DNA of 64,000 nt from Arthrobacter sp. MN05-02 (GTDB lineage Bacteria; Actinomycetota; Actinomycetes; Actinomycetales; Micrococcaceae): assembly GCA_004001285.1 (NCBI GenBank), contig AP018697.1, positions 1,054,001 through 1,118,000 on the forward strand. The letters are read 5' to 3'. Positions 1 to 64,000 of this stretch are shown here, piece by piece. Each line of letters starts with the position of its first letter. Within the stretch, counting starts at the first letter, position 1. The position numbers were made by a program, and so were the translations under genes. The notes below the pieces were generated by a model, which saw only the letters and a program-made list of their open reading frames with translations, had not been told where the DNA came from and ran no database searches.

Positions 1-566
1 GGGCGCTCGATGCCGCGCTCGAGGAGATCGAGCACCTCGCCGCCGGCCCGCGCATCCGCGCCCTGGGGGAGACCGGCCTGGACTACTTCCGGACCGGCGA
101 GGACGGCCGCGGCAGCCAGCTCGTGTCGTTCCGCAGCCACCTCGACATCGCCAAGCGGCTCGGCAAGGCACTCCAGATCCACGACCGCGACGCACACGAC
201 GACGTCGTCAGCACGCTGCTCACCGACGGAGCCCCCGAGCGGGTCGTCCTGCACTGCTTCTCGGGGGACGCGGACCTCGCGCGGACCTGCAACGAGAACG
301 GCTGGTACATGTCCTTCGCCGGGACGGTGACCTTCAAGAACGCCGACACCCTGCGGGAGGCCCTGCTCGTCGCCGATCCGGCGCTCGTCCTCACCGAGAC
401 CGATGCGCCGTTCCTGACGCCTCACCCCTACCGTGGCCGGCCCAACGCCTCCTACGCGGTGCCCTATACGGTCAGGGCCATGGCGGACATCCTCGGCACC
501 GACCTCGACCCCCTCTGCGCCCGGCTGACGGCGAACACCGAGGCCGTCTACGGCAGCTGGAGCTGA
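1..566 (+). CDS. tatD: TatD family metal-dependent hydrolase, 5' end missing
   Basis: The reading frame is open from base 3, so the N-terminus lies outside the window; about 187 C-terminal residues are present. Seen here: GETGLDYF near fragment residue 22, the His of HDRDAHDD, HCFSGD, and TETDAPFLTP with its metal-ligand Asp. These are the usual metal-binding positions of TatD (amidohydrolase superfamily), a cytoplasmic Mg-dependent DNase/deacylase-like hydrolase. The stop at 564-566 matches the usual C-terminal length. tatD lies close upstream of rsmA in many actinobacteria, which fits the next gene. The family is certain from motifs; the physiological substrate cannot be told. Confidence 0.93.
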   Translation, partial: ALDAALEEIEHLAAGPRIRALGETGLDYFRTGEDGRGSQLVSFRSHLDIAKRLGKALQIHDRDAHDDVVSTLLTDGAPERVVLHCFSGDADLARTCNENGWYMSFAGTVTFKNADTLREALLVADPALVLTETDAPFLTPHPYRGRPNASYAVPYTVRAMADILGTDLDPLCARLTANTEAVYGSWS

Positions 567-589
567 TTCGCCGCCGGGACCACCGGCCG

Positions 590-607
590 CCGGGCGTCGA
601 CGCCCGG
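590..607 (+). terminator. Palindromic hairpin just after tatD, possible terminator
   Basis: CCGGGCGTCGACGCCCGG is a perfect palindrome that folds to a 7-bp stem with a TCGA loop, 24 bases after the tatD stop. There is no U-tract. Termination is only one reading. Confidence 0.35.
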
Positions 608-764
608 TAGCGCGAGCGGGTAGTGCCGGGACCGGTTTCCGAGTACCTGCTCCGCGAAGTCGGGTGGAGGGCACTCGTGCCCTGGGACGTCCTTCTTCGT
701 AATGTTCTCGACGGGGAGCATCGCCCGCCCGCCATCGCGCTGTGGCCGGCATGCCCATCCAGCA

Positions 765-792
765 CCGTCCTTCTCGTGAGACCGGAAGACGG
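765..792 (+). ncRNA. Hairpin with UGAGACC loop, copy 1 in rsmA leader
   Basis: CCGTCcTTC (765-773) pairs with GGAAGACGG (784-792) with one mismatch and one G-U pair, and closes a loop that ends in TGAGACC (777-783). The same heptamer is looped out at 865-871, 33517-33523 and 41588-41594. This copy lacks the outer stem seen in the other three. Confidence 0.4.
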
Positions 793-802
793 CGGTGTGT
801 CC

Positions 803-833
803 GACGGCTTCCCTTCCCAGCCGGGAAGCCGTC
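803..833 (+). terminator. Perfect 11-bp hairpin in the tatD-rsmA interval
   Basis: GACGGCTTCCC (803-813) and GGGAAGCCGTC (823-833) are perfect inverted repeats around a 9-base loop. No T-run follows, so it may be a terminator or part of the structured leader that continues at 841. Confidence 0.4.
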
Positions 834-840
834 CCTCCGC

Positions 841-898
841 GGGTCGGTGGCGCCGGAACCCTCCTGAGACCAGGGTTCGCACGAGGCGTCGCCGGTCC
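841..898 (+). ncRNA. Nested stem-loop with UGAGACC loop, copy 2 in rsmA leader
   Basis: Outer stem GGGTCGGTGGC (841-851) pairs with GTCGCCGGTCC (888-898) through Watson-Crick and G-U pairs. The inner stem GAACCCT/AGGGTTC (856-862/872-878) closes the loop CCTGAGACC. The architecture of outer stem, short linker, inner stem, nine-base loop and seven-base 3' linker matches the element at 33493-33552, although the stem sequences differ. It ends 70 bases before the rsmA start codon. Confidence 0.5.
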
Positions 899-967
899 GC
901 GGGGCGGACGACGCCGGGCAGGAGCCGCGCAGCGGGGACCGGACTCCGGGACGGATACGATGGCAGG

Positions 968-1855
968 GTGACAACGCCCCCCGCCGCACACCAGCCCGCG
1001 CCTCTCCTCGGAGCCGCAGACATCCGGCGCCTGGCGGCCGAGGTGGACATCCGTCCCACCAAGACCCTGGGGCAGAACTTCGTCATCGACGGCAACACCA
1101 TCCGCCGTATCGTCGCGGCCGCGAACCTGGCTGCGGACGAGACAGTCCTCGAGGTGGGCCCGGGTCTCGGGTCCCTGACGCTCGGCCTGCTCGACGCCGC
1201 CGAGCGCGTCGTCGCCGTCGAGATCGATCCGATCCTCGCCGGGAAACTGCCCGACACCATGGCCCGCTGGCGGCCCCACCGCGCGGACGCGCTCGACGTC
1301 GTCCGCCAGGACGCCCTGCGCGTGACGGAACTGCCGCACCCGCCCACGGCGCTCGTCGCCAACCTGCCGTACAACGTCGCCGTCCCCGTGGTCCTCAACC
1401 TCCTCGAGCGCTTCCCGTCCCTCCGGCACGGACTCGTGATGGTGCAGGACGAGGTGGCCGACCGGCTCGCTGCTCCTCCCGGTTCGAAGACCTACGGCGT
1501 ACCGTCCGTCAAGGCGGCCTGGTACTCGGACATGGCGAAGGCCGGGGTCGTGGGCATGAACGTGTTCTGGCCCGCACCGAAGATCGCCTCGGGCCTCGTC
1601 CGCTTCACCCGTAGGGAGCCGCCCGCGACGACCGCCACCCGGGAGCAGGTGTTCGCCGTCATCGACGCCGCGTTCGCCCAGCGCCGGAAGACCCTGCGGG
1701 CGGCGCTCGCAGGGTGGGCGGGGAGCCCCGTCCTCGCGGAGGAGGCGCTGCGCGCCGCCGGCGTGGACCCGACCGCCCGCGGCGAGGTCCTGGACATCGT
1801 GGCGTTCGCGCGCATCGCGGAAGCCCGCGCGACGGCTGCGGACTCCCCGGCGTGA
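968..1855 (+). CDS. rsmA: 16S rRNA (adenine1518-N6/adenine1519-N6)-dimethyltransferase
   Basis: A 295-residue protein of the KsgA/RsmA family, which dimethylates two adjacent adenines near the 3' end of 16S rRNA using S-adenosylmethionine during 30S maturation. Seen here: the family N-terminus PTKTLGQNF, the SAM-binding motif [12 protein letters not shown] near residue 60, and the catalytic NLPYN motif near residue 132. The GTG at 968 was chosen because the homologous region starts soon after it; the longer open frame upstream is low-complexity and has no ribosome site. ispE follows 22 bases downstream in the same direction, the common actinobacterial pairing. Confidence 0.96.
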
Positions 1856-1877
1856 ACCGAGCGGGTGGGCTAGGTTG

Positions 1878-2855
1878 ATGGGTATGGTCCCGGGCAGAAC
1901 ACTCGACAAACGCTCCGGTGCCCGCTCCGTCCGCGTGAAGGCCCCCGGGAAGATCAACGTGGCCCTCCGGGTCGGTCCGCCGCGCGAGGACGGGTACCAC
2001 GGGATCGCGAGCGTCTTCCTCGCGGTCTCCCTGTACGAGGAGGTCACCGCCACGGAGGTCCCCGGCGACGGCATCAGCGTGACGGTGAACGCCACGGGCA
2101 CCCTGAACCTCCCGGCCGACTCGATCCCGCTCGACCGGACCAATCTCGCGGTCCGCGCCGCAGAGCTCCTGGCCGAGGTCAGCCCGGGCCGGTCGGGGGT
2201 GCACCTCGACATCACCAAGCGTGTCCCCATCTCCGGCGGGATGGGCGGTGGTTCCGCCGACGCCGCTGCTACGCTCCTGGCTTGTGACGCCCTCTGGGGG
2301 AGCGGCTTCTCACGCGACGAGCTGGCCAAGATCGCCGTCGACCTCGGCGCCGACGTGCCGTTCGCACTCGTCGGCGGCACCGCCGTCGGACTCGGTGTGG
2401 GCGACCAGCTCACCCCGGCCATCTCGAAGACGCCCCTGCACTGGGTGCTGGTGACCTCGGACTACGGGCTGTCCACGCCCGAGGTCTACCGGCGGCTCGA
2501 CGACATCCGGCTCCGGAACGGGGTGGAGCCGGATCCCCAGCCGTCCATCGACGCCGCGATCCTGGGGGCCATGCGCGCCGGGGACGCCCTCGGACTGGCG
2601 CCGCTGCTGCACAACGACCTCCAGCAGGCCTCACTCGAACTCGCTCCCGCGCTGGGCGATATCCTTGAGCAGGGCAGGGCCGCGGGCGCGCTGGCCGGGA
2701 TCGTCTCCGGCTCCGGTCCGACGATCGCCTTTCTGACGCAGAGTTCCGGCCACGCGGCCGAACTCGAGTCCCTCCTCGGCACCGAGGGGCTGCAGGCGTC
2801 GTCCGTGCACGGCCCGGCACACGGGGCGCGCATCGCCACAGATTTCGCGGCCTGA
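1878..2855 (+). CDS. ispE: 4-diphosphocytidyl-2-C-methyl-D-erythritol kinase
   Basis: IspE phosphorylates CDP-methylerythritol in the MEP isoprenoid pathway (GHMP kinase family, cytoplasmic). Seen here: VKAPGKINVAL near the N-terminus, the glycine-rich ATP loop PISGGMGGGSADAAA near residue 117, and SGSGPT near residue 276 as the C-terminal GHMP motif. The length of 325 residues is normal. The ATG at 1878 follows a short AGG; an in-frame TTG lies just before it and another ATG at 1884, so the exact start is uncertain by a few codons. It lies between rsmA and an ABC-F ATPase, as in related genomes. Confidence 0.95.
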   Translation: MGMVPGRTLDKRSGARSVRVKAPGKINVALRVGPPREDGYHGIASVFLAVSLYEEVTATEVPGDGISVTVNATGTLNLPADSIPLDRTNLAVRAAELLAEVSPGRSGVHLDITKRVPISGGMGGGSADAAATLLACDALWGSGFSRDELAKIAVDLGADVPFALVGGTAVGLGVGDQLTPAISKTPLHWVLVTSDYGLSTPEVYRRLDDIRLRNGVEPDPQPSIDAAILGAMRAGDALGLAPLLHNDLQQASLELAPALGDILEQGRAAGALAGIVSGSGPTIAFLTQSSGHAAELESLLGTEGLQASSVHGPAHGARIATDFAA

Positions 2856-2891
2856 CCGCGCACCACCGTTCCAACCGAAAGCAGCATCTCC

Positions 2892-4714
<1,823 letters not shown>

Positions 4715-4747
4715 GGCTCCGCGGCACGGACGACGGAAGGAACCACG

Positions 4748-5821
4748 ATGCGTCGGAAGGCAGTCCTCGCCCTGGCGGCGGTGCTCGTCATCTGCCTGGG
4801 CGTCGTGCTGTTCCTGCCCGGACAGCAGGGCGGGCGGGGGAGCGGGTCGGAGGACGGTCCGACGGGCGGCCAGGAGGGGGCGTGCGGGGACGCCGACGAG
4901 GAGCCGTCGGCAGTCGGCGCCCTGCCTGCTTCCAGCGGTCCGGGGCTCGCCGGTCTTCCGCCCGTCAGCGGAAAGCGTCCCGCCTTCGGGATCGCGACGG
5001 AGGGCGGGTTCGGTTCGCCGGGGCAGTGGGACGACGTCGCCACCGCCCTCGGTGAGAGCCCGTCCCTGATCATGGCCTACTCCGACTTCACCGAGCCCGT
5101 ACCCTGGCCCGGCCTGGAGGCAGTCGCGGCCCGGGGCGCCACCCCCGTCGTGACCTGGGAACCCTGGGATCCCGCAGCGGGCGGGGACCAGACGCGGTTC
5201 GCGCTGGGCACCATCACGGCGGGCCACCACGACGCGTACCTCCAGCAGTGGGCCGGCGCCCTGCGTGCCTACGGCAAGCCTGTCCTTCTCCGCTTCGCGC
5301 ACGAGATGAATTCCCCCTGGTATCCGTGGGGCGCGGGAACCAACGGCAACACGTCCGCCGACTACATCGCCGCGTGGCGCCACGTGCACGGCCTGTTCGA
5401 CGCCGCCGGCGTGGACAACGTCTCGTGGGTGTGGAACCCCGAGGCCCCGGACTGCGACTCCCGGCCCCTGGCGGCCTTCTACCCGGGGCACGACTATGTC
5501 GATGTCGTCGCCCTGGACGGGTACAACTGGGGCACCTCCCGGGAGGACGAGACGTGGCGGACCCCGGAGGAGATCTTCGCCGAAGGGCTGCGCCAACTGC
5601 GCCGGCTGGCGCCCGGCAGCCCCGTTCTGATCGGCGAGACGGCGTCGACCGACGAGGGCGGTTCGAAGCCGGCCTGGATCGAGGAGCTGGTGGCGTACCT
5701 CGCCGCGCAGCCCGATGTACAGGCTTTCGTCTGGTTCGACCACGACAAGGAGTCCGACTGGCGCATCAGCAGCAGCGACGCCTCACGTGAGGCACTGCGC
5801 ACTGCTCTCTCCACGCGGTGA
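4748..5821 (+). CDS. Secreted glycoside hydrolase of GH26 (beta-mannanase-like) type
   Basis: A 357-residue protein with an N-terminal hydrophobic segment (residues 5-25) that is a signal peptide or anchor, then a Gly/Glu-rich linker to about residue 75, then a TIM-barrel catalytic domain. RFAHEMNSPWYPWG places a likely acid/base Glu at 186, and PVLIGETAS places a likely nucleophile Glu at 297, both in GH26 fashion. The ATG is preceded by GGAAGGAACC. GH26 enzymes cleave mannans or mixed glucans; some sit beside polysaccharide biosynthesis genes and trim the product. The synthase cluster begins 546 bases downstream, so a role in processing that polymer is possible but unproven. Confidence 0.8.
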   Translation: MRRKAVLALAAVLVICLGVVLFLPGQQGGRGSGSEDGPTGGQEGACGDADEEPSAVGALPASSGPGLAGLPPVSGKRPAFGIATEGGFGSPGQWDDVATALGESPSLIMAYSDFTEPVPWPGLEAVAARGATPVVTWEPWDPAAGGDQTRFALGTITAGHHDAYLQQWAGALRAYGKPVLLRFAHEMNSPWYPWGAGTNGNTSADYIAAWRHVHGLFDAAGVDNVSWVWNPEAPDCDSRPLAAFYPGHDYVDVVALDGYNWGTSREDETWRTPEEIFAEGLRQLRRLAPGSPVLIGETASTDEGGSKPAWIEELVAYLAAQPDVQAFVWFDHDKESDWRISSSDASREALRTALSTR

Positions 5822-6366
5822 TGCCGCCGGTGGGGTCCGCCGTGGTGTCGCCCGCCGTCGGCACACGCATCCGATGAACGTCGCGTTAATTCTGGTCACA
5901 TCCGTGCCGCCGAACGTCGCACCCAAGTAGCGGCGGCGCTCCGCGCCCCGGCGTCGTCCCCGGCAACCGGACGACGCCTCCGCCCGGCGCTGCCGCGCAG
6001 CCCGTCCCGGTGGCCCCCAGCGGAGAACGCGCAGGTCAGGCCGCGGACGGATGCCGAGGGCGGGGTCCTGCACCATGTCGCGCAGGCCCGCCCGGGCGTC
6101 GCCGGACGCCGTCGCCGGCGGTGGTGCACGGGACCCGGCATGCGGAAGAACTCGCAGGAAAACGCAGGTAGGACCAAGTAGGAGCGCCATATTTTCGGGT
6201 AGCACAGGGGCTGGCGCGTCCCCCTACCCTCGGAAGAGAAGGGTCCTGATGATTCGCCGGGACCATGCGCCCCGTCCGCACGCGGTCCAGCTGCTGCAGG
6301 ACGGAGGACGCCCCTCGCCCGATGACGTGCACTCCGCCAGCCGTCCGATCCTGCCCAAGGACACCC
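5822..6366 (+). other. Gene-free control region before the polyuronate-type cluster
   Basis: No plausible gene in 545 bases. Present are the hairpin at 5950-5978, a CAGGTAGG heptamer-like box at 6164, an imperfect inverted repeat with arms GGGTAG/CTACCC at 6197-6230 and a possible -10 hexamer TACCCT at 6225-6230. The leader from there to the synthase start is about 130 bases. The CTACTCGTG box seen at other exopolysaccharide promoters is not present. Confidence 0.45.
5950..5978 (+). terminator. Strong hairpin after the GH26 gene
   Basis: GGCGTCGTCC (5950-5959) pairs perfectly with GGACGACGCC (5969-5978) around a 9-base loop, 130 bases after the GH26 stop. No U-run follows, which is usual for actinobacterial terminator candidates. 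Confidence 0.45.
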
Positions 6367-7716
6367 ATGCACCTTCCGTATGCCGTCAGCACCGCCTCCG
6401 CCCCCGAGGCGGGTCTCGATGCCCTCCGCACCTCCTGGTCCGCCTGGACCGCCAGCCTCGACTGGACGGATGTCAGCGCCTTCTGGGCCGAGGTCTCGCC
6501 CTACTTCCCCGTCGCCGTGGCCGGGACCATCGTCTGGGGCCTCTGGCTCTACCGGTTCATCCTCTCCCATCGGGCCAAGCCGATCGTCACCGACCACCGG
6601 GCGACGACGTCGGTGGTGGTGCCGTCCTTCCACGAGGACCCCGACATCCTCATGAGCGCCCTCGAGTCCTGGCGCGCACAGCGCCCCGACGAGATCATCA
6701 TCGTCCTCGACGTCGAGGACCTCGACGCCTACGCCCGGATCGAAGCCCTGCAGGACCCGACGATCACGCCGATCCTGTTCCACCACGTGGGCAAGCGATC
6801 CGCCCTGGGCGCAGGGATCCGCCTCGCGAAGCACGACATCCTGGTGCTGACGGACTCGGACACCTGGTGGCAGCCGGACCTGCTGCGGAACGTCCAGATG
6901 CCGTTCATCGATCCGCTCGTCGGCGCGGTGGGCACCCACCAGACGGTCTACAAGCGGGAGACGAGCGTCTGGCGGCGCATCGCCGACTGGCTCGTGAACC
7001 TGAGGTACCTCGACTACGTCCCCGCCATGGGAGCGGCCGGCGCCGTCCCGTGCATCTCCGGCAGGACGGCCGTCTACCGTCGATCCGCCGTCCTGCCCGT
7101 CCTCGAGCATCTCGAGAACGAGTACTTCCTCGGGAAGCGCTGCATCTCGGGCGACGACGGACGGCTCACCTGGCTCGTCCTCGCGTCCGGCTACAAGACC
7201 GTGCACCAGTCGACGGCGCGCGCCCTGTCCATGTTCCCCGCCAGCTTCCGGGCCTTCGTGAAGCAGCGCGTGCGGTGGAGCCGCAACTCCTACCGCTGCT
7301 ACCTGACCGCCATCGGCACGGGCTGGCTCTGGCGGGTGCCCTTCATCACAAAGGTGACGGTCCTGCAGATCCTGCTGACGCCGGTGACCATGGGATTGAC
7401 CATGTTCTACCTGATCTTCAACCGCCTGGACTTCACCGTCCTCGGCGTCTCCGCCGCGCTGTGCTGGCTGCTCCTCGGCCGTGGGATCCGGGGCATCTCC
7501 CACCTCCGTCGCCACCCCCGCGACATCCTGATCCTGCCGGTCCTCGCCTTCGCGGTCATCCTCGTGGCGCTGCCCATCAAGCTCTACGCCTTCGCCACCA
7601 TGAACAAGCAGGGCTGGCTGACGCGGCACGCGGACCAGATCGGCGGTGACGGCCAGGACGCGGTCAGCCTCGAGACCGGGACCGCCGACAAGAGCGGACA
7701 GGAGGTCGTGGCATGA
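6367..7716 (+). CDS. Processive family 2 glycosyltransferase, Alg8/hyaluronan-synthase-like
   Basis: A 449-residue membrane glycosyltransferase that should polymerise a nucleotide-activated sugar and pass the chain through the membrane. One membrane segment lies at about residues 40-62 and several at 330-440. The GT-A core has VVVPSFHEDP, the metal-binding DSDTWW (Asp163), GDD at 263-265 and the processive-synthase signature QRVRW at 300-304. The ATG at 6367 follows CAAGGACACCC; upstream in-frame codons are low-complexity. The next gene starts inside its stop codon (ATGA). Neighbours (beta-helix proteins and a sugar-nucleotide 6-dehydrogenase) suggest the product is a uronic-acid polymer, like alginate or hyaluronan. 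The sugar itself is not determined. Confidence 0.88.
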   Translation: MHLPYAVSTASAPEAGLDALRTSWSAWTASLDWTDVSAFWAEVSPYFPVAVAGTIVWGLWLYRFILSHRAKPIVTDHRATTSVVVPSFHEDPDILMSALESWRAQRPDEIIIVLDVEDLDAYARIEALQDPTITPILFHHVGKRSALGAGIRLAKHDILVLTDSDTWWQPDLLRNVQMPFIDPLVGAVGTHQTVYKRETSVWRRIADWLVNLRYLDYVPAMGAAGAVPCISGRTAVYRRSAVLPVLEHLENEYFLGKRCISGDDGRLTWLVLASGYKTVHQSTARALSMFPASFRAFVKQRVRWSRNSYRCYLTAIGTGWLWRVPFITKVTVLQILLTPVTMGLTMFYLIFNRLDFTVLGVSAALCWLLLGRGIRGISHLRRHPRDILILPVLAFAVILVALPIKLYAFATMNKQGWLTRHADQIGGDGQDAVSLETGTADKSGQEVVA

Positions 7717-9551
7717 CCAGCAAAAACGTCCTCCTCAGCCTCCTCGCCCTCGTCTTCATCGCGCTCGTCGGCGCCGGATTCATCGCGGCGGGCAACCTGT
7801 GGAAGAAGTCCGAGGCCGACGCCGTCGGGCGCAACGAGATCGCCGCCAACGGCAACATCCAGGGCGAACTCTATACGGGCGACCCCCGCAGCGAGGCCAG
7901 GATCGTCCAGAGCGAGGAGGAGCGCCTGGTCTACGTCCGGACCATCGCCTCCGCGGCGCGATGGCGCGTCGACGGCCTGGAAGGGCCGTACCGCCTCCAC
8001 ACGGGAGCCACCAACACGCTCGTCCTGCCGGCCCGCACCATCCCGTACACCGCGGCGGACCTCCTGCAGCTCGCACCGGACACCTTCAAGCAACTGGCAT
8101 CGTCCACCTTCATGCTCACCGAGAACATCGTGGTGCTACCCGGCGCGACGCTCTCGTTCAGCGGGGGAGAGGGCATCACCGTCCGCCTGGAGAGCAACAG
8201 GGACGCCTTCGTGTCGATCGTCGCGCTCGGCGGGTCGCTCGCCGTGGCGGGCACCGAGGAGTCGGACGTCGAGATCACCAGCTGGAACGGCGCCGGAGCG
8301 GACACCGAGACGGCCGACGGGCGCGCCTACGTCCGGGTCATCGGCGGTCACGCCTCGTTCTCGCACGCCACCGTCTCCTCGCTCGGATTCTGGAGCGGCA
8401 ATACGGGCGGGCTCGCCCTGACCGGCACGGACACGGCCGGTACCTTCCAGGACTCCCCGGCGACGCCCGAACCCGCGGCGCCCGCGGGTGCGCGCCTGCT
8501 GCCGGAGGAGGACCTCAGATCCCTCGCCGACCAGACCGACCTCGACTACAGCGTGGTGACGGCGGGCATCGACAACCTGACCGTCCGGGACAACGCCTTC
8601 GGCCTCTTCGTCACCAACGCCCGTGACGTCGCCATCCGCGACACCACCATCAGCGGGAGCCTCGTCGACGGCCTGGTGCTCCACCGGTCCGTGACGGACG
8701 CGACCATCACCGGCACGACGTCGTCGGACAACGCGGTCGACGGCATCAGCGTGGGACGCTCCAGCACGCGTGTCCAGCTGCAGGACGTGACCGCGAGCGG
8801 CAACGGCCGGAACGGCGTCTCCCTCGACGGACAGCCGCTCGCGGACGGCCCGAACGCCGTCGGTACCGCCGTGGTCACCTACGGCGGGAACCGTGTGGTG
8901 AAGAGCACCGTCGTCGACAACGGCCGGTACGGCATCGAGGTCAGCGGCGGCAACAACCTGCGCGTGACGGGGAATGCGATCCGGGGCAACGAGGTCGGCG
9001 TGGTGGTGAACTACGGCGCCACGGGCGTGAGCATCATCGACAACGAGATCCGGGACCAGCAGCTGCAGGGAGTCGCCGTCCGCGACACGGGTGCGACCGC
9101 CGACATCCGCAGGAACACCATCTCCGGTGGCGACACCGGCGTGTACGTCCGGGACGCGTCGGCCGCGGTCAGCGGCAACACCATGTCCTCGCTGTCCGGA
9201 CACGGTGTCTCCCTGCTCGGCAGCGTGCCGGACACCAGGGTCACCGGGAACGACATCGGCGGCTACGGCACCGTGGCGATCTGGGACGAGACCTCCACCG
9301 GGGCCCTCGTCGAGGAGAACGAACTGCTGAGCTGGCACCCCGCGCCCACCGTCCACAGTGTCATGACCTCCGTCTTCCAGCCCCTGACCTTCATCTGGCT
9401 GCTGCTCGGGGCCCTGCTCGTCGCGACGGCCTTCACCCGCAAGAGGCACCTGCGCGTCCGCACCATCCGCAATCCCTACGAGGAGCGGGTCCCGCTCACC
9501 GCCCTCAGCCGCGGGATCGTCCGCATCGACGACGTCAGGCGCACCCGGTGA
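7713..9551 (+). CDS. Membrane-anchored right-handed parallel beta-helix protein
   Basis: A 612-residue protein with an N-terminal membrane segment (residues 7-28), a long extracytoplasmic region of short repeats such as NTISG, GNNLRVTGN and NEIRDQQLQGV typical of NosD/AlgG/pectate-lyase beta-helices, and a C-terminal membrane segment near residues 550-575 followed by a basic tail. It overlaps the synthase gene by four bases and the next beta-helix gene by four bases, so the three are translationally coupled. In alginate systems a periplasmic beta-helix protein (AlgG) epimerises mannuronate in the nascent chain. That role is an analogy only; catalytic residues were not identified. Anchoring at both ends would hold it beside the synthase. 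Confidence 0.82.
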   Translation: MTSKNVLLSLLALVFIALVGAGFIAAGNLWKKSEADAVGRNEIAANGNIQGELYTGDPRSEARIVQSEEERLVYVRTIASAARWRVDGLEGPYRLHTGATNTLVLPARTIPYTAADLLQLAPDTFKQLASSTFMLTENIVVLPGATLSFSGGEGITVRLESNRDAFVSIVALGGSLAVAGTEESDVEITSWNGAGADTETADGRAYVRVIGGHASFSHATVSSLGFWSGNTGGLALTGTDTAGTFQDSPATPEPAAPAGARLLPEEDLRSLADQTDLDYSVVTAGIDNLTVRDNAFGLFVTNARDVAIRDTTISGSLVDGLVLHRSVTDATITGTTSSDNAVDGISVGRSSTRVQLQDVTASGNGRNGVSLDGQPLADGPNAVGTAVVTYGGNRVVKSTVVDNGRYGIEVSGGNNLRVTGNAIRGNEVGVVVNYGATGVSIIDNEIRDQQLQGVAVRDTGATADIRRNTISGGDTGVYVRDASAAVSGNTMSSLSGHGVSLLGSVPDTRVTGNDIGGYGTVAIWDETSTGALVEENELLSWHPAPTVHSVMTSVFQPLTFIWLLLGALLVATAFTRKRHLRVRTIRNPYEERVPLTALSRGIVRIDDVRRTR

Positions 9552-10618
9552 ACCGCCGGGGAAGGATCACCGCGCTGGTCCTCGCCGCCCTGGCGCTCGT
9601 CGTGGCCGCCGTCGTCGTGGTCGTGGGACTGAACGCCCCCGGCGGCAAGGGGGTCGGCCGCGACCAGGACCCGCGGCCCCAGCCGACCGTGGATGCTCCG
9701 CCCGCGCCCGCGCCGATCGAGACACCGGCGGAGTGCCCGGAGCCGACGGTGCGGGTGGCCAACTCGACGGATCTCGAGAACGCGCTCGACGCGGCACGAC
9801 CAGGAGACGTCATCGGCCTCGCGGCCGGCGTCTACACCGGCAACTTCACGGCGACCGCCACCGGTACCGCCGAGGAGCCCATCACCCTCTGCGGTGACAC
9901 CGAGAGCATCCTCGACGGCGGCACCACCGATGACGGCTACGTGTTCCACCTCGAGGACTCCTCCTACTGGGTGCTGCAGGGGTTCACGGTGCGCAACGGC
10001 CAGAAGGGGGTCATGGTGGACCGGAGCACCAACACCCTGATCACCGGGCTCACGGTCACCACGACCGGGGACGAGGCGATCCACCTGCGGAAGTTCAGCA
10101 CCGACAACCGCGTCATCGGCAACACGATCAGCGACACCGGACTGCGGAAGCCCAAGTTCGGCGAGGGCGTCTACATCGGCACCGCCGAGAGCAACTGGTG
10201 CGATATCAGCAACTGCGAGCCGGACCGGAGCGACCGCAACGAGATCTCCGGGAACACGATCTCCGGCACGACCTCGGAGAACGTCGACATCAAGGAAGGA
10301 ACATCGGACGGGATCCTCCGGGCCAACAGTTTCGACGGCTCCGGGATCATCGAGGCCGACTCCTGGGTGGACGTCAAGGGTCGTGGCTGGATCATCGCCG
10401 AGAACACCGGCGCAGACTCGCCCCAGGACGGCTTCCAGACGCACGAGATCGTGGACGGCTGGGGCACCGAGAACGTCTTCCGGGACAACGTGGCCCAGGT
10501 CAACGGGCCCGGCCTGGGCTACTCGCTGAAGCCTGTGCGCGACAACGTCGTCGAGTGCAGCAACACCGCCGCGGGAGCAGGGGAAGGGCTGTCCAACGAA
10601 CCCTGCACGTCCGGCTGA
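9548..10618 (+). CDS. Secreted right-handed parallel beta-helix protein, lyase/epimerase-like
   Basis: A 356-residue protein starting at GTG 9548, with an N-terminal membrane or signal segment (residues 7-28), a Pro-rich linker to about residue 60, then a beta-helix domain. It is clearly related to the C-terminal domain of the minus-strand gene ending at 13613: both contain GEGVYIG or GEGVYLG, a PDRSDR stretch, VDIKEGT and an ADSWVDVKG or ADSWIDVKG stretch. This layout resembles chondroitinase-B/alginate-lyase-like folds. Coupling to the synthase operon points to modification or trimming of the polymer outside the cell. The activity is not known. Confidence 0.82.
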   Translation: MNRRGRITALVLAALALVVAAVVVVVGLNAPGGKGVGRDQDPRPQPTVDAPPAPAPIETPAECPEPTVRVANSTDLENALDAARPGDVIGLAAGVYTGNFTATATGTAEEPITLCGDTESILDGGTTDDGYVFHLEDSSYWVLQGFTVRNGQKGVMVDRSTNTLITGLTVTTTGDEAIHLRKFSTDNRVIGNTISDTGLRKPKFGEGVYIGTAESNWCDISNCEPDRSDRNEISGNTISGTTSENVDIKEGTSDGILRANSFDGSGIIEADSWVDVKGRGWIIAENTGADSPQDGFQTHEIVDGWGTENVFRDNVAQVNGPGLGYSLKPVRDNVVECSNTAAGAGEGLSNEPCTSG

Positions 10619-10696
10619 CCCGGCTCCCGACCCGCACCGCTTCCCTCCCATACCCACCGACAATCCGCGCCATTCCTACCGGAAAGAGGACCGACG

Positions 10697-12106
10697 ATGA
10701 ACAGTTCCCACGAGATCGACCAGCCCGCACCCCGCGTGACCGTGATCGGCACCGGCTACCTCGGGGCGACCCACGCCGTCTGCATGGCCATCATGGGCTT
10801 CGACGTCCTCGGCGTCGACGTGGACCAGCGCAAGATCGACATGCTGTCCGCCGGCAGGGTGCCGTTCTTCGAGCCGGGGTTGCCCGAGAAGCTCCAGGAG
10901 GCACTCGCGTCCGGCCGCCTGCGCTTCAGCACCGATTTCGACGAGGCGGCGTCCTTCGGCGACGTGCACTTCGTCTGCGTCGGCACCCCGCAGGCGCCCG
11001 ACTCCTCCGCAGCGGACCTCCGCTACGTCGACGCCGCGTTCACGGCGCTGGCCACGCGCATCGACCGGAAGGCCCTGCTCGTGGGCAAGTCGACGGTGCC
11101 GATCGGTACGGCCGCGCGCATCACGACGATGGTGCAGTCCCTCTCACCGCTCGGCGCCGAGCTCGAACTCGCCTGGAACCCCGAGTTCCTGCGCGAGGGC
11201 TTCGCCGTGCAGGACACGCTCTTCCCCGACCGCCTCGTCTTCGGCGTCAGCTCCGACTGGGCCGAGCAGCAGCTCCGCCGGGTCTTCAAGCCGATCCTCG
11301 ACCTGGACACACCGCTGATCGTCGCGGACCTGGCGACCTCCGAGCTGGTCAAGGTCGCGGCGAACTCCTTCCTCGCCACGAAGATCTCCTTCATCAACGC
11401 GATGGCGGAGATCTGCGAGGCCACCGGCGCCGACGTCAACCATCTCGCCAAGGCCCTCAGCCTGGACGACCGCATCGGCGGCCGCTTCCTCAAGCCGGGC
11501 CTCGGGTTCGGCGGAGGCTGCCTGCCCAAGGACATCCGGGCCTTCAAGCACCGCGCCGAAGAGCTGGGTGTCGGACAGGCCGTCAGCTTCCTGGGCGAGG
11601 TGGATTCGATCAACAACCGTCGCCGGGTGCGCACCGTGGACCTGATCCGCGAACTGGCCGGCGGATCCCTGGCCGGCGTCCGCGTCGCGGCCCTCGGTGC
11701 GGCGTTCAAGCCCAACTCCGACGACGTCCGTGACGCTCCCGCACTGGACGTCGCCCGCCTGCTGTACCTCGAGGGCGCGATCGTCACCGTCTACGACCCC
11801 GAGGCGAACACGAACGCCCACCGTGCCTACCCCGACCTCAACTACGTCGGCTCCATGGCCGAGGCGGTGGACAAGGCGGACGTCGTCGCCCTGCTCACCG
11901 AGTGGTCGGAATTCCGCAACGCGGATCCCGACGCGATCGGCGCCCTCGTCAGGCACCGCCGGATCCTCGACGGGCGGCATGCGCTGAACGCCAACGACTA
12001 CACGTCGAAGGGCTGGCAGTACCGGGCGCTCGGACGCCCGGCGCAGGCCGCGACGGTGGAACTCGCCAGCGACGTGCGCGACGAGACGCCGACGCTGGCG
12101 AACTAG
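10697..12106 (+). CDS. UDP-glucose/GDP-mannose 6-dehydrogenase family protein
   Basis: A 469-residue cytoplasmic enzyme that oxidises the C6 of a sugar nucleotide to a uronic acid with two NAD+. Seen here: the Rossmann motif VIGTGYLG near residue 15, FVCVGTP, KSTVP, WNPEFLREG, and GFGGGCLPKD with the catalytic Cys275, followed by a C-terminal NAD/UDP-binding domain. The ATG at 10697 follows GGAAAGAGGA. It lies 78 bases after the beta-helix gene in the same direction, giving the cluster its own supply of uronic acid. Whether the substrate is UDP-glucose or GDP-mannose cannot be decided from motifs alone. Confidence 0.93.
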   Translation: MNSSHEIDQPAPRVTVIGTGYLGATHAVCMAIMGFDVLGVDVDQRKIDMLSAGRVPFFEPGLPEKLQEALASGRLRFSTDFDEAASFGDVHFVCVGTPQAPDSSAADLRYVDAAFTALATRIDRKALLVGKSTVPIGTAARITTMVQSLSPLGAELELAWNPEFLREGFAVQDTLFPDRLVFGVSSDWAEQQLRRVFKPILDLDTPLIVADLATSELVKVAANSFLATKISFINAMAEICEATGADVNHLAKALSLDDRIGGRFLKPGLGFGGGCLPKDIRAFKHRAEELGVGQAVSFLGEVDSINNRRRVRTVDLIRELAGGSLAGVRVAALGAAFKPNSDDVRDAPALDVARLLYLEGAIVTVYDPEANTNAHRAYPDLNYVGSMAEAVDKADVVALLTEWSEFRNADPDAIGALVRHRRILDGRHALNANDYTSKGWQYRALGRPAQAATVELASDVRDETPTLAN

Positions 12107-12117
12107 GCGGATCCCTC

Positions 12118-12162
12118 GCGGTCGCTGCCCCTCCCGGAGCCGCCGGGATCGGCAGCGACCGC
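12118..12162. terminator. Bidirectional terminator between convergent genes
   Basis: GCGGTCGCTGCC (12118-12129) and GGCAGCGACCGC (12151-12162) form a perfect 12-bp stem, with a further CCCGG/CCGGG pairing inside the loop. It sits between the stop of the dehydrogenase gene and the stop of the convergent acyltransferase gene. Confidence 0.75.
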
Positions 12163-12218
12163 TCCGTCATGGGGCTCGGGGAGCCGGTCCGGCGTCCTGC
12201 GCAGGGACAGCGGTGAGC

Positions 12219-13358
12219 TCACCGTGCCGGGGCCGTCGGCACGTCCGCCCGGATCCGGGCCTTGCGAGCCTCCCACGCCAGCAGGGCCCGCTTGGCGACG
12301 CGCCGCGCCGCGAGTATGCCGTCAGCGCCGACCATCGCCGCGCGCCCCTGCACCGTGCGCGGTACCCGCACCTGATGGAGGGGCGATGATCGAGCGGCGA
12401 AGTCGGACTTGTACGACTCGTCGCCCACGGTGAGGTCGAAATAGGACATCCCCCGCCCGATGGCCGCCTGCACCAGGCCGTCGACGATGAGGAGGCCGAG
12501 CGAGTAGTTGCGGAGCCGTTCGACGTCGTAGCCCACGAGCAGGAACAGCTCCCGATCGGCCTGCAGCAGGTCGAACGCGATGGCGACCGGCTCGCCTGCC
12601 AGCTCGAGAGCGACGAGCCGCCCCGGGCCACCCCGGAGCACGCTGTCGGCGGCGACCGCCCGGTAGAACGAGAAGGTCGCCTCGTCCTGCACCAGGTCCA
12701 CACCGCGGCGCTCCGCGAAGCGGGCCGCCCTGAAGGCGCGCATCCGTTGCATCAGGGGTTCCACCTCGGCGACGTCCACCACTTCCCGCAGCACCCGTTC
12801 ACCCCTGGGACGCAGCCGCTTGTACTTCCGCTCCAGGTGGCGCACGAAGGCGGGGTCCAGGGTGGCGCGCCACGCCTCCGGGGTGTCCGCCAGTGTCATC
12901 ACGTGCGTGTCGTAGTGGTGGCGTCGCACGCCCGCGCCGCCGAGCAGCGCGGCCAGGGCCTCGGGGGAGGCGGCGACCCGGTCCACGCGGAGGAGGTCGA
13001 AGCGCCCGAGGGCACGACGGATCCCGGCGACGACCTCGGGACTGCTGACGAGCTCCTCCAGCACAGATCGTGGGACGACCGCGGCGTTGTAGTCCGCCAC
13101 GCCGAGATCGGCGAAGGCCACGGTCCGGACGACCCGTCCCGTGCAGACCAACGGCAGCACCATCACCAGTGCCCGGTCGGCCGTCCGACGCACGGTCACC
13201 ACGACCGGTCGGGCGCCTCGTGGCGGCGCCAGCGTCGTGTAGAGGCGGTGGAGCCAGACGCCGTGCTGGAACGCCGTGGCGTCCGCACGGGTGTGCAGGT
13301 CGGAGTACTCGGCGGACAGGAAGTCGAAGTCGTCCTCACGGTCGATGCTATAGCTCAT
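12219..13358 (-). CDS. FemAB/BioF2-like GNAT acyltransferase
   Basis: A 379-residue cytoplasmic protein of the GNAT-like family often found in exopolysaccharide loci (Acetyltransf_6 type). Seen here: a central YKRLRPRG stretch, FDLLQADRELFLLVGYD and the late LGLLIVDGLVQAAIGRGMSYFDLT segment typical of the second GNAT fold, and no signal peptide. The ATG at 13358 (MSYSIDRED) follows an AGGA; the longer open frame upstream is compositionally poor. It converges on the dehydrogenase gene and lies in tandem with a beta-helix gene on the minus strand. A role in acylating the polymer or its precursor is inferred from position. Confidence 0.8.
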   Translation of the reverse strand: MSYSIDREDDFDFLSAEYSDLHTRADATAFQHGVWLHRLYTTLAPPRGARPVVVTVRRTADRALVMVLPLVCTGRVVRTVAFADLGVADYNAAVVPRSVLEELVSSPEVVAGIRRALGRFDLLRVDRVAASPEALAALLGGAGVRRHHYDTHVMTLADTPEAWRATLDPAFVRHLERKYKRLRPRGERVLREVVDVAEVEPLMQRMRAFRAARFAERRGVDLVQDEATFSFYRAVAADSVLRGGPGRLVALELAGEPVAIAFDLLQADRELFLLVGYDVERLRNYSLGLLIVDGLVQAAIGRGMSYFDLTVGDESYKSDFAARSSPLHQVRVPRTVQGRAAMVGADGILAARRVAKRALLAWEARKARIRADVPTAPAR

Positions 13359-13520
13359 AGCGATCCTGCCCCCTGGTACGTCGTCGTATCCGTGATGAGG
13401 TGGCCGAGCCGATGGCGTCCAGCAGACCGATGTGATCGACCTGCTCCTCGGCCGGGTGGCGACAGGATACCAGCCGCTCCTCGCCGGCGCGCCAGGCCTC
13501 CGGTCGGACGACATGGAACA

Positions 13521-13570
13521 GGAGGACCTCCGGGGCCGAGGAGGACCTCGACCGGGCCCGGAGGTCCTCC
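13521..13570 (-). terminator. Terminator hairpin downstream of the minus-strand beta-helix gene
   Basis: GGAGGACCTCCGGG (13521-13534) and CCCGGAGGTCCTCC (13557-13570) are perfect 14-base inverted repeats. The element lies just past the stop of the beta-helix gene and before the acyltransferase start, on the minus strand. Confidence 0.6.
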
Positions 13571-13612
13571 CGGACACAGGACCCGACGGTGGAGCCGTCG
13601 GTGCCGGTCCGG

Positions 13613-14986
13613 TCAGCGGCAGGGGATGTTGCTCAGCCCGCGGGCCGCACCGCTCGATGCGCAGGTGATGGTGGTGTTCAGTGACGCCGATTGGACCCAG
13701 ACCTCGTAGCCCGGCACGCCACCCTGCACGGTGTTGCCCGTGAAGACGTTGCCGGTGCCCCAGCCCGCGAGGACCGAGTGCACCTGGAAGGCGTCGAGCT
13801 TGGTGCCGAGGCCGGAGTTGCCCTCGATGCGGTATCCGTTGCCCTTCACATCGATCCAGGAGTCCGCGTAGTTCGCGCCGGACATCCCGGCGTTGGTGAA
13901 CACGTTGCCGGCGATCACGCCACCCGTGGTCCCCTCCTTGATGTCGACGCCCTCGGCGGAGGTGTTGGTGATGCGGTTGCCGCGCACCGTGATGCGGTCC
14001 GACCGGTCGGGGGACCCGGCGGTCCAGTTGCTCTTGGCACTGCCCAGGTAGACGCCCTCACCGTACTCGGGCTGCTTCAGGCCGGTGTCGTGGATAAAGG
14101 AGTCGAGGATCGCGCCGTCGCTGCTGCCGGACCGGAAGTGCACCGCTTCGGCGCCGATGGTGCCGACGTCGACACCGCTGATCACCGTGTTCCTCGACCC
14201 GTCGAGGACGATACCCTTCGCCGAGGACGCAACCGAGATGCCGGTGATGCGCCAGTTCGAGCCGGTGACGTGCAGGCCGTAGCCGGACGCCGTCGAACCC
14301 GTGGAGAGTACCGCGTTGCGCGATCCGCGCAGCGTGATCGGTGCCGCCGCCGTGCCCGAGGCCGACGCCGTGAAGGCGCCGATGTAGCGCCCGTCGCGCA
14401 GTTCGATGACCTGGCCGGGTCGCGCGGACGCGAGGGCGGACTTGAGGGCGGCCGCGGTCGAGACCTGCACGACGCCGGCCGGAGCGGCAGGCGCCGGCTT
14501 CGGGACCGGTTTCGGAGCGGGCACCGCCGGCTTCGGGGCGGGCTTCGGCACCGCCGGCTTCGGGGCGGGCTTCGGCGCCGCCGGCTTCGGGCCGGGCTCC
14601 GGCGCCGCTGGCTTCACGGGCTGGGCTGCGGCCGCGACGGAGAAGGACACGGTGGTCTCCTGTCGTCCGGCAGGCGTCTCCCACCGGGCGTTGAGCTTAT
14701 GCGTTCCGGCTCGCGTGGTCACGGGCCAGGAGTAGGGTGCGGTCTTGTCCTGGCCGAGGTAGGTGCCGTCGAGCTTGAACTTGACGGTGGAGCCGGCCGG
14801 GGCGTCGACGGTCGCCGTGAAGCTTCCGTCCGGTTGGACGGTGTCGATCAGAGGGGCGCCGTCGGCGAGGACGGTCGCCGGTGCGGCGGTCGCGGGAAGA
14901 GCGAGGACGGATGCGGCGACAGCGGCGATGGCTGCGCCGGCTGCGGTGCGCGCGCCGAGGGCGCGCAGCATGGAGGAGGAGTTCAT
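13613..14986 (-). CDS. Secreted beta-helix protein with Ig-like domain and Pro/Ala/Lys linker
   Basis: A 457-residue secreted protein: a signal peptide (about residues 1-35, ending near ALPATAAPA), an Ig-like domain (about 40-120, with VKFKLDGTYLGQD), a low-complexity linker of PKPA units (about 125-175) and a C-terminal parallel beta-helix of about 280 residues paralogous to the plus-strand gene at 9548-10618. The ATG at 14986 follows AGAAGGAACCGC. Its 5' untranslated region carries GGTCTCA (minus strand, 15007-15001), ending just before the ribosome site and complementary to the UGAGACC loops elsewhere. It probably acts on, or binds, the extracellular polymer made by the cluster. Confidence 0.85.
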   Translation of the reverse strand: MNSSSMLRALGARTAAGAAIAAVAASVLALPATAAPATVLADGAPLIDTVQPDGSFTATVDAPAGSTVKFKLDGTYLGQDKTAPYSWPVTTRAGTHKLNARWETPAGRQETTVSFSVAAAAQPVKPAAPEPGPKPAAPKPAPKPAVPKPAPKPAVPAPKPVPKPAPAAPAGVVQVSTAAALKSALASARPGQVIELRDGRYIGAFTASASGTAAAPITLRGSRNAVLSTGSTASGYGLHVTGSNWRITGISVASSAKGIVLDGSRNTVISGVDVGTIGAEAVHFRSGSSDGAILDSFIHDTGLKQPEYGEGVYLGSAKSNWTAGSPDRSDRITVRGNRITNTSAEGVDIKEGTTGGVIAGNVFTNAGMSGANYADSWIDVKGNGYRIEGNSGLGTKLDAFQVHSVLAGWGTGNVFTGNTVQGGVPGYEVWVQSASLNTTITCASSGAARGLSNIPCR

Positions 14987-15264
14987 GCGGTTCCTTCTGG
15001 TGAGACCTACCCGCGCTCCGCGGGCCAGTGCAGCGAGGCTATAGCCCGCACCCCGCACCCCTTACCGTTCGGCGCCGGTCCTTGCAAGAAACTCCGCATC
15101 CTTCGCAAAAGCTTGCAATCCCTTGTGGCGAGTGCCTGGAAGAGGGGGCAGGTAGTCGTAGGCGGAAGACGAGTGTCGAATGCGGGGAGATACTCTCGTG
15201 CCGAGCGTTACCGTCCTGTTAGCTGCAGTGGAGTGGTCAATGACGAGCATGACGTGGGGAAGCG

Positions 15265-17321
15265 ATGAGCTACGGTCTCAGCATCGATGTAGGAACGAGC
15301 TTCACGGCCGCAGCCGTCATCCGGACGGACAGCGACGGGCCGGAGGCTCCCCGGGTGCTTCCGCTGGGCAGCCGGTCGGTGTGCATACCGACGGTCGTCT
15401 TCCTGGCGGCAGACGGCACCCGGCTGGTGGGCGAGGTCGCCGAACGGAGGGGGCTGTCGCAGCCGGAGCGCGTCACCCGGGAGTTCAAGCGGCGCATGGG
15501 CGACGTCGTCCCGCTGATGGTCGGAGATGTCGCGGTCCTGCCGCAGGACCTCTTCGCCGCCGTCGTGGCCTGGGTGGTGGGCGTTGCTACCGAGAGGGAG
15601 GGCGAGGCCCCCGAGGTCATCACCCTGACGCATCCAGTGGGATGGGGGGAGCACAGGACGTCCCTCCTGGAGCAGGCGCTCACCGAGGCAGGCATCGGTG
15701 AGGTCGTCCTGATGACGGAGCCGGAGGCCGCGGCGCTGTCATACGCGTCGCGGGAGCACGTCGCCTGCGGCAGCACCCTCGCCGTCTACGACCTGGGCGG
15801 CGGGACCTTCGATGCGACGGTCATCCGGAAGACCGACGCCGACTCGTTCAGTGTCCTCGGGGTGCCACAGGGCATCGAGCGCCTCGGCGGCGCGGACTTC
15901 GACCAGGAGATCTTCACCAGTGTCCTCGGGAGCGCAAAGGCATCCTTCACGGAGCCGGAACCGGGGCCGGAGATCCTTGCGGCCCTGAGCCGGCTCCGCA
16001 GGGAGTGCGCGGAAGCCAAGGAGGCGCTGTCCGCGGATTCGGAGGCCACGATCTCCGTGATGATCCCAGGGGCGCACGCGCAGGTACGCCTGGTGCGGTC
16101 GGAATTCGAGGCGATGATCGAACCCGCCGTCGCCGAGACGGTCGACACCCTGCGTGCGGCACTCGAGAGCGCGGAGGTCGATCCCGAGGACCTGTCGGCG
16201 ATCCTGCTGATCGGCGGATCCTCGCGCATCCCGCTGGTCGCGCAGATCCTGTCCAGCGCGTTCGACCGGCCGCTCGCCATCGACGTGGACCCCAAGGCGT
16301 CGGTGGCACTCGGCGCGGCCTTCGCGACGGCTGCCCTCGAGGATGCTTCCGGGCCGGAGGGGACCGCTCCGGACCGGCAGGACGACGATGCCGTGGCCGA
16401 CGGGCCGACGGGCCGAGGTGTGCCTCCGCGGCGCACCAACGCGGCGGGCTTCTCCCTGCCCCGGAGACAGGTGCCGGCTCCCCGCCACGGTCCGGCGTCG
16501 ACGGTCCCGAACCGTCGGTTGGGACTGCGGGTCGGAGTCATCGCCGCCGCCGTGGCGCTGCTCGGCGTCACGACCGCGACGGCTACGAACGCCCCCAATC
16601 CGCTTGCTGCCCTGTCGGCGCTGGGCGGCGACCAGCGGGCAGAGGCAGCAGAGGAGCCGAGGCCCACCCCGTCCACGGGAGAAGCCGTCGCAGAGCCGGG
16701 TGAGGGCGTGGGCGACGGTGGAGCCGGTCCGCTCCTGGACGCCGAGGCGGACCAGAACTTCCTGGAGAAGGCCGGGGTGCAGGCCGGAGCAGCACCAGGT
16801 CCCGGAGTCGCGAGCCCGGCCGGCACCCCGTCCGCTCCGACGGAGGGCGCGGGCCCGAGCGCCGGCCAGGTTCCGGATCCCGACGAGGGGGTGGCAGCGG
16901 ACACACCGGCCGGCACTCCCGCACGGGAAGGGGGCGCGACGCCGGCTCCTGCCCCCTCGGCCGCCGCCCTGCCGAGCCCGGGCAGAAGCCCGGTACGAGC
17001 CCGGTCGACCCGACGCCTCCGATCCCCTTCCCGACCCCTGCCCCAACCCCCGACCCCACCCCCGACCCTGTTCCCGACGCCACTCCTCCGCTCCTGTTCC
17101 GACGGACCCCGGTCGTCCAGCCGACCACCCCGCCGGCGCCCGAACCGACCGTCGGACCCACGACACCTCCTCCCGCGACGGACCCCGAGCCGCCCACGGA
17201 GCCCGCCCCTGTGCCGACGACGCCCGTCGCCGACCCGGCACCGGCAGGAGATCCGGTGCCCGCCGCACCGCCGTCCCCCGGCGAAGCTCCCATCGCGTCC
17301 ACCGCTGCACCCCTGGCCTGA
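15265..17321 (+). CDS. Membrane-anchored Hsp70-like ATPase with Pro/Thr-rich tail, frameshifted as given
   Basis: The N-terminal 370 residues are an Hsp70/actin-fold ATPase: DVGTSFTAAAV (phosphate 1), YDLGGGTFDATVI (phosphate 2) and LIGGSSRIPLV (adenosine). No substrate-binding domain follows. Instead there is a basic linker, one membrane segment near residues 420-440 (GVIAAAVALLGV) and a long Pro/Ala/Thr/Glu-rich tail. The tail changes frame near 16976-16983 (one base missing in a C/G run); with that corrected it runs to the TGA at 17319-17321, about 685 residues in all. GGTCTCA lies at codons 4-6. Hsp70-like genes of this type adjoin iniBAC-like clusters in other actinobacteria, and this one begins such a cluster. 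Confidence 0.85.
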
Positions 17322-17338
17322 TCGTGGTCACCGATCTC

Positions 17339-19435
17339 ATGGGTATCGACGTGCGCCCGGCGCTCGGCAGCCGCCTGCTGGAACTGGATACCGCCACCTA
17401 CGAGGTCGTGCTCGCACTGTGTGTCGGGTTCCCCATCCCGGGCCTGGTGCCTCCACTGCTGCACGGTGGCGGTGCCACGCCGGAGGAACTCCTGGCCGGT
17501 GCGGTGACGGCGGGACTCGTGCGGGCCGATGGTCGGCCGTCCCCCGGGGTCCGTGACGCCGTCCTGAGGGATGCCGATGTGTACCAGGTACGGCGATTGC
17601 AGAGCGCCCTCGTGGATGCATACTGCTCCGAGGCACTGCCCCTGCTGGGACTCGCCCGGCAGCTGGCCGCGGACGGCTTCGTGGACGAGCGCGTCGCCGG
17701 CGTGCTCGAGGACAGGGGCACCGCCCTTCTCGGCACCGACCCGCTCGGTGCGCTGGACCTGCTCGACGGGGCGGTGGCTGCCGGCGCGGATGCCTTGGGT
17801 CTGGCCCCGCGCCGGGCCGAGGCTGCACTGGGCGCCGGTGACCCGGACGCGGCCTCCCGCATCCTGGACACCTACTTCGGGCATCAGGCACCCGATGCCC
17901 CGTTGGCGCTGCCGGATTTCGTCCGCGCCGTGCGGGTGTCCTGTGCGCTCTGGGCACACCGGGGCATGATGTCGCGGGCGGCGGACGTCCAGCGGTGGGC
18001 GGCGGGGCTCCACCCGTCCGGGGCCGAGCCCCTCGGGGCGATGGCCCTGCTGGCGGCGGGCGACGCCGCCGGGGCCCGCGCCCTCGTGGCCGGCGGTGCC
18101 GCCGCTGCGTCGCCGTCGCTCCACGACGTCTCGCACAGGCTCCTCGCCGAGGGAGCCCTCCTGTCCTTCGGCCCGGACCCCTACGACGCCCTGCCCATCC
18201 TGATCCGCGCGTCCGACACCCTGAACCCGACGGGACGCGTCTCACCGGCGCCCGAGCTCCCGGCATCCTTCGCCGCGATCGTCGGGCTCCTGGCCGGCAA
18301 GCCGCACACGGTGCTGTCCCTCGTCCGGACAGCACTGGCGAGCGGACAGGGAGGCCGGGTGCAGCGTCCACGCCTCTGCATCCTGGCTGCGTGGGCCGCC
18401 ATGCTCCTCGACCAGCCCGTCCTGGCGCGAGACCTCGTCGTCGAGGCCGGAGAGGGCGAGCGGGCGCTCGCCCCTCGGGACGAGCTGCTGCTGCAGGCAC
18501 TCGAGGTGGGACTCGCCAGGAGGGCAGGGGACACTCCTGCCCTCGTGCAGGCCTGGCAGCGCGCGCGCGAAGCATTGCTGCACGTCTCCGTGGACCTGCT
18601 GGCCCTGCTGCCCCTCAACGAACTCGTCATCGCGGCAGCCCGACTCCGTGACGTCGACGGCCTCAGGCTCCATCTCGAGGAGGCCCGGTCACTCCTCTCG
18701 AAGCTCGGCGACCCGCCCCTGTGGTCCGTCCCGCTGCACTGGTCCGCGGTCCAGGCGGGCCTCCTGATCGAGCGTCCCGACCAGTTGGCTCCGCACGCTG
18801 CAGCCCTCGTGAGGCAGGCGACGACCTACCCACTGGCCGCCACGTTCGCTGCCGCGGGCAAGGCCTGGGTCTCGGTGCTCGCCGGACGCTTCGACACCGA
18901 CGCCGTCGAGGGTGCGGCGCGCAGCCTCGCAGCAGCGGGTTTCGCCTGGGAAGGCGCGCGCCTGGCAGGCCACGGCTCGGCCCGCGCCGCGGACCGGAAG
19001 GACATGACGAGGCTGCTCTCGTGCGCGCGGGACCTACGGCCCGCCGGTGAGCGAACAGCGCGGCCGGAGCCGCGGACGCCCTCCGACGCGCCCGCCCCGG
19101 TCGCGGGTGCCACCCGCCCGGAGGCAGGCAGGCGGGTACCCGACGGCGGCAGCGCGCGGAGGATCACGGAGCCGGCCCTCAGTGGACGCGAACGCGAGAT
19201 CGCGCAGTTGATCCTGCTGGGACGGACGTACCGCGAGATCAGCGAGGAGATCTTCATCTCCCCCCGCACGGTCGAGCACCACGTGGCGCGCATCAGGCGC
19301 CGATTCGGCGTGTCGTCACGTTCCGAACTGTTGGCCAGGCTCCGCCTCTCGCTCGAGCCGACCACCGGCGGCAGCACTCCGGCCCGGGGCCCCTTCCCCG
19401 CCCGAACCCCTAACGGCAGCGGTCGGAACCCCTAA
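17339..19435 (+). CDS. LuxR-type regulator beside the IniBAC-like genes
   Basis: A protein of about 698 residues with a long helical-repeat region (no clear Walker A motif) and a C-terminal LuxR/NarL helix-turn-helix: LSGREREIAQLILLGRTY then ISPRTVEHHVARIRRRFGV. It lacks the N-terminal STAND ATPase of the four regulators at 27865-41218, and its recognition helix differs from theirs. The ATG at 17339 or a GTG at 17324 may be the start; neither has a strong ribosome site, which suggests coupling to the Hsp70 gene ending at 17321. Its stop codon lies within a palindromic repeat (19427-19450) ahead of iniB, so it may control iniB. That is an inference. Confidence 0.82.
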   Translation: MGIDVRPALGSRLLELDTATYEVVLALCVGFPIPGLVPPLLHGGGATPEELLAGAVTAGLVRADGRPSPGVRDAVLRDADVYQVRRLQSALVDAYCSEALPLLGLARQLAADGFVDERVAGVLEDRGTALLGTDPLGALDLLDGAVAAGADALGLAPRRAEAALGAGDPDAASRILDTYFGHQAPDAPLALPDFVRAVRVSCALWAHRGMMSRAADVQRWAAGLHPSGAEPLGAMALLAAGDAAGARALVAGGAAAASPSLHDVSHRLLAEGALLSFGPDPYDALPILIRASDTLNPTGRVSPAPELPASFAAIVGLLAGKPHTVLSLVRTALASGQGGRVQRPRLCILAAWAAMLLDQPVLARDLVVEAGEGERALAPRDELLLQALEVGLARRAGDTPALVQAWQRAREALLHVSVDLLALLPLNELVIAAARLRDVDGLRLHLEEARSLLSKLGDPPLWSVPLHWSAVQAGLLIERPDQLAPHAAALVRQATTYPLAATFAAAGKAWVSVLAGRFDTDAVEGAARSLAAAGFAWEGARLAGHGSARAADRKDMTRLLSCARDLRPAGERTARPEPRTPSDAPAPVAGATRPEAGRRVPDGGSARRITEPALSGREREIAQLILLGRTYREISEEIFISPRTVEHHVARIRRRFGVSSRSELLARLRLSLEPTTGGSTPARGPFPARTPNGSGRNP

Positions 19436-19496
19436 TCACGCACAGGGGTTAGGGAAGGAACCACCGATGCCCCGGGCGGACCCCCGCTCCTACGTT
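19407..19496 (+). promoter_or_regulatory. Operator repeats and promoter ahead of iniB
   Basis: CCCCTAA occurs at 19407-19413 and 19429-19435. The second copy is the left arm of an inverted repeat, AACCCCT (19427-19433) with AGGGGTT (19444-19450) across a 10-base spacer. A -10-like TACGTT lies at 19491-19496, about 40 bases further on, and iniB starts at 19549. The repeats overlap the stop codon of the LuxR gene and are well placed for an activator upstream of the promoter. Confidence 0.55.
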
Positions 19497-19548
19497 TGGG
19501 ACAAGCCAGGCAGAGCCGCCGGCGGAACAGATACAGAAGGAACCCCTC

Positions 19549-20802
19549 ATGACTACTCTCGCTTCAGATCTGCTCGACTTCCTGATGAACCTCTTCAACG
19601 ACGAAGAGGCCGCCAGCGACTTCATCAGCGACCCCGAAGGTGCCCTCGCCGACGCCGGCCTCGGTGGTGTGTGCATGGACGACGTCGACGCCGTCATGCC
19701 CGTGGTCCTGGACTACGCACCGGTCTCCTTCGGCGGCGGGAACGCCAGCACGTTCGACCGCACCTACGACACCGGCGGCAACTCCTCGGGCGATGTGGCT
19801 CCCACGTTCCCGGGCGGTGGCGGAGGAGCCGTCACCCCGACGACTCCGGGTGGTGGCGGCGGAGCCGTCACGCCGGGGACACCCGGAACACCCGGTACTC
19901 CCGCCACCGGTGGTGGGGACGACGAGGACCACGGGAACGCGGTCCAGCAGCTCCTGCACGTCGTCAACAACTACTCCTACACCTCGTCGGTGGACGACCG
20001 CGACACCATCACGGACCAGTCGGTGAACCAGAACATCTGGGCCAACGGTGACGTCACGCAGATGTTCGACAACGACGCCTACGTCGCTTCCGGCAACAAC
20101 GCGGTCGCAGCGAACGGCGACGCCGAGGTCGACAACTCCGTGGACAACTCGGACGACCACTCCCAGGACAGCTCGACCAATGTCACGGTGGGCGGCTCGG
20201 GAAGCGTCGCGATCGGCAACACCACCGATTCGTACAACGACAACTCGGACAATTCCGACAACTCGGACAATTCCGACAACTCGGACAATTCCGACAACTC
20301 GGACAATTCCGACAACTCGGACAACTCGGTCGATACGGACATCGACGTCGACATCGAGGATTCGCTGAACACGGACAACTCGGACAACTCCGACAACTCG
20401 GACAACTCGGACAACTCCGACAACTCGATCGACACCGACATCGACGTGGACGACTCGTTCAACACGGACAACTCGGACAACTCCGTGGACTCGGACATTG
20501 ACGTCGCGCTGGAGGACTCGTTCAACGACAACTCGGACAACTCCGACAACTCGGTCAACACCGACGTGGCGATCGAGGATGCGTTCAACGACAACTCGGA
20601 CAACTCGGTCAACACCGACGTGGCGATCGAGGATGCGTTCAACGACAACTCGGACAACTCGACCGACGTCGTGGTCGAGGATGCGTTCAACGACAACTCG
20701 GACAACGCGTACACCTCGATCGACGACTCGGCGATCTTCGTCGACAATGAGCTGGACGTCGAGGTCGACACCGAGCTCACGGTGGAGGACCCCGCCCTCT
20801 GA
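19549..20802 (+). CDS. IniB N-terminal-domain protein with Asp-Asn-Ser repeats
   Basis: A 417-residue acidic protein without a signal peptide. The first 65 residues (DLLDFLMNLFNDEEAASDFISDPEGALADAGL and following) match the short helical domain of mycobacterial IniB. A Gly/Thr/Pro-rich segment follows (about 75-125), then from about residue 225 a low-complexity region of DNS triplets mixed with DTDIDV and VAIEDAFN units. Mycobacterial iniB lies upstream of iniA and iniC, and two dynamin-like genes follow here too. The ATG has a good AGAAGGA site. The repeats look disordered and strongly acidic; calcium binding or scaffolding are guesses. Confidence 0.85.
   Translation: MTTLASDLLDFLMNLFNDEEAASDFISDPEGALADAGLGGVCMDDVDAVMPVVLDYAPVSFGGGNASTFDRTYDTGGNSSGDVAPTFPGGGGGAVTPTTPGGGGGAVTPGTPGTPGTPATGGGDDEDHGNAVQQLLHVVNNYSYTSSVDDRDTITDQSVNQNIWANGDVTQMFDNDAYVASGNNAVAANGDAEVDNSVDNSDDHSQDSSTNVTVGGSGSVAIGNTTDSYNDNSDNSDNSDNSDNSDNSDNSDNSDNSDNSVDTDIDVDIEDSLNTDNSDNSDNSDNSDNSDNSIDTDIDVDDSFNTDNSDNSVDSDIDVALEDSFNDNSDNSDNSVNTDVAIEDAFNDNSDNSVNTDVAIEDAFNDNSDNSTDVVVEDAFNDNSDNAYTSIDDSAIFVDNELDVEVDTELTVEDPAL
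20239..20328 (+). repeat. Tandem 18-bp repeat encoding DNSDNS
   Basis: Four perfect copies of GACAACTCGGACAATTCC (20239-20310) are followed by a fifth copy that differs in its last four bases. The AAC/AAT and TCG/TCC codon alternation is kept exactly, which points to recent DNA-level expansion rather than selection on the protein alone. Confidence 0.95.
20554..20661 (+). repeat. 54-bp tandem duplication within the iniB-like gene
   Basis: Two adjacent identical 54-base units start at 20554 and 20608, each encoding VNTDVAIEDAFNDNSDNS. A diverged third unit follows (TDVVVEDAFNDNSDN). Confidence 0.9.
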
Positions 20803-20815
20803 CAGCAGCACAGCT

Positions 20816-20857
20816 CGGGCAAGCCCAACGCCGTGGTCTCAGCGTTGGGCTTGCCCG
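20816..20857 (+). terminator. Strong hairpin between iniB-like and dynamin-like genes, GGUCUCA in the loop
   Basis: CGGGCAAGCCCAACGC (20816-20831) and GCGTTGGGCTTGCCCG (20842-20857) form a perfect 16-bp stem, followed by TTGTCC. The 10-base loop contains GGTCTCA (20835-20841), the exact complement of the UGAGACC loops at 777, 865, 33517 and 41588. It lies 14 bases after the iniB-like stop and would act as a terminator or attenuator that lowers dynamin expression relative to iniB. Confidence 0.85.
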
Positions 20858-20888
20858 TTGTCCCACATCCACTCGACGGGGAGTCTGC

Positions 20889-22748
20889 ATGGACGATCTC
20901 ATCACGCTCGTGAATCGCGGTATCGGCCTGCTCGCCGCCGGTGACAGGGCGGACCTGCGCCAGCGGCTTCAACAGACGCTGGTACGCCTGGCCAATCCGG
21001 ACATCCGGGTGATCGTGGTGGGGGAGTTCAAGCAGGGCAAGAGCAAGCTCATCAACGCCCTCGTGAACGCGCCCGTCTGTCCCGTCGACGACGACATCGC
21101 GACCTCCGTGCCCACCGTGGTGAGCTTCGGCGATCCTGCAGGCGCCGTGGTGCTGGTGCCGCGCACGGGCGGCGGACCGGACCAGGACGCACCCGCGGTC
21201 GAGCGCCGGCCCGTCGCGCTCGAGGACATCGCCGATCACGTCTCCGAACGCGGCAATCCGTCGAACCGGCAGGGACTCGCCTCGGCCGAGGTCCGCCTGC
21301 CCCGGAAGGTACTGGCCGACGGGCTCTCGATCATCGACTCGCCCGGCGTCGGCGGCCTCGAATCGGCCCACGCTCTGACCACCCTCACCGCCCTGCCCAC
21401 GGCCGATGCCATGATCCTCGTCTCGGATGCCTCCCAGGAGTACACCGAACCGGAGCTGCGGTTCCTCAAGCAGGCGCAGCGGATCGTCCCCAACGTGGGG
21501 TGCGTCCTGTCCAAGACCGACCTCTACCCGCAATGGCGGACCGTCGCCGAGCTCGACCGGGCCCATCTGGCCGACGCGGGCATCGGGACTGCTCCCTTGA
21601 TCCCGGTGTCCTCGGACCTCCGCCTCTTCGCCTCGCAGACGAAGGACGCCGAACTGAACCGCGAGTCCGGCTTCCCCGAGCTGATCGCGTACCTCCGGAA
21701 CGACGTCGTGGGCAAGGCCCAGGCCCTGCGCAGGAATTCCGTCGCGCAGGACCTGCTGTCCACCACCGAGCAGCTGCGGCTGTCGGTCACGACCGAACTC
21801 CGGGCGCTGCAGCACCCCGAGGGAGTGCCCGTCCTCCTGGCGGAGCTGGAGGAGGCCAAGGAGAAGGCCGACCAGCAGCGGAAACGGTCCTCGCGCTGGC
21901 AGACCACCCTGAACGACGGCGCCGCGGACCTGATCTCCGACATGGAGCACGATCTCCGCGACCGGCTCCGGTCCATCCAGCGGGAGGCGGAGACCGCCAT
22001 CGACGCGGGGGACCCGGGACCCGTCTGGGACCAGTTCGCGGAGTGGCTCGAACAGCGGGTCGCCTCCGCCGTGTCGGACACCTTCGTCTGGACGAACGAG
22101 CGCTCGCAATGGCTCGCCGAGCAGGTCGCCGAACTCTTCGCCCTCGACGAGGTGCCCCTGCCACTGCTGGAGGTCTCCAGCACGGACGGCGTCCTCGCGC
22201 CGGTCGAGGAGGTGCCCTACCTCGACCCGGGCCGCGTCACCGCGGCGGGGAAGGTGCTCATCGGCATGCGCGGTTCCTACGGCGGAGTCCTGATGTTCGG
22301 GCTGCTGACCGGCATCATCGGCATGTCCCTGATCAACCCGCTCTCGGTCGGTGCCGGACTGCTCCTCGGGCGCAAGGCGTACCGCGAGGACAAGGATGCC
22401 CGCCTGAAACGACGCCAGTCGGAGGCGAAGGCACTCGTCCGGCGCCAGATGGACGACGTCGTCTTCCAGGTGGGGAAGCAGCTGAAGGACCGGCTGCGCC
22501 TCGTCCAGCGCGAGATCCGTGACCACTTCGGGGACATCGCCGAGGAACACCACCGGTCGCTCGCCGATTCCGTCGCGGCAGCGCAGCGCACGGCCACGAC
22601 CTTCCGGCAGGAGCGCGACGAGCGCGTGATCGCGCTGACGGCCGAACTCTCCCGGATCGACCAGCTGCATGCGCAGGCGAGGAAGCTGCTCCCCGAGGCC
22701 GTCGCGGTGCCGCGCCGCTCCCCGGATCCGATGGCAGCGGGAGCATGA
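20889..22748 (+). CDS. Dynamin-like GTPase (IniA-like)
   Basis: A 619-residue large GTPase of the bacterial dynamin superfamily. The P-loop is VVGEFKQGKSKLINALV near residue 40; the DSPGVGG switch motif follows near 150 and SKTD near 208. Helical stalk regions follow, with a hydrophobic paired segment at about residues 460-495 (VLMFGLLTGIIGMSLINPLS) that would insert in the membrane. IniA in mycobacteria remodels membranes under cell-wall stress. The ATG follows ACGGGGAGTCTGC. The next gene overlaps by four bases (ATGA), so the two GTPases are made together. Confidence 0.9.
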   Translation: MDDLITLVNRGIGLLAAGDRADLRQRLQQTLVRLANPDIRVIVVGEFKQGKSKLINALVNAPVCPVDDDIATSVPTVVSFGDPAGAVVLVPRTGGGPDQDAPAVERRPVALEDIADHVSERGNPSNRQGLASAEVRLPRKVLADGLSIIDSPGVGGLESAHALTTLTALPTADAMILVSDASQEYTEPELRFLKQAQRIVPNVGCVLSKTDLYPQWRTVAELDRAHLADAGIGTAPLIPVSSDLRLFASQTKDAELNRESGFPELIAYLRNDVVGKAQALRRNSVAQDLLSTTEQLRLSVTTELRALQHPEGVPVLLAELEEAKEKADQQRKRSSRWQTTLNDGAADLISDMEHDLRDRLRSIQREAETAIDAGDPGPVWDQFAEWLEQRVASAVSDTFVWTNERSQWLAEQVAELFALDEVPLPLLEVSSTDGVLAPVEEVPYLDPGRVTAAGKVLIGMRGSYGGVLMFGLLTGIIGMSLINPLSVGAGLLLGRKAYREDKDARLKRRQSEAKALVRRQMDDVVFQVGKQLKDRLRLVQREIRDHFGDIAEEHHRSLADSVAAAQRTATTFRQERDERVIALTAELSRIDQLHAQARKLLPEAVAVPRRSPDPMAAGA

Positions 22749-24241
22749 GGGACAGCGGCGAGGTGGAAGCCCTGCTCCTGGACGCGATCCAGGCGTACGA
22801 CGACGAGCCGGCCGTGCGCGAGGAGCTCGAGGCCTACGCGCGCCGCCTGCGCGAGCCGCTGCGCGTCGCCGTCGCCGGTATGGTCAAGGCCGGCAAGTCC
22901 ACACTCCTCAACGCGATCATCGGCGAGGAGATAGCTCCCACCGACACGGGCGAGTGCACCCGCATCATCACCTGGTACCGCCATGCGGCGACGCCTCGGA
23001 TCATCGTGCACCCCGTCGAGGGTGAACCGCGCCTGCTTCCCGTGACGAGGGTCGACGGTCGTCTCGTGTTCGATCTCGACGGGCAGCGCGCCGAGCAGGT
23101 GGCGCGGCTGGTGGTCGAGTGGCCGGCCGAGAATCTGCGGACCATGACCCTGATCGACACCCCGGGCATCGCCTCCCTCTCCGCGGAGGTGTCGACGCGC
23201 ACCACGCGGTTCCTCACCCCGGACGACGCACCCTCCGAGGCGGACGCGGTGATCTACCTGATGCGGCACCTGCACGCCTCGGATCTCAAGTTTCTCGAAG
23301 CCTTCCGCGACACCGGCGCCGCCCGCGCGGGGACGGTGAACGCGCTCGCGGTCCTGTCGCGGGCCGACGAAGTAGGGCCGGGACGCATCGACTCCCTCAT
23401 CTCCGCTTCGCGGATCGCGGATCGCTATCGGACCGATCCGTCGCTCAGGTCTCTGGTTCTCGATGTGCTTCCCATGGCGGGTCTGCTCGCCCAGAGTTCG
23501 CGGACGCTGCGACAGTCGGAGTACGAGGCGTTCGTCGCCCTCGCGGCGCTCGGCAGGACGGAACGCGAACGCATGCTGATCTCCGCCGACCGCTTCGTCG
23601 CCGGGAGTACCGGCATCGGCATGTCCGCCGACGAAGCTGCCCGTCTCCTGGACCGTTTCGGCCTGTTCGGCCTCCGACTGGGTGCAGCCCTCGTCCGTGG
23701 TGGTACCGGTGATCCGACGGTGCTGGCGCACGAGTTGACCCGGCGCAGCGGGCTCGACCACCTGATGACGCTCGTGAGGCGGCAGTTCGAGGCTCGGGCC
23801 ACGACCCTGCGGGTCCGGACGGCGCTGAACGGGCTGGACGTGCTGGTCCGCACCCGACCGAGGGACGGTGGCGCCCGTCTGCTGGCGGGCATCGAGAGGA
23901 TCAGGGCCACTGCGCACGAGATCGACGAACTGAAGCTGTTGTCCGCGTTGCGCTCCGGCCGTGTCCCGCTGCCGGCGTCGGCGGCGGACGAGGCGGAGAG
24001 GCTGGTCGGTGGCTCGGGTACCGGTGCTGCGGAACGCCTCGCCCTCGCCCCTGGCACCGGTCCCGACGACGTCCGGGCCGCATCACTCGGAACCCTGCAC
24101 CGGTGGCGGTTGCTGGCGGAGAATCCGCTGACGGATCGGTCAGCCCTCGAGGCATGCCAGGTCGTCCTGCGCTCGTGCGAGGAACTGGTGGTCCGCGCGG
24201 ACGCGAGCACACACGGCAGGGTTACGGCAGGGGCTGACTGA
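22745..24241 (+). CDS. Dynamin-like GTPase (IniC-like)
   Basis: A 498-residue dynamin-superfamily GTPase with P-loop AGMVKAGKSTLLNAIIGEE near residue 42, switch motif LIDTPGIASL near 140, and SRAD near 204. It is shorter than the upstream partner and has no obvious membrane segment, like mycobacterial IniC relative to IniA. The start overlaps the upstream stop, and it is the last gene of the module. A partner role in envelope maintenance is inferred from order and family. Confidence 0.88.
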   Translation: MRDSGEVEALLLDAIQAYDDEPAVREELEAYARRLREPLRVAVAGMVKAGKSTLLNAIIGEEIAPTDTGECTRIITWYRHAATPRIIVHPVEGEPRLLPVTRVDGRLVFDLDGQRAEQVARLVVEWPAENLRTMTLIDTPGIASLSAEVSTRTTRFLTPDDAPSEADAVIYLMRHLHASDLKFLEAFRDTGAARAGTVNALAVLSRADEVGPGRIDSLISASRIADRYRTDPSLRSLVLDVLPMAGLLAQSSRTLRQSEYEAFVALAALGRTERERMLISADRFVAGSTGIGMSADEAARLLDRFGLFGLRLGAALVRGGTGDPTVLAHELTRRSGLDHLMTLVRRQFEARATTLRVRTALNGLDVLVRTRPRDGGARLLAGIERIRATAHEIDELKLLSALRSGRVPLPASAADEAERLVGGSGTGAAERLALAPGTGPDDVRAASLGTLHRWRLLAENPLTDRSALEACQVVLRSCEELVVRADASTHGRVTAGAD

Positions 24242-24264
24242 CACTGCCGCGGCCGCGTGGGCCG

Positions 24265-24795
24265 TCAGCGCCGGGGGTGTCCGCCCGCGAACCACCGTGA
24301 AGCGGGGGGAAGCAGCCACAGCAGGAGGGCCAGCACCGCGAGGACCAGGTGCAGTGCAGCGAGGTGGGGCGCGGGGTGGAATCCGGGGGAGTCGTCCCCG
24401 AGGAAGGCGAACACGAGCAGCACCGCACCGGCGTCGACGACCACCATCGCGAGGACCGCCCAGCGCGTTCCGCCACGGCCCCGGAGCAGCGGCCGGACGA
24501 GGAGCGCTTCGATCAGCAGGACGAGCGCGAACAGCCCCAGGGTCCCCCACAGGGCGACCGACGCGACCTGGTCCACCCCGGCGGCATCCACCTGGGTGTC
24601 GAGCTCCCCGGCGGTCTCCCGCAGGGTGGCGAGGTGCGCCTCCCTGTCGATGAACGCGAAGACGAGCGACACCACCCCGGCGACCACCCCGAGGAGCCAG
24701 AGCCCTCCCGCACTCCGGACCGAGGGAGGAGCGGTCCGCTCCCTGACGATGGGAGGCGGGACGGCGTTCGACAGCTCTGGCCGGGGAGGACGCAT
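24265..24795 (-). CDS. Small four-helix membrane protein of unknown function
   Basis: A 176-residue protein with four predicted membrane segments: about residues 30-48 (GGLWLLGVVAGVVSLVFAF), 80-100, 113-133 and 143-163. It has a short Pro/Arg-rich N-terminus. No family was recognised. It is convergent with the dynamin-like genes, with its stop 24 bases from theirs, and divergent from the tRNA-glmU block. Confidence 0.7.
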   Translation of the reverse strand: MRPPRPELSNAVPPPIVRERTAPPSVRSAGGLWLLGVVAGVVSLVFAFIDREAHLATLRETAGELDTQVDAAGVDQVASVALWGTLGLFALVLLIEALLVRPLLRGRGGTRWAVLAMVVVDAGAVLLVFAFLGDDSPGFHPAPHLAALHLVLAVLALLLWLLPPASRWFAGGHPRR

Positions 24796-24958
24796 GCCCG
24801 TAATCTAACCCCGCCGGTGGAGGGCTTCAAGAAACGGTTGTTCCGGCCTCCCTGTCGTCGCCGGTGCGGGCCGTCGGGAGTCGCCCGCGTCCCGGGAGCA
24901 TGGCAAACTAGATAACCGTGCGCAGGTGCCCCTCCCAGGAGGTGTCACCGCTGCATGG

Positions 24959-25030
24959 TCCGCCCTGGTGTAACGGCAGCACCCCAGCCTTTGGAGCTGT
25001 GGAGTATAGGTTCGAATCCTATGGGCGGAA
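24959..25030 (+). tRNA. tRNA-Gln (anticodon TTG)
   Basis: All arms can be drawn: acceptor TCCGCCC with GGGCGGA, D-stem GTG/CAC, anticodon stem CCAGC/GCTGT with one C-T mismatch at the top, loop CTTTGGA with anticodon TTG at 24991-24993, variable loop GGAGT, and T-arm ATAGG-TTCGAAT-CCTAT. CCA is not encoded. A TAGATA hexamer about 48 bases upstream may be the -10. It lies directly before glmU, as in related actinobacteria. Confidence 0.97.
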
Positions 25031-25134
25031 CGGCGCAAGCCCCGGCACGGCGTCCCCCGAGGGGACGAGGCGCCGGCCACGAGACCACAGGTAGGAGTGC
25101 CCGCTTCGTGAGCCCCCAGAACGAAGGAACCACC

Positions 25135-26631
25135 GTGACGTCCCAGGACATCCTGAACCAACCGGCGGCGGTCATCGTCCTGGCGGCCGGGGCGGGCACG
25201 CGCATGAAATCGCGCACGCCGAAGATCCTCCACACCATCGGCGGGCGCTCGATGGTGGGACACGCCCTGGCTGCGGTCAGGGGCCTCGCCCCAAGCGAAC
25301 TGGCCGTCGTGGTACGCCACGAACGCGACCTCGTCGCAGGTCATGTCGCGACCATCGATCCCGGGGCCCTGCTCGTCGACCAGGACGAGATCCCCGGCAC
25401 CGGACGCGCGGTGCAGGTGGCGCTCGAGGCGCTCGACGCGAGCAGGGGGACCATCGAGGGTACCGTCGTCGTCACCTACGGGGACGTGCCGCTGCTGGAG
25501 GCGTCCACCCTGCGGGATCTGATCGGTGCCCACACGCAGGGCCGGAACGCCGTCACGGTCCTCACCGCGGAGCTCGACGACGCCACAGGGTACGGACGCA
25601 TCGTCCGTGCCGAGGACGGCTCCGTGCTCGGTATCGTCGAGCACAAGGACGCCGATGACGCGCAGCGGGCGATCCGCGAGGTCAACTCCGGGATCTACGC
25701 CTTCGATGCCGCCGTGCTGAGGACCGCGCTGGGCCGGATCGATGCGAGCAACGCCCAGGGCGAGCTCTACCTGACAGACGTCCTCGGCGTCGCCCGCGCC
25801 GACGGCGGACGGGTCGCCGGGCTCCTGGTGGAGGACCGCTGGCAGGTCGAGGGCGCCAACGACCGCGTGCAGCTCGCCCACCTCGGCGCCGAGCTCAACC
25901 GGAGGACGCTGGAGCGGTGGATGCGTGCCGGCGTCAGCATCCTCGACCCCGCCAGTACCTGGATCGACACGGCGGTCGAACTCGACGAGGACGTCACCGT
26001 GCTGCCCGGGACCCAACTGCACGGAACCACCGTCATCGCGCGTGACGCCGTGATCGGGCCCGACACCACGCTGACGGACGTGGTCGTGGGGGAGGGCGCC
26101 CACGTCGTCCGGACACACGGCAGCGGCTCGCGGATCGGAGCAGGCGCGAGCGTCGGCCCCTTCACCTATCTGCGGCCCGGGACCGTCCTGGGTGAGGACG
26201 GCAAGATCGGCGCGTTCTACGAGACCAAGAACGTCACGGTGGGCCGGGGCTCCAAGCTGTCCCATCTCGGCTACGCGGGTGATGCCGAGATCGGCGAGTA
26301 CACCAACATCGGCTGCGGCAACATCACGGCGAACTACGACGGAGTGGACAAGCACCGGACCGTCATCGGGTCCCACGTCCGGACGAGTTCCAACACCGTC
26401 TTCGTCGCCCCCGTCACGGTGGGCGACGGCGCCTACACGGGCGCCGGCGCTGTCGTCCGCAAGGACATCCCGGCCGGAGCCCTCGGACTGAGCATCGCTC
26501 CACAGCGCAACATCGAGGGTTGGACCGCCGCGAAGCGCCCCGGCACGGCAGCGGCGGAGGCAGCAGGCTCCACCACGTCGGGGACCCCCACACCAGACGC
26601 ACACGAACCACAGGAAAGCGGTCAGGCATGA
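25135..26631 (+). CDS. glmU: Bifunctional UDP-N-acetylglucosamine pyrophosphorylase/glucosamine-1-phosphate acetyltransferase
   Basis: GlmU makes UDP-GlcNAc for peptidoglycan and surface polymers. The N-terminal uridylyltransferase has VIVLAAGAGTRMKSRTPKIL. The C-terminal half is a left-handed beta-helix of hexapeptide repeats with GPFTYLRPGT, GAFYETKN and NIGCGNITANYDG. The length is 498 residues from GTG 25135, chosen for the GAAGGA at the right spacing; a GTG at 25108 is an alternative. prs overlaps its stop (ATGA at 26628), so the two are coupled. The C-terminal 30 residues are an Ala/Thr/Pro tail. Confidence 0.96.
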   Translation: MTSQDILNQPAAVIVLAAGAGTRMKSRTPKILHTIGGRSMVGHALAAVRGLAPSELAVVVRHERDLVAGHVATIDPGALLVDQDEIPGTGRAVQVALEALDASRGTIEGTVVVTYGDVPLLEASTLRDLIGAHTQGRNAVTVLTAELDDATGYGRIVRAEDGSVLGIVEHKDADDAQRAIREVNSGIYAFDAAVLRTALGRIDASNAQGELYLTDVLGVARADGGRVAGLLVEDRWQVEGANDRVQLAHLGAELNRRTLERWMRAGVSILDPASTWIDTAVELDEDVTVLPGTQLHGTTVIARDAVIGPDTTLTDVVVGEGAHVVRTHGSGSRIGAGASVGPFTYLRPGTVLGEDGKIGAFYETKNVTVGRGSKLSHLGYAGDAEIGEYTNIGCGNITANYDGVDKHRTVIGSHVRTSSNTVFVAPVTVGDGAYTGAGAVVRKDIPAGALGLSIAPQRNIEGWTAAKRPGTAAAEAAGSTTSGTPTPDAHEPQESGQA

Positions 26632-27608
26632 GCGAGATCACGGCACGCGGCGAGAAGAAACTGGTCCTGGCGTCAGGACGTGCGCACCCCGAGCTCGCGG
26701 AGGAGATCGCGTCCTGGCTCGGCACCGAGCTCCTTCCGGTGTCGGCGTACGATTTCGCGAACGGCGAGATCTATGTGCGGTCGGGCGAAAGCGTCCGCGG
26801 TACCGACGTCTTCGTCATCCAGGCGCACCCGGCCCCCCTCAACAACTGGCTCATGGAGCAGCTCATCATGGTCGACTCCCTGAAAAGGGCGTCGGCGAAG
26901 CGCATCACCGTCGTCTCACCGTTCTATCCCTATGCGCGCCAGGACAAGAAGGGCCGCGGCCGCGAGCCCATCTCCGCCCGCCTCGTCGCCGACCTCTACA
27001 AGACGGCCGGCGCCAACCGCCTGATGTCGGTGGACCTCCACACCTCCCAGATCCAGGGATTCTTCGACGGGCCCGTGGACCACCTCATGGCCATCCCCCT
27101 TCTTGCCGACTACATCCGTACGCGAGTGGACGCCGACAATGTCACGGTCGTCTCGCCGGACACGGGGCGCGTCCGCGTCGCCGAGCAGTGGGCCGAGCGC
27201 CTCGGCGGCGCCCCGCTGGCCTTCGTCCACAAGAGCCGCGACCTCACGGTGCCCAACCAGGCGGTCTCCAAGCAGGTCGTCGGACAGGTCGAGGGGCGTA
27301 CCTGCGTGCTGATCGACGACATGATCGACACGGGCGGGACGATCTCGGGTGCCGTCCAGGTCCTGAAGAACGCCGGCGCCAAGGACGTCATCATCGCGGC
27401 GACGCACGCGGTCTTCTCCGACCCGGCGGCACGGCGCCTGTCCGAGTCGGGCGCACGCGAAGTTGTGGTGACGAACACCCTGCCGATACCATCGGAAAAG
27501 CGCTTCCCGCAACTGACGGTCCTCTCGATCGCCCCGCTGATCGCTCGTGCCATACGCGAGGTGTTCGACGACGGATCGGTGACGAGCCTGTTCGACGGGA
27601 ATGCCTGA
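26628..27608 (+). CDS. prs: Ribose-phosphate pyrophosphokinase
   Basis: A 326-residue cytoplasmic enzyme making PRPP from ribose 5-phosphate and ATP. Seen here: FANGEIYVR near residue 45, the catalytic flexible-loop sequence ARQDKKGRGREPISARLVA, the metal-binding VDLHTSQIQGFF, and the PRPP-binding VLIDDMIDTGGTI near residue 230. Length and order after glmU are standard for the phylum. A 256-base interval with regulatory sequence separates it from the LuxR genes. Confidence 0.97.
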   Translation: MSEITARGEKKLVLASGRAHPELAEEIASWLGTELLPVSAYDFANGEIYVRSGESVRGTDVFVIQAHPAPLNNWLMEQLIMVDSLKRASAKRITVVSPFYPYARQDKKGRGREPISARLVADLYKTAGANRLMSVDLHTSQIQGFFDGPVDHLMAIPLLADYIRTRVDADNVTVVSPDTGRVRVAEQWAERLGGAPLAFVHKSRDLTVPNQAVSKQVVGQVEGRTCVLIDDMIDTGGTISGAVQVLKNAGAKDVIIAATHAVFSDPAARRLSESGAREVVVTNTLPIPSEKRFPQLTVLSIAPLIARAIREVFDDGSVTSLFDGNA

Positions 27609-27786
27609 CCGGTTCGCCCGGGCACTGATACCCAGTCGCCGCTACGCGTTCGGTGACGTGCGTGGGAAAGCGGAACACCCGCACGATCGTCCCCGTTCTC
27701 CGAGTACTTTCCCGTGCGGAAGCGAGTAGTCGCTCGTCGCCGCACGTACGAAATTCAAGTAGAAGACCCCGTGAATCCGTAGCGGC

Positions 27787-27820
27787 CACTCGTGCCGCGT
27801 CCCCCTTCCCTTCCTAGGCT
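27787..27820 (+). promoter_or_regulatory. Promoter of the first LuxR gene, CACTCGTG box plus TAGGCT
   Basis: CACTCGTG (27787-27794) is followed after exactly 20 bases by the -10 hexamer TAGGCT (27815-27820); the LuxR start codon is 45 bases further on. The same arrangement occurs at 33399, 41314 and 45011. An inverted half-site, CGAGTAG, lies upstream at 27723-27729. Confidence 0.6.
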
Positions 27821-27864
27821 GACCTTCAGACACCTGTTCAAAGCTGGGAAGAAGTAGGTCCTCA

Positions 27865-30617
27865 ATGCGGTCTCACAGTCTCGTCGAAACTCGTCCGGTC
27901 CCGCCTCTCGCTTCGCCGCTCCTACCGGGAGCCGCCCGGTCGGGCCAGGCGGCCACGCACACGGCTTTCATCGGCCGCGCGGAAGAGACGGCGAGCATCC
28001 TGCGGGCCGTGCGGCAGCCCGGCTCAGCAGGGGCAGTGGTGGTAGGGGCACCCGGCATCGGCAAGACAGCCCTGCTGCATCACGTGCAGCGTTCCCTCGC
28101 CGAGAGCTACCTCGTCCGCGTCCGTGGGCTCCGCTCCGCCGCATCCTCGCCGTTCCGGGCGCTGAGCTTCCTGCTGTCGGAGCTGCCCGGTACGGTCACC
28201 CACCCGGCGCTCGTGTTCAGCGCAGTATCGACGTATCTCCGCGCGGAGGCGGGCGGACGCCGGGTGGTCTTCGCCGTCGACAACGCCGAGCACCTGGACA
28301 GATCGTCCTCGACGCTGATCGGACAGCTCGTCGCAGCGAACGTGGCCTCCGTGGTCCTGACGGTGACCGACTTCGCGCAGGCGGATCCCGTGTTCATGAC
28401 GATGTGGCGCAATGCGTCGCTGCGGCGACTGGACCTCGCCCCCTTCACGTTCGAGGAGACCCGGCTCTTCGTCGAGTCCGAGCTCGACGCCCCTGTGAGC
28501 AGGAAGGGGATCGAGGCACTGTGGGCTGTCGGCGGAGGCAACCTCCCTGCGACGCGTGCGGCCCTCAGGGGCTATGTGCAACGCGGGACCCTCGCTCGGC
28601 GTGGGGCGGCGTGGGTTCTCCTGCCGGGTCGGCCGGTGGTGGGGCAGGACCTCGTCGCCCATTCGCCACTGCTGCTTCAGCTCGCGCCCAATCAGCGGAG
28701 CGTGGTGAACCTCGTGGCCCTCGCCGGAACGCTCGACTGGTCCGACCTCGCACGTGGTGCCGACTCCGCCGACCTCGACGCGCTGCAGGACGCCGGCATC
28801 ATCGTGATCGACGCCGGGTCGAGCCGCGTGCCCGCCTCGCGACGCCCGGGCTGTCGGCCGCCGTGGCCGAGGCCGTCAGTGCCGCCGAGGCGCGCGACCT
28901 CTACCAGCATCTTCAGGGACTTCCCGCAGCACCCGGGCAGCTCGCCGCCGATCCGGCGCGCCTGGTGGCATGGTTGCTGCGTGCCGCGCACCCGGTCAGT
29001 GAGGACCAGGCGGTGGCCGCTGCGGCGGCCCTGAACGACGAGGGTCATCATTCCCGGGCGGCGGACCTCCTTGCGGTGCTGGATCTTCCCGACTCGGACC
29101 GCCTGGTGTACCAGGCGGTCCGGGCAGCGATCGGCCAAGGATCCCTCAGAGCTGCCATGCTCCACCTGGCGGCCCTCGCCGACCGGGAGGACCGGCTGGA
29201 TCCCACGACGTGGACGCTGTCCAGGATCGCGGAGTCCAGGGTGCGGCGCCTCCGGCCGGTCGTCGACGCCCCTGAACCACTCGCCGACGCCTCGGAGCGG
29301 GTGGCCGCCTGGCAGCAGCAGGCGCAGGAAGCAGGAGACGACGGAGCGGTGGCGGAGCTGGCGCGGCTCGAGCGCCGACTGTTCGTCGAGCACGCTGTGC
29401 TGGCTTCGTTCCACGGGCGGTACCGCGACAATCTCGAAAGCCTGGCGGGTGTCGTCGACACCGACCTCGCAGTGTCCGCGGGTCGCGAGGAACACGAGTT
29501 CCAGGTCGAGGTCCAGTCGCTGCTCCTCGAGGCGCAGGTCGTCCTGGACGACCGATCGACGAGCGACGATCTGGCGCGATCGCTGGCACGCCTCCTCGTG
29601 CATCCCGACGTACCCTACGGGGTGGCGGACGCCGCGCTGCTCCGCGTCGAGGTCGCCCTCCTCATGACCGGTGGCTGGAGCGACACGGCACGGCTCCTCG
29701 GGTCGATCAGGCACTCGAACGCCCGGTGGTCGTTCAGGAGCGGGTCGCTCGCCCAGCTCTTCGAGGGTGTGACGATGATCGCCCTCGGCCGCGCCCGCGA
29801 TGCCGGCCACGCCCTGGAACCGGTGGTGGAGCAGCTGCGCATCGCGGATCCGCACGGGATCCTGCCGCTTGCCGCAGCGACGCTCACGTTCAGCCATGCG
29901 CTCGCCGGCCCACTGGAGCAGGTCATCGCGCACCTGCCCCTGTCCGAGCCCGGCCGGGGCAGCTCGTGGGTCGTGCGCCGTGCCGCCCGGCACTACCAGC
30001 TCCTCGCATCGGCGCGCACGGAGAATCGCGGGGAAGCCGCACGCCGACTGCAGGATCGTGCCACGAACGACCTGCGGCAGGAAGCGCGCGTCTGGGCCCT
30101 CGTGAGTCTGGCCGCCGCGGTGCGCCTCGGCCGCCAGGAGGCCGTTGCCGAGCTCGGTGCGCTTGCCGCCACGGTGAGCGGACCGCTGGCGCGAACGTGC
30201 TCCCTCTATTCGCAGGCACTCCTGGACTCCGACGTCGGGTTGCTGACCGAGGCGATGGAATGTGCGGCTGCATCGGACGACTACCGGCTCGTGGCGGACA
30301 TCGCGCAATCCGGCATCAACGCCACGACCCGGAACCAGGACAGGACGGGACTGCGCGTCATCCAGCGGCGACTGAGGGAGCTCCTGCCCGATGCGCCCCA
30401 GGCCGATGCCGGTGGGGTCGACCTCGACTCCCTCACCGCCCGCGAGCGTGAGGTCGCGGCGCTGGCGGCGGCGGGCAGGAGCAACAGGGCGATCGCCCAG
30501 AAGCTGGTCGTCTCCGTCCGGACGGTCGAGGGCCACCTGTACCAGGTGTACTCGAAGCTCAGCGTCAGCACGCGGTCGGAGCTCGCAGAACTCGTCCCCG
30601 TGGAGAGCGGTCTCTGA
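27865..30617 (+). CDS. LuxR family regulator with STAND ATPase (LAL type), first of four; frameshifted as given
   Basis: A protein of about 917 residues: N-terminal STAND ATPase with Walker A VGAPGIGKTAL near residue 55 and Walker B VVFAVDNAEHLD, a long helical-repeat sensor region, and a C-terminal LuxR helix-turn-helix (LTAREREVAALAAAGRSNRAI, then VSVRTVEGHLYQVYSKLSV). The frame changes near the CCC of 28831-28833; adding one base restores RLATPGLSAAV, so a missing C in the run is likely. GGTCTCA falls at 27869-27875, codons 2-4. The stop overlaps the next start (TGATG at 30615-30619). Such regulators respond to ligands or partner proteins by ATP-driven oligomerisation; the signal here is unknown. 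Confidence 0.85.
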
Positions 30618-33331
30618 TGTTCTCCGCACTGTCCGGGGACGTCCCACTCGTCGGCCGCAGTGCACTGCTCTCCTCCATCGAGCGGGCGCTCGAGCGGGAC
30701 GACGTCTACGGGGCATTCATCTACGGGGACACCGGGACCGGCAAGAGCGCCCTGGCACGACACCTCCTCAAGCACCTGCAGGGCGAGTCCGTACCCTTCC
30801 TGGTGTCACCGGCTCCCGCGCTCGGGGCCATCCCGTACGGTGCGCTCGCTCCCTTCCTCGCGGACGCGACACCGGAGGACATGGGCTCCCCACTCTCCGT
30901 CCTCCGCATGGTGATGTCCTTCTTCCGGACCAGGGCCAACGGCCGCTCGATCGTCGTCGTCGTGGACGACGCGCACCTGCTCGACGACGACAGCAGCCAC
31001 CTGCTGGCGCAGCTCGTCGCGTCGCGGACCGTCGGACTCGCAGCGTTCTCGCGATCCGTCACCCCGGTGTCCGACGAGCTCGTCTCGCTGTGCCGTGACG
31101 GCCTGCTCGAGCGGTTCGACGTGGGCCCCCTGAACTACGCGGATGCACTGGAACTGTGCGAGCAGGTGCTCGGCTCCGGTATCGTCCGCGGGGCGAGTGA
31201 CCGCCTGTGCGACGAGGCCTCCGGGAACCCGCTGTTCCTCAAGGCGATCCTCGACGAGGCGCTGATGAACGGGAGCCTGACCAGGCCCGACGGTGTGTGG
31301 ACCCTGGCCGACGGTGAGCTCAGTATCCCGGCCGCATTGAACGACCTCGTGCGCGCCATCCTCATGGAGTTCGACGACGTCCAGCGGAAGGCGTTCGAGG
31401 TGCTCGCCCTGGGTGAGGTCGTCGCCTTCGCGGACCTCGTGAGCGTGACCAGTGAGGAGGCGGTGTCCGCGCTGCTGACGGAGGGCGTCATCCGGAGCCT
31501 CCCCGACGATCCCGCTTTCGCCGTGCACACCCACGGCCTGTACGCGCGTATCGCCCGCACACTCGTCCCGCTCGGCCGCAGCGCCGCGATGCACCGCGAA
31601 CTGCGGTCGTCCAGCCACGGACTGCCTCTTCCGCCCCGGGCCAGGATCAGGGACGCGCTGTGGAGCCTGGACTGCGGCGAACCCGTCGAGGAGGATCGGC
31701 TGCTCGAACTGGCACCCCTTGCGCTGACCCTGCTGGACCCCCGCTCGGCCCTGAGGTTCGCGGGTGCGATCCGGGGAGAGCACCTCGCCGCGGCCGCGCG
31801 GACGCACCGCGCGACGGCCCTGCTCGAGCTGTCCCGGATCGAGGATTCCCGGAACCTGTCGAGGGGTCTCCTCGAGGAGACCGGCACTCCCGAGCTGATC
31901 GCCGCCGCGGGTGTCCTCGAGGTGAGGCAGCTGCTCGCAGCGGGCGAGGACGTCGCGGGGACGGAGAGGATCATCACGCGCTGGTCCGACGCCCTCGATG
32001 CCCTTGCACCGGACGGCGGGCGGACCCCCGACGCCGGACCGGGGACGGGCCCCGGCGGTGGCCCGGCCGCCGGCCTCGTCGACAGCGAGCAGTGCCGCGA
32101 CGTCGTCCGGGCTTTCGGCTGGAACCTCGCCGGGCGTTTCGGCGAGTCGGTCCGTGTCCTCCGGCCGCTTCTCGGGACGAGCACGAACCGACGAGTGACG
32201 GCGCTGGCACACGCCGTCCTGGCCGAGGCACTCGGTGCACTCGGCCGGAGCTCGGAGGGCCGGAACCACAGTGCGGCCGCCCTCGCGCTGACGGGGTCGG
32301 AGGTGCATCCCATGCCGGACCTGCATCGGGTGGCCGTCCTTCGCCACGTGAGCCTGCTCGTGCACAGCGGGGAATTCGAGGCGGCCGACCAGGCGACGGC
32401 GGCCTATGCGCCCCCTGAGGGCCGTGACTACTCGTTCACCAGCGGGAGCCTCGCTGTCCTCGACGCAGCGACCGACGTGCGCCGCGGGCGCTTCTCCAGC
32501 GGGCTGGCGAAGCTCCGCCCCGCCCTGGCCTCCCTGCGCGCCTCCGATCCTGATGCTCTCCTGCCGTACGCCCTCGGTGTCACCGGCTGGGCTGCCGCTG
32601 CGCTGGGGGAGGCGGACCTCGTCGACCAGTGTTCCGGCGAGCTCGCCGCAACGCAGCACCGCGGGAGCCGCCCGTACGCACTGCTCGCCAGGGCCTTCGA
32701 CGACGCTGCCCGCACGCTCCTGCGCAAGGGTGCCAGGGATTCGGCGCTCCTGCAGTACGCCGCCGAGGCCCGGCGGAACGAGTGGATCTGCTGCGAGAAG
32801 GACGTCCTCGAACTCGCGACGGCGCTCGCCGACGAGCAGTCGGCGGAACTGCTGGCGCGCGCAGCCGACACGATGGAGGGAACGGAGGCCGCCATCCTGC
32901 ACGACTATGCCTCGGCACTGATCGCGCGTGATGCCGCCGCCATCGCGGAGGCAGGTGACCGTGCCGAATCGTTCCAGAAATACCTGCTTGCCACGGACGC
33001 CTGCCGCCGGGCGATGGACGTCTACGCCGAAGCGGGAGATGCGAGATCGCAGCGGGCGCTTGCGGCCGTCGTGCGCCGTCGACGCGGCCTGATCGACGGG
33101 GGCCTGCTGGTCGAACCGGTCGAACTCGAGGGCCTGTCCCCGCTCACGTCGCGGGAACGGGAGATCGCCACGCTCGCACTGCAGGGACTGTCCAACAAGG
33201 ACATCGCGCGGAGTCTGACGGTGTCGACCCGGACCGTCGAGGGGCACCTGTACCGGATCTACGTGAAGCTGGGGATCGGTCGACGTGAGGAGCTCACGGC
33301 CGAACTCGAAGCACTTCTGCGGGCCACGTAG
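30617..33331 (+). CDS. LuxR family regulator with STAND ATPase (LAL type), second of four
   Basis: An intact 904-residue protein with Walker A YGDTGTGKSAL near residue 40, Walker B VVVVDDAHLLDDD near residue 118, helical repeats through the middle, and the C-terminal LuxR domain LTSREREIATLALQGLSNKDI with recognition helix VSTRTVEGHLYRIYVKLGI. It is coupled to the first regulator by a TGATG overlap. Its recognition helix differs little from those of the first and fourth regulators, so the three may read the same DNA site. It is followed by the small-RNA promoter at 33399. Confidence 0.93.
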   Translation: MFSALSGDVPLVGRSALLSSIERALERDDVYGAFIYGDTGTGKSALARHLLKHLQGESVPFLVSPAPALGAIPYGALAPFLADATPEDMGSPLSVLRMVMSFFRTRANGRSIVVVVDDAHLLDDDSSHLLAQLVASRTVGLAAFSRSVTPVSDELVSLCRDGLLERFDVGPLNYADALELCEQVLGSGIVRGASDRLCDEASGNPLFLKAILDEALMNGSLTRPDGVWTLADGELSIPAALNDLVRAILMEFDDVQRKAFEVLALGEVVAFADLVSVTSEEAVSALLTEGVIRSLPDDPAFAVHTHGLYARIARTLVPLGRSAAMHRELRSSSHGLPLPPRARIRDALWSLDCGEPVEEDRLLELAPLALTLLDPRSALRFAGAIRGEHLAAAARTHRATALLELSRIEDSRNLSRGLLEETGTPELIAAAGVLEVRQLLAAGEDVAGTERIITRWSDALDALAPDGGRTPDAGPGTGPGGGPAAGLVDSEQCRDVVRAFGWNLAGRFGESVRVLRPLLGTSTNRRVTALAHAVLAEALGALGRSSEGRNHSAAALALTGSEVHPMPDLHRVAVLRHVSLLVHSGEFEAADQATAAYAPPEGRDYSFTSGSLAVLDAATDVRRGRFSSGLAKLRPALASLRASDPDALLPYALGVTGWAAAALGEADLVDQCSGELAATQHRGSRPYALLARAFDDAARTLLRKGARDSALLQYAAEARRNEWICCEKDVLELATALADEQSAELLARAADTMEGTEAAILHDYASALIARDAAAIAEAGDRAESFQKYLLATDACRRAMDVYAEAGDARSQRALAAVVRRRRGLIDGGLLVEPVELEGLSPLTSREREIATLALQGLSNKDIARSLTVSTRTVEGHLYRIYVKLGIGRREELTAELEALLRAT

Positions 33332-33398
33332 CCCTGATGTCACGGCTAGGTAATCCTGGTACCGATCTAGGTAGTCCCTCGTCCGATTAGGGTCCGTA
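33332..33398 (+). promoter_or_regulatory. Repeat-rich upstream region of the small-RNA promoter
   Basis: TAGGTAATCC and TAGGTAGTCC, each followed a few bases later by CCGAT, give two imperfect direct repeats upstream of the CTACTCGTG box at 33399. Similar CAGGTAGTC boxes occur at 45001 and 15151. Binding of one or more LuxR regulators is a reasonable guess. Confidence 0.35.
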
Positions 33399-33433
33399 CT
33401 ACTCGTGATCGCCCTCGAAGAGCAGCCTAGAGT
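33399..33433 (+). promoter_or_regulatory. Promoter with CTACTCGTG box and TAGAGT, drives a small RNA
   Basis: CTACTCGTG (33399-33407), 20 bases, then TAGAGT (33428-33433). Transcription would begin near 33440. No reading frame with a ribosome site follows before the terminator at 33592-33629. Confidence 0.6.
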
Positions 33434-33439
33434 TGTAGA

Positions 33440-33635
33440 CGTCGGAGACGGTGCACCCGGGGAATCCGGACACCATGCACGGCCCACGATCCGGGTCGGC
33501 GGCGTAGGAGTTCTCTTGAGACCAGGACTTCGTCCCCAGCCGCCGCCGACCCCAACCCCTGGCAGCCCCCGGATCCCGGGAGCAGGGATACCGAATCGGC
33601 CCTTCACCGCGAGGTGAGGGGCCGATTCGTCTATG
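33440..33635 (+). ncRNA. Candidate LuxR-controlled small RNA with UGAGACC loop
   Basis: About 195 bases bounded by a promoter (33399-33433) and an intrinsic terminator (33592-33629), with no gene inside. Inside are a first hairpin around 33451-33475 (GGTG...CCGG-GGAAT-CCGG...CACC) and a nested element: outer stem GGGTCGGCGGC (33493-33503) with GCCGCCGACCC (33542-33552), inner stem GGAGTTCT/AGGACTTC and loop CTTGAGACC (33515-33523). The exopolysaccharide leader at 41521-41638 has the same order of parts and the shared string CGTCCCCAGCCG. The 5' and 3' ends are estimates. Confidence 0.6.
33592..33629 (+). terminator. Intrinsic terminator with GCGA tetraloop
   Basis: A 17-bp stem with one G-U pair, CGAATCGGCCCTTCACC (33592-33608) with GGTGAGGGGCCGATTCG (33613-33629), closed by a GCGA loop and followed by TCTAT. 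It ends the small RNA on the plus strand and could also serve the convergent VanZ-like gene. Confidence 0.8.
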
Positions 33636-33695
33636 ACGGCTCGCTGCGGCACGAGCCGGCCCGCGCGCAGGCATGGCTCGGACGGGAAGGCGCGG

Positions 33696-34082
33696 TCAGC
33701 GCCGGTGTCGCCGGGTCCTCAGCATGGTCCACGCGAGGAGTGTCCCGGCAACCGCGCCGATCGTATTGGCCACCACATCGTAGGGGCTGGCGACACGCTG
33801 CGACAGCGCGACCAGCTGGACGGCCTCGATCAGTGCTGACAGGCCGAAGGCCACGACCGGTCCGAGCCAGCGCCAGCCGCGCGGAGCGAGGAGGAAGACG
33901 AACAGGCCCAGGGGGAGGAACATCAGGGCGTTCGCGGCGAACTCGACGAACCCGTAGTCGAACCACCCGGGCGCGCCGTACCCCTGCAGGAGAACCAGGA
34001 CCCGGCGCAGGAGATCGCCCGCGTGGCGGTCGACGGGCAGGGGCGAGAAGACGGTGAAGCCGACCCCCAGGAGCCACAGCAT
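33696..34082 (-). CDS. VanZ-like membrane protein
   Basis: At least 128 residues with four membrane segments: the start (LLGVGFTVFSPLP), VEFAANALMFLPLGLFVFLL, WLGPVVAFGLSALIEAVQL with the conserved Glu, and the late VVANTIGAVAGTLLAW. The pattern SxLIExxQ...R...D(V/I)xxNxxGxxxG is the VanZ signature. The ATG at 34082 is the first in-frame methionine, but upstream residues (YRLVTLALC) also look like membrane segment, so the true start is probably 10-20 codons further upstream or hidden by an indel. VanZ-like proteins are linked to glycopeptide tolerance or envelope functions; the role here is unknown. Confidence 0.75.
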   Translation of the reverse strand: MLWLLGVGFTVFSPLPVDRHAGDLLRRVLVLLQGYGAPGWFDYGFVEFAANALMFLPLGLFVFLLAPRGWRWLGPVVAFGLSALIEAVQLVALSQRVASPYDVVANTIGAVAGTLLAWTMLRTRRHRR

Positions 34083-34450
34083 GCACAGTGCGAGCGTGAC
34101 GAGGCGGTAGCGCGGAGACGGCAGGGGTGCAGTGCTCAGGAGGGATCCTTGGGGGTGAGGACGGGCGGTGGTGGCCTCGACGCGGGCGACATCCCCAGTA
34201 TCGTCGATGCGGCGTCCCGTGCTGTAGGATGGACGGCGATGCCTAGGCGAGGGAGCGGCCTGGATCGTCGGTGGAGAACCGGGGGTCCGCGCTGGACTCC
34301 GTGATCGACGGTGGCTAGCGAAGTTTCCCGGTCTGCCTCCCAGCAGCGAGGGCGGTTTCCTGGACCGGCCCGTCACGCGTTCCTCCCGCCCCGGCGACGT
34401 TCCCGTGGTGCCCGCATCGGCGGCCGCCCACACGTTACCAAGGAGAAACC
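34083..34450 (+). other. Intergenic region with the rplY promoter
   Basis: No gene is supported apart from the likely N-terminal extension of the VanZ-like protein at its left edge. A -10-like TAGGAT lies at 34225-34230, followed by a leader of about 210 bases to rplY and an AAGGAG at 34440. No CTACTCGTG box and no UGAGACC hairpin was seen. Confidence 0.4.
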
Positions 34451-35101
34451 ATGTCCGAGCAGAAGCTCGCCGCACACGTCCGCACCGAATTCGGCAAGGG
34501 GGCGGCCCGTCAGGCCCGCCGCGCCAACATGATCCCCGCCGTCGTGTACGGGCACGGTGCCGATCCCATCCACGTCCTGCTGCCCGCCAAGGCCACCACG
34601 CTCGCGGTCCGCACCGCCAACGCCCTGCTCACCCTGGACATCGACGGGGAGGACCACCTGGCCCTCGTCAAGGACATCCAGCGCAACCCCCTCAAGCAGA
34701 TCGTCGAGCACCTCGATCTCCTGACCGTCCGCCGCGGCGAGAAGGTCCAGGTGGACGTCGCCATCCACGTCGAGGGCGAGCCCGCCGCCGACGTCGTCTC
34801 CAACCTCGAGGCGAACACGGTCCTCGTGGAGGCCAACGCGACCGATCTCCCCGAGACGCTCACGGTCAGCATCGAAGGCCGCACGGTGGGCGAGCACGTC
34901 CACGCCTCGGACATCGTGCTGCCCGCCGGCGTCGTCCTCCTCGTGGACGCTGACACCCTCATCGTCAACCTGTCCGGCGAGAGCGAGCAGGACCTCGGCG
35001 AGACCCCTGAGTCCGACGCCGACACCGAGGGCACCTCGGAAGGCGCGACGGCTGCCGACGCCGACGCCGACGCCGTCATCACCGACGCCGACGAGCAGTA
35101 A
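34451..35101 (+). CDS. rplY: 50S ribosomal protein L25/general stress protein Ctc
   Basis: A 216-residue long-form L25 (CTC family) that binds 5S rRNA. The N-terminal L25 domain (KLAAHVRTEFGKGAARQARR, then IPAVVYGHG) spans about residues 5-95, the TL5-type C-terminal beta domain about 100-180, and an acidic Asp/Glu/Ala tail ends the protein. The ATG follows ACCAAGGAGAAACC. pth starts 14 bases after the stop, the usual rplY-pth pair. Confidence 0.97.
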   Translation: MSEQKLAAHVRTEFGKGAARQARRANMIPAVVYGHGADPIHVLLPAKATTLAVRTANALLTLDIDGEDHLALVKDIQRNPLKQIVEHLDLLTVRRGEKVQVDVAIHVEGEPAADVVSNLEANTVLVEANATDLPETLTVSIEGRTVGEHVHASDIVLPAGVVLLVDADTLIVNLSGESEQDLGETPESDADTEGTSEGATAADADADAVITDADEQ

Positions 35102-35115
35102 GCAGGTACCGCACG

Positions 35116-35703
35116 GTGTCCACTGACACCTGGCTCGTGGCCGGGCTCGGGAATCCCGGGCCCGGCTACAGCGGCAACCGGCACAATGTGGGACAGATGG
35201 TGCTGGATCTCCTCGCGGACCGTCTCCGTGGCCGATTCACGACATCGAAAGCCCAGGCCGTCACCCTCGAGGGGCGGCTCGGGATCGGCGGGCCGCGACT
35301 CGTCCTGTCCAAGCCGCTCACCTACATGAACACGACGGGCGGGCCGGTCTCCGCGCTCGCCCGTTTCCACGATGTGGCTCCCGATCACGTCATCGCCGTC
35401 CACGACGAGATCGACATCCCCTTCCACACCCTGAGGGTCAAGCTCGGCGGGGGAGAAGGCGGCCACAACGGACTGCGCGATATCAGCAAGGCCCTCGGCA
35501 CCAAGGACTACTACCGCGTGCGGGTGGGCGTCGGTCGCCCGCCCGGACGCCAGGACCCGGCCGACTTCGTGCTGAAGGACTTCGGTACGGCCGAGAAGAA
35601 GGAACTGCCGTTCCTGCTCGACGACGCCGCCGATGCCGTGGAGCAGCTCATCACGGAGGGTCTGCTCGCGGCACAGCAGCGCTTCCACGCGCAGAAATCC
35701 TGA
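35116..35703 (+). CDS. pth: Peptidyl-tRNA hydrolase
   Basis: A 195-residue cytoplasmic enzyme that frees tRNA from stalled peptidyl-tRNA. Seen here: GLGNPGPGYSGNRHNVG with the catalytic His23, LSKPLTYMNTTGG with the substrate-binding Asn, HDEIDIP with the essential Asp, and GGGEGGHNGLRDI. It starts at GTG 35116 after GCAGGTACC, closely behind rplY. The LuxR regulators resume 200 bases downstream. Confidence 0.97.
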   Translation: MSTDTWLVAGLGNPGPGYSGNRHNVGQMVLDLLADRLRGRFTTSKAQAVTLEGRLGIGGPRLVLSKPLTYMNTTGGPVSALARFHDVAPDHVIAVHDEIDIPFHTLRVKLGGGEGGHNGLRDISKALGTKDYYRVRVGVGRPPGRQDPADFVLKDFGTAEKKELPFLLDDAADAVEQLITEGLLAAQQRFHAQKS

Positions 35704-35901
35704 CGAACCGCGCAAACCCTGAGCAGACCCTGCCGATCGCTGCGCCGGGATCAACGGGTTCGGGAGCGGCCTGCCTGTAAAGTGGGCCGCTAGGACAAGC
35801 GTTGTGGGGCGGAACTTCATGCTGGAGTGCAAACGTGGATCCGGTCCCGGGCCGGCGCCGTCGGTCATCGGACCAGGACCGGGCGATCTCGGGGGCGATC
35901 C

Positions 35902-38541
35902 GTGACAGTGGTCGACGGTCGCTGGCCCTTCGCCGGTCGCGACACCGAGGTCGCGCGCATCCGTGCCGTCCTCGGCGAGGAGTCCGCCCGCGGCGTCGTC
36001 CTCGTGGGTCCGTCGGGCATCGGCAAGACCATGATCGCCCAGCAGGTGGTCGGAGGACTGTCGCGGACCTTCGACACCATCTACCTGCGCGGGTCGGCAG
36101 CCCACGCCACCACCCCGTACGGTGCCCTGAACGTACTGCTCGCGGAGCTCGACGAGGACACCGCCCGGAACCCGCTGCTGGTCCTCAGCGCACTGCAGCG
36201 CATGTTCGAGGAGCATCCGGCCCACCGTCGGACCCTCATGCACATCGACGGCGTCGAGGAGATCGACGAACTCTCGGCGACGGTGATCGCCCACCTGGCC
36301 CGCGTCGGGGCGGTGCGCCTCCTCGTCACCTGCGAGGACCTCCTGCGTGCTCCGGCAGAGCTCTTCGACCTGTGGAAGGACGGCTACCTCGAGCGGGTCG
36401 ACATCCAGCCCCTCACGCTCGAGGACGCGACCGGGATGCTCACCACCGCCCTCGGTGCACCCGTCTCGCGATCGGCGGCCCAGGAACTGTGGGCGTCCAG
36501 CGGCGGCAACCCGAAGTACCTGCAGCTCGCGACGAAGACCGACGTCGCCTCCGGGCACCTGCTCCAGCGCGACGGCGTCTGGGTGTCCCGCGACGTCCCG
36601 CGCCCGGACTCGGGCCGATCCCTGACGGACTGGACAGCAGCCAACCTCGCTGCGCTGCCGGCGGAGGACCGGGTGATCGTCGAGGTCCTCGCCGCGGCCG
36701 GGCGGGTGCCACTGACCGTCCTGCTGAGCGCGGTCTCCGCGACGTCCCTCGACGCCCTGCAGAGCGACGGCGTCGTCACGCTCGACCTGGGGGGCGTCCC
36801 GCTGGTGAGGCTGACGCAGGAGGTCTTCGCGGACGTCGTGCGCGCACAGTTGCTCTCGGCCGGCGGCAGGGCGGCCCTGAGGACCGTCAGCGACCTCCGG
36901 GACGATCCCGGCATGCCGGTGCAGGCGCGGCTGGCCCTCGCGGCGTGGGCACTCGAGGAGGGTGACTCCCTGGACACGGCCGAACTCGTGGTCCTTGCGC
37001 GCGCGGCGAACGACGCCGGGATCGACGGCGCCGCCGAGCGCTTCCTCGATGCCATCCAGCCTTCCCGGGTGGACTGCACCGCACTGCTGGAACGCACCCG
37101 GCAGCTCTCGACCGACGGCCGCGTGGCGGACGCTCTCCGCACCGTCGAGCAGGCTCTCGCGTTCGGTTCGTCGGAGGACGTCCCGCTCGAGGTCTGGGTC
37201 GATGCACGCCTTCTCGCCGCGCGGCTCAGGGCCCGGACACACGGCCGGGAGAAGGACTCCGAGGAACTGCTCGACGCCGTCGTCGCGCGTCTCTCGGCCG
37301 AGCCCGGGTCCGAGGCCACCGCGGACCTGATGGGCAAGGCGGAGCTGGTCAGGATGCAGCTGCATGTCTTCGAGGGAGAACTCGACCGGGTATGTGTGCG
37401 TGCACCCGAGGTACTCGCGCCGGGCAGGGACTCCACGCGCTGGAGTACCAGGACCAGAAGCCTCCTCAGCTTCGCCCAGGCGGTGATGGGCTCGCAGGAG
37501 CAGGCCGTCGCCGCCGCCAGGAACGTCGACGCACGTTCGGCGAGTGCGCCCTCCAGCCCCTTCGAGCGGGAGGTCGTCTCGACCCACCTGTTCAAGGTGC
37601 TCCTTTTGGCCGGCTACTGGACGGAGTGCCTGGACCGGGCGGGGGCGGACGGGAACCTCCCGCCGGCGCTCCTGGCCCACGGATCACGCTCTGAATTCGC
37701 CGAGGGCGTCCTGCTCGCGTACCTGGGCAGGAGCAGCGAGGCCCTCGGCAAGCTGCTACCCGCCATCAGCCAGTTCCGTACCCGTGACCGGCACGGCTTC
37801 CTGCCGCTCGCCGAAGCGGCCGCTGCCTATGCGCAGGTCCTCGAGAACGCGCCGGATGCCGCCGAGGACCACCTGCGCGCCATCGATCTCACCGGGCAGC
37901 GCTATTCCTGGCACCTGCTCGAGGCGGTGCAGTACTTCCGGCTGCTGGCCGAAGCCTGGCTCGAGACCCCGGATGTCGTCGCGACGGAGTTCCTGGAGCA
38001 TGCCCTCGTCCTCGGCAGCAGGGGGTACCGCGGCGTCGAGCTCTTCTTCCTCAACCAGGCCGTCCAGCTCGGGCAGCACGAAGCGGCTGAACTGCTGGCC
38101 ACGTCCGCCGCAGCCGCCGACGGGCCGTACGCGCGGCTCAGTCGCGACTTCGCCCAGGGGCTGGTGGCTCAGGACCCGGGCGGACTCAAGGAACTCGCCC
38201 GACGCGCGCTCGACAGCGGGAACTACAACCTCGCCGGGGACATCGCGGCACTCAGCATCGAGCACCTCACCGAGACCGATGATCCGATGATCCGCGTGCA
38301 CGCGGAACAGATCCTGCGCAGGACCTCCACACCGGCTCGACGCCACGTGCGACGGAGGGTGCTGACCGAACGGGAGCGAGCCATCGCGCGCATGGTCGCG
38401 CAGGGAGTGCCGAACAAGGAGATCGCGCAGCAGGAGCACATCTCGCCGCGGACGGTCGAGGGCCACGTGCACCAGGTCATGTCCAAGCTCGGCCTCTCCA
38501 CCCGCAAGCAGCTCGCACTCATCTTCGGACAGCAGCAGTGA
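35902..38541 (+). CDS. LuxR family regulator with STAND ATPase (LAL type), third of four
   Basis: An intact frame of about 879 residues from GTG 35902 (VTVVDGRWPFAGRD); a GTG at 35827 would add 25 atypical residues. Walker A is VGPSGIGKTMI, and the Walker B region is LMHIDGVEEID with the usual first Asp replaced. The C-terminal LuxR domain is LTERERAIARMVAQGVPNKEI with recognition helix ISPRTVEGHVHQVMSKLGL, between the other LAL regulators and the IniB-linked LuxR in sequence. It is coupled to the fourth regulator through a TGATG overlap, repeating the pair arrangement at 27865-33331. A TAAAGT -10 candidate lies at 35778-35783. Confidence 0.9.
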   Translation: MTVVDGRWPFAGRDTEVARIRAVLGEESARGVVLVGPSGIGKTMIAQQVVGGLSRTFDTIYLRGSAAHATTPYGALNVLLAELDEDTARNPLLVLSALQRMFEEHPAHRRTLMHIDGVEEIDELSATVIAHLARVGAVRLLVTCEDLLRAPAELFDLWKDGYLERVDIQPLTLEDATGMLTTALGAPVSRSAAQELWASSGGNPKYLQLATKTDVASGHLLQRDGVWVSRDVPRPDSGRSLTDWTAANLAALPAEDRVIVEVLAAAGRVPLTVLLSAVSATSLDALQSDGVVTLDLGGVPLVRLTQEVFADVVRAQLLSAGGRAALRTVSDLRDDPGMPVQARLALAAWALEEGDSLDTAELVVLARAANDAGIDGAAERFLDAIQPSRVDCTALLERTRQLSTDGRVADALRTVEQALAFGSSEDVPLEVWVDARLLAARLRARTHGREKDSEELLDAVVARLSAEPGSEATADLMGKAELVRMQLHVFEGELDRVCVRAPEVLAPGRDSTRWSTRTRSLLSFAQAVMGSQEQAVAAARNVDARSASAPSSPFEREVVSTHLFKVLLLAGYWTECLDRAGADGNLPPALLAHGSRSEFAEGVLLAYLGRSSEALGKLLPAISQFRTRDRHGFLPLAEAAAAYAQVLENAPDAAEDHLRAIDLTGQRYSWHLLEAVQYFRLLAEAWLETPDVVATEFLEHALVLGSRGYRGVELFFLNQAVQLGQHEAAELLATSAAAADGPYARLSRDFAQGLVAQDPGGLKELARRALDSGNYNLAGDIAALSIEHLTETDDPMIRVHAEQILRRTSTPARRHVRRRVLTERERAIARMVAQGVPNKEIAQQEHISPRTVEGHVHQVMSKLGLSTRKQLALIFGQQQ

Positions 38542-41218
38542 TGGGCGACGGATCCAGCATCGACCTCGTCGGCCGTGGCCGGCTCGTCGAGGACATCGCT
38601 GCAGCGCTCGACGAGCCGAGCGGATTCGGCGTGATGATCGTCGGAGCGGCCGGCGTGGGGAAGACAGCCGTCGCGCGGGCGGTCCTGGAACGTCTGAACT
38701 GGACCGCCCAGGTGCTGCGCACCACGGGGGGCTCCTCGCTGCGCAGCATACCCTTCGGCGCTCTGGCACCCTACCTGCACACGCTGTCGGTGGCCGACGC
38801 GGGATCACCCGTCGCGGTCCTCCGCGCGGTGCTGGGGCACCTGACGCGGGGAAGCACGGGCCGCACGCAGCATCCGCCCCTCCTGGTGGTCGACGACGCC
38901 CACGAACTCGACAGCAGTTCGAGTGCTCTCCTCGCCCAGCTGGTCAGTGCGCGGCGGGCCAAGGTGCTCGTCATGATCCGCGATATCACGACTGCCCCCG
39001 TCGAGTTCCGCAGTCTGGGCGCGGATGGTCTCCTGGCACGCTTCGACCTCGCGCCACTGGATCCCGATGCCGTGAACGCCCTGACGTCCCAGCTGCTCGG
39101 TGGGCCTGTCCTGACGGGTACCGCGCATGCGCTCGCGCTGACGACGGGTGGAAATCCGATGTTCCTCCGCGCGTTGCTGGAGCAGGGTCTCGGCGAGGGA
39201 TACCTCACCCAGCACGATGGTGTCTGGCGCCAGGTCACCGAGCGGCCGATGCTCTCCCCACGACTCCGGGACCTCGTCCGCTCGCAGCTCCGGCTGCGGA
39301 GCGCAGCAGACCTCGAGGCGCTGGAGACCGTCGCCCTCGCGGAACCGATCGCCCTCGATGCCGTGGTCCGATGCGTGGATGCCGATGCCCTCAACCGTCT
39401 GAGGGACGATCGCCTGGTCGCCGTCGGGTCCGGGCCAGGCGCCCCCGTGTCGCTCGAACATCCGCTCCACGGCGAAGTCCTCCGCAGCCAGGTACCTGCA
39501 GCGCGCAGTATGGCGATCCGCCGGAAGGTGCTCGCAGCCACGGAACCGGGATCGCAGTCCCTCGAGGGTTTCCTCCGGATGGTGGTCTGGGGACTCGACT
39601 GCGGGGTTCCTCCCGACGACCGGGAGCTCCTCGAGGCCGCCATCGTCGCCAACGGGCTCCGGGACTCCGACACCGCCCTCCGGGCCGCCCGCGCGGTGTC
39701 CGCGCCAGGGCTCAGGGGCTCTGCCCTCATCGAGATCGCCCGCGTGCATGCCCGCAGGGGCGACCTGGCGTACGCACGGGACGTCGTGGACGACGCCCTG
39801 CGGCGCTGCACGGACCTGCGTCTCGCGAAGGCCGCCACGTTGCTGTCCCAGGAGCTCAAGCTGAGGTCCCGGGCCTCCTTCGAGGACCTGCACGAGGACG
39901 TCGACCGCTGGAGGTCCCCTCATCGCCCGGATCGGGCTGCGGGCGGGAGCGCGCGTTCCGGCCGAGCAGCTCGCCCAGGCGCAGCTCGGCTGCAGGATCC
40001 TCGAGTGTCACGTACTCGTCCTTCAGGGGCGGTTCGCCGGTATCGAGGATGAACTGCGCGATGTCGTCGCCGGTTCCCGGGGCACGCCCGAGACCCGCCT
40101 GGGGGCGATGATCGTGCTCGCCGAGCTGCTCGGCAGTACGGGTCGCCCGGTCGACGCCGGTGCCTTCTCGAGGGCCGCGCTGGACAGCATCGACAGCGCG
40201 GGCGCGGCCCTGCTGGGCTACCGCGAGTTCGCCACGGCGCAGCATGTGCTGGTGCTGTCCGGTCGTGGGCAGGAGGCAGATGCGAAGGCGGCCCTACAGG
40301 CGTACTCGCGGGTCCAACCGCGCAGCATCGTGTATCTCGCAGGCTGGAGCGATGTCATCGACGGCCATGCGGCCCTCCGGGAGGGCCGGAACCGGGAAGC
40401 CCGGAACAGGTTCCTCCTCGCGCTCGAGGCACTCCGGGGGAACCGATGCCACGCAGGTGACGACACTGCTGACGGGCCTTGCGGCGTACGCCTGTGCACT
40501 CGCCGGTGATACGACCGGCGCCGCCGAACTCGTCGACGAGTTCGAGCGGACGCCCGCGGAGGGCGCCCGCGCGATGCTCCTGGGTGGACGCGTCTTCGTG
40601 ACGGCGACCGCGGCCCTCCTGGGCGAGGTCCCCGGTGCCACGGCGGAGTTGATCAGCCTCGCCGCAGCGGCCGAGGCGGACCAGATGAAGCACCTGGCGG
40701 TCACCGCACTCAGGCTGGCCCTCCTGCTGGGGGACACGGATGCCGTGGGCCCCCTCACCCGTGTCCTGCAGGATTTCCAGGGCGTGGGCACCACCGGCCT
40801 GCTCGAGTTCGCGATGGCGGCCGGAACGAAGGACGCCGACGCCATGGTCGCCGCAGCCACCACGGGAGGAGAGCGCGGGGACGTGGCGTTCGAGTACGCG
40901 GGTCTGTCCCTCGCCATGCAGGTGGCAGGGGAGCAGGGCTCGACTCGCTCTGCCCGTGCGATCCAGCGACGGCTGGTGACGCTGGGCAAGCGGTGGGAGG
41001 GGCCCGTGCCGCCGGCGCTGGTGTCGGCGTCGGCCGCGGAGACCACGTCCCGTCTCACCCCCACGGAGCGCAAGATCGTCGCACTGGTCAACGAGGGCTA
41101 TTCGAACCGCGAGATAGCGGACGCCAAGAATGTCTCGGTCCGGACCGTGGAGGGCCATCTGTACCGGATCTTCGCCAAGCTCGGCGTCAACCGCCGGGAG
41201 GACCTGCGGGAATCCTGA
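38541..41218 (+). CDS. LuxR family regulator with STAND ATPase (LAL type), fourth of four; frameshifted twice as given
   Basis: About 892 residues after correction. Walker A is VGAAGVGKTAV near residue 35, Walker B is LLVVDDAHELD near residue 115, helical repeats follow, and the C-terminal LuxR domain is LTPTERKIVALVNEGYSNREI with recognition helix VSVRTVEGHLYRIFAKLGV. Two extra bases break the frame, one in the C run at 39916-39919 and one in the G run at 40436-40440. Dropping one base at each gives a continuous homologous protein, so consensus errors are likely. It ends just ahead of the second exopolysaccharide promoter. Confidence 0.82.
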
Positions 41219-41258
41219 CCCGCGACCACAGGTAGGCCGAAGCGCCCTACGTACTGTG

Positions 41259-41348
41259 CACGAGTAGCGCACGCGTAGTCCCACGTAAGGGCCGCGGCCC
41301 GATCGCGTAGGTGCTACTCGTGTGCCGATAAAAGCCCCTATCTAGGAT
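41259..41348 (+). promoter_or_regulatory. Promoter of the second exopolysaccharide operon with inverted CTACTCGTG boxes
   Basis: CACGAGTAG (41259-41267) and CTACTCGTG (41314-41322) are perfect inverted copies 46 bases apart. The second is followed after 20 bases by the -10 hexamer TAGGAT (41343-41348). Transcription would start near 41355, giving a 320-base leader before the first gene. A CAGGTAGG box lies at 41229. Confidence 0.62.
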
Positions 41349-41354
41349 TTCGAC

Positions 41355-41520
41355 AAGAGCCCGAAGGAGGGCTGGGGAAATTCTTGAAGAATCGGGTCTC
41401 ACTCATGGGTCGTTCATTTTGCGGCATCCGCCACCCGTCAGGGGCAGGCGCCCACTCTTTCTTTCCTCCGAATTCAGGGGAGCGGCATTTCACCGAATGC
41501 GTTTCCCTGAACCATTTGCA
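41355..41520 (+). other. First part of the exopolysaccharide operon leader
   Basis: Less GC-rich than its surroundings. It contains GGTCTCA at 41395-41401 just before an ATG at 41405. A 61-codon frame from that ATG ends at TGA 41588-41590, inside the UGAGACC loop of the following RNA element. Its start lacks a well-placed ribosome site, so translation is doubtful. Confidence 0.3.
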
Positions 41521-41638
41521 GACGGGTTGCCGCGAAACCGGCAACCGGGTCGCATCCCCGATCGGAGCCGGCGATGTCAGGACCTTCTGAGACCAAGGTC
41601 CGTCCCCAGCCGTCGTCGGCTCCCCTGTTCAACCCGTC
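41521..41638 (+). ncRNA. Structured leader element of the exopolysaccharide operon with UGAGACC loop
   Basis: The closing stem GACGGGTTG (41521-41529) pairs perfectly with CAACCCGTC (41630-41638). Inside are the hairpin GGTTGCCG/CGGCAACC and a nested element: GAGCCGGCGATG (41565-41576) with CGTCGTCGGCTC (41611-41622), inner stem GGACCTT/AAGGTCC and loop CTGAGACC (41587-41594). The stems differ in sequence from the small RNA at 33440 but pair at the same places. It ends 40 bases before the first gene, a position suited to control of elongation or translation. Confidence 0.62.
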
Positions 41639-41677
41639 GTGCAGCAGTGTCGCTGCATCCTCGAAAGGGGGCACACG

Positions 41678-43168
41678 ATGACGCAGATGCAGAGCTCGCT
41701 CGGCAGGTTCGCCACGGTCCCGAGAACCACAGCGTCGTCGAGGTCGATCGCCACCTCGGGTACGGCGTGGCGCCGGCGGTACCAGGTCTCGCTCATGGCC
41801 ACCGATTCCGTGCTCATCCTCGGGATCCTGCTGCTGACCGTGAACGTCCTGACGCTCGACGACAGCAGCCGGCGGCTGACGGAGGTCCTCCTCCTCGGTG
41901 GCGCGATCGCCGCCGGGTGGGTGACGGCGATGTCGCTCTTCCGGACGCGGGACTCCCGCCTCGTCGGCACGGGAGCCGGCGAGTACAAGAAGGTGGTCCG
42001 CGCGAGCATCGCCACCTTCGCGGCCGCGGCCGTCGTCGTCGCCCTCCTGGATCTCGATCACTTCCGGAGCCTGCTCGTCCTCGCGTTGCCGTCGGGCACC
42101 CTGCTCCTGTTGTCGAGCCGGTGGCTGTGGCGCCAGTGGCTGCTGCACCAGAGCCACCTGGGCCACTATCTCTCGAAGGTCGTCGTCGTCGGTCAGCCCG
42201 CGGACGTCCGCTATGTCGCCGCGCAGCTGGCCAAGAAGTCCGGCGCGGCGTACACCGTCGTCGGCGCCGTCTACGAAGGGAAGTCCAACCCGGCGGCCCT
42301 GCACACGGGCGAGCGGATCGTCCCGGTGGTCAGCGGACTGCGGAAGATCGAGGACTTCGTGGCCTACACGGGGGCGGATGCGGTCATCGTCGCCGGTCAC
42401 CTGCACAAGGGCAGCTCCTACATCCGGGAACTCGGCTGGCGCCTCGAGGAGTCCTCGACCGAGCTGGTGCTCGCGTCGGCGCTCACCAATGTCGCCGGTC
42501 CGCGCATCACCATGCGGCCCGTCGAAGGATTGCCCCTCATGCACGTCGAACTGCCCCAGTTCACGGGCGGGCGGCACATCCTGAAGAGGGCCATGGACAT
42601 CATCGTCTCCGCCACGGCACTGCTCATCCTGGCACCGGTGTTCCTCCTCCTGGTGATCGCCATCCGGCGGGACACCCCGGGAAACGCCTTCTTCGCGCAG
42701 GAACGGGCAGGCAAGAACTCGGCCGTCTTCAGGATGTTCAAGTTCCGTTCCATGGTCGCCACGGCCGAGGACGAGCTCGAGGTCCTGCGGGAGCGGAACG
42801 AGGGCAACGGTGTGCTGTTCAAGCTGCGCGACGACCCGCGGGTCACCCGGGTCGGACGGATCATCAGGAAATACTCCCTCGACGAACTTCCCCAGTTCTG
42901 GAACGTCCTCCGCGGCGAGATGTCGCTCGTGGGACCTCGACCCCCGCTCGTCAGCGAGGTCTCCGGCTACGAGGAGCACACGCACCGCCGGCTCCTGATC
43001 AAGCCAGGGCTTACCGGTCTGTGGCAGGTCAGCGGACGGTCGGACCTCGACTGGGAGGAGAGCGTGCGGCTCGACCTCTACTACGTCGAGAACTGGTCGG
43101 TCACCGGGGACCTCATCATCATCTGGCGCACCTTCAAGGTGATGCTCAAGCCCGTCGGTGCCTACTGA
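41678..43168 (+). CDS. Polyprenyl glycosylphosphotransferase (WbaP/ExoY type), initiating enzyme
   Basis: A 496-residue membrane enzyme that transfers the first sugar-1-phosphate to undecaprenyl phosphate. Four N-terminal membrane segments (about residues 30-155) and a CoA-binding-like Rossmann region (VVVVGQPADVRYVA) precede the catalytic domain. That domain begins with KRAMDIIVSATALLILAPVF near residue 305 and contains KFRSM, KYSLDELPQFWNVLRGEMSLVGPRPP and PGLTGLWQVSGRSDL. The ATG follows GAAAGGGGG. It is the first gene of the operon and overlaps the next frame by TGATG, although the likelier start there is further on. Confidence 0.94.
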   Translation: MTQMQSSLGRFATVPRTTASSRSIATSGTAWRRRYQVSLMATDSVLILGILLLTVNVLTLDDSSRRLTEVLLLGGAIAAGWVTAMSLFRTRDSRLVGTGAGEYKKVVRASIATFAAAAVVVALLDLDHFRSLLVLALPSGTLLLLSSRWLWRQWLLHQSHLGHYLSKVVVVGQPADVRYVAAQLAKKSGAAYTVVGAVYEGKSNPAALHTGERIVPVVSGLRKIEDFVAYTGADAVIVAGHLHKGSSYIRELGWRLEESSTELVLASALTNVAGPRITMRPVEGLPLMHVELPQFTGGRHILKRAMDIIVSATALLILAPVFLLLVIAIRRDTPGNAFFAQERAGKNSAVFRMFKFRSMVATAEDELEVLRERNEGNGVLFKLRDDPRVTRVGRIIRKYSLDELPQFWNVLRGEMSLVGPRPPLVSEVSGYEEHTHRRLLIKPGLTGLWQVSGRSDLDWEESVRLDLYYVENWSVTGDLIIIWRTFKVMLKPVGAY

Positions 43169-43248
43169 TGTGCCCCTCTCCACCGGCGACCGGGACCCCG
43201 GCACCGGCAGTCACGCCCGCGGTCGCGGCCACCAGCGAAGGAAGCTCC

Positions 43249-43695
43249 ATGGGAATCCGGATCGGATATGCCGCCGGTGCGTTCGACCTCTTCCACGTCG
43301 GGCACCTCAATCTGCTCCGGCACGCCAAGAGCGAGTGCGACTTCCTCATCGCAGGCGTCGTCTCCGACGAACTGCTGGAGAAGAACAAGGGGAAGCGACC
43401 GGTCATCCCGCTGATCGAACGGCTCGAGATCGTCGAGAGCGTACAGTTCGTCGACCGTGCGGTCGCCGAGACCACTCCGACGAAGCTCGACATGTGGAAG
43501 CAGCTCGGCTTCAACGTCTTCTTCAAGGGAGACGACTGGAAGGGCACTCCCAAGGGGCTCGCCCTCGAGGAATCCTTCGCCCGGGTCGGCGTCGAGGTCG
43601 TCTACTTCCCGTACACCGTCCACACCTCCAGCACCTTCCTGCGGCGGACCCTGGAGCTCCTCAACGCTCCCGAGGTCCAGCAAGCCGCGCTCTGA
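43249..43695 (+). CDS. Cytidylyltransferase, glycerol-3-phosphate cytidylyltransferase-like
   Basis: A 148-residue nucleotidyltransferase. The HxGH motif is in FDLFHVGHLNLL near residue 14, and VHTSSTFLRR near the C-terminus matches the STT/R motif of TagD-type enzymes, which make CDP-glycerol or a similar CDP-polyol. The ATG at 43249 follows GCGAAGGAAGCTCC; an ATG at 43168 overlapping the upstream stop would add 27 low-complexity residues. With the CDP-alcohol phosphotransferase at 52565 it suggests a polyol-phosphate part in the surface polymer. Confidence 0.87.
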   Translation: MGIRIGYAAGAFDLFHVGHLNLLRHAKSECDFLIAGVVSDELLEKNKGKRPVIPLIERLEIVESVQFVDRAVAETTPTKLDMWKQLGFNVFFKGDDWKGTPKGLALEESFARVGVEVVYFPYTVHTSSTFLRRTLELLNAPEVQQAAL

Positions 43696-43754
43696 CACAA
43701 CGATCCGTGCACCCGTCCCCTTCGAGGGGTGCGCATCCATACTGGGAGCCCATC

Positions 43755-44933
43755 ATGTACCTGCCGTCGTCCCGCTCGACACCCCTCCGCATCGCCCTCG
43801 TCGGAACCCGCGGGGTGCCGGCGCGCTACGGGGGATTCGAGACCTGCGTCGAGGAGGTCGGGCAGCGCCTCGCCGCGCGGGGCCATGACGTCGTCGTCTA
43901 CTGCAGGTCCTCGGACGGCACGCGTCCCGCCGAGAACGAGTACAAGGGGATGACCCTCGTACACCTGCCCGCCCTCAAGCGACGATCGCTCGAGACGCTC
44001 AGCCATACCGGGCTCTCGGCCGGGCACCTGTTCGTCAGGCGTGCCGACGTCGCCGTCGTCTTCAACGCGGCCAACTCGCCGTGGCTGCCCGTCCTGCGGG
44101 CAGCAGGCATACCGGTCGCAACACACGTGGACGGGCTCGAGTGGAAGCGCGCCAAGTGGGGACCGCTGGGGAAGAGGTACTACCGGGTCGCCGAGTCGCT
44201 CGCGGTCCGCTGGTCCGATGCCCTCATCGCGGATGCCGCCGGCATCCAGGACTACTACCGCCAGGAATTCGGCGTCGACAGCACCTACCTGGCCTACGGC
44301 GCTCCGATCCTCGAAGGCGGGGCGTCGCACCGGCTCGCGGAGCTCGGCCTCACCCCCGGCGGCTACCACCTGGTGGTGGCCCGGTTCGAGCCGGAGAACC
44401 ACGTCCATGTCATCGTCGAGGGTTACGTCCGCAGCAAGGCCGAGCTGCCGCTGATCGTCGTCGGCTCCGCCCCCTACTCCGACGGCTACACGCAGCACGT
44501 CACATCGCTGGGCGACGAGCGGGTGCGCTTCATCGGCGGGGTGTGGGACCAGGAACTCCTCGACCAGCTGTATGCCAACGCACGGATCTACTGGCACGGC
44601 CATTCGGTCGGCGGCACCAATCCCTCGCTCCTCCGTGCCATGGGGGCCGGCGTCGCGACCAACGCCTTCGACGTGAACTTCAACCGCGAGGTACTGGGGG
44701 CCAACGGCGAGTACTTCGCCGACGCCGCCGCCATCCCCGCGCAGGTGCACGCCGCGGAGGCCTCGGCGTCGGACACCGTGCTCCGCGGCAAGAAGTCCCA
44801 GGTGGATGCCCTGGCGTACGACTGGGATCGCGTGGCGGAGGGTTACGAGCGGTTGTGCCTCGAGCTCGCCGGTCGCCGCGGTGCCCGCGGACGTCGTTCC
44901 GGTGCCTTCCCGCTGACCGATACCACGCCCTGA
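43755..44933 (+). CDS. GT4 glycosyltransferase with DUF1972 N-terminal domain
   Basis: A 392-residue cytoplasmic or membrane-associated retaining glycosyltransferase. The N-terminal VGTRGVPARYGGFET is the signature of the DUF1972/rhamnosyltransferase group, and the C-terminal nucleotide-binding half holds VGGTNPSLLRAMGAG. The ATG follows ACTGGGAGCCCATC. The gene lies 59 bases after the cytidylyltransferase, with an intervening GCACCC/GGGTGC hairpin (43709-43732). The sugar transferred is unknown. Confidence 0.9.
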   Translation: MYLPSSRSTPLRIALVGTRGVPARYGGFETCVEEVGQRLAARGHDVVVYCRSSDGTRPAENEYKGMTLVHLPALKRRSLETLSHTGLSAGHLFVRRADVAVVFNAANSPWLPVLRAAGIPVATHVDGLEWKRAKWGPLGKRYYRVAESLAVRWSDALIADAAGIQDYYRQEFGVDSTYLAYGAPILEGGASHRLAELGLTPGGYHLVVARFEPENHVHVIVEGYVRSKAELPLIVVGSAPYSDGYTQHVTSLGDERVRFIGGVWDQELLDQLYANARIYWHGHSVGGTNPSLLRAMGAGVATNAFDVNFNREVLGANGEYFADAAAIPAQVHAAEASASDTVLRGKKSQVDALAYDWDRVAEGYERLCLELAGRRGARGRRSGAFPLTDTTP

Positions 44934-44943
44934 GGCGGCACGG

Positions 44944-44980
44944 CCGGACCACCCGCCGACGGGGATTCCGAGTGGTCCGG
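44944..44980 (+). terminator. Hairpin after the DUF1972 glycosyltransferase gene
   Basis: CCGGACCAC (44944-44952) and GTGGTCCGG (44972-44980) form a perfect 9-bp stem 11 bases after the stop codon. A new promoter follows at 45011. Confidence 0.6.
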
Positions 44981-45010
44981 ACGACGGTCCCGGAAGGCTA
45001 CAGGTAGTCG

Positions 45011-45044
45011 CTACTCGTGTTTCCGATCCGCCGGATCCTACGGT
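45011..45044 (+). promoter_or_regulatory. Promoter with CTACTCGTG box and TACGGT, drives lipoprotein/Wzx operon
   Basis: CTACTCGTG (45011-45019), 19 bases, then TACGGT (45039-45044); the lipoprotein start is at 45093. CAGGTAGTCG directly precedes the box (45001-45010). The short leader contains GGTCTCA at 45085-45091, ending one base before the ATG. Confidence 0.6.
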
Positions 45045-45092
45045 TTACCCAGCTTATTCGTCCTACCTGGACGAACTGACGATTGGTCTCAT

Positions 45093-45791
45093 ATGAACAA
45101 CCGACACCTGACCCACGGACGTGTCAGGACGCTCCCATGGCGGGCCGGAGGCGCTTCTCTCCTCGTCGCGGCCATCGTCTTCTCGGCCGGCTGCAGCAAC
45201 GACCGCGCAACCAGCGGGACGCCGGAGGGACCGGCCGGTCCGAAGGCATCGGCATCGGCGAGCCCGGCGGACCCGAAGCCCGGTCCCGACCCCGGCGAAT
45301 CCGGTGGGCCCGCCGGCGGACCGGCGTTCGAACCGGCGTCGGCAGGTGCACCCGAGGTGAGTCGCGGAGGCGGGGCAGCGCCCCGCGGAACGGAGGTCGA
45401 CCCCGTGTCCTTCGCGGAGGAGGCGGCCTGGGACGACGGGCTGGAGGCGACGACCGGGGGATTCTCCCGGGGGACCATCACGGCCACCGGAGCCGGCGCC
45501 ATCGCCGGCGCGGCCTACGTCACCATCGAGGTCGAACTCCGTAACGGGTCGGCGGACCCCGTCGACCTGAACGCGGTGGTAGCCACCCTGATGACCGGCG
45601 AAGAACCGGTCCCCGCTGCTCCGAGCTACGACGTCGAGGGCGTCTCGGACCTCTTCGGGACGCTCGCTCCGGGTGAGACGCGAACGGGGACCTACGCGTT
45701 CCAGGTGGACGCCGACACCACCGCGGGTACGTTCTACCTCGACGTCGACGACGATCACGGCGTCGCTATGTTCGACGGTGCCTTCCAGTGA
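45093..45791 (+). CDS. Secreted lipoprotein of unknown function
   Basis: A 232-residue protein with a signal peptide and lipobox FSAGC (Cys34), a Gly/Pro/Ala-rich linker to about residue 105, then a beta-rich domain (about 115-230) with VTIEVELRNGSADPVDLNAV and FGTLAPGETRTGTYAFQV. This resembles the DUF4352-like immunoglobulin-fold lipoproteins of actinobacteria. The start codon lies directly behind GGTCTCA, with only a weak ribosome site. The Wzx gene overlaps its stop by four bases (GTGA), so it belongs to the polysaccharide operon. Function unknown. Confidence 0.82.
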   Translation: MNNRHLTHGRVRTLPWRAGGASLLVAAIVFSAGCSNDRATSGTPEGPAGPKASASASPADPKPGPDPGESGGPAGGPAFEPASAGAPEVSRGGGAAPRGTEVDPVSFAEEAAWDDGLEATTGGFSRGTITATGAGAIAGAAYVTIEVELRNGSADPVDLNAVVATLMTGEEPVPAAPSYDVEGVSDLFGTLAPGETRTGTYAFQVDADTTAGTFYLDVDDDHGVAMFDGAFQ

Positions 45792-47050
45792 GAGGTGGTA
45801 TCCGGCGCTTGCTGCCGGCCGGGCTCGCGGCGCTCGCCCCGTGCACCCAGGCCGTCGGCAGCATGCTGCTGATCCTGGTCGCCAGCAGGACCATGGACCT
45901 GGCCGACGTCGGTCTCTTCAGCCTCCTGTACGGCTTCTTCGTCCTGGGGTCCGGACTGGTCAGCGGATTCGTCGGAGACAGCCTGACGGTGCTGGACCGC
46001 GGCGCGTCCCGCGTCCGGGGAGCGCTCCAGGCGTGGTTCCTGCTCCTGGCCGGTGTCGCCGCGGGGATCATCGCGGTGGCCGGTCTTCTCATCGGCCTCA
46101 CCGGTCCCGCACAGTCGCTCGTCGTGGGCCTCGCCGGGTTCGCCTTCGTCAGCGAGGAGATCATCCGGCGCCTGCTGATGGCCGACCTCAGGTTCGGGCG
46201 CGTCACGCTGGTCGACCTCGCGATGATCCTCGGGACGGCCCTGAGTCTCCTCGCCGCCGGCGGCGACGGCCTGCACCTCCTCGATTTCGTCGTCTCGGTC
46301 CTGGTGGGACAGACGGCCGGAGCGCTGACCGGGCTGCTCCTGCTCCCTCGCTCCGAGCGGTACGTCGTGTCGATGCGGAAGTCCTCCCTCCGCCAGGTGG
46401 CGGCGTTCGGGGCCTGGCGGGCTGCGCAGCAGAGCCTGCGGCCCGCGTTGCTGGCGGGGATCCGCTTCGTCGTGATCCTGTTCATCGGCCTTGCCGCCGC
46501 CGGCGAGCTGGAGATCGCGAGGGTGTACGCCGCCCCGGCCCTCCTCCTCATCGGCGGCCTGTCGTCCTTCCTCTTCTCCTCCTATGCGCGGGATTCGTCC
46601 AGGCCGCTGCAGGAACTCGTCCACCGGGCGGACCGGGCGGTGACCGCCCTCGTCGTCCTGGCCATCGTCGGTTCGACCGGCGCACTGCTGCTGCTGCCCG
46701 TGGCCGGGCCCCTGCTCACGGGACGGATGCCGGATCCACTCGCCGTGACCGGCTGGTTGTGCCTGTCCCTGGGTATCGGCGTGAGCATCCCCTACGGCTC
46801 ACTGGCCGCGGTACGGGGCAGGGCAGCCACGGTGTTCGGTGTCCGCCTGGGCGAGAGCGCGCTGTCGCTGGCCCTCGCCGGCGTGGCCGTCGCGCTGTCG
46901 GACACCTTCGTCCTCGCCCCGTTGTGCTGTGCCTTCGGGTCCCTGATCGGCGCCCTCTGCCTTCGCCTGTTCGTCCTTCGACCCACGCACGTCGATTCCT
47001 CCATCCCATCCTCCGCTCCGCAGAAAAGGCGGTTTGAGACGCATGTCTGA
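45788..47050 (+). CDS. Wzx-like polysaccharide flippase
   Basis: A 420-residue integral membrane protein with about 12 predicted helices, from LLPAGLAALAPCTQAVGSMLLILVAS at the N-terminus to LCCAFGSLIGALCLRLFVL at the C-terminus. It has the length and layout of the MATE/MOP-superfamily exporters that flip undecaprenyl-linked repeat units. It starts with GTG overlapping the lipoprotein stop. The next gene (ATG 47043) overlaps its end. Identity as flippase rests on topology and operon position. Confidence 0.8.
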   Translation: MRGGIRRLLPAGLAALAPCTQAVGSMLLILVASRTMDLADVGLFSLLYGFFVLGSGLVSGFVGDSLTVLDRGASRVRGALQAWFLLLAGVAAGIIAVAGLLIGLTGPAQSLVVGLAGFAFVSEEIIRRLLMADLRFGRVTLVDLAMILGTALSLLAAGGDGLHLLDFVVSVLVGQTAGALTGLLLLPRSERYVVSMRKSSLRQVAAFGAWRAAQQSLRPALLAGIRFVVILFIGLAAAGELEIARVYAAPALLLIGGLSSFLFSSYARDSSRPLQELVHRADRAVTALVVLAIVGSTGALLLLPVAGPLLTGRMPDPLAVTGWLCLSLGIGVSIPYGSLAAVRGRAATVFGVRLGESALSLALAGVAVALSDTFVLAPLCCAFGSLIGALCLRLFVLRPTHVDSSIPSSAPQKRRFETHV

Positions 47051-50000
47051 ACCCACGACAACACGCACGAGTTCGTCCCGTCCCTGGCTCGTATCCCGAC
47101 TGGCGAGGGCGATCGCGACGATCTCCGTGACCGTGGTCCTCGCCGCGTCCTTCTCCGCGGCACCCGCCCAGGCGGACGAACCAGCGGGCGCTGCCACTCC
47201 TGCATCGCTCCCCACGACGGTCAGTGCCGACCTCCTGGTGGCTCCGCAGATCAACGGAGTGGTCTGGTCGACCGCGGTCGACGGCAACACGGCATACGCG
47301 GTCGGCAGCTTCACCCGGGCACGCCCCGCGGGAGTGCCGGCCGGAGGTGCGGGAGAAGTGGTGCGCAACAACGCCATGGCCTTCAACATCGACACCGGAG
47401 CGATCCTGCCGTGGAACCCTAACCTGAACGCCCAAGCTCGGGTCATCGAACTGACGAGCGACCGTAAGCAGCTCTTCGTCGGAGGCGACTTCACCACGGT
47501 CAACGGCCAGGCCCGGAGCAAGATCGCCTCCTTCACCACGGCCACGGGTGCACTCGACGCGAACTTCAAGTCGTCCGTCTCGGGAAGTGTGTACGGCATC
47601 GCGGTGACAGCGGACCGGGTCTTCTTCGGTGGCTCCTTCGCGACGGCCGGGGGAAGCGCACGATCGAACGTGGCGGCCGTCGCCCGGACCACCGGCGCGC
47701 TCCTTCCCTGGGCCCCTGCTGCCACCGGGATGGTGCAGTCGATCGTGGCGGCCCAGGACAACAGCCGGGTCGTCCTCGGTGGACGATTCCAGGAGCTGAA
47801 CGGTGCACGCAAGATCGGCATCGGAGCGGTCGACGGCGTGAGCGGAGCCAGCCAGGCGTGGTCCAGCACTCCCATCCCTGCTGCCGCGGGCACGAGTTCG
47901 TCCTGGGTGACGCAGCTGATCCTCCGGGACGGCGTCGTCTACGCAGGCGCCAACGGAGACGGAGGGCACTGGTTCGACGGGCGCTTCGCCGCCGACTTCG
48001 CGACGGGCGACCTCGTCTGGCTCGACAACTGCTACGGGTCCACGAGCGACGTCTCGGTCATGGGCGACATCATGTACTTCGTCTCCCACGCACACGACTG
48101 CTCCTCGGTCGGGAGTTTCCCGGAGGAGAACCCGACGATCTGGCGCCGCCTCATGGGCAACACGATCTATGCGACGGGGACCGACCAGGCTCCGCCGGGC
48201 AGCAACAGCTCGTACTCGGGTCAGCCCGTCCCCACCCAGCTCCACTGGTACCCGTCGATCAATACGGGCTTCTACACCAACCAGTTCCAGGGCGGCTGGG
48301 CCATGGACAACAACGGGACGAAGATCGTCGTCGGCGGGGAGTTCACCACCGTCAACGGGGTGGCCCAGCAGGGGCTCGCGGTCTTCGGGTCCAGGGCGGT
48401 GGCACCGAACAAGGTGCGTCCGGAGTACACGACGGCCATGAAGCCGACCGCCGTCTCCCTGGAAGCCGGCGCGGTCCGCGTCGCGTGGCCCACCACCTGG
48501 GACTACGACGACGAGAAACTCACCTACGAACTCCTGCGGGACAACAGCCTGACCGCGATCACGACGATCACCGAGCCCTCGAGCTGGTGGAAGGTCAAGA
48601 CCCTGGGGTACTTCGACACATCGCGCACCGCTGGAGCGACCCACACCTACCGGGTCCGGGTCAAGGATGCGGCCGGCAACGAGTACATCGGTCCGAGGTC
48701 GGACCCCGTGACGGTGGGAACGGGAACCCGCAGTACCTATGCCGACCTCATCGCGAAGGACGGTGCCTCGGCCTACTTCCCCCTGAACGAACAGTCCGGC
48801 AGCTCCTTCGTCGACAACATCGGCTTCAACGATGCGGTCGCCGGCACGGGGCTGACCCGCGGGGTGGAGGGTTTCATGCCGTCCACCACCACGACCCGTT
48901 TCGACGGGACCGCCGGCGCTTTCGGCGCGACCCGGGCGGTCGAACCCGGGCCCGACACCTTCACGGTCGAGGCCTGGGTCCGCACCGGATCGACGACGGG
49001 AGGCAAGATCATCGGATTCGGCAACGCGAAGACCGGTGACTCCGGCAGCTACGACCGGCACGTCTACATGTCGAACGACGGCCGCATCACATTCGGCGTG
49101 TACAACGGGACGACGTCGACCCTCCGCACCGCCGGGGCGTACAACGACGGCAAGTGGCACCTGATCACGGCATCGATGGGCGCGGACGGCATGACGCTGT
49201 ACGTCGACGGGCTGCGCGAGGCGGCTCGGGCCGACGTCACCGCCGGACAGGCCTACAAGGGTCAGTGGAGGATCGGCGGGGACAACCTGAACGGGTGGCC
49301 CAACGCGCCCAGCTCCAGCCGGTTCGCCGGTGACATCGACGAAGTGGCGCTCTACCCGGCCGTCCTGGACCGTCGCGTGGTGCTCAACCACTTCACGGCG
49401 AGCGGTCGGACCGCGGCAGTGCCTGCGCCGGCCACGGACGCCTACGGCAAGGCGGTCGATGCGGACGATCCGGCCCTGTTCTGGCGCCTCGACGACTCGG
49501 GCTCGGGGAACGCCGCCGATTCCTCCACCTCGCGGACCGACGGCCTGGTGAGCGGCAACGTCACCCGCGAGGCCACGGGCGTCGTGAAGGGCGCCACGAA
49601 GGCGTTCACCTTCGACGGCACCAGCGGCATGACGGCTGCGACGAGATCGACGGACAACCCCCGGGTCTACTCCGTCGAGGCCTGGTTCAAGACGGACACC
49701 CGCCGCGGCGGGAAGATCATCGGCTTCGGCAATGCCAACACGGGCCTGTCCGGGAGCTACGACCGGCACGTGTACATGGAGGATTCGGGAAAGCTGATCT
49801 TCGGGACGTACACGGGCCAGACGAACACCATCCAGACGCCCGCGGCCTACAACGACGGCGCGTGGCACCACGTGGTGGCCACCCAGTCGGCGACGGGCAT
49901 GAAGCTGTACGTCGACGGCGCGATCGTCGGCACCAACCCCCAGACCGGCGCACAGGCCTACACGGGCTACTGGCGGATCGGCGGGGACCGCACCTGGGGC

Positions 50001-52490
50001 TCCAGCAGTGCCTTCTTCGCAGGATCCATCGACGAGGTCGCGGTGTACTCCCGCGAGTTGACCCAGGAGCGGGTGAAGGCGCACTACGACATCGTCGTCC
50101 CCGCGAACCGGCTCCCGGTGTCCGCGTTCACCTCGGAGGTCGACGACCTCAACGTCGTGCTCGACGGCGCCGGCAGCACCGACCCCGACGGCACGATCAC
50201 CCGGTGGACCTGGTCCTTCGGTGACGGGACCACCGCGGAGGGTGCACGGGTGCAGCACGCCTATCCGAAGGCAGGGTCGTACGAGGTCTCCCTGACCGTG
50301 ACGGACGACCGCGGCGGGAAGGCGACCACCACCAGGACGGTGTCGGCCAGCACGCCGAACGCCCTGCCCGTCGCGGATGTCCAGGCCACGCAGGCCGGTC
50401 TGTCCGTCCGGTTCGACGCCCCGGGCTCCACGGACGCCGACGGCTCGATCGCGTCGTACACCTGGGACTTCGGCGACGGCGCGACGGCGGAGGGAGTGGC
50501 ACCGACCCACCTGTTCGGCCGGGACGGCACCTATCCGGTGACCCTGGTCGTCGTCGACGACCGCGGTGGCCGTACCAGCCTCGAGCGCCAGGTGCAGGTG
50601 AGCAACTCACTGCCGACGGCGACGTTCGAAGGGACGAGTTCGGGACTGGACGCGCGCTTCGACGGAACCGGCTCGACGGACGTCGACGGAACGGTCCGCA
50701 CCTACAGCTGGGACTTCGGGGACGGTTCCACCGGATCCGGTGCGGTCGCCGATCACCGGTACGCCGCGGCCGGCTCCTACGAGGTCGTGCTGACGGTCAC
50801 GGATGACAAGGGTGGGACGGGCCGCTTCGCATCGACGATCGATGTCACGAAGGTCAACCAGTCGCCGACGGCGGGGTTCCAGGTCACGACGACGGACCTG
50901 CTCGTCCAGGTGGACGGTTCGGAAGCCGTCGACACGGACGGCACCATCGCGGCCTACGCGTGGACCTTCGGGGACGGAGCGGTCGCCACCGGGCGCACCG
51001 CCCAGCACGGCTACGCCACCGCCGGGTCCTACGAGGTGACGCTCACCGTGACGGACGACGACGGGGCGACGGCGAGCGTGACCAGGACGGTCACGGTGCA
51101 GGTCGCACCGCCGGCCAGCCCGACGGCCTCCTTCACGGCGCGGACCGACGACCTGACCGCGACGTTCAGCGGCGCGGCGAGCTCGAGCCCGAACGGGGCC
51201 GTGACCACCTACGCGTGGGCCTTCGGCGACGGGACGACCGCCACGGGCGTCTCACCCTCCCACACCTACCGTGCGGCGGGCACGTACGAGGTCGTGTTGA
51301 CCGTGACCGACGTGCGGGGCGCCACGGCGTCGACGACGCAGACCGTGTCGGTATCGCCACGGCTGGTCGCGGCCTTCGAGGCGACGACGCAGGGCAGGCT
51401 GCTCGCTGCTGACGCCGGCGCCTCCGGGGGGACCGTCGTCGGCCACTCCTGGGACTTCGGCGACGGGACCACCGCGGCCGGCGTGACAGCCGGCCACCGG
51501 TACACCGAGGACGGCACGTACGTCGTCGCCCTGACGGTGACCGACGCTGCGGGCCGCACGGCTTCCACCAGCAAGACCATCACGGTCGCCAACAGCCTCC
51601 CGACCAGCACCTTCACACCGGTGGTGTCGGGACTGGAACTGTCGGTGGACGCCTCCGCCTCCAGGGACGCCGAATCAGCGGTGCTCGCCTACAGCTGGGC
51701 GTTCGGGGACGGCACGACGGCGAGCGGTCGGACCGCCACCCACACCTATGCTGCTCCGGGTACCTACACGGTGGCGCTCGTGGTACGCGACGAGGACGGC
51801 GGGGAGACCCGTTCCGAGCAGCGGCTCCTCGTCGAGAAGGTGGTCACCGAGCCGCGCATCTTCGCCGGTGACGCCTTCTCACGGATCCTCGCCTCGGGCT
51901 GGGGAAGTGCGGACACCGGCGGGGCGTACTCCTACTCCGGCACCCTCTCCAACTTCTCCGTCGCGAACGGCAAGGGGCAGCTTCGGATGGGCTCCGCCGG
52001 AGCGGGCCCCTCGGCCTACCTGAACTCCGTCTCGTCCACCGACACCGAGGTCCGTGCGAGCATCTCGGTCGACAAGGCGGCCACCGGAGGAGGCGTGCAC
52101 CAGTCGTTCCTGCTGCGCGACGTGACCGGCGCAGGTGCCTACACGGCGAAACTGCAGTTCCAGCCGAACGGATCGGTCACGGCGTTCCTGCTGCGGAAGG
52201 ACACGATCCTCGTCAACCAGACGGTCATCTCCTCCCTGAACTACGCGCCGGGGAAGGAACTGATGGTCCGGGCCCAGGCGGTCGGGACCGCGCCGACCGT
52301 CATCCGGATGAAGGTGTGGGCGGCGGGCACCGCCGAACCCGCGAGCTGGCAGCTCTCCACGAGCGATACGGCCGTCGATTTCCAGAAGGCAGGGCGGATC
52401 GGATTCACGTCCTACCTCTCCGGATCGGCGACCAACGCTCCCGTGGTCGTCCGCTATGACGACCTGTGGGTGGGGGAGGCGCGCCAGTAG
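47043..52490 (+). CDS. Giant secreted surface protein: delta-60-like repeats, FN3, two LamG, seven PKD domains
   Basis: A 1815-residue secreted protein. A signal peptide ends near residue 46 (AAPAQADEP). Residues 65-460 form a beta-propeller-like region of units such as LFVGGDFTTVNGQARSKIA. An FN3-like domain spans about 465-560. Two laminin-G-like domains (about 570-1010) each contain IGFGNA and VYMSND or VYMEDS. Seven PKD domains (about 1020-1600) each carry WxFGDG. A C-terminal 210-residue carbohydrate-binding-like domain follows. There is no LPxTG or anchor. The ATG overlaps the wzx stop. A surface adhesin or exopolysaccharide-binding scaffold is inferred; catalysis was not recognised. 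Confidence 0.9.
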   Translation: MSEPTTTRTSSSRPWLVSRLARAIATISVTVVLAASFSAAPAQADEPAGAATPASLPTTVSADLLVAPQINGVVWSTAVDGNTAYAVGSFTRARPAGVPAGGAGEVVRNNAMAFNIDTGAILPWNPNLNAQARVIELTSDRKQLFVGGDFTTVNGQARSKIASFTTATGALDANFKSSVSGSVYGIAVTADRVFFGGSFATAGGSARSNVAAVARTTGALLPWAPAATGMVQSIVAAQDNSRVVLGGRFQELNGARKIGIGAVDGVSGASQAWSSTPIPAAAGTSSSWVTQLILRDGVVYAGANGDGGHWFDGRFAADFATGDLVWLDNCYGSTSDVSVMGDIMYFVSHAHDCSSVGSFPEENPTIWRRLMGNTIYATGTDQAPPGSNSSYSGQPVPTQLHWYPSINTGFYTNQFQGGWAMDNNGTKIVVGGEFTTVNGVAQQGLAVFGSRAVAPNKVRPEYTTAMKPTAVSLEAGAVRVAWPTTWDYDDEKLTYELLRDNSLTAITTITEPSSWWKVKTLGYFDTSRTAGATHTYRVRVKDAAGNEYIGPRSDPVTVGTGTRSTYADLIAKDGASAYFPLNEQSGSSFVDNIGFNDAVAGTGLTRGVEGFMPSTTTTRFDGTAGAFGATRAVEPGPDTFTVEAWVRTGSTTGGKIIGFGNAKTGDSGSYDRHVYMSNDGRITFGVYNGTTSTLRTAGAYNDGKWHLITASMGADGMTLYVDGLREAARADVTAGQAYKGQWRIGGDNLNGWPNAPSSSRFAGDIDEVALYPAVLDRRVVLNHFTASGRTAAVPAPATDAYGKAVDADDPALFWRLDDSGSGNAADSSTSRTDGLVSGNVTREATGVVKGATKAFTFDGTSGMTAATRSTDNPRVYSVEAWFKTDTRRGGKIIGFGNANTGLSGSYDRHVYMEDSGKLIFGTYTGQTNTIQTPAAYNDGAWHHVVATQSATGMKLYVDGAIVGTNPQTGAQAYTGYWRIGGDRTWGSSSAFFAGSIDEVAVYSRELTQERVKAHYDIVVPANRLPVSAFTSEVDDLNVVLDGAGSTDPDGTITRWTWSFGDGTTAEGARVQHAYPKAGSYEVSLTVTDDRGGKATTTRTVSASTPNALPVADVQATQAGLSVRFDAPGSTDADGSIASYTWDFGDGATAEGVAPTHLFGRDGTYPVTLVVVDDRGGRTSLERQVQVSNSLPTATFEGTSSGLDARFDGTGSTDVDGTVRTYSWDFGDGSTGSGAVADHRYAAAGSYEVVLTVTDDKGGTGRFASTIDVTKVNQSPTAGFQVTTTDLLVQVDGSEAVDTDGTIAAYAWTFGDGAVATGRTAQHGYATAGSYEVTLTVTDDDGATASVTRTVTVQVAPPASPTASFTARTDDLTATFSGAASSSPNGAVTTYAWAFGDGTTATGVSPSHTYRAAGTYEVVLTVTDVRGATASTTQTVSVSPRLVAAFEATTQGRLLAADAGASGGTVVGHSWDFGDGTTAAGVTAGHRYTEDGTYVVALTVTDAAGRTASTSKTITVANSLPTSTFTPVVSGLELSVDASASRDAESAVLAYSWAFGDGTTASGRTATHTYAAPGTYTVALVVRDEDGGETRSEQRLLVEKVVTEPRIFAGDAFSRILASGWGSADTGGAYSYSGTLSNFSVANGKGQLRMGSAGAGPSAYLNSVSSTDTEVRASISVDKAATGGGVHQSFLLRDVTGAGAYTAKLQFQPNGSVTAFLLRKDTILVNQTVISSLNYAPGKELMVRAQAVGTAPTVIRMKVWAAGTAEPASWQLSTSDTAVDFQKAGRIGFTSYLSGSATNAPVVVRYDDLWVGEARQ

Positions 52491-52564
52491 AGGCTGGGCC
52501 TAGTAGTATCCGGCACTAATCGATCGGACTGCATTCCGAAGTCCGCAGAATGAGAAGGACCGTC

Positions 52565-53311
52565 ATGACAATGCGATCTGGGGCGCAATTGGAATTCCGA
52601 CAAGCACTGGATTCTCTCGCCAGTGCACAGAAGACATCGAAGGGGGCGCCCGCCTACTCGAGATACATCAACAGGAGACTGGGAAGGGTCTTCGCGGCAG
52701 CAGCGTATACCCGCGGCCTCGCGCCCAACCAAGTCACCGTCATCAGTGCCATCGCCACCTTCTCCGGGCTGGCGCTGCTGATCCTGACGGATCCGACGAC
52801 CGGCACCGCACTCCTGGTGACCACGCTGCTGGTCCTGGGCTATGCGCTGGACTCGGCGGACGGCCAGCTCGCACGGCTGACCGGGACGGGATCCGCGGCC
52901 GGCGAGTGGCTGGACCACACCGTGGACGCCTTCAAGGAGGGGAGCCTGCACCTGTGCGTGCTCATCTGCTGGTGGCGCTACCTCGATCTCGAGGCCGCAT
53001 GGTTGATCGTGCCGATCGTGTTCCAGGTGCTGGCGACGGTGCACTTCTTCTCGTCGCTCCTGATGGACCAGCTGAGAAGGGCCCGCCGCACCAGCGGCAG
53101 CAGCGCGCCGGTCGCGGAGCAGGCGACCTCGTCGGCCCTGTATTCCCTCGCGGTCCTGCCGACGGACTTCGGCCTGTTGTGCGTCCTGTTCGTCCTGCTG
53201 CTCTTCCCTGCCGTCTTCGTGGGTGCGTACAGCCTGCTCATGCTCGCGAACGCCGCGTTCCTGGTCCTGGCCCTGCCGAAGTGGTACCGGGAGGTGAAGA
53301 CGTGGAGCTGA
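52565..53311 (+). CDS. CDP-alcohol phosphatidyltransferase family protein
   Basis: A 248-residue membrane enzyme with about six helices. The CDP-alcohol phosphotransferase motif DG-x2-AR-x8-G-x3-D-x3-D is present as DGQLAR ... GEWLDHTVD near residue 97. These enzymes move a phospho-alcohol or phosphatidyl group from a CDP carrier to an alcohol. The ATG follows AGAAGGACCGTC. Its own promoter candidate, TAGTAT, lies at 52504-52509. The wzz-like gene starts 10 bases before its stop. With the cytidylyltransferase at 43249 it could add a polyol phosphate to the polymer; that is an inference. Confidence 0.88.
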   Translation: MTMRSGAQLEFRQALDSLASAQKTSKGAPAYSRYINRRLGRVFAAAAYTRGLAPNQVTVISAIATFSGLALLILTDPTTGTALLVTTLLVLGYALDSADGQLARLTGTGSAAGEWLDHTVDAFKEGSLHLCVLICWWRYLDLEAAWLIVPIVFQVLATVHFFSSLLMDQLRRARRTSGSSAPVAEQATSSALYSLAVLPTDFGLLCVLFVLLLFPAVFVGAYSLLMLANAAFLVLALPKWYREVKTWS

Positions 53312-54627
53312 ACGAATACGGACGGATCTTCCGCCGCCGGTGGGTCCTGATCCTCGTCTCGACCCTGGTCGGCCTCCTGCTCGCAGGCATCGCCTCGGGA
53401 CTCGCCGACCGCACCTACGAAGCGAAGGCGGACCTGTTCATCCGAGCCGACTCGGAGGCAAGCTCCAGCTTCGAGAACTCGCAGTTCGTCCTGCAGCGCG
53501 TGAAGTCCTACCCGGACCTGGTCGACAGCCCCCAGGTCCTCACGCCGGTCCTGCAGGAGTTGGAATCGTCCATGACCCTGGCCGAGATCAGGGAGAAGGT
53601 CAGTGCGAGCAACCCGCCCGAGACGGTGTACGTGAACGTCGTCGCCTCCGCCGGGACCGCGCAGGAGGCGGCCGCACTCGCCAACTCGGTGGCCTCGAAC
53701 CTGCGCGATGTCATCCGTCAGCTGGAGGGCGGGGACACGACGAGGAACGCGGCCGTGGAGGCTTTCATCACCGTGCCCGCCTTCGCCCCCACCTCGGCCT
53801 CCACCCCCAACACGGTCCTGAACCTCGCCATGGGCTTGCTGGTCGGACTCACCGCGGGGCTCATCGCCGCGGTGATCCTGGGCGTCGGGCACCGGAGGAT
53901 CCGCAGCAGCGGGGATCTGCCCCGCTCGATCGACGTGGAGGTACTGGGTGCCGTCGCCGGTGGTGCATCCCGCAGCTCCGGGGTCCTCGCCCAGGAGACA
54001 GCGCTCCAGTACCGGGAGCTGATGACCTCACTCCTGATCAAGCGTGGCGGGCAGTTGCCCAGGCTCCTCATGGTGACGGCGGTCGGACAGCGCAACGACG
54101 CCCAGGACGCGTTCGGGAACCAGTTCGCCGGCCTCATCGGGGATTCCGGTGCACGCACCTGTGTCATCGATGCGACCCAGGCGCGGTCCGACGGGGCCGA
54201 GGCCGAACTCGGTTTCTCGGACGTGCTCGTCGGGGAGGCCACACTGAACGACGTCCTCGCCGCCACCGACTCCGGTACCTATCGGATCCCCATGGGTACC
54301 GCCACCGATCGGATCAGCCGTTCCAGGGCGGCACGCCAGGGGGCGAGCATCCTCAAGGAGCTGGACGACGCCTTCGACGTGACGCTCGTCAGGACCGCCT
54401 ACGACTCGCACCCGCTGACCACGTGGACTGTCGCGCCCGTCGCCGAGGCAGTGCTGGTGCTGGTGTCGTGGGGCACTCCGGCCGCAGACCTGGAGGACTC
54501 CGTGCGGGAGCTCCAGGCGGTGGGCGTCGAGCCCCTCGGCCTGGTGCTCCTCGGTGGGCCGCGGCGGTCAGGGGGCCGCGCACCGGGACGCGCCCACCTG
54601 AAGGTCCGGGCCTCCGGCCGTGCGTGA
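53302..54627 (+). CDS. Wzz/Wzc-like chain-length protein with degenerate kinase domain
   Basis: A 441-residue protein with two membrane segments (about residues 12-32 and 170-192) flanking an extracytoplasmic Wzz domain (EAKADLFIRAD, then VYVNVVASAGTAQEAAALANSVA). A C-terminal cytoplasmic domain resembles the BY-kinase/MinD fold, but its P-loop position reads VTAVGQRNDAQDAFG, without GKS/T, and no tyrosine-rich tail is present. It probably sets chain length without kinase activity. It starts at GTG 53302 after GGGAGGTGAAGAC, overlapping the preceding gene, and overlaps wzy by eight bases. Confidence 0.87.
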   Translation: MELNEYGRIFRRRWVLILVSTLVGLLLAGIASGLADRTYEAKADLFIRADSEASSSFENSQFVLQRVKSYPDLVDSPQVLTPVLQELESSMTLAEIREKVSASNPPETVYVNVVASAGTAQEAAALANSVASNLRDVIRQLEGGDTTRNAAVEAFITVPAFAPTSASTPNTVLNLAMGLLVGLTAGLIAAVILGVGHRRIRSSGDLPRSIDVEVLGAVAGGASRSSGVLAQETALQYRELMTSLLIKRGGQLPRLLMVTAVGQRNDAQDAFGNQFAGLIGDSGARTCVIDATQARSDGAEAELGFSDVLVGEATLNDVLAATDSGTYRIPMGTATDRISRSRAARQGASILKELDDAFDVTLVRTAYDSHPLTTWTVAPVAEAVLVLVSWGTPAADLEDSVRELQAVGVEPLGLVLLGGPRRSGGRAPGRAHLKVRASGRA

Positions 54628-55858
54628 GGCGAAGGTCCGCACAGCGAGCGCCGTCCTCATCTGGATCGTCCTGATCGTCAGTGTCACCGCATGGCGGAAG
54701 GGGGTCTACTTCGAGGGGTCCTTCGACAGCGTCGTCATCGCCAAGGCAGCACTCCAGGGCGCGGCCCTCGCGATGGCGCTGCTCCTGAAACGCGCGTCAC
54801 CCGTGGCTCACCCCGTCGCCGGGGGACCGCTGCTGGCGGTCCTCGCCGTGCTGGCGGTGTCGATGATCGGGGCGCTCGAGGCCGGGGGCACGACCGCTTC
54901 CGCGGTCCTTGCCGTGCGGATCGTGCTCCTCGCGGTCACCATGGTGCTGATGGTGTCGGCCTTCCCGCGGGAAGAGGTGCTCACGCACCTGGTCGTCGCC
55001 ATCGGGATCGTCGGAGCGGTCCTCGCCATCACCGGTGTCGGTACCATCGGGTCCGGCGGGCGCCTGGAGGGCACACTCCTCCCGATCAGCCCGAACGGCC
55101 TCATCGTCCTCTGCGCCATCCCCGCGCTCGCCGCGATCCAGCGGGTCATCTCCGGGCGTGCCACGGTGGGGGCCGTCGTCGCGGCGTGCTTCTTCACGCT
55201 CGCCTGTGTCGCGACCCAGTCCCGAACGGCGCTGCTCGGCCTGGCGATAGCCTGCGTCGTCCTCATCGTGAGCGTCCGTACCATCCAGCGGTACGTCGCC
55301 GTCGTCCTCGCCGCGGCCGTTCCGGCGCTGTTCGCGGTCGCCGTGTACACCACCTTCTTCGGCTCGCTGCTCAACAGGAAGGGAAGCGTGTCCCTCTTCA
55401 CGCTCAACTCGCGCACGATCGCCTGGCAGGTGGTGCTGCAGACTCCCTTCGAGTCCCTCCAGAAGTGGGTCGGAGCAGGACTGTCGGTGAAGACCGTGCA
55501 CGTGCAGGGCCAGTACTGGAACGATCAGGTCCTGGACTCCAGCTGGATCTCCGCCCTGGCCCAGACGGGACTCGTGGGCACGGCTGTCCTCGCCGTCCTC
55601 GTCACCGTGGTCCTGGTCGTCAACATCAGGGGCGGACGGAGGAACGCCCTGCCCGTCGCACTCCTCGTCTTCATCCTCATCCGGTCGTTCCTGGAGACGG
55701 GACTGCTCGACGCCAGCGTCACCTTCATGGTCTTCATCGCTCTCGCATCGATGTTCGTCCCGCGGCCGGGCGGGAGTACGGAGGGCGAGCAGTCGCCGGG
55801 GATCGCCGCAGTTCCACGGGCATCAGTCGTCGACAGGTCCTACCAGCAGACTTCCTGA
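54620..55858 (+). CDS. O-antigen ligase/Wzy-like polymerase
   Basis: A 412-residue membrane protein with about 11 helices and a large extracytoplasmic loop between about residues 240 and 310 (FTLNSRTIAWQVVLQTPFES), the layout of Wzy/WaaL proteins that join undecaprenyl-linked repeat units. It starts at GTG 54620 within the end of the wzz-like gene. Its last 36 bases overlap the end of the convergent beta-helix lipoprotein gene. Confidence 0.87.
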   Translation: MREAKVRTASAVLIWIVLIVSVTAWRKGVYFEGSFDSVVIAKAALQGAALAMALLLKRASPVAHPVAGGPLLAVLAVLAVSMIGALEAGGTTASAVLAVRIVLLAVTMVLMVSAFPREEVLTHLVVAIGIVGAVLAITGVGTIGSGGRLEGTLLPISPNGLIVLCAIPALAAIQRVISGRATVGAVVAACFFTLACVATQSRTALLGLAIACVVLIVSVRTIQRYVAVVLAAAVPALFAVAVYTTFFGSLLNRKGSVSLFTLNSRTIAWQVVLQTPFESLQKWVGAGLSVKTVHVQGQYWNDQVLDSSWISALAQTGLVGTAVLAVLVTVVLVVNIRGGRRNALPVALLVFILIRSFLETGLLDASVTFMVFIALASMFVPRPGGSTEGEQSPGIAAVPRASVVDRSYQQTS

Positions 55859-57763
55859 GGGGACGCGGAGCAGACCCGCGATCCGATCGGGGAGTGGCTG
55901 GGCGACGACGGCCGACCGCACGGTGTCGCTCACGCGGAACGTCATCGAGTCAGCGATGGCGTCGCCGGTGAGTTCCATGTCGTGTTTCGCCTGTCCGGTC
56001 GCGTTCCTGAACCGGCCGAGCGTGGTGAAGACGGCCGGGTCGTCATTGCCGCGGGACCAGATCACGAGCCACGCCGGACTCGACCCCGAGGATCGGTGGA
56101 AGACGTTGCCCGATGTCGTCACCTCCATCTCTTCGGCCGTCAGCTGGTGCGCATAGTCCTCGACGCACAGCAGGCAGTTGGCCGTGGTGCCCGTGATCAC
56201 GTTGTTCCGGACGGCGATCGGTCCGTTGATCCACGTCATCGACGGATCGGGGAACGCCTGGCGCGGGTCGTGCCCGGGTGTGCTGCGGTCCGAGGCACGC
56301 CGTGCGTCCTGGACGATGTTGATGGGACGCCCGTTGCCGATGAACGAGTTGTTCCAGACCTCGACGTCGCTGGTGTTGTTGATCTTCAGGCCATGCCCCT
56401 CGTTGCGGGCGATGACGTTGTTGGCGAGGACGGCACGGGCGGAGATCTCGACGGACAGACCGTGCCCCCTGTTGCCCACGATCTCGTTCCCCGACGCCGT
56501 GAGGTCGAACACCGATTCGTCGAACCAGAGTCCCGTACCGTCATTGGCCGAGAAGATGCTGTCCTGGACCTGCACCGTCCGGGTCCGGCCGATCTTGACG
56601 CCGCCGGCGGCCGGCGAATGATTGAAGCCCTCGGTGTTGTTGTCCGTCACCTTGAGATTGGTCGCCGACAATCCGTCCGCATAGGTCGCGGACGCACCGA
56701 GCATGCCGTTCTGCGTGAGCGTGATGCCCTCGAGACGGGCGTCCGTGCCGGACACCGCGAGTCCGGTCGTGGACGTCTGCTCGATGACGACGTTCTCGAC
56801 CGAGATGTCACTGCTCTCGAGGGTCACCGCGGCCATGTGCGGTACGGACTGGGAGAAGCGGCGGACACCGATGCCCTTGATCGCCGACCCGGCGGACTGG
56901 ATGGAGATCGCCTTGGCGAGGGAACTCGCTCGGACATCCTTGCCGGCCGGGTCCGAGCCGAGGAACAGCCGGTCACCGTCGTAGTCGACGTAGAAGGAGT
57001 CGGGTGTCAGTTCGCCGAGGAACCCCACCTGGCGCTGCGCCGTACCGTCGATCCACACCTGGTCCGGATGGGACGCCATGGGATACTCGGGATCGACGAA
57101 CGTCCAGCCCGGCGTCGTACCGTCCTCGTTGCCCCACGAATACGTCGGACTCGCGTCGAACTCGGCCGTCCACCCGTCCGCCACGAACGCCGCTCCGTCC
57201 GGCTCGAAGTCGAACACCGGGACACTCCCGTCGAGCCACACCTCTTCCTGGGGAAAGGCCTGGAGGGTGATCTGCTTCGTCGTGGGGATCTTCACCGACT
57301 CGGGGTACACGCCGCCCCTGAGGACGATGGTCTGCCCGCTGCGAGCCTCGGAGATGGCGGCCTTGATCGTCTTCAGCGGCGCGTCCTGTGTCCCGCGGGC
57401 GTCGTCGTTGCCGTTGCCGGCGACGAAGAGTGCATCCTCGGGCACGGCGTAGGAGGTCGTGCCCACAGGTGCGGCGCCCGCCGTCGAGTGATCCTCGACC
57501 ACCGCGGATGCCGCCGCGACTGCAGGCGTCGATGCGGCGGGCCGGTCCCCGAGCGACTGCGCGAAGAAACTGTCGGATCGGACTACCGTCCGCGTGGCCG
57601 ACGAGGAGGCGTTGCCACCCGCCGCACCGGCGACGACCGGGCCCGTTCCCGACGGGTGCTGCGCGGACGGCACCACGCACGCCGACACCAGCACGATCGA
57701 ACCGAGAGCGACGGCCCGGTACCTGAGCCGTCGGCCGCGGAGTGGGCCATTCTGCTCCATCAT
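55823..57763 (-). CDS. Parallel beta-helix lipoprotein, polysaccharide lyase-like
   Basis: A 646-residue lipoprotein with lipobox LVSAC (Cys29), an Ala/Ser/Thr linker to about residue 105, and a large right-handed beta-helix. It begins with AGNGNDDARGTQDAPLKTI and the classic GGVYPESVKI, followed by repeat units such as NEIVGNRGHGLSVEIS and NNVIARNEGHGLKINN. The ATG at 57763 follows GAGGGAATTG. It is convergent with wzy and shares 36 bases with it. It probably acts on the polymer at the cell surface; the specificity is unknown. Confidence 0.87.
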   Translation of the reverse strand: MMEQNGPLRGRRLRYRAVALGSIVLVSACVVPSAQHPSGTGPVVAGAAGGNASSSATRTVVRSDSFFAQSLGDRPAASTPAVAAASAVVEDHSTAGAAPVGTTSYAVPEDALFVAGNGNDDARGTQDAPLKTIKAAISEARSGQTIVLRGGVYPESVKIPTTKQITLQAFPQEEVWLDGSVPVFDFEPDGAAFVADGWTAEFDASPTYSWGNEDGTTPGWTFVDPEYPMASHPDQVWIDGTAQRQVGFLGELTPDSFYVDYDGDRLFLGSDPAGKDVRASSLAKAISIQSAGSAIKGIGVRRFSQSVPHMAAVTLESSDISVENVVIEQTSTTGLAVSGTDARLEGITLTQNGMLGASATYADGLSATNLKVTDNNTEGFNHSPAAGGVKIGRTRTVQVQDSIFSANDGTGLWFDESVFDLTASGNEIVGNRGHGLSVEISARAVLANNVIARNEGHGLKINNTSDVEVWNNSFIGNGRPINIVQDARRASDRSTPGHDPRQAFPDPSMTWINGPIAVRNNVITGTTANCLLCVEDYAHQLTAEEMEVTTSGNVFHRSSGSSPAWLVIWSRGNDDPAVFTTLGRFRNATGQAKHDMELTGDAIADSMTFRVSDTVRSAVVAQPLPDRIAGLLRVPSGSLLVGPVDD

Positions 57764-58003
57764 CAATTCCCTCTTGGCATCCGACGTGACGGCATGGAAC
57801 GGACCGGAGCCGATGTGACCGCCGCCACCCCAGCCTAACCCGAGGAGCGGTCCAAGGGAACGCGGAGCCGGGCTTCCCTGCAGCTCGCCTCCGGGAGGAA
57901 TCCCTGTCCGCGCCGGTCCGTCGGATTATCATGAGGACCACCGGCCGAGGGACCCGTTCCCGACGGCGCCGGGTCCTCCTCGACACTGCTAGCGAAGGCT
58001 CCC
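57764..58003. promoter_or_regulatory. Divergent promoter region between beta-helix and GT4 genes
   Basis: A 240-base interval between divergent genes. A -10-like TTATCAT lies at 57926-57932 for the plus strand. No CTACTCGTG box and no UGAGACC hairpin was seen. Confidence 0.3.
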
Positions 58004-59151
58004 ATGGACTTGACCGGACAGAAGATCGTCATCGCTCATCCCTCGGCGGACCTCTACGGCTCGGACAGGATGATGCTCGAGACCCTCGAGGGGCTGTCCG
58101 GCTCGGGCGCGGACGTCGTCGTCGTCGTGCCGAACGACGGACCGCTCCTGGCCCGTGTCAGCGCTGACCACACGGTCCCGGTGATCGTGCCGAGCCTCGT
58201 GTTGCGGAAGAGTCTCCTCTCCGCGAAGGGGTCCTGTCGCTGGTCGCGAGAAGTGCGCAGTCCGTCGTCCGGATCTCCGTGTTCCTCGCCCGGAACCGCC
58301 CGGACATCGTCTATGTGAGCACGCTCAGCATTCCCTGGTGGCCCATCATCGCGCGGGTGGCCGGATGCCGGGTGCTGGTCCACATCCACGAGGCGGAAGG
58401 CCATGTGCGCCCGATCATCCGGCACCTCCTGGCCCTGCCGCTCCTCTTCTCGTCGGACCTGATCGCCAACAGCCGGTACACCGTGAAGGTCCTGAGCCAG
58501 TCCCTGCCGCGGACGGCCGCCCGGGCGCAGGTCGTGTACAACGGGGTCGCCGGACCCGCGTCCGTGACACCGCCCCGGGCGGAGCTCTCCGACCCTGTCC
58601 GGCTCATCTACTTCGGCCGGATCTCGCACCGCAAGGGCGTGGACGTCGCGATCGACGCCGTGGCCGAACTGAAACGCAGAGGGCGGGTGGCCCGCCTGGA
58701 CGTCGTGGGAGCAGTGTTCGGCGGCAACGAGGACTACGCACAGGGCCTCACGGACAGGATCCGGCGCAGGGGACTGCAGGACTCCGTGCGGATGGTCGGC
58801 TTCCGCGAGGACGTCTGGGCATCGCTCGACGACGCGGACATCGTCCTGATCCCGGCGCGGCTCGACGAGTCGTTCGGGAACACCGTGGTCGAGGCCATGC
58901 TCGCGGCCCGTCCCGCTGTCGTCTCCGCGATGCCCGGTCTGCTCGAAGCAGGGAACGGTTTCGGCAGCGTCCATTTCGTGGAACCGGACGACGTCGGTCA
59001 GCTCGCGTCGGCCATCGAGGTGATCGTGGACGACTGGTCCCGCTGGAGCGGGCTCGCCGTCCAGGACCGGCTCCGCGCGCGGGAGCACCACGCGCCGAGC
59101 AGGTATCGGGACGAGGTCGTCGCATCGATCGCGGAGTCGAGGGAACCCTGA
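58004..59151 (+). CDS. GT4 glycosyltransferase, frameshifted as given
   Basis: About 382 residues after correction. The N-terminal half (KIVIAHPSADLYGSDRMMLE) is read in one frame to about 58225; the rest (VLSLVARSAQSVVRISVFL onward) is in another. One missing G in the run at 58228-58231 explains this. The C-terminal half has YFGRISHRKGVDVAIDAV and ARLDESFGNTVVEAMLA with the E-x7-E-type nucleotide-sugar motif of GT4. The ATG follows GCGAAGGCTCCC. It ends the second polysaccharide locus. The sugar is unknown. Confidence 0.82.
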
Positions 59152-59279
59152 TGCCGCTCGGGCCGGGAACTCCTTAGTTAGGTAGCACTGGGATGCCCCA
59201 TCGGGCCCTGAGTGGCACGATTAGGGCAGAGAATCCTTGCGTAATTGCCGCAGGGGATACCCGATCCGAGGAGCTCGAA

Positions 59280-60591
<1,312 letters not shown>

Positions 60592-61044
60592 ATGAGTACC
60601 GGCCTCGAACAGCTGTACCAGCAGATCATCCTCGACCACGCGAAGGCGCGGCACGGTTCCCCGCTCCGCGAGTACGACGGCGCGGGCCGGTCGGGCGAAT
60701 CCCACCAGCTGAACCCCGTGTGCGGTGACGAGATCACCCTCCGTGCGGGAGTGGCCGACGGCACGGTGACGTCCGTGAGCTGGGACGGAGCCGGCTGCGC
60801 CATCTCCATGGCCTCGGCCTCCGTCCTCACCGACCTGGTGCAGGGACTGCCGCGGGACGAGGTGATCTCCCTCGTGGACTCGTTCCGCGAGGTGATGCGC
60901 TCACGCGGCCGGATCGAGGCCGACGAGGAGGTGCTCGGCGACGCCGCGGCATTCTCCGGCGTCTCCCGCTTCCCTGCGAGGGTCAAGTGCGCCATGCTCG
61001 CGTGGGTCGCCCTCGAGGAATCGCTCCTGGCCGCCAACGCCTAG
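60592..61044 (+). CDS. sufU: SufU-type sulfur-transfer/scaffold protein
   Basis: A 150-residue protein of the IscU/SufU family, the partner that takes persulfide sulfur from SufS through a zinc-bound site. Seen here: QIILDHAKARHGSP, then Cys44 and Asp46 in NPVCGDE, Cys69 in AGCAIS, and Cys133 in VKCAML. The ATG directly follows the sufS stop. Its stop codon overlaps that of the convergent kinase gene. Confidence 0.95.
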   Translation: MSTGLEQLYQQIILDHAKARHGSPLREYDGAGRSGESHQLNPVCGDEITLRAGVADGTVTSVSWDGAGCAISMASASVLTDLVQGLPRDEVISLVDSFREVMRSRGRIEADEEVLGDAAAFSGVSRFPARVKCAMLAWVALEESLLAANA

Positions 61045-62738
61045 CCCGCGCTTCCGGCCGTTCCCGGGCCGGATTGGGGCAGGAGCATCGTGAAGCACGT
61101 GCCCTGCCCGGGTTCGCTCGTGACGGTGATCGAGCCGCCGTGCTCGCTGACGATGCTCTTGGTGATCAGCAGGCCGAGTCCCACGCCCGGCACCGCCGTG
61201 GTGCGGACCGAGGGCGAGCGGAAGAAACGGTCGAACACCTGGTGCAGCTCCGCGGACTCGATCCCGATGCCCGTGTCCGCGACCTCCACCCGCAGGCCGC
61301 CGTCGTCCAGCGACGCGTCCAGCGTGATGCTGCCGCCCCGCCTGTTGTACTTGATGGCGTTGGTGAGCAGATTGTCCACCGCCTGGGCGAGCCGGATGGG
61401 ATCCACCACGGCCCGGAGTGACGACGGCGCACGGTTGACGAGGTGCAGTCCCGCGCGGGAGGCGCGCACATGGGCGGACGACGCCGCCTCGGCGAGGGTC
61501 CTGCCGACGTCGGTCGTCACGGGATGGACCTCGAAGGTGCCCGCGTTGATGGCCAGCAGGTCCTCGACCAGCTGCTCCAGCCGCACGGCATTGCGCCGCG
61601 CCACCTCGATGTACCCGGTGACGTCCTCCGGCAGGGACTCGCCGAGTTCGAGGCTCAGCTCGAGGTACCCGAGGATGGAGGTCAGTGGAGTCCGGAACTC
61701 GTGCGAGACGTTCGAGAGGAAGTCGTCCTTCGCCTGGAGCGCGAGCACCAGTTCCGTCACGTCGTTGAAGGACACCACCGTGCCCGCGAACGTGCCGTCG
61801 TCGTCGTGCATCGAGTGCGAGAAGATGCTGAGGGCCCGCTGGGAGCGGGGAGGACCCACCCAGACCTGCACGGATTCGAGGTCCTCGCCCCTGATGGCGC
61901 GGGCCACGGGACGGTCCTCGGGCGGGATGGGCGTCACGCGGTCCGGACCGAAGATGAGCAGCTCCGCCTCGTTCGGATCGTCGTTGCCGTCCGGGGCCGC
62001 CCCGGAGTGGGCTTCCCGCTGCCGGGCGTTCATGAGGATGTCGTGACCGTCCGCATCCACGGCGAGGAGTCCCACGCTGACGGTGTCCAGCACGGTTCCC
62101 AGTAGGCGCTCACGCCGCCGGCCCGCCTCCACGCTCTCGCGCAACGCCGCCTGCGATGCGCGCAGTGCTTCCTGCCGCCGCCGGTTGTCCTTCGTGAGCG
62201 CACTGACGAACAGGGCCAGTCCCGTGAGCATGATGGGCAGCAGGATCGGCTGGATGAAGGAGTCGATGGTCACCGGCTCGGCGTGGAGCAGCAGAGGGAG
62301 CCAGACGATCGCGAGGGAGGCGACGACGGTCACCGCGGCGGCCGTGCTGGTCCGTACCCGGGAGGCCGCGATCCAGACCACGGGGAAGGCTGCCAGCAGT
62401 CCCACGCCGGACAGGCTCTCGCCGGCCGCTGCACGCGCGAGCCCGACGGCCACGAAGTCCGTCAGGGGGACGAGGATGACCCATCTGTTCGGGATGCGGA
62501 ACCAGGGCATCACACAGCAGAGCACCAGGACGAGCACGTTGAGCGCCCACCCGGCGAGGAAGGCCTCGGCCGAGGCGAGATCGTCCCGCTCGAGGAGTCC
62601 CAGCGCCACGCAGAGCGTGAACGTGACGGTCAGCGCGAGTTCGCTCAGGATGATGCGCCGGCCGTGCCGCCTCCGCACCGTGGCCCGGCCCGACTCCGTC
62701 AGGTCCACGCCCTGGGCTGCCTCCCCCCGATCGGCCAT
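61041..62738 (-). CDS. Sensor histidine kinase
   Basis: A 565-residue membrane kinase. Six hydrophobic segments span about residues 28-195, followed by a PAS-like domain (GTVLDTVSVGLLAVDADG, about 215-325), the H-box NVSHEFRTPLTSILG with phospho-acceptor His346, an N-box (NLLTNAIKYN), DTGIGIES and GVGLGLLITKSIVSEHGG. No response regulator gene is adjacent in the window, so its partner is elsewhere. The stop shares three bases with the sufU stop on the other strand. The signal sensed is unknown. Confidence 0.93.
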   Translation of the reverse strand: MADRGEAAQGVDLTESGRATVRRRHGRRIILSELALTVTFTLCVALGLLERDDLASAEAFLAGWALNVLVLVLCCVMPWFRIPNRWVILVPLTDFVAVGLARAAAGESLSGVGLLAAFPVVWIAASRVRTSTAAAVTVVASLAIVWLPLLLHAEPVTIDSFIQPILLPIMLTGLALFVSALTKDNRRRQEALRASQAALRESVEAGRRRERLLGTVLDTVSVGLLAVDADGHDILMNARQREAHSGAAPDGNDDPNEAELLIFGPDRVTPIPPEDRPVARAIRGEDLESVQVWVGPPRSQRALSIFSHSMHDDDGTFAGTVVSFNDVTELVLALQAKDDFLSNVSHEFRTPLTSILGYLELSLELGESLPEDVTGYIEVARRNAVRLEQLVEDLLAINAGTFEVHPVTTDVGRTLAEAASSAHVRASRAGLHLVNRAPSSLRAVVDPIRLAQAVDNLLTNAIKYNRRGGSITLDASLDDGGLRVEVADTGIGIESAELHQVFDRFFRSPSVRTTAVPGVGLGLLITKSIVSEHGGSITVTSEPGQGTCFTMLLPQSGPGTAGSAG

Positions 62739-62747
62739 GGCGGGACC

Positions 62748-64000
62748 CTAGTCCTCGCGGTCCTCGAAGACATCGGGGATGCCGTCGTTGTCGGTGTCGG
62801 TCTTCTCTTCCTCGCTCATGCGGCGGTAGTGCTTGTTACGGGCCCGCAGCACCACGCTGGAGAGCAGGGCCGCGGTGAGGGACGCCGTGAGGATGGCGAC
62901 CTTCGCATGGTCGTCGTGCTCGCTGCCGGCGCCGAAGCTGAGGTCGTTGACGAGCAGGGAGACGGTGAAGCCCACGCCCGCGAGGAGCCCGACACCGAGC
63001 AGGTCCCACCAGCTCAGGCCCGGGTCGAGGTTCGCCCTGGTGGTCTTGGTGACGAGGAACGTGGTCAGCATGATCCCGACGGGCTTGCCCAGGACCAGGC
63101 CCAGGACGATGCCGATGAGGACCGGGTCGGTGAGGGCCGACGCGAAACCCTCCGCCCCGCCGATCGCGACACCGGCCGAGAAGAACGCGAAGACCGGAAC
63201 GGCGAAACCGGTGGACAGGGGGCGGAAGCGGTGCTCGAGGACCTCGGCGAGTCCGGGCTTGCCGGGCCGGGGCAGGGCCGGCTTCCCGCCGGACTTCCGC
63301 AGCACGGGAACGCAGAAACCGAGCAGCACCCCGGCGACGGTGGCGTGGACGCCGGAGGCATGCATGAGGGCCCAGGTGATGATGCCCAGCGGCAGCAGGA
63401 TCAGCCACGGGCCACGCGTGGTGCTGCCGAAGAACTTCGGCCTGCGCTGGGCGAGGAGCGCGAACAGTCCCAGGGGGAGGACCATCCACAGCAAAAAGGT
63501 CAGGTGCACGTCCTCGGAGTAGAAGAACGCGATGATCGCGATCGCGATGAGGTCGTCGACGACGGCGAGGGTCAGCAGGAAGATCCGCAGGGCGCCGGGC
63601 AGGTGCGAGCTGATGACGGCCAGGACGGCCAGGGCGAAGGCGATGTCCGTCGCGGTGGGGATGGCCCAGCCGCGCAGGGTGTCCGGTGAGGACAGGTTCA
63701 CGACCGTGTAGACGAGGGCGGGGACGACGACGCCGCCGAACGCCGCCGCCACGGGCACGATCGCGCGGCTGATCCGGCGCAGGTCACCCGCCACGAATTC
63801 GCGTTTGAGTTCGAGTCCGGTGAGGAAGAAGAACACGGCCAGGAGGCCGTCCGAGGCCCAGGCGCCGACGGACAGCTCCAGGTGCCACGGCTCGTAGCCG
63901 AACTCGAAATCCCGGACGGCGAAGTACGACTCCCGAGAACGGGGAGTTGGCCCAGATGATGGCGATGGCACTCGCGATCAGCAGCAGGATCCCGCCGACC
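62748..64000 (-). CDS. nhaA: Na+/H+ antiporter NhaA, 5' end missing, frameshifted as given
   Basis: A membrane antiporter exchanging Na+ for H+. Seen here: [22 protein letters not shown] near the N-terminus, [19 protein letters not shown] with the paired transport motif, and [15 protein letters not shown] with the two essential Asp. The frame breaks at the CCC of 63932-63934 (plus-strand numbering), where one extra base separates IIWANSPFS from [11 protein letters not shown]. The remaining N-terminus runs off the window. The C-terminal tail is unusual: [19 protein letters not shown] resembles a thrombospondin type 3 calcium motif. Confidence 0.9.

Follow-up and report, generated by a model that had tools for sequence, protein, structure and literature searches.

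Surface-polymer genes of Arthrobacter appear to be controlled by a family of hairpin RNAs whose loop matches the ribosome sites of messages with the same promoter motif

Short elements are found in the leaders of long biosynthesis operons, JUMPstart/ops being an example, and in uof-fur, the expression of a leader ORF is coupled to that of the main gene. The LhrC RNAs of Listeria are multicopy sRNAs that are reported to be induced by cell-envelope stress (PMC4132741). The hairpin RNAs analyzed here resemble LhrC in the presence of several homologous copies, in the same short seed located in loops and in the pairing, predicted in our case, 5' of the start codon of a surface-protein mRNA. No description of these RNAs was found in the literature searched, the scope of which mostly leaves out subscription papers. 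It appears quite probable that they belong to an RNA-RNA regulon of one activator, in which the hairpin loop pairs with GGUCUCA at the starts of co-induced mRNAs and blocks initiation.

An earlier note on this DNA proposed a network of UGAGACC hairpin loops and GGUCUCA sites at translation starts. All copies of TGAGACC (777, 865, 33517, 41588) and GGTCTCA (15274, 20835, 27869, 41395, 45085, and 15007-15001 on the minus strand) are located exactly as claimed. The relevant features of the window, that is, the entire 64,000-nucleotide stretch of Arthrobacter sp. MN05-02 that was analyzed, are as follows.

673..705, + strand, sRNA-2 promoter, ACTCGTG-N20-TAATGT, one of the 8 genome matches of the relaxed pattern
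763..797, + strand, sRNA-2 hairpin 1, UGAGACC at 777-783 (fold and recurrence in relatives)
841..900, + strand, sRNA-2 hairpin 2, a family element, loop UGAGACC 865-871 (cmsearch R1, 46.5 bits, E 1.3e-7 in the window)
968..1855, + strand, rsmA, 16S rRNA adenine dimethylase, 3' of sRNA-2 (Pfam RrnaAD 1.7e-42)
27788..27820, + strand, LAL1 promoter, ACTCGTG-N20-TAGGCT
27865..33331, + strand, LAL/LuxR regulator cluster, ORFs 27865-29034, 28404-30617 and 30617-33331 (Pfam AAA_16 and GerE)
27869..27875, + strand, GGTCTCA target in LAL1, codons 2-4 (ATG at 27865)
33401..33433, + strand, sRNA-1 promoter, ACTCGTG-N20-TAGAGT
33440..33635, + strand, putative sRNA-1, approximate ends (promoter motif and fold)
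33493..33554, + strand, sRNA-1 family element, loop UGAGACC 33517-33523 (92.2 bits, E 3e-17)
41316..41348, + strand, leader promoter, ACTCGTG-N20-TAGGAT
41395..41401, + strand, GGTCTCA target just 5' of the leader-ORF start (conservation in relatives)
41405..41590, + strand, leader ORF, its stop being the UGA of the hairpin loop
41565..41624, + strand, leader family element, loop UGAGACC 41588-41594 (56.6 bits, E 9.5e-10)
41678..43168, + strand, polysaccharide sugar transferase, Bac_transf (Pfam 3.6e-68)
45013..45044, + strand, lipoprotein promoter, ACTCGTG-N19-TACGGT
45085..45091, + strand, lipoprotein GGTCTCA target, one base before ATG 45093

A covariance-model search identifies three family members in the window (841-900, 33493-33554 and 41565-41624), all with the loop UGAGACC. 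Three of the four hairpins of the earlier note represent this one RNA family, whereas the one at 777 (hairpin 1), which yields only a partial match to the model (9.5 bits), is a separate hairpin in the same presumed transcript as 841-900. In an alignment fitted to the structure, 18 of the 20 stem pairs show double-sided changes; shuffling gives 9.9 +/- 1.6 such pairs and sliding 3-6. When 92 of the 93 distinct elements were parsed without an alignment, the outer stem contained 95 G.U but only 3 A.C cells, which indicates that the folding strand is the + strand RNA; the apical loop in this parse consists of 7-10 nt and is mostly YGAGACC. The element is present in 37 of the 38 genomes of the genus (1-3 copies in each, some having only one; three model matches here) and in 136 of 295 family-level genomes spanning 16 of the 32 genera. 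Wider sampling under stricter filters yielded matches in 21 of 396 order-sample and 4 of 394 class-sample genomes, of the same family only; the two Leifsonia matches were obtained at sugar-transferase loci. The genes 3' of the element, for which a metabolite riboswitch would call for one consistent class, vary and include polysaccharide genes (56), sufS (20) and rsmA (14) among 151 places. In Rfam 15, no family matches these elements at the gathering score, and a tRNA is the only such match in the whole window; the sub-gathering matches at 33380-33700 and 41250-41700 are weak and involve unrelated families. By these sequence comparisons, the hairpin family is a conserved structured RNA that is absent from Rfam 15.

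The network itself is laid out differently from the original proposal. Two of the transcripts look like stand-alone sRNAs, whereas the polysaccharide leader carries the target and the hairpin together. Close copies of the sRNA-1 element are found across the genus, and a loose promoter motif, counted by eye, is located 5' of 19 of the 23 sRNA-1-type elements. A strong hairpin without a U tract (33593-33632) is a possible terminator of sRNA-1; a terminator scan of the window detected no canonical one for this RNA, and in the L169 locus, a U-rich terminator directly follows the family hairpin. The sRNA-2 type is found next to rsmA, with a promoter-like motif in 12 of the 14 rsmA-linked loci, window included. 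When these 14 loci are taken together with L203 and L204, GAGACC is found 50-63 nt 5' of the family hairpin in 15 of the 16, L204 being the exception. The GTG start of rsmA is preceded by a TACGAT-like -10 box, and this gene probably has its own leaderless promoter.

The common promoter motif ties the stand-alone RNAs to the candidate targets. The relaxed pattern ACTCGTG-N19..21-TANNNT has 8 matches in the genome, 5 of which are in the window (673, 27788, 33401, 41316 and 45013); all five carry the loop or its complement, and the remaining three carry neither. The strict pattern matches only LAL1, sRNA-1, the leader and the lipoprotein gene in the whole genome, compared to one match for the backwards control. 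All three window mRNAs with this promoter have a GGTCTCA no farther than 160 nt away (given its genome frequency, P is about 1e-7, a post hoc value). It is this promoter-linked subset that goes beyond chance, and its sites recur in relatives. At the relatives' loci, which were chosen for the element, LAL1 or the transferase, GGTCTC lies within 160 nt of 30 of the 59 such promoters, compared to 7.7% of random stretches. Over the 38 genomes, the pattern, which was derived from the same promoters that it scores, is not very rare (86 matches vs 51 for the backwards control, summed by hand), and 11 of 20 hand-picked matches are followed by GGTCTC. What connects the members of the network is one regulon with a common promoter rather than the heptamer in general.

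The complementarity is most pronounced in the polysaccharide leaders. The target is present in all 8 leader-like regions compared, window included; in that of G009, an aminotransferase-like gene comes next. Among 47 non-redundant leaders, GGTCTC is the top hexamer 5' of the polysaccharide hairpin (35 leaders; its permutations average 4.4, with 18 the highest), and in 32, it is followed by ATG within 6 nt (11 for the next permutation). It is usually located 0-5 nt before the ATG of the leader ORF. No GGTCTC is found within 300 nt at 15 of the 56 hairpin places before the sugar transferase, including both from Leifsonia and a few with short upstream sequence. In 35 of 38 rows, the leader ORF stops between -5 and +4 nt from a start codon that is in frame with the transferase, 29 of these as ATGA or GTGA. 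The window and G002 are exceptions, their leader ORF being in another frame and terminating within the loop; an in-frame UGA in the loop is seen only in these two and was discarded as a general feature. Conservation of the peptide was also rejected as the cause of the hairpin conservation given that, in the leader frame, it is the third codon positions that vary least.

Two other messages carry the complement. The lipoprotein target, GGTCTCACATG, is found in G001, where the ortholog was identified by tblastn, and in G003, G006 and G029, where the counterparts were recognized by promoter and start only. The LAL1 target is kept in 9 of the 16 clearly placed orthologs (6 of the 6 first-compared relatives plus G008, G009 and G027) and is missing in G004, G005, G010, G014, G019, G022 and G032, all of which retain the UGAGACC hairpin. 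The refuting condition of the earlier note, loss of the sites in relatives that keep the hairpins, gives a mixed outcome: relatives retain the sites of the polysaccharide leader and the lipoprotein, including two genomes in which the leader hairpin is lost, but that of LAL1 is absent in 7 of the 16. In one clade with a variant loop, CCCCAGACU, there is no certain target, and none of the five LAL1-like genes has GGTCTCA. The LAL1-like genes of all five genomes of this clade are preceded by GUGUUGGGG (about -10 kcal/mol), a possible co-evolved target, but the same loop scores equally well on unrelated leaders of the window.

The RNA family, the promoter motif, the conserved complementarity and the stop/start overlap are read directly from the sequence; from these, we infer transcription, pairing, the sign of the effect (repression) and which protein acts as the activator. 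In the most likely scheme, translation is repressed through pairing of the loop with ribosome sites, both in trans and, in part, in cis. The activator, probably a LAL/LuxR protein, would bind ACTCGTG 5' of the TANNNT -10 box and turn on the LAL1 operon, the polysaccharide operon, the lipoprotein gene and the two stand-alone small RNAs. Both small RNAs, as well as the terminal part of the polysaccharide leader, are predicted to fold as a double-stem hairpin that exposes UGAGACC in the apical loop. This loop would block initiation through 7-bp pairing with GGUCUCA, located at the ribosome site or among the first codons of the co-induced mRNAs, and would thereby act as an intrinsic brake. In the polysaccharide leader, it is the start of the leader ORF that would be blocked; because the stop of this ORF meets the transferase start in most relatives, expression of the coupled sugar transferase would be reduced as well. 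The sRNAs would act on this start in trans, and the own copy of a hairpin-bearing leader would act in cis. In G003 and G006, the leader keeps the promoter and GGTCTCA-ATG but has no hairpin (GAGACC is absent, and the model yields no match up to an E of 1), and sRNA-1 is retained elsewhere in each genome, which favors action in trans. The computed folds count against pairing: the targets at the mRNA starts tend to be base-paired (mean unpaired 0.14-0.47), and the same applies to the loop of the leader itself (0.23). A more tentative idea, possible rather than probable, is that the regulon employs a single hairpin module in two roles, namely in free sRNAs that would silence the co-induced mRNAs in trans and at the end of the leader ORF, where it could shut the ribosome site of the same leader in cis as long as translation does not keep it open. 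If so, polysaccharide production would be under a two-state translational switch tuned by the sRNA dose.

The strongest competing explanation, which we nevertheless consider unlikely, is that the loop and GGUCUC are binding sites of a protein, on RNA or DNA, rather than pairing partners. GAGACC and GGTCTC form the same duplex, so that a protein site on DNA is conceivable. The varied genes 3' of the element are as expected for such a site, the loss of the LAL1 site from seven genomes that keep the loop speaks in the same direction, and the internal loop CCCCAGC is conserved as well, without a general pairing partner. A second pairing, GCTGGGG with CCCCAGC, was dropped: it is seen among leaders of the clade to which the window belongs but is not general (CTGGGG in 3 of 29 non-redundant leaders, permutations reaching up to 3). 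Against a protein site, the complementarity is exact and of opposite sense in mRNA starts and loops (GGTCTC in 41 but GAGACC in 4 of 54 leaders), and the sites near an ATG keep 0-5 nt from it whereas the distance from the -10 box to the target ranges from 30 to 52 nt in leaders and LAL1. Furthermore, the seventh base of loop and target forms U-A (24), U-G (6) and C-G (4) pairs, with 4 mismatched (Fisher 0.03, among related rows); as proof of pairing, natural covariation at this single base is weak. Counting against pairing, the loop CGAGACC of L184, L185 and L191 faces GGTCTCA with a terminal mismatch.

Still less probable is that GGUCUCA simply belongs to an atypical ribosome site, AAGG followed by TCTCA, and that the hairpin is a separate element, for example, a stabilizer or attenuator. 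Many sites read GAAGGTCTCA-ATG and contain a Shine-Dalgarno-like stretch, and the target persists where the leader hairpin is lost. However, the LAL1 heptamer lies inside codons 2-4, the conserved TCTC are not Shine-Dalgarno letters, and the stand-alone hairpins have the promoter motif too.

The heptamer as such is neither enriched in the window (10 copies vs 12.04 +/- 3.28 in shuffles) nor associated with starts, considering that among the first 30 genome copies listed, 20 are inside called ORFs and one is found no more than 20 nt from an ORF start; the genome as a whole contains 222 copies vs 132 for the heptamer read backwards. GGTCTCA-N0-5-ATG has 17 matches vs 6 for the backwards pattern, few of which, in our judgement, are plausible starts besides the leader ORF and the lipoprotein. 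The window count and the copies inside ORFs are compatible with a chance coincidence of the heptamer, an explanation that recurrence at the leader, the lipoprotein and many LAL1 starts, together with the promoter link, renders highly improbable. Chance is contradicted for the polysaccharide leader and stands for the Hsp70, beta-helix and iniB sites. The Hsp70 site (15274) reads GGTCTCG in one of the two orthologs identified and GGTCTTG in the other, the beta-helix site (15007-15001) is kept in one of two, and the iniB site (20835) is in a terminator loop; none has such a promoter, and all three are probably accidental. Complementarity of the loop seed to mRNA starts, as originally claimed, is conserved for the polysaccharide leader (41395) and the lipoprotein (45085) and for LAL1 (27869) in part of the genus only (9 of the 16 placed orthologs); the Hsp70, beta-helix and iniB sites found no support.

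Altogether, Micrococcaceae (Arthrobacter and its kin) gain a conserved RNA family for which a promoter motif, specific candidate targets and an exact, base-by-base prediction of the pairing are available. If true, this would be a compact case in which targets and brake come from the same promoter type and an sRNA and its target leader share a structural module. Among known systems, the epsC and wcaG motifs (PMC2864571) are likewise structured RNAs in exopolysaccharide gene leaders; the elements described here match no Rfam family at the gathering score. The dfn system of LoaP (PMC12691694) similarly involves a short leader hairpin of a long biosynthesis operon but one of the UNCG type bound by a NusG paralog. 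The apical loop here is not UNCG and a genome-wide search gave a single PF02357 match; accordingly, LoaP-type antitermination was rejected. RyhB is also aimed at a leader ORF, uof of fur (PMC11550727), whereas here most leaders additionally hold their own copy of the pairing hairpin; a stop touching or overlapping the next start, the sign of uof-fur-like coupling, is found in the 35 rows noted above, excluding the window and G002. Finally, LhrC (PMC4132741) belongs to another lineage and has the seed UCCC; here, the hairpin is also located within the target leader, and the sRNAs and their predicted targets share a promoter motif.

All ten heptamer copies named in an earlier note (TGAGACC in hairpin loops and its complement GGTCTCA near translation starts) lie where that note placed them, and this is an ordinary number for the window (10 vs. 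12.04 +/- 3.28 in shuffled sequences). The whole genome (3.64 Mb) contains 222 heptamer copies vs. 132 for the heptamer read backwards; in the first 30 among the matches listed, 20 are located in called ORFs and 1 has an ORF start no more than 20 nt away. Thus, the heptamer by itself is no translation-start signal, which confirms the worry voiced in that note; the signal sits in a subset of the copies.

Similarity between the regions at 33517 and 41588 extends beyond the heptamer: in both, TGAGACC is followed by GTCCCCAGCC, and they belong to an RNA family that is real and conserved. The pattern TGAGACC-N4..14-CCCCAGCC is present in 26 of the 38 genus genomes and yielded 31 loci, of which four were removed by eye as unrelated (L036, L038, L042, and L057); the remaining 27 were aligned, and a covariance model was built from 12 of them. 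In the Arthrobacter genome, the model matches exactly three elements:

33493-33554: 92.2 bits; 162 nt 3' of the LAL gene 30617-33331, in the candidate stand-alone RNA (sRNA-1)
41565-41624: 56.6 bits; between the LuxR gene 40160-41218 and the sugar transferase gene at 41678, in the polysaccharide operon leader
841-900: 46.5 bits, E 1.3e-7; upstream of rsmA, hairpin 2 of the rsmA-linked RNA (sRNA-2)

Matches are found in 37 of 38 genus genomes and in 136 of 295 family genomes (16 of 32 genera); those in the order (21/396 genomes) and class (4/394) samples all fall inside the same family. A search of 80 loci of sugar-transferase relatives gave matches with E below 1e-6 in 7, including two from Leifsonia. 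Rfam gives nothing above gathering for the element stretches, only weak matches. A weak match to c4-a1b1 antisense targets (41513-41564; 21.7 bits, gathering 46.7) lies inside the polysaccharide leader, and a tRNA gene is present at 24959-25030 (RF00005, 56.8 bits). Among 151 distinct element places, a LAL/LuxR gene is close upstream at 95, and the downstream genes include a polysaccharide sugar transferase (56), sufS (20), and rsmA (14). In three of the loci compared (L239, L238, and L221), the element is flanked by a LAL gene upstream and a sufS-like gene downstream (with a NifU_N gene next in L239) and apparently, as judged by eye, lies 5' of a separate promoter, GGGACAAT. Tandem copies occur in L229 (4001-4177) and L227 (4001-4126), with start-to-start spacing of 117 and 67 nt, and L046 has a second, partial copy downstream, by eye.

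The element consists of an outer stem with about 12 pairs, a short stretch (usually 2-4 nt), an inner stem mostly of 6-8 pairs of free sequence, an apical loop, mostly YGAGACC, and a 3' internal loop whose end is mostly CCCCAGC. In an alignment of 65 distinct elements fitted to this structure, 98.9% of the cells pair, and double-sided changes are seen in 18 of 20 pairs, compared with 9.9 +/- 1.6 in shuffles (0 of 500 as high) and only 3-6 pairs for slid partners. An alignment-free parse of 93 distinct elements agrees with the fold (one gave no inner stem), and its outer-stem cells include 95 G.U vs. 3 A.C, indicating that the folded molecule is the plus-strand RNA. An open frame contains the element in the polysaccharide leaders; codon variation there is lowest at the third position (0.087 vs. 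0.187 and 0.129), the opposite of a coding signature, and an explanation of the hairpin's conservation by the encoded peptide is rejected. In one clade (L169, L175, L178, L179, and L182), the loop carries CCCCAGACU in place of GAGACC and a -10 box lies 8-10 nt 5' of the hairpin; L169 has a U-rich terminator directly 3' of it.

In the leader, GGTCTCA is kept 163-174 nt 5' of the hairpin in all eight leader-like regions compared (the window included; in that of genome G009, an aminotransferase-like gene follows). Full upstream sequence is available for 54 pre-transferase places, 47 of them non-redundant, where GGTCTC is the top hexamer (35/47); its letter permutations average 4.4, and the highest, CTCGTG (18), is part of the promoter motif. 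An ATG follows within 6 nt in 32 of the 47, starting 0-5 nt past GGTCTC where present. The same upstream stretch contains GGTCTC in 41 of 54 places vs. GAGACC in 4. At 15 of the 56 pre-transferase element places, including both Leifsonia, GGTCTC is absent within 300 nt. Two or three repeated GGTCTC sites precede the leader ORF in L317, L226, L096, L240, and L315. At the seventh base, the loop-target combinations are U-A (24), U-G (6), C-G (4), C-A (2), and U-C (2), a trend that is weakly significant among related rows.

In 37 of 38 rows, the ATG that follows GGTCTC begins an open frame 58-122 codons long (one leader with two hairpins accounts for two of the rows; in L234, the frame is fused with the transferase). 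Read by eye, in 35 of 38 rows this frame stops -5..+4 nt from a start codon that is in frame with the transferase, with an ATGA or GTGA overlap in 29 (28 in an automated, ATG-only count), the layout of putative translational coupling. Exceptions are the window and G002, where the frame terminates at the UGA of the loop. The leaders of G003 and G006 (L390 and L391) have the promoter, GGTCTCA, and the leader-ORF ATG, with no GAGACC and no covariance-model match at E up to 1; both genomes retain sRNA-1 and the rsmA-linked element elsewhere, and the shortened G003 ORF still closes, by eye, in an ATGA overlap. The G029 leader hairpin (L394) is decayed (18.9 bits, E 0.026) and retains UGAGACC. Because the target is kept without its cis hairpin in G003 and G006, these sequences point to action of the loop in trans.

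A promoter composed of ACTCGTG, 19-20 nt, and a TA..T -10 box precedes LAL1 (the first LAL/LuxR regulator gene), the RNA at 33493, the leader, and the lipoprotein gene. The pattern ACTCGTG-N18..21-TASRNT, derived from these same four promoters, has no other match in the genome (backwards control, 1). A relaxed pattern (N19..21, TANNNT) gives eight matches vs. four in the control: these four again, one at 673-705 upstream of the rsmA-linked RNA, and three at other places that lack both loop and target. A promoter-like match without either at C1:2526869-2526901 (L412) lies 5' of an ORF. A near-identical pattern yields 86 matches across the 38 genus genomes vs. 51 in the control (hand-summed), so that about one chance match per genome is expected; G001 has the same four and none besides. 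In relatives' loci, 59 distinct promoters were compared (the window's own two included), and GGTCTC lies within 160 nt of 30 of them vs. 7.7% of random stretches, a share that is not unbiased because the loci were picked for the element, LAL1, or the transferase. Of the others, 9 have the hairpin and 20 neither GGTCTC nor the hairpin loop; four of these (L169, L175, L178, and L179) carry the hairpin with the CCCCAGACU loop. Among 20 further matches hand-picked from the 38-genome set, GGTCTC is downstream of 11, in 10 cases near an ATG. A possible further target is a start in L399 (G018) and L402 (G013) that carries the promoter and AGGTCTCGATCATG. The two loops of sRNA-2 are at 777 and 865; GAGACC is found 50-63 nt 5' of hairpin 2 in 15 of the 16 loci listed, and the promoter in 12 of 14 rsmA-linked loci. 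For the 79 elements that precede neither a transferase nor rsmA, a promoter match, at least a loose one, is seen in 45. Given that LAL/LuxR genes adjoin ACTCGTG promoters, a LAL/LuxR protein would be the activator binding this motif. ORFs 27865-29034 (AAA_16) and 28404-30617 (GerE), read in different frames, share a long overlap; they may represent a single split LAL gene or two separate genes, the second of them starting late.

The other proposed targets fared unevenly in relatives. The lipoprotein start reads GGTCTCACATG in the tblastn ortholog of G001 and, as recognized by promoter and start, in G003, G006, and G029. For LAL1, 16 orthologs are clearly placed (G034 and G011 were not placeable): nine have GGTCTC near the start (all six in the first comparison plus G008, G009, and G027), and it is missing in the other seven (G004, G005, G010, G014, G019, G022, and G032), all of which retain the UGAGACC loop in sRNA-1. 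In G029, the corresponding promoter comes with GGTCTCGTATG, and five genomes with the variant loop have a LAL1-like gene of only 29-31% identity, without GGTCTC. Site loss thus counts against LAL1, whereas the leader and lipoprotein sites are kept. Hsp70, beta-helix, and iniB are dropped as targets: the two Hsp70 orthologs found read GGTCTCG and GGTCTTG at this site, the beta-helix site is retained in one of two, GGTCTCA was not found at the iniB start of two orthologs (a comparison of the starts), and a search with the ACTCGTG pattern found no promoter at any of the three.

Altogether, a small putative regulon emerges in which every member within the window has either the loop or its complement. 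The earlier interpretation is right in kind, loop-to-start complementarity being borne out for the leader and the lipoprotein; its target list was too wide, LAL1 is weaker than hoped, and it had left out the promoter type, a second sRNA, and the leader ORF. The seven-base pairing is computed at about -9.9 kcal/mol. In predicted folds, the sRNA-1 loop core is open (mean 0.64, four bases 0.96-0.98), and the targets (0.14-0.47) and the leader's own loop (0.23) are largely paired, so that pairing would require their opening or the aid of a helper. Activation by the predicted pairing is conceivable. Repression is expected where the site of a bacterial sRNA overlaps the ribosome site or first codons, and since the targets are so placed, the analysis argues for repression of translation by the predicted pairing.
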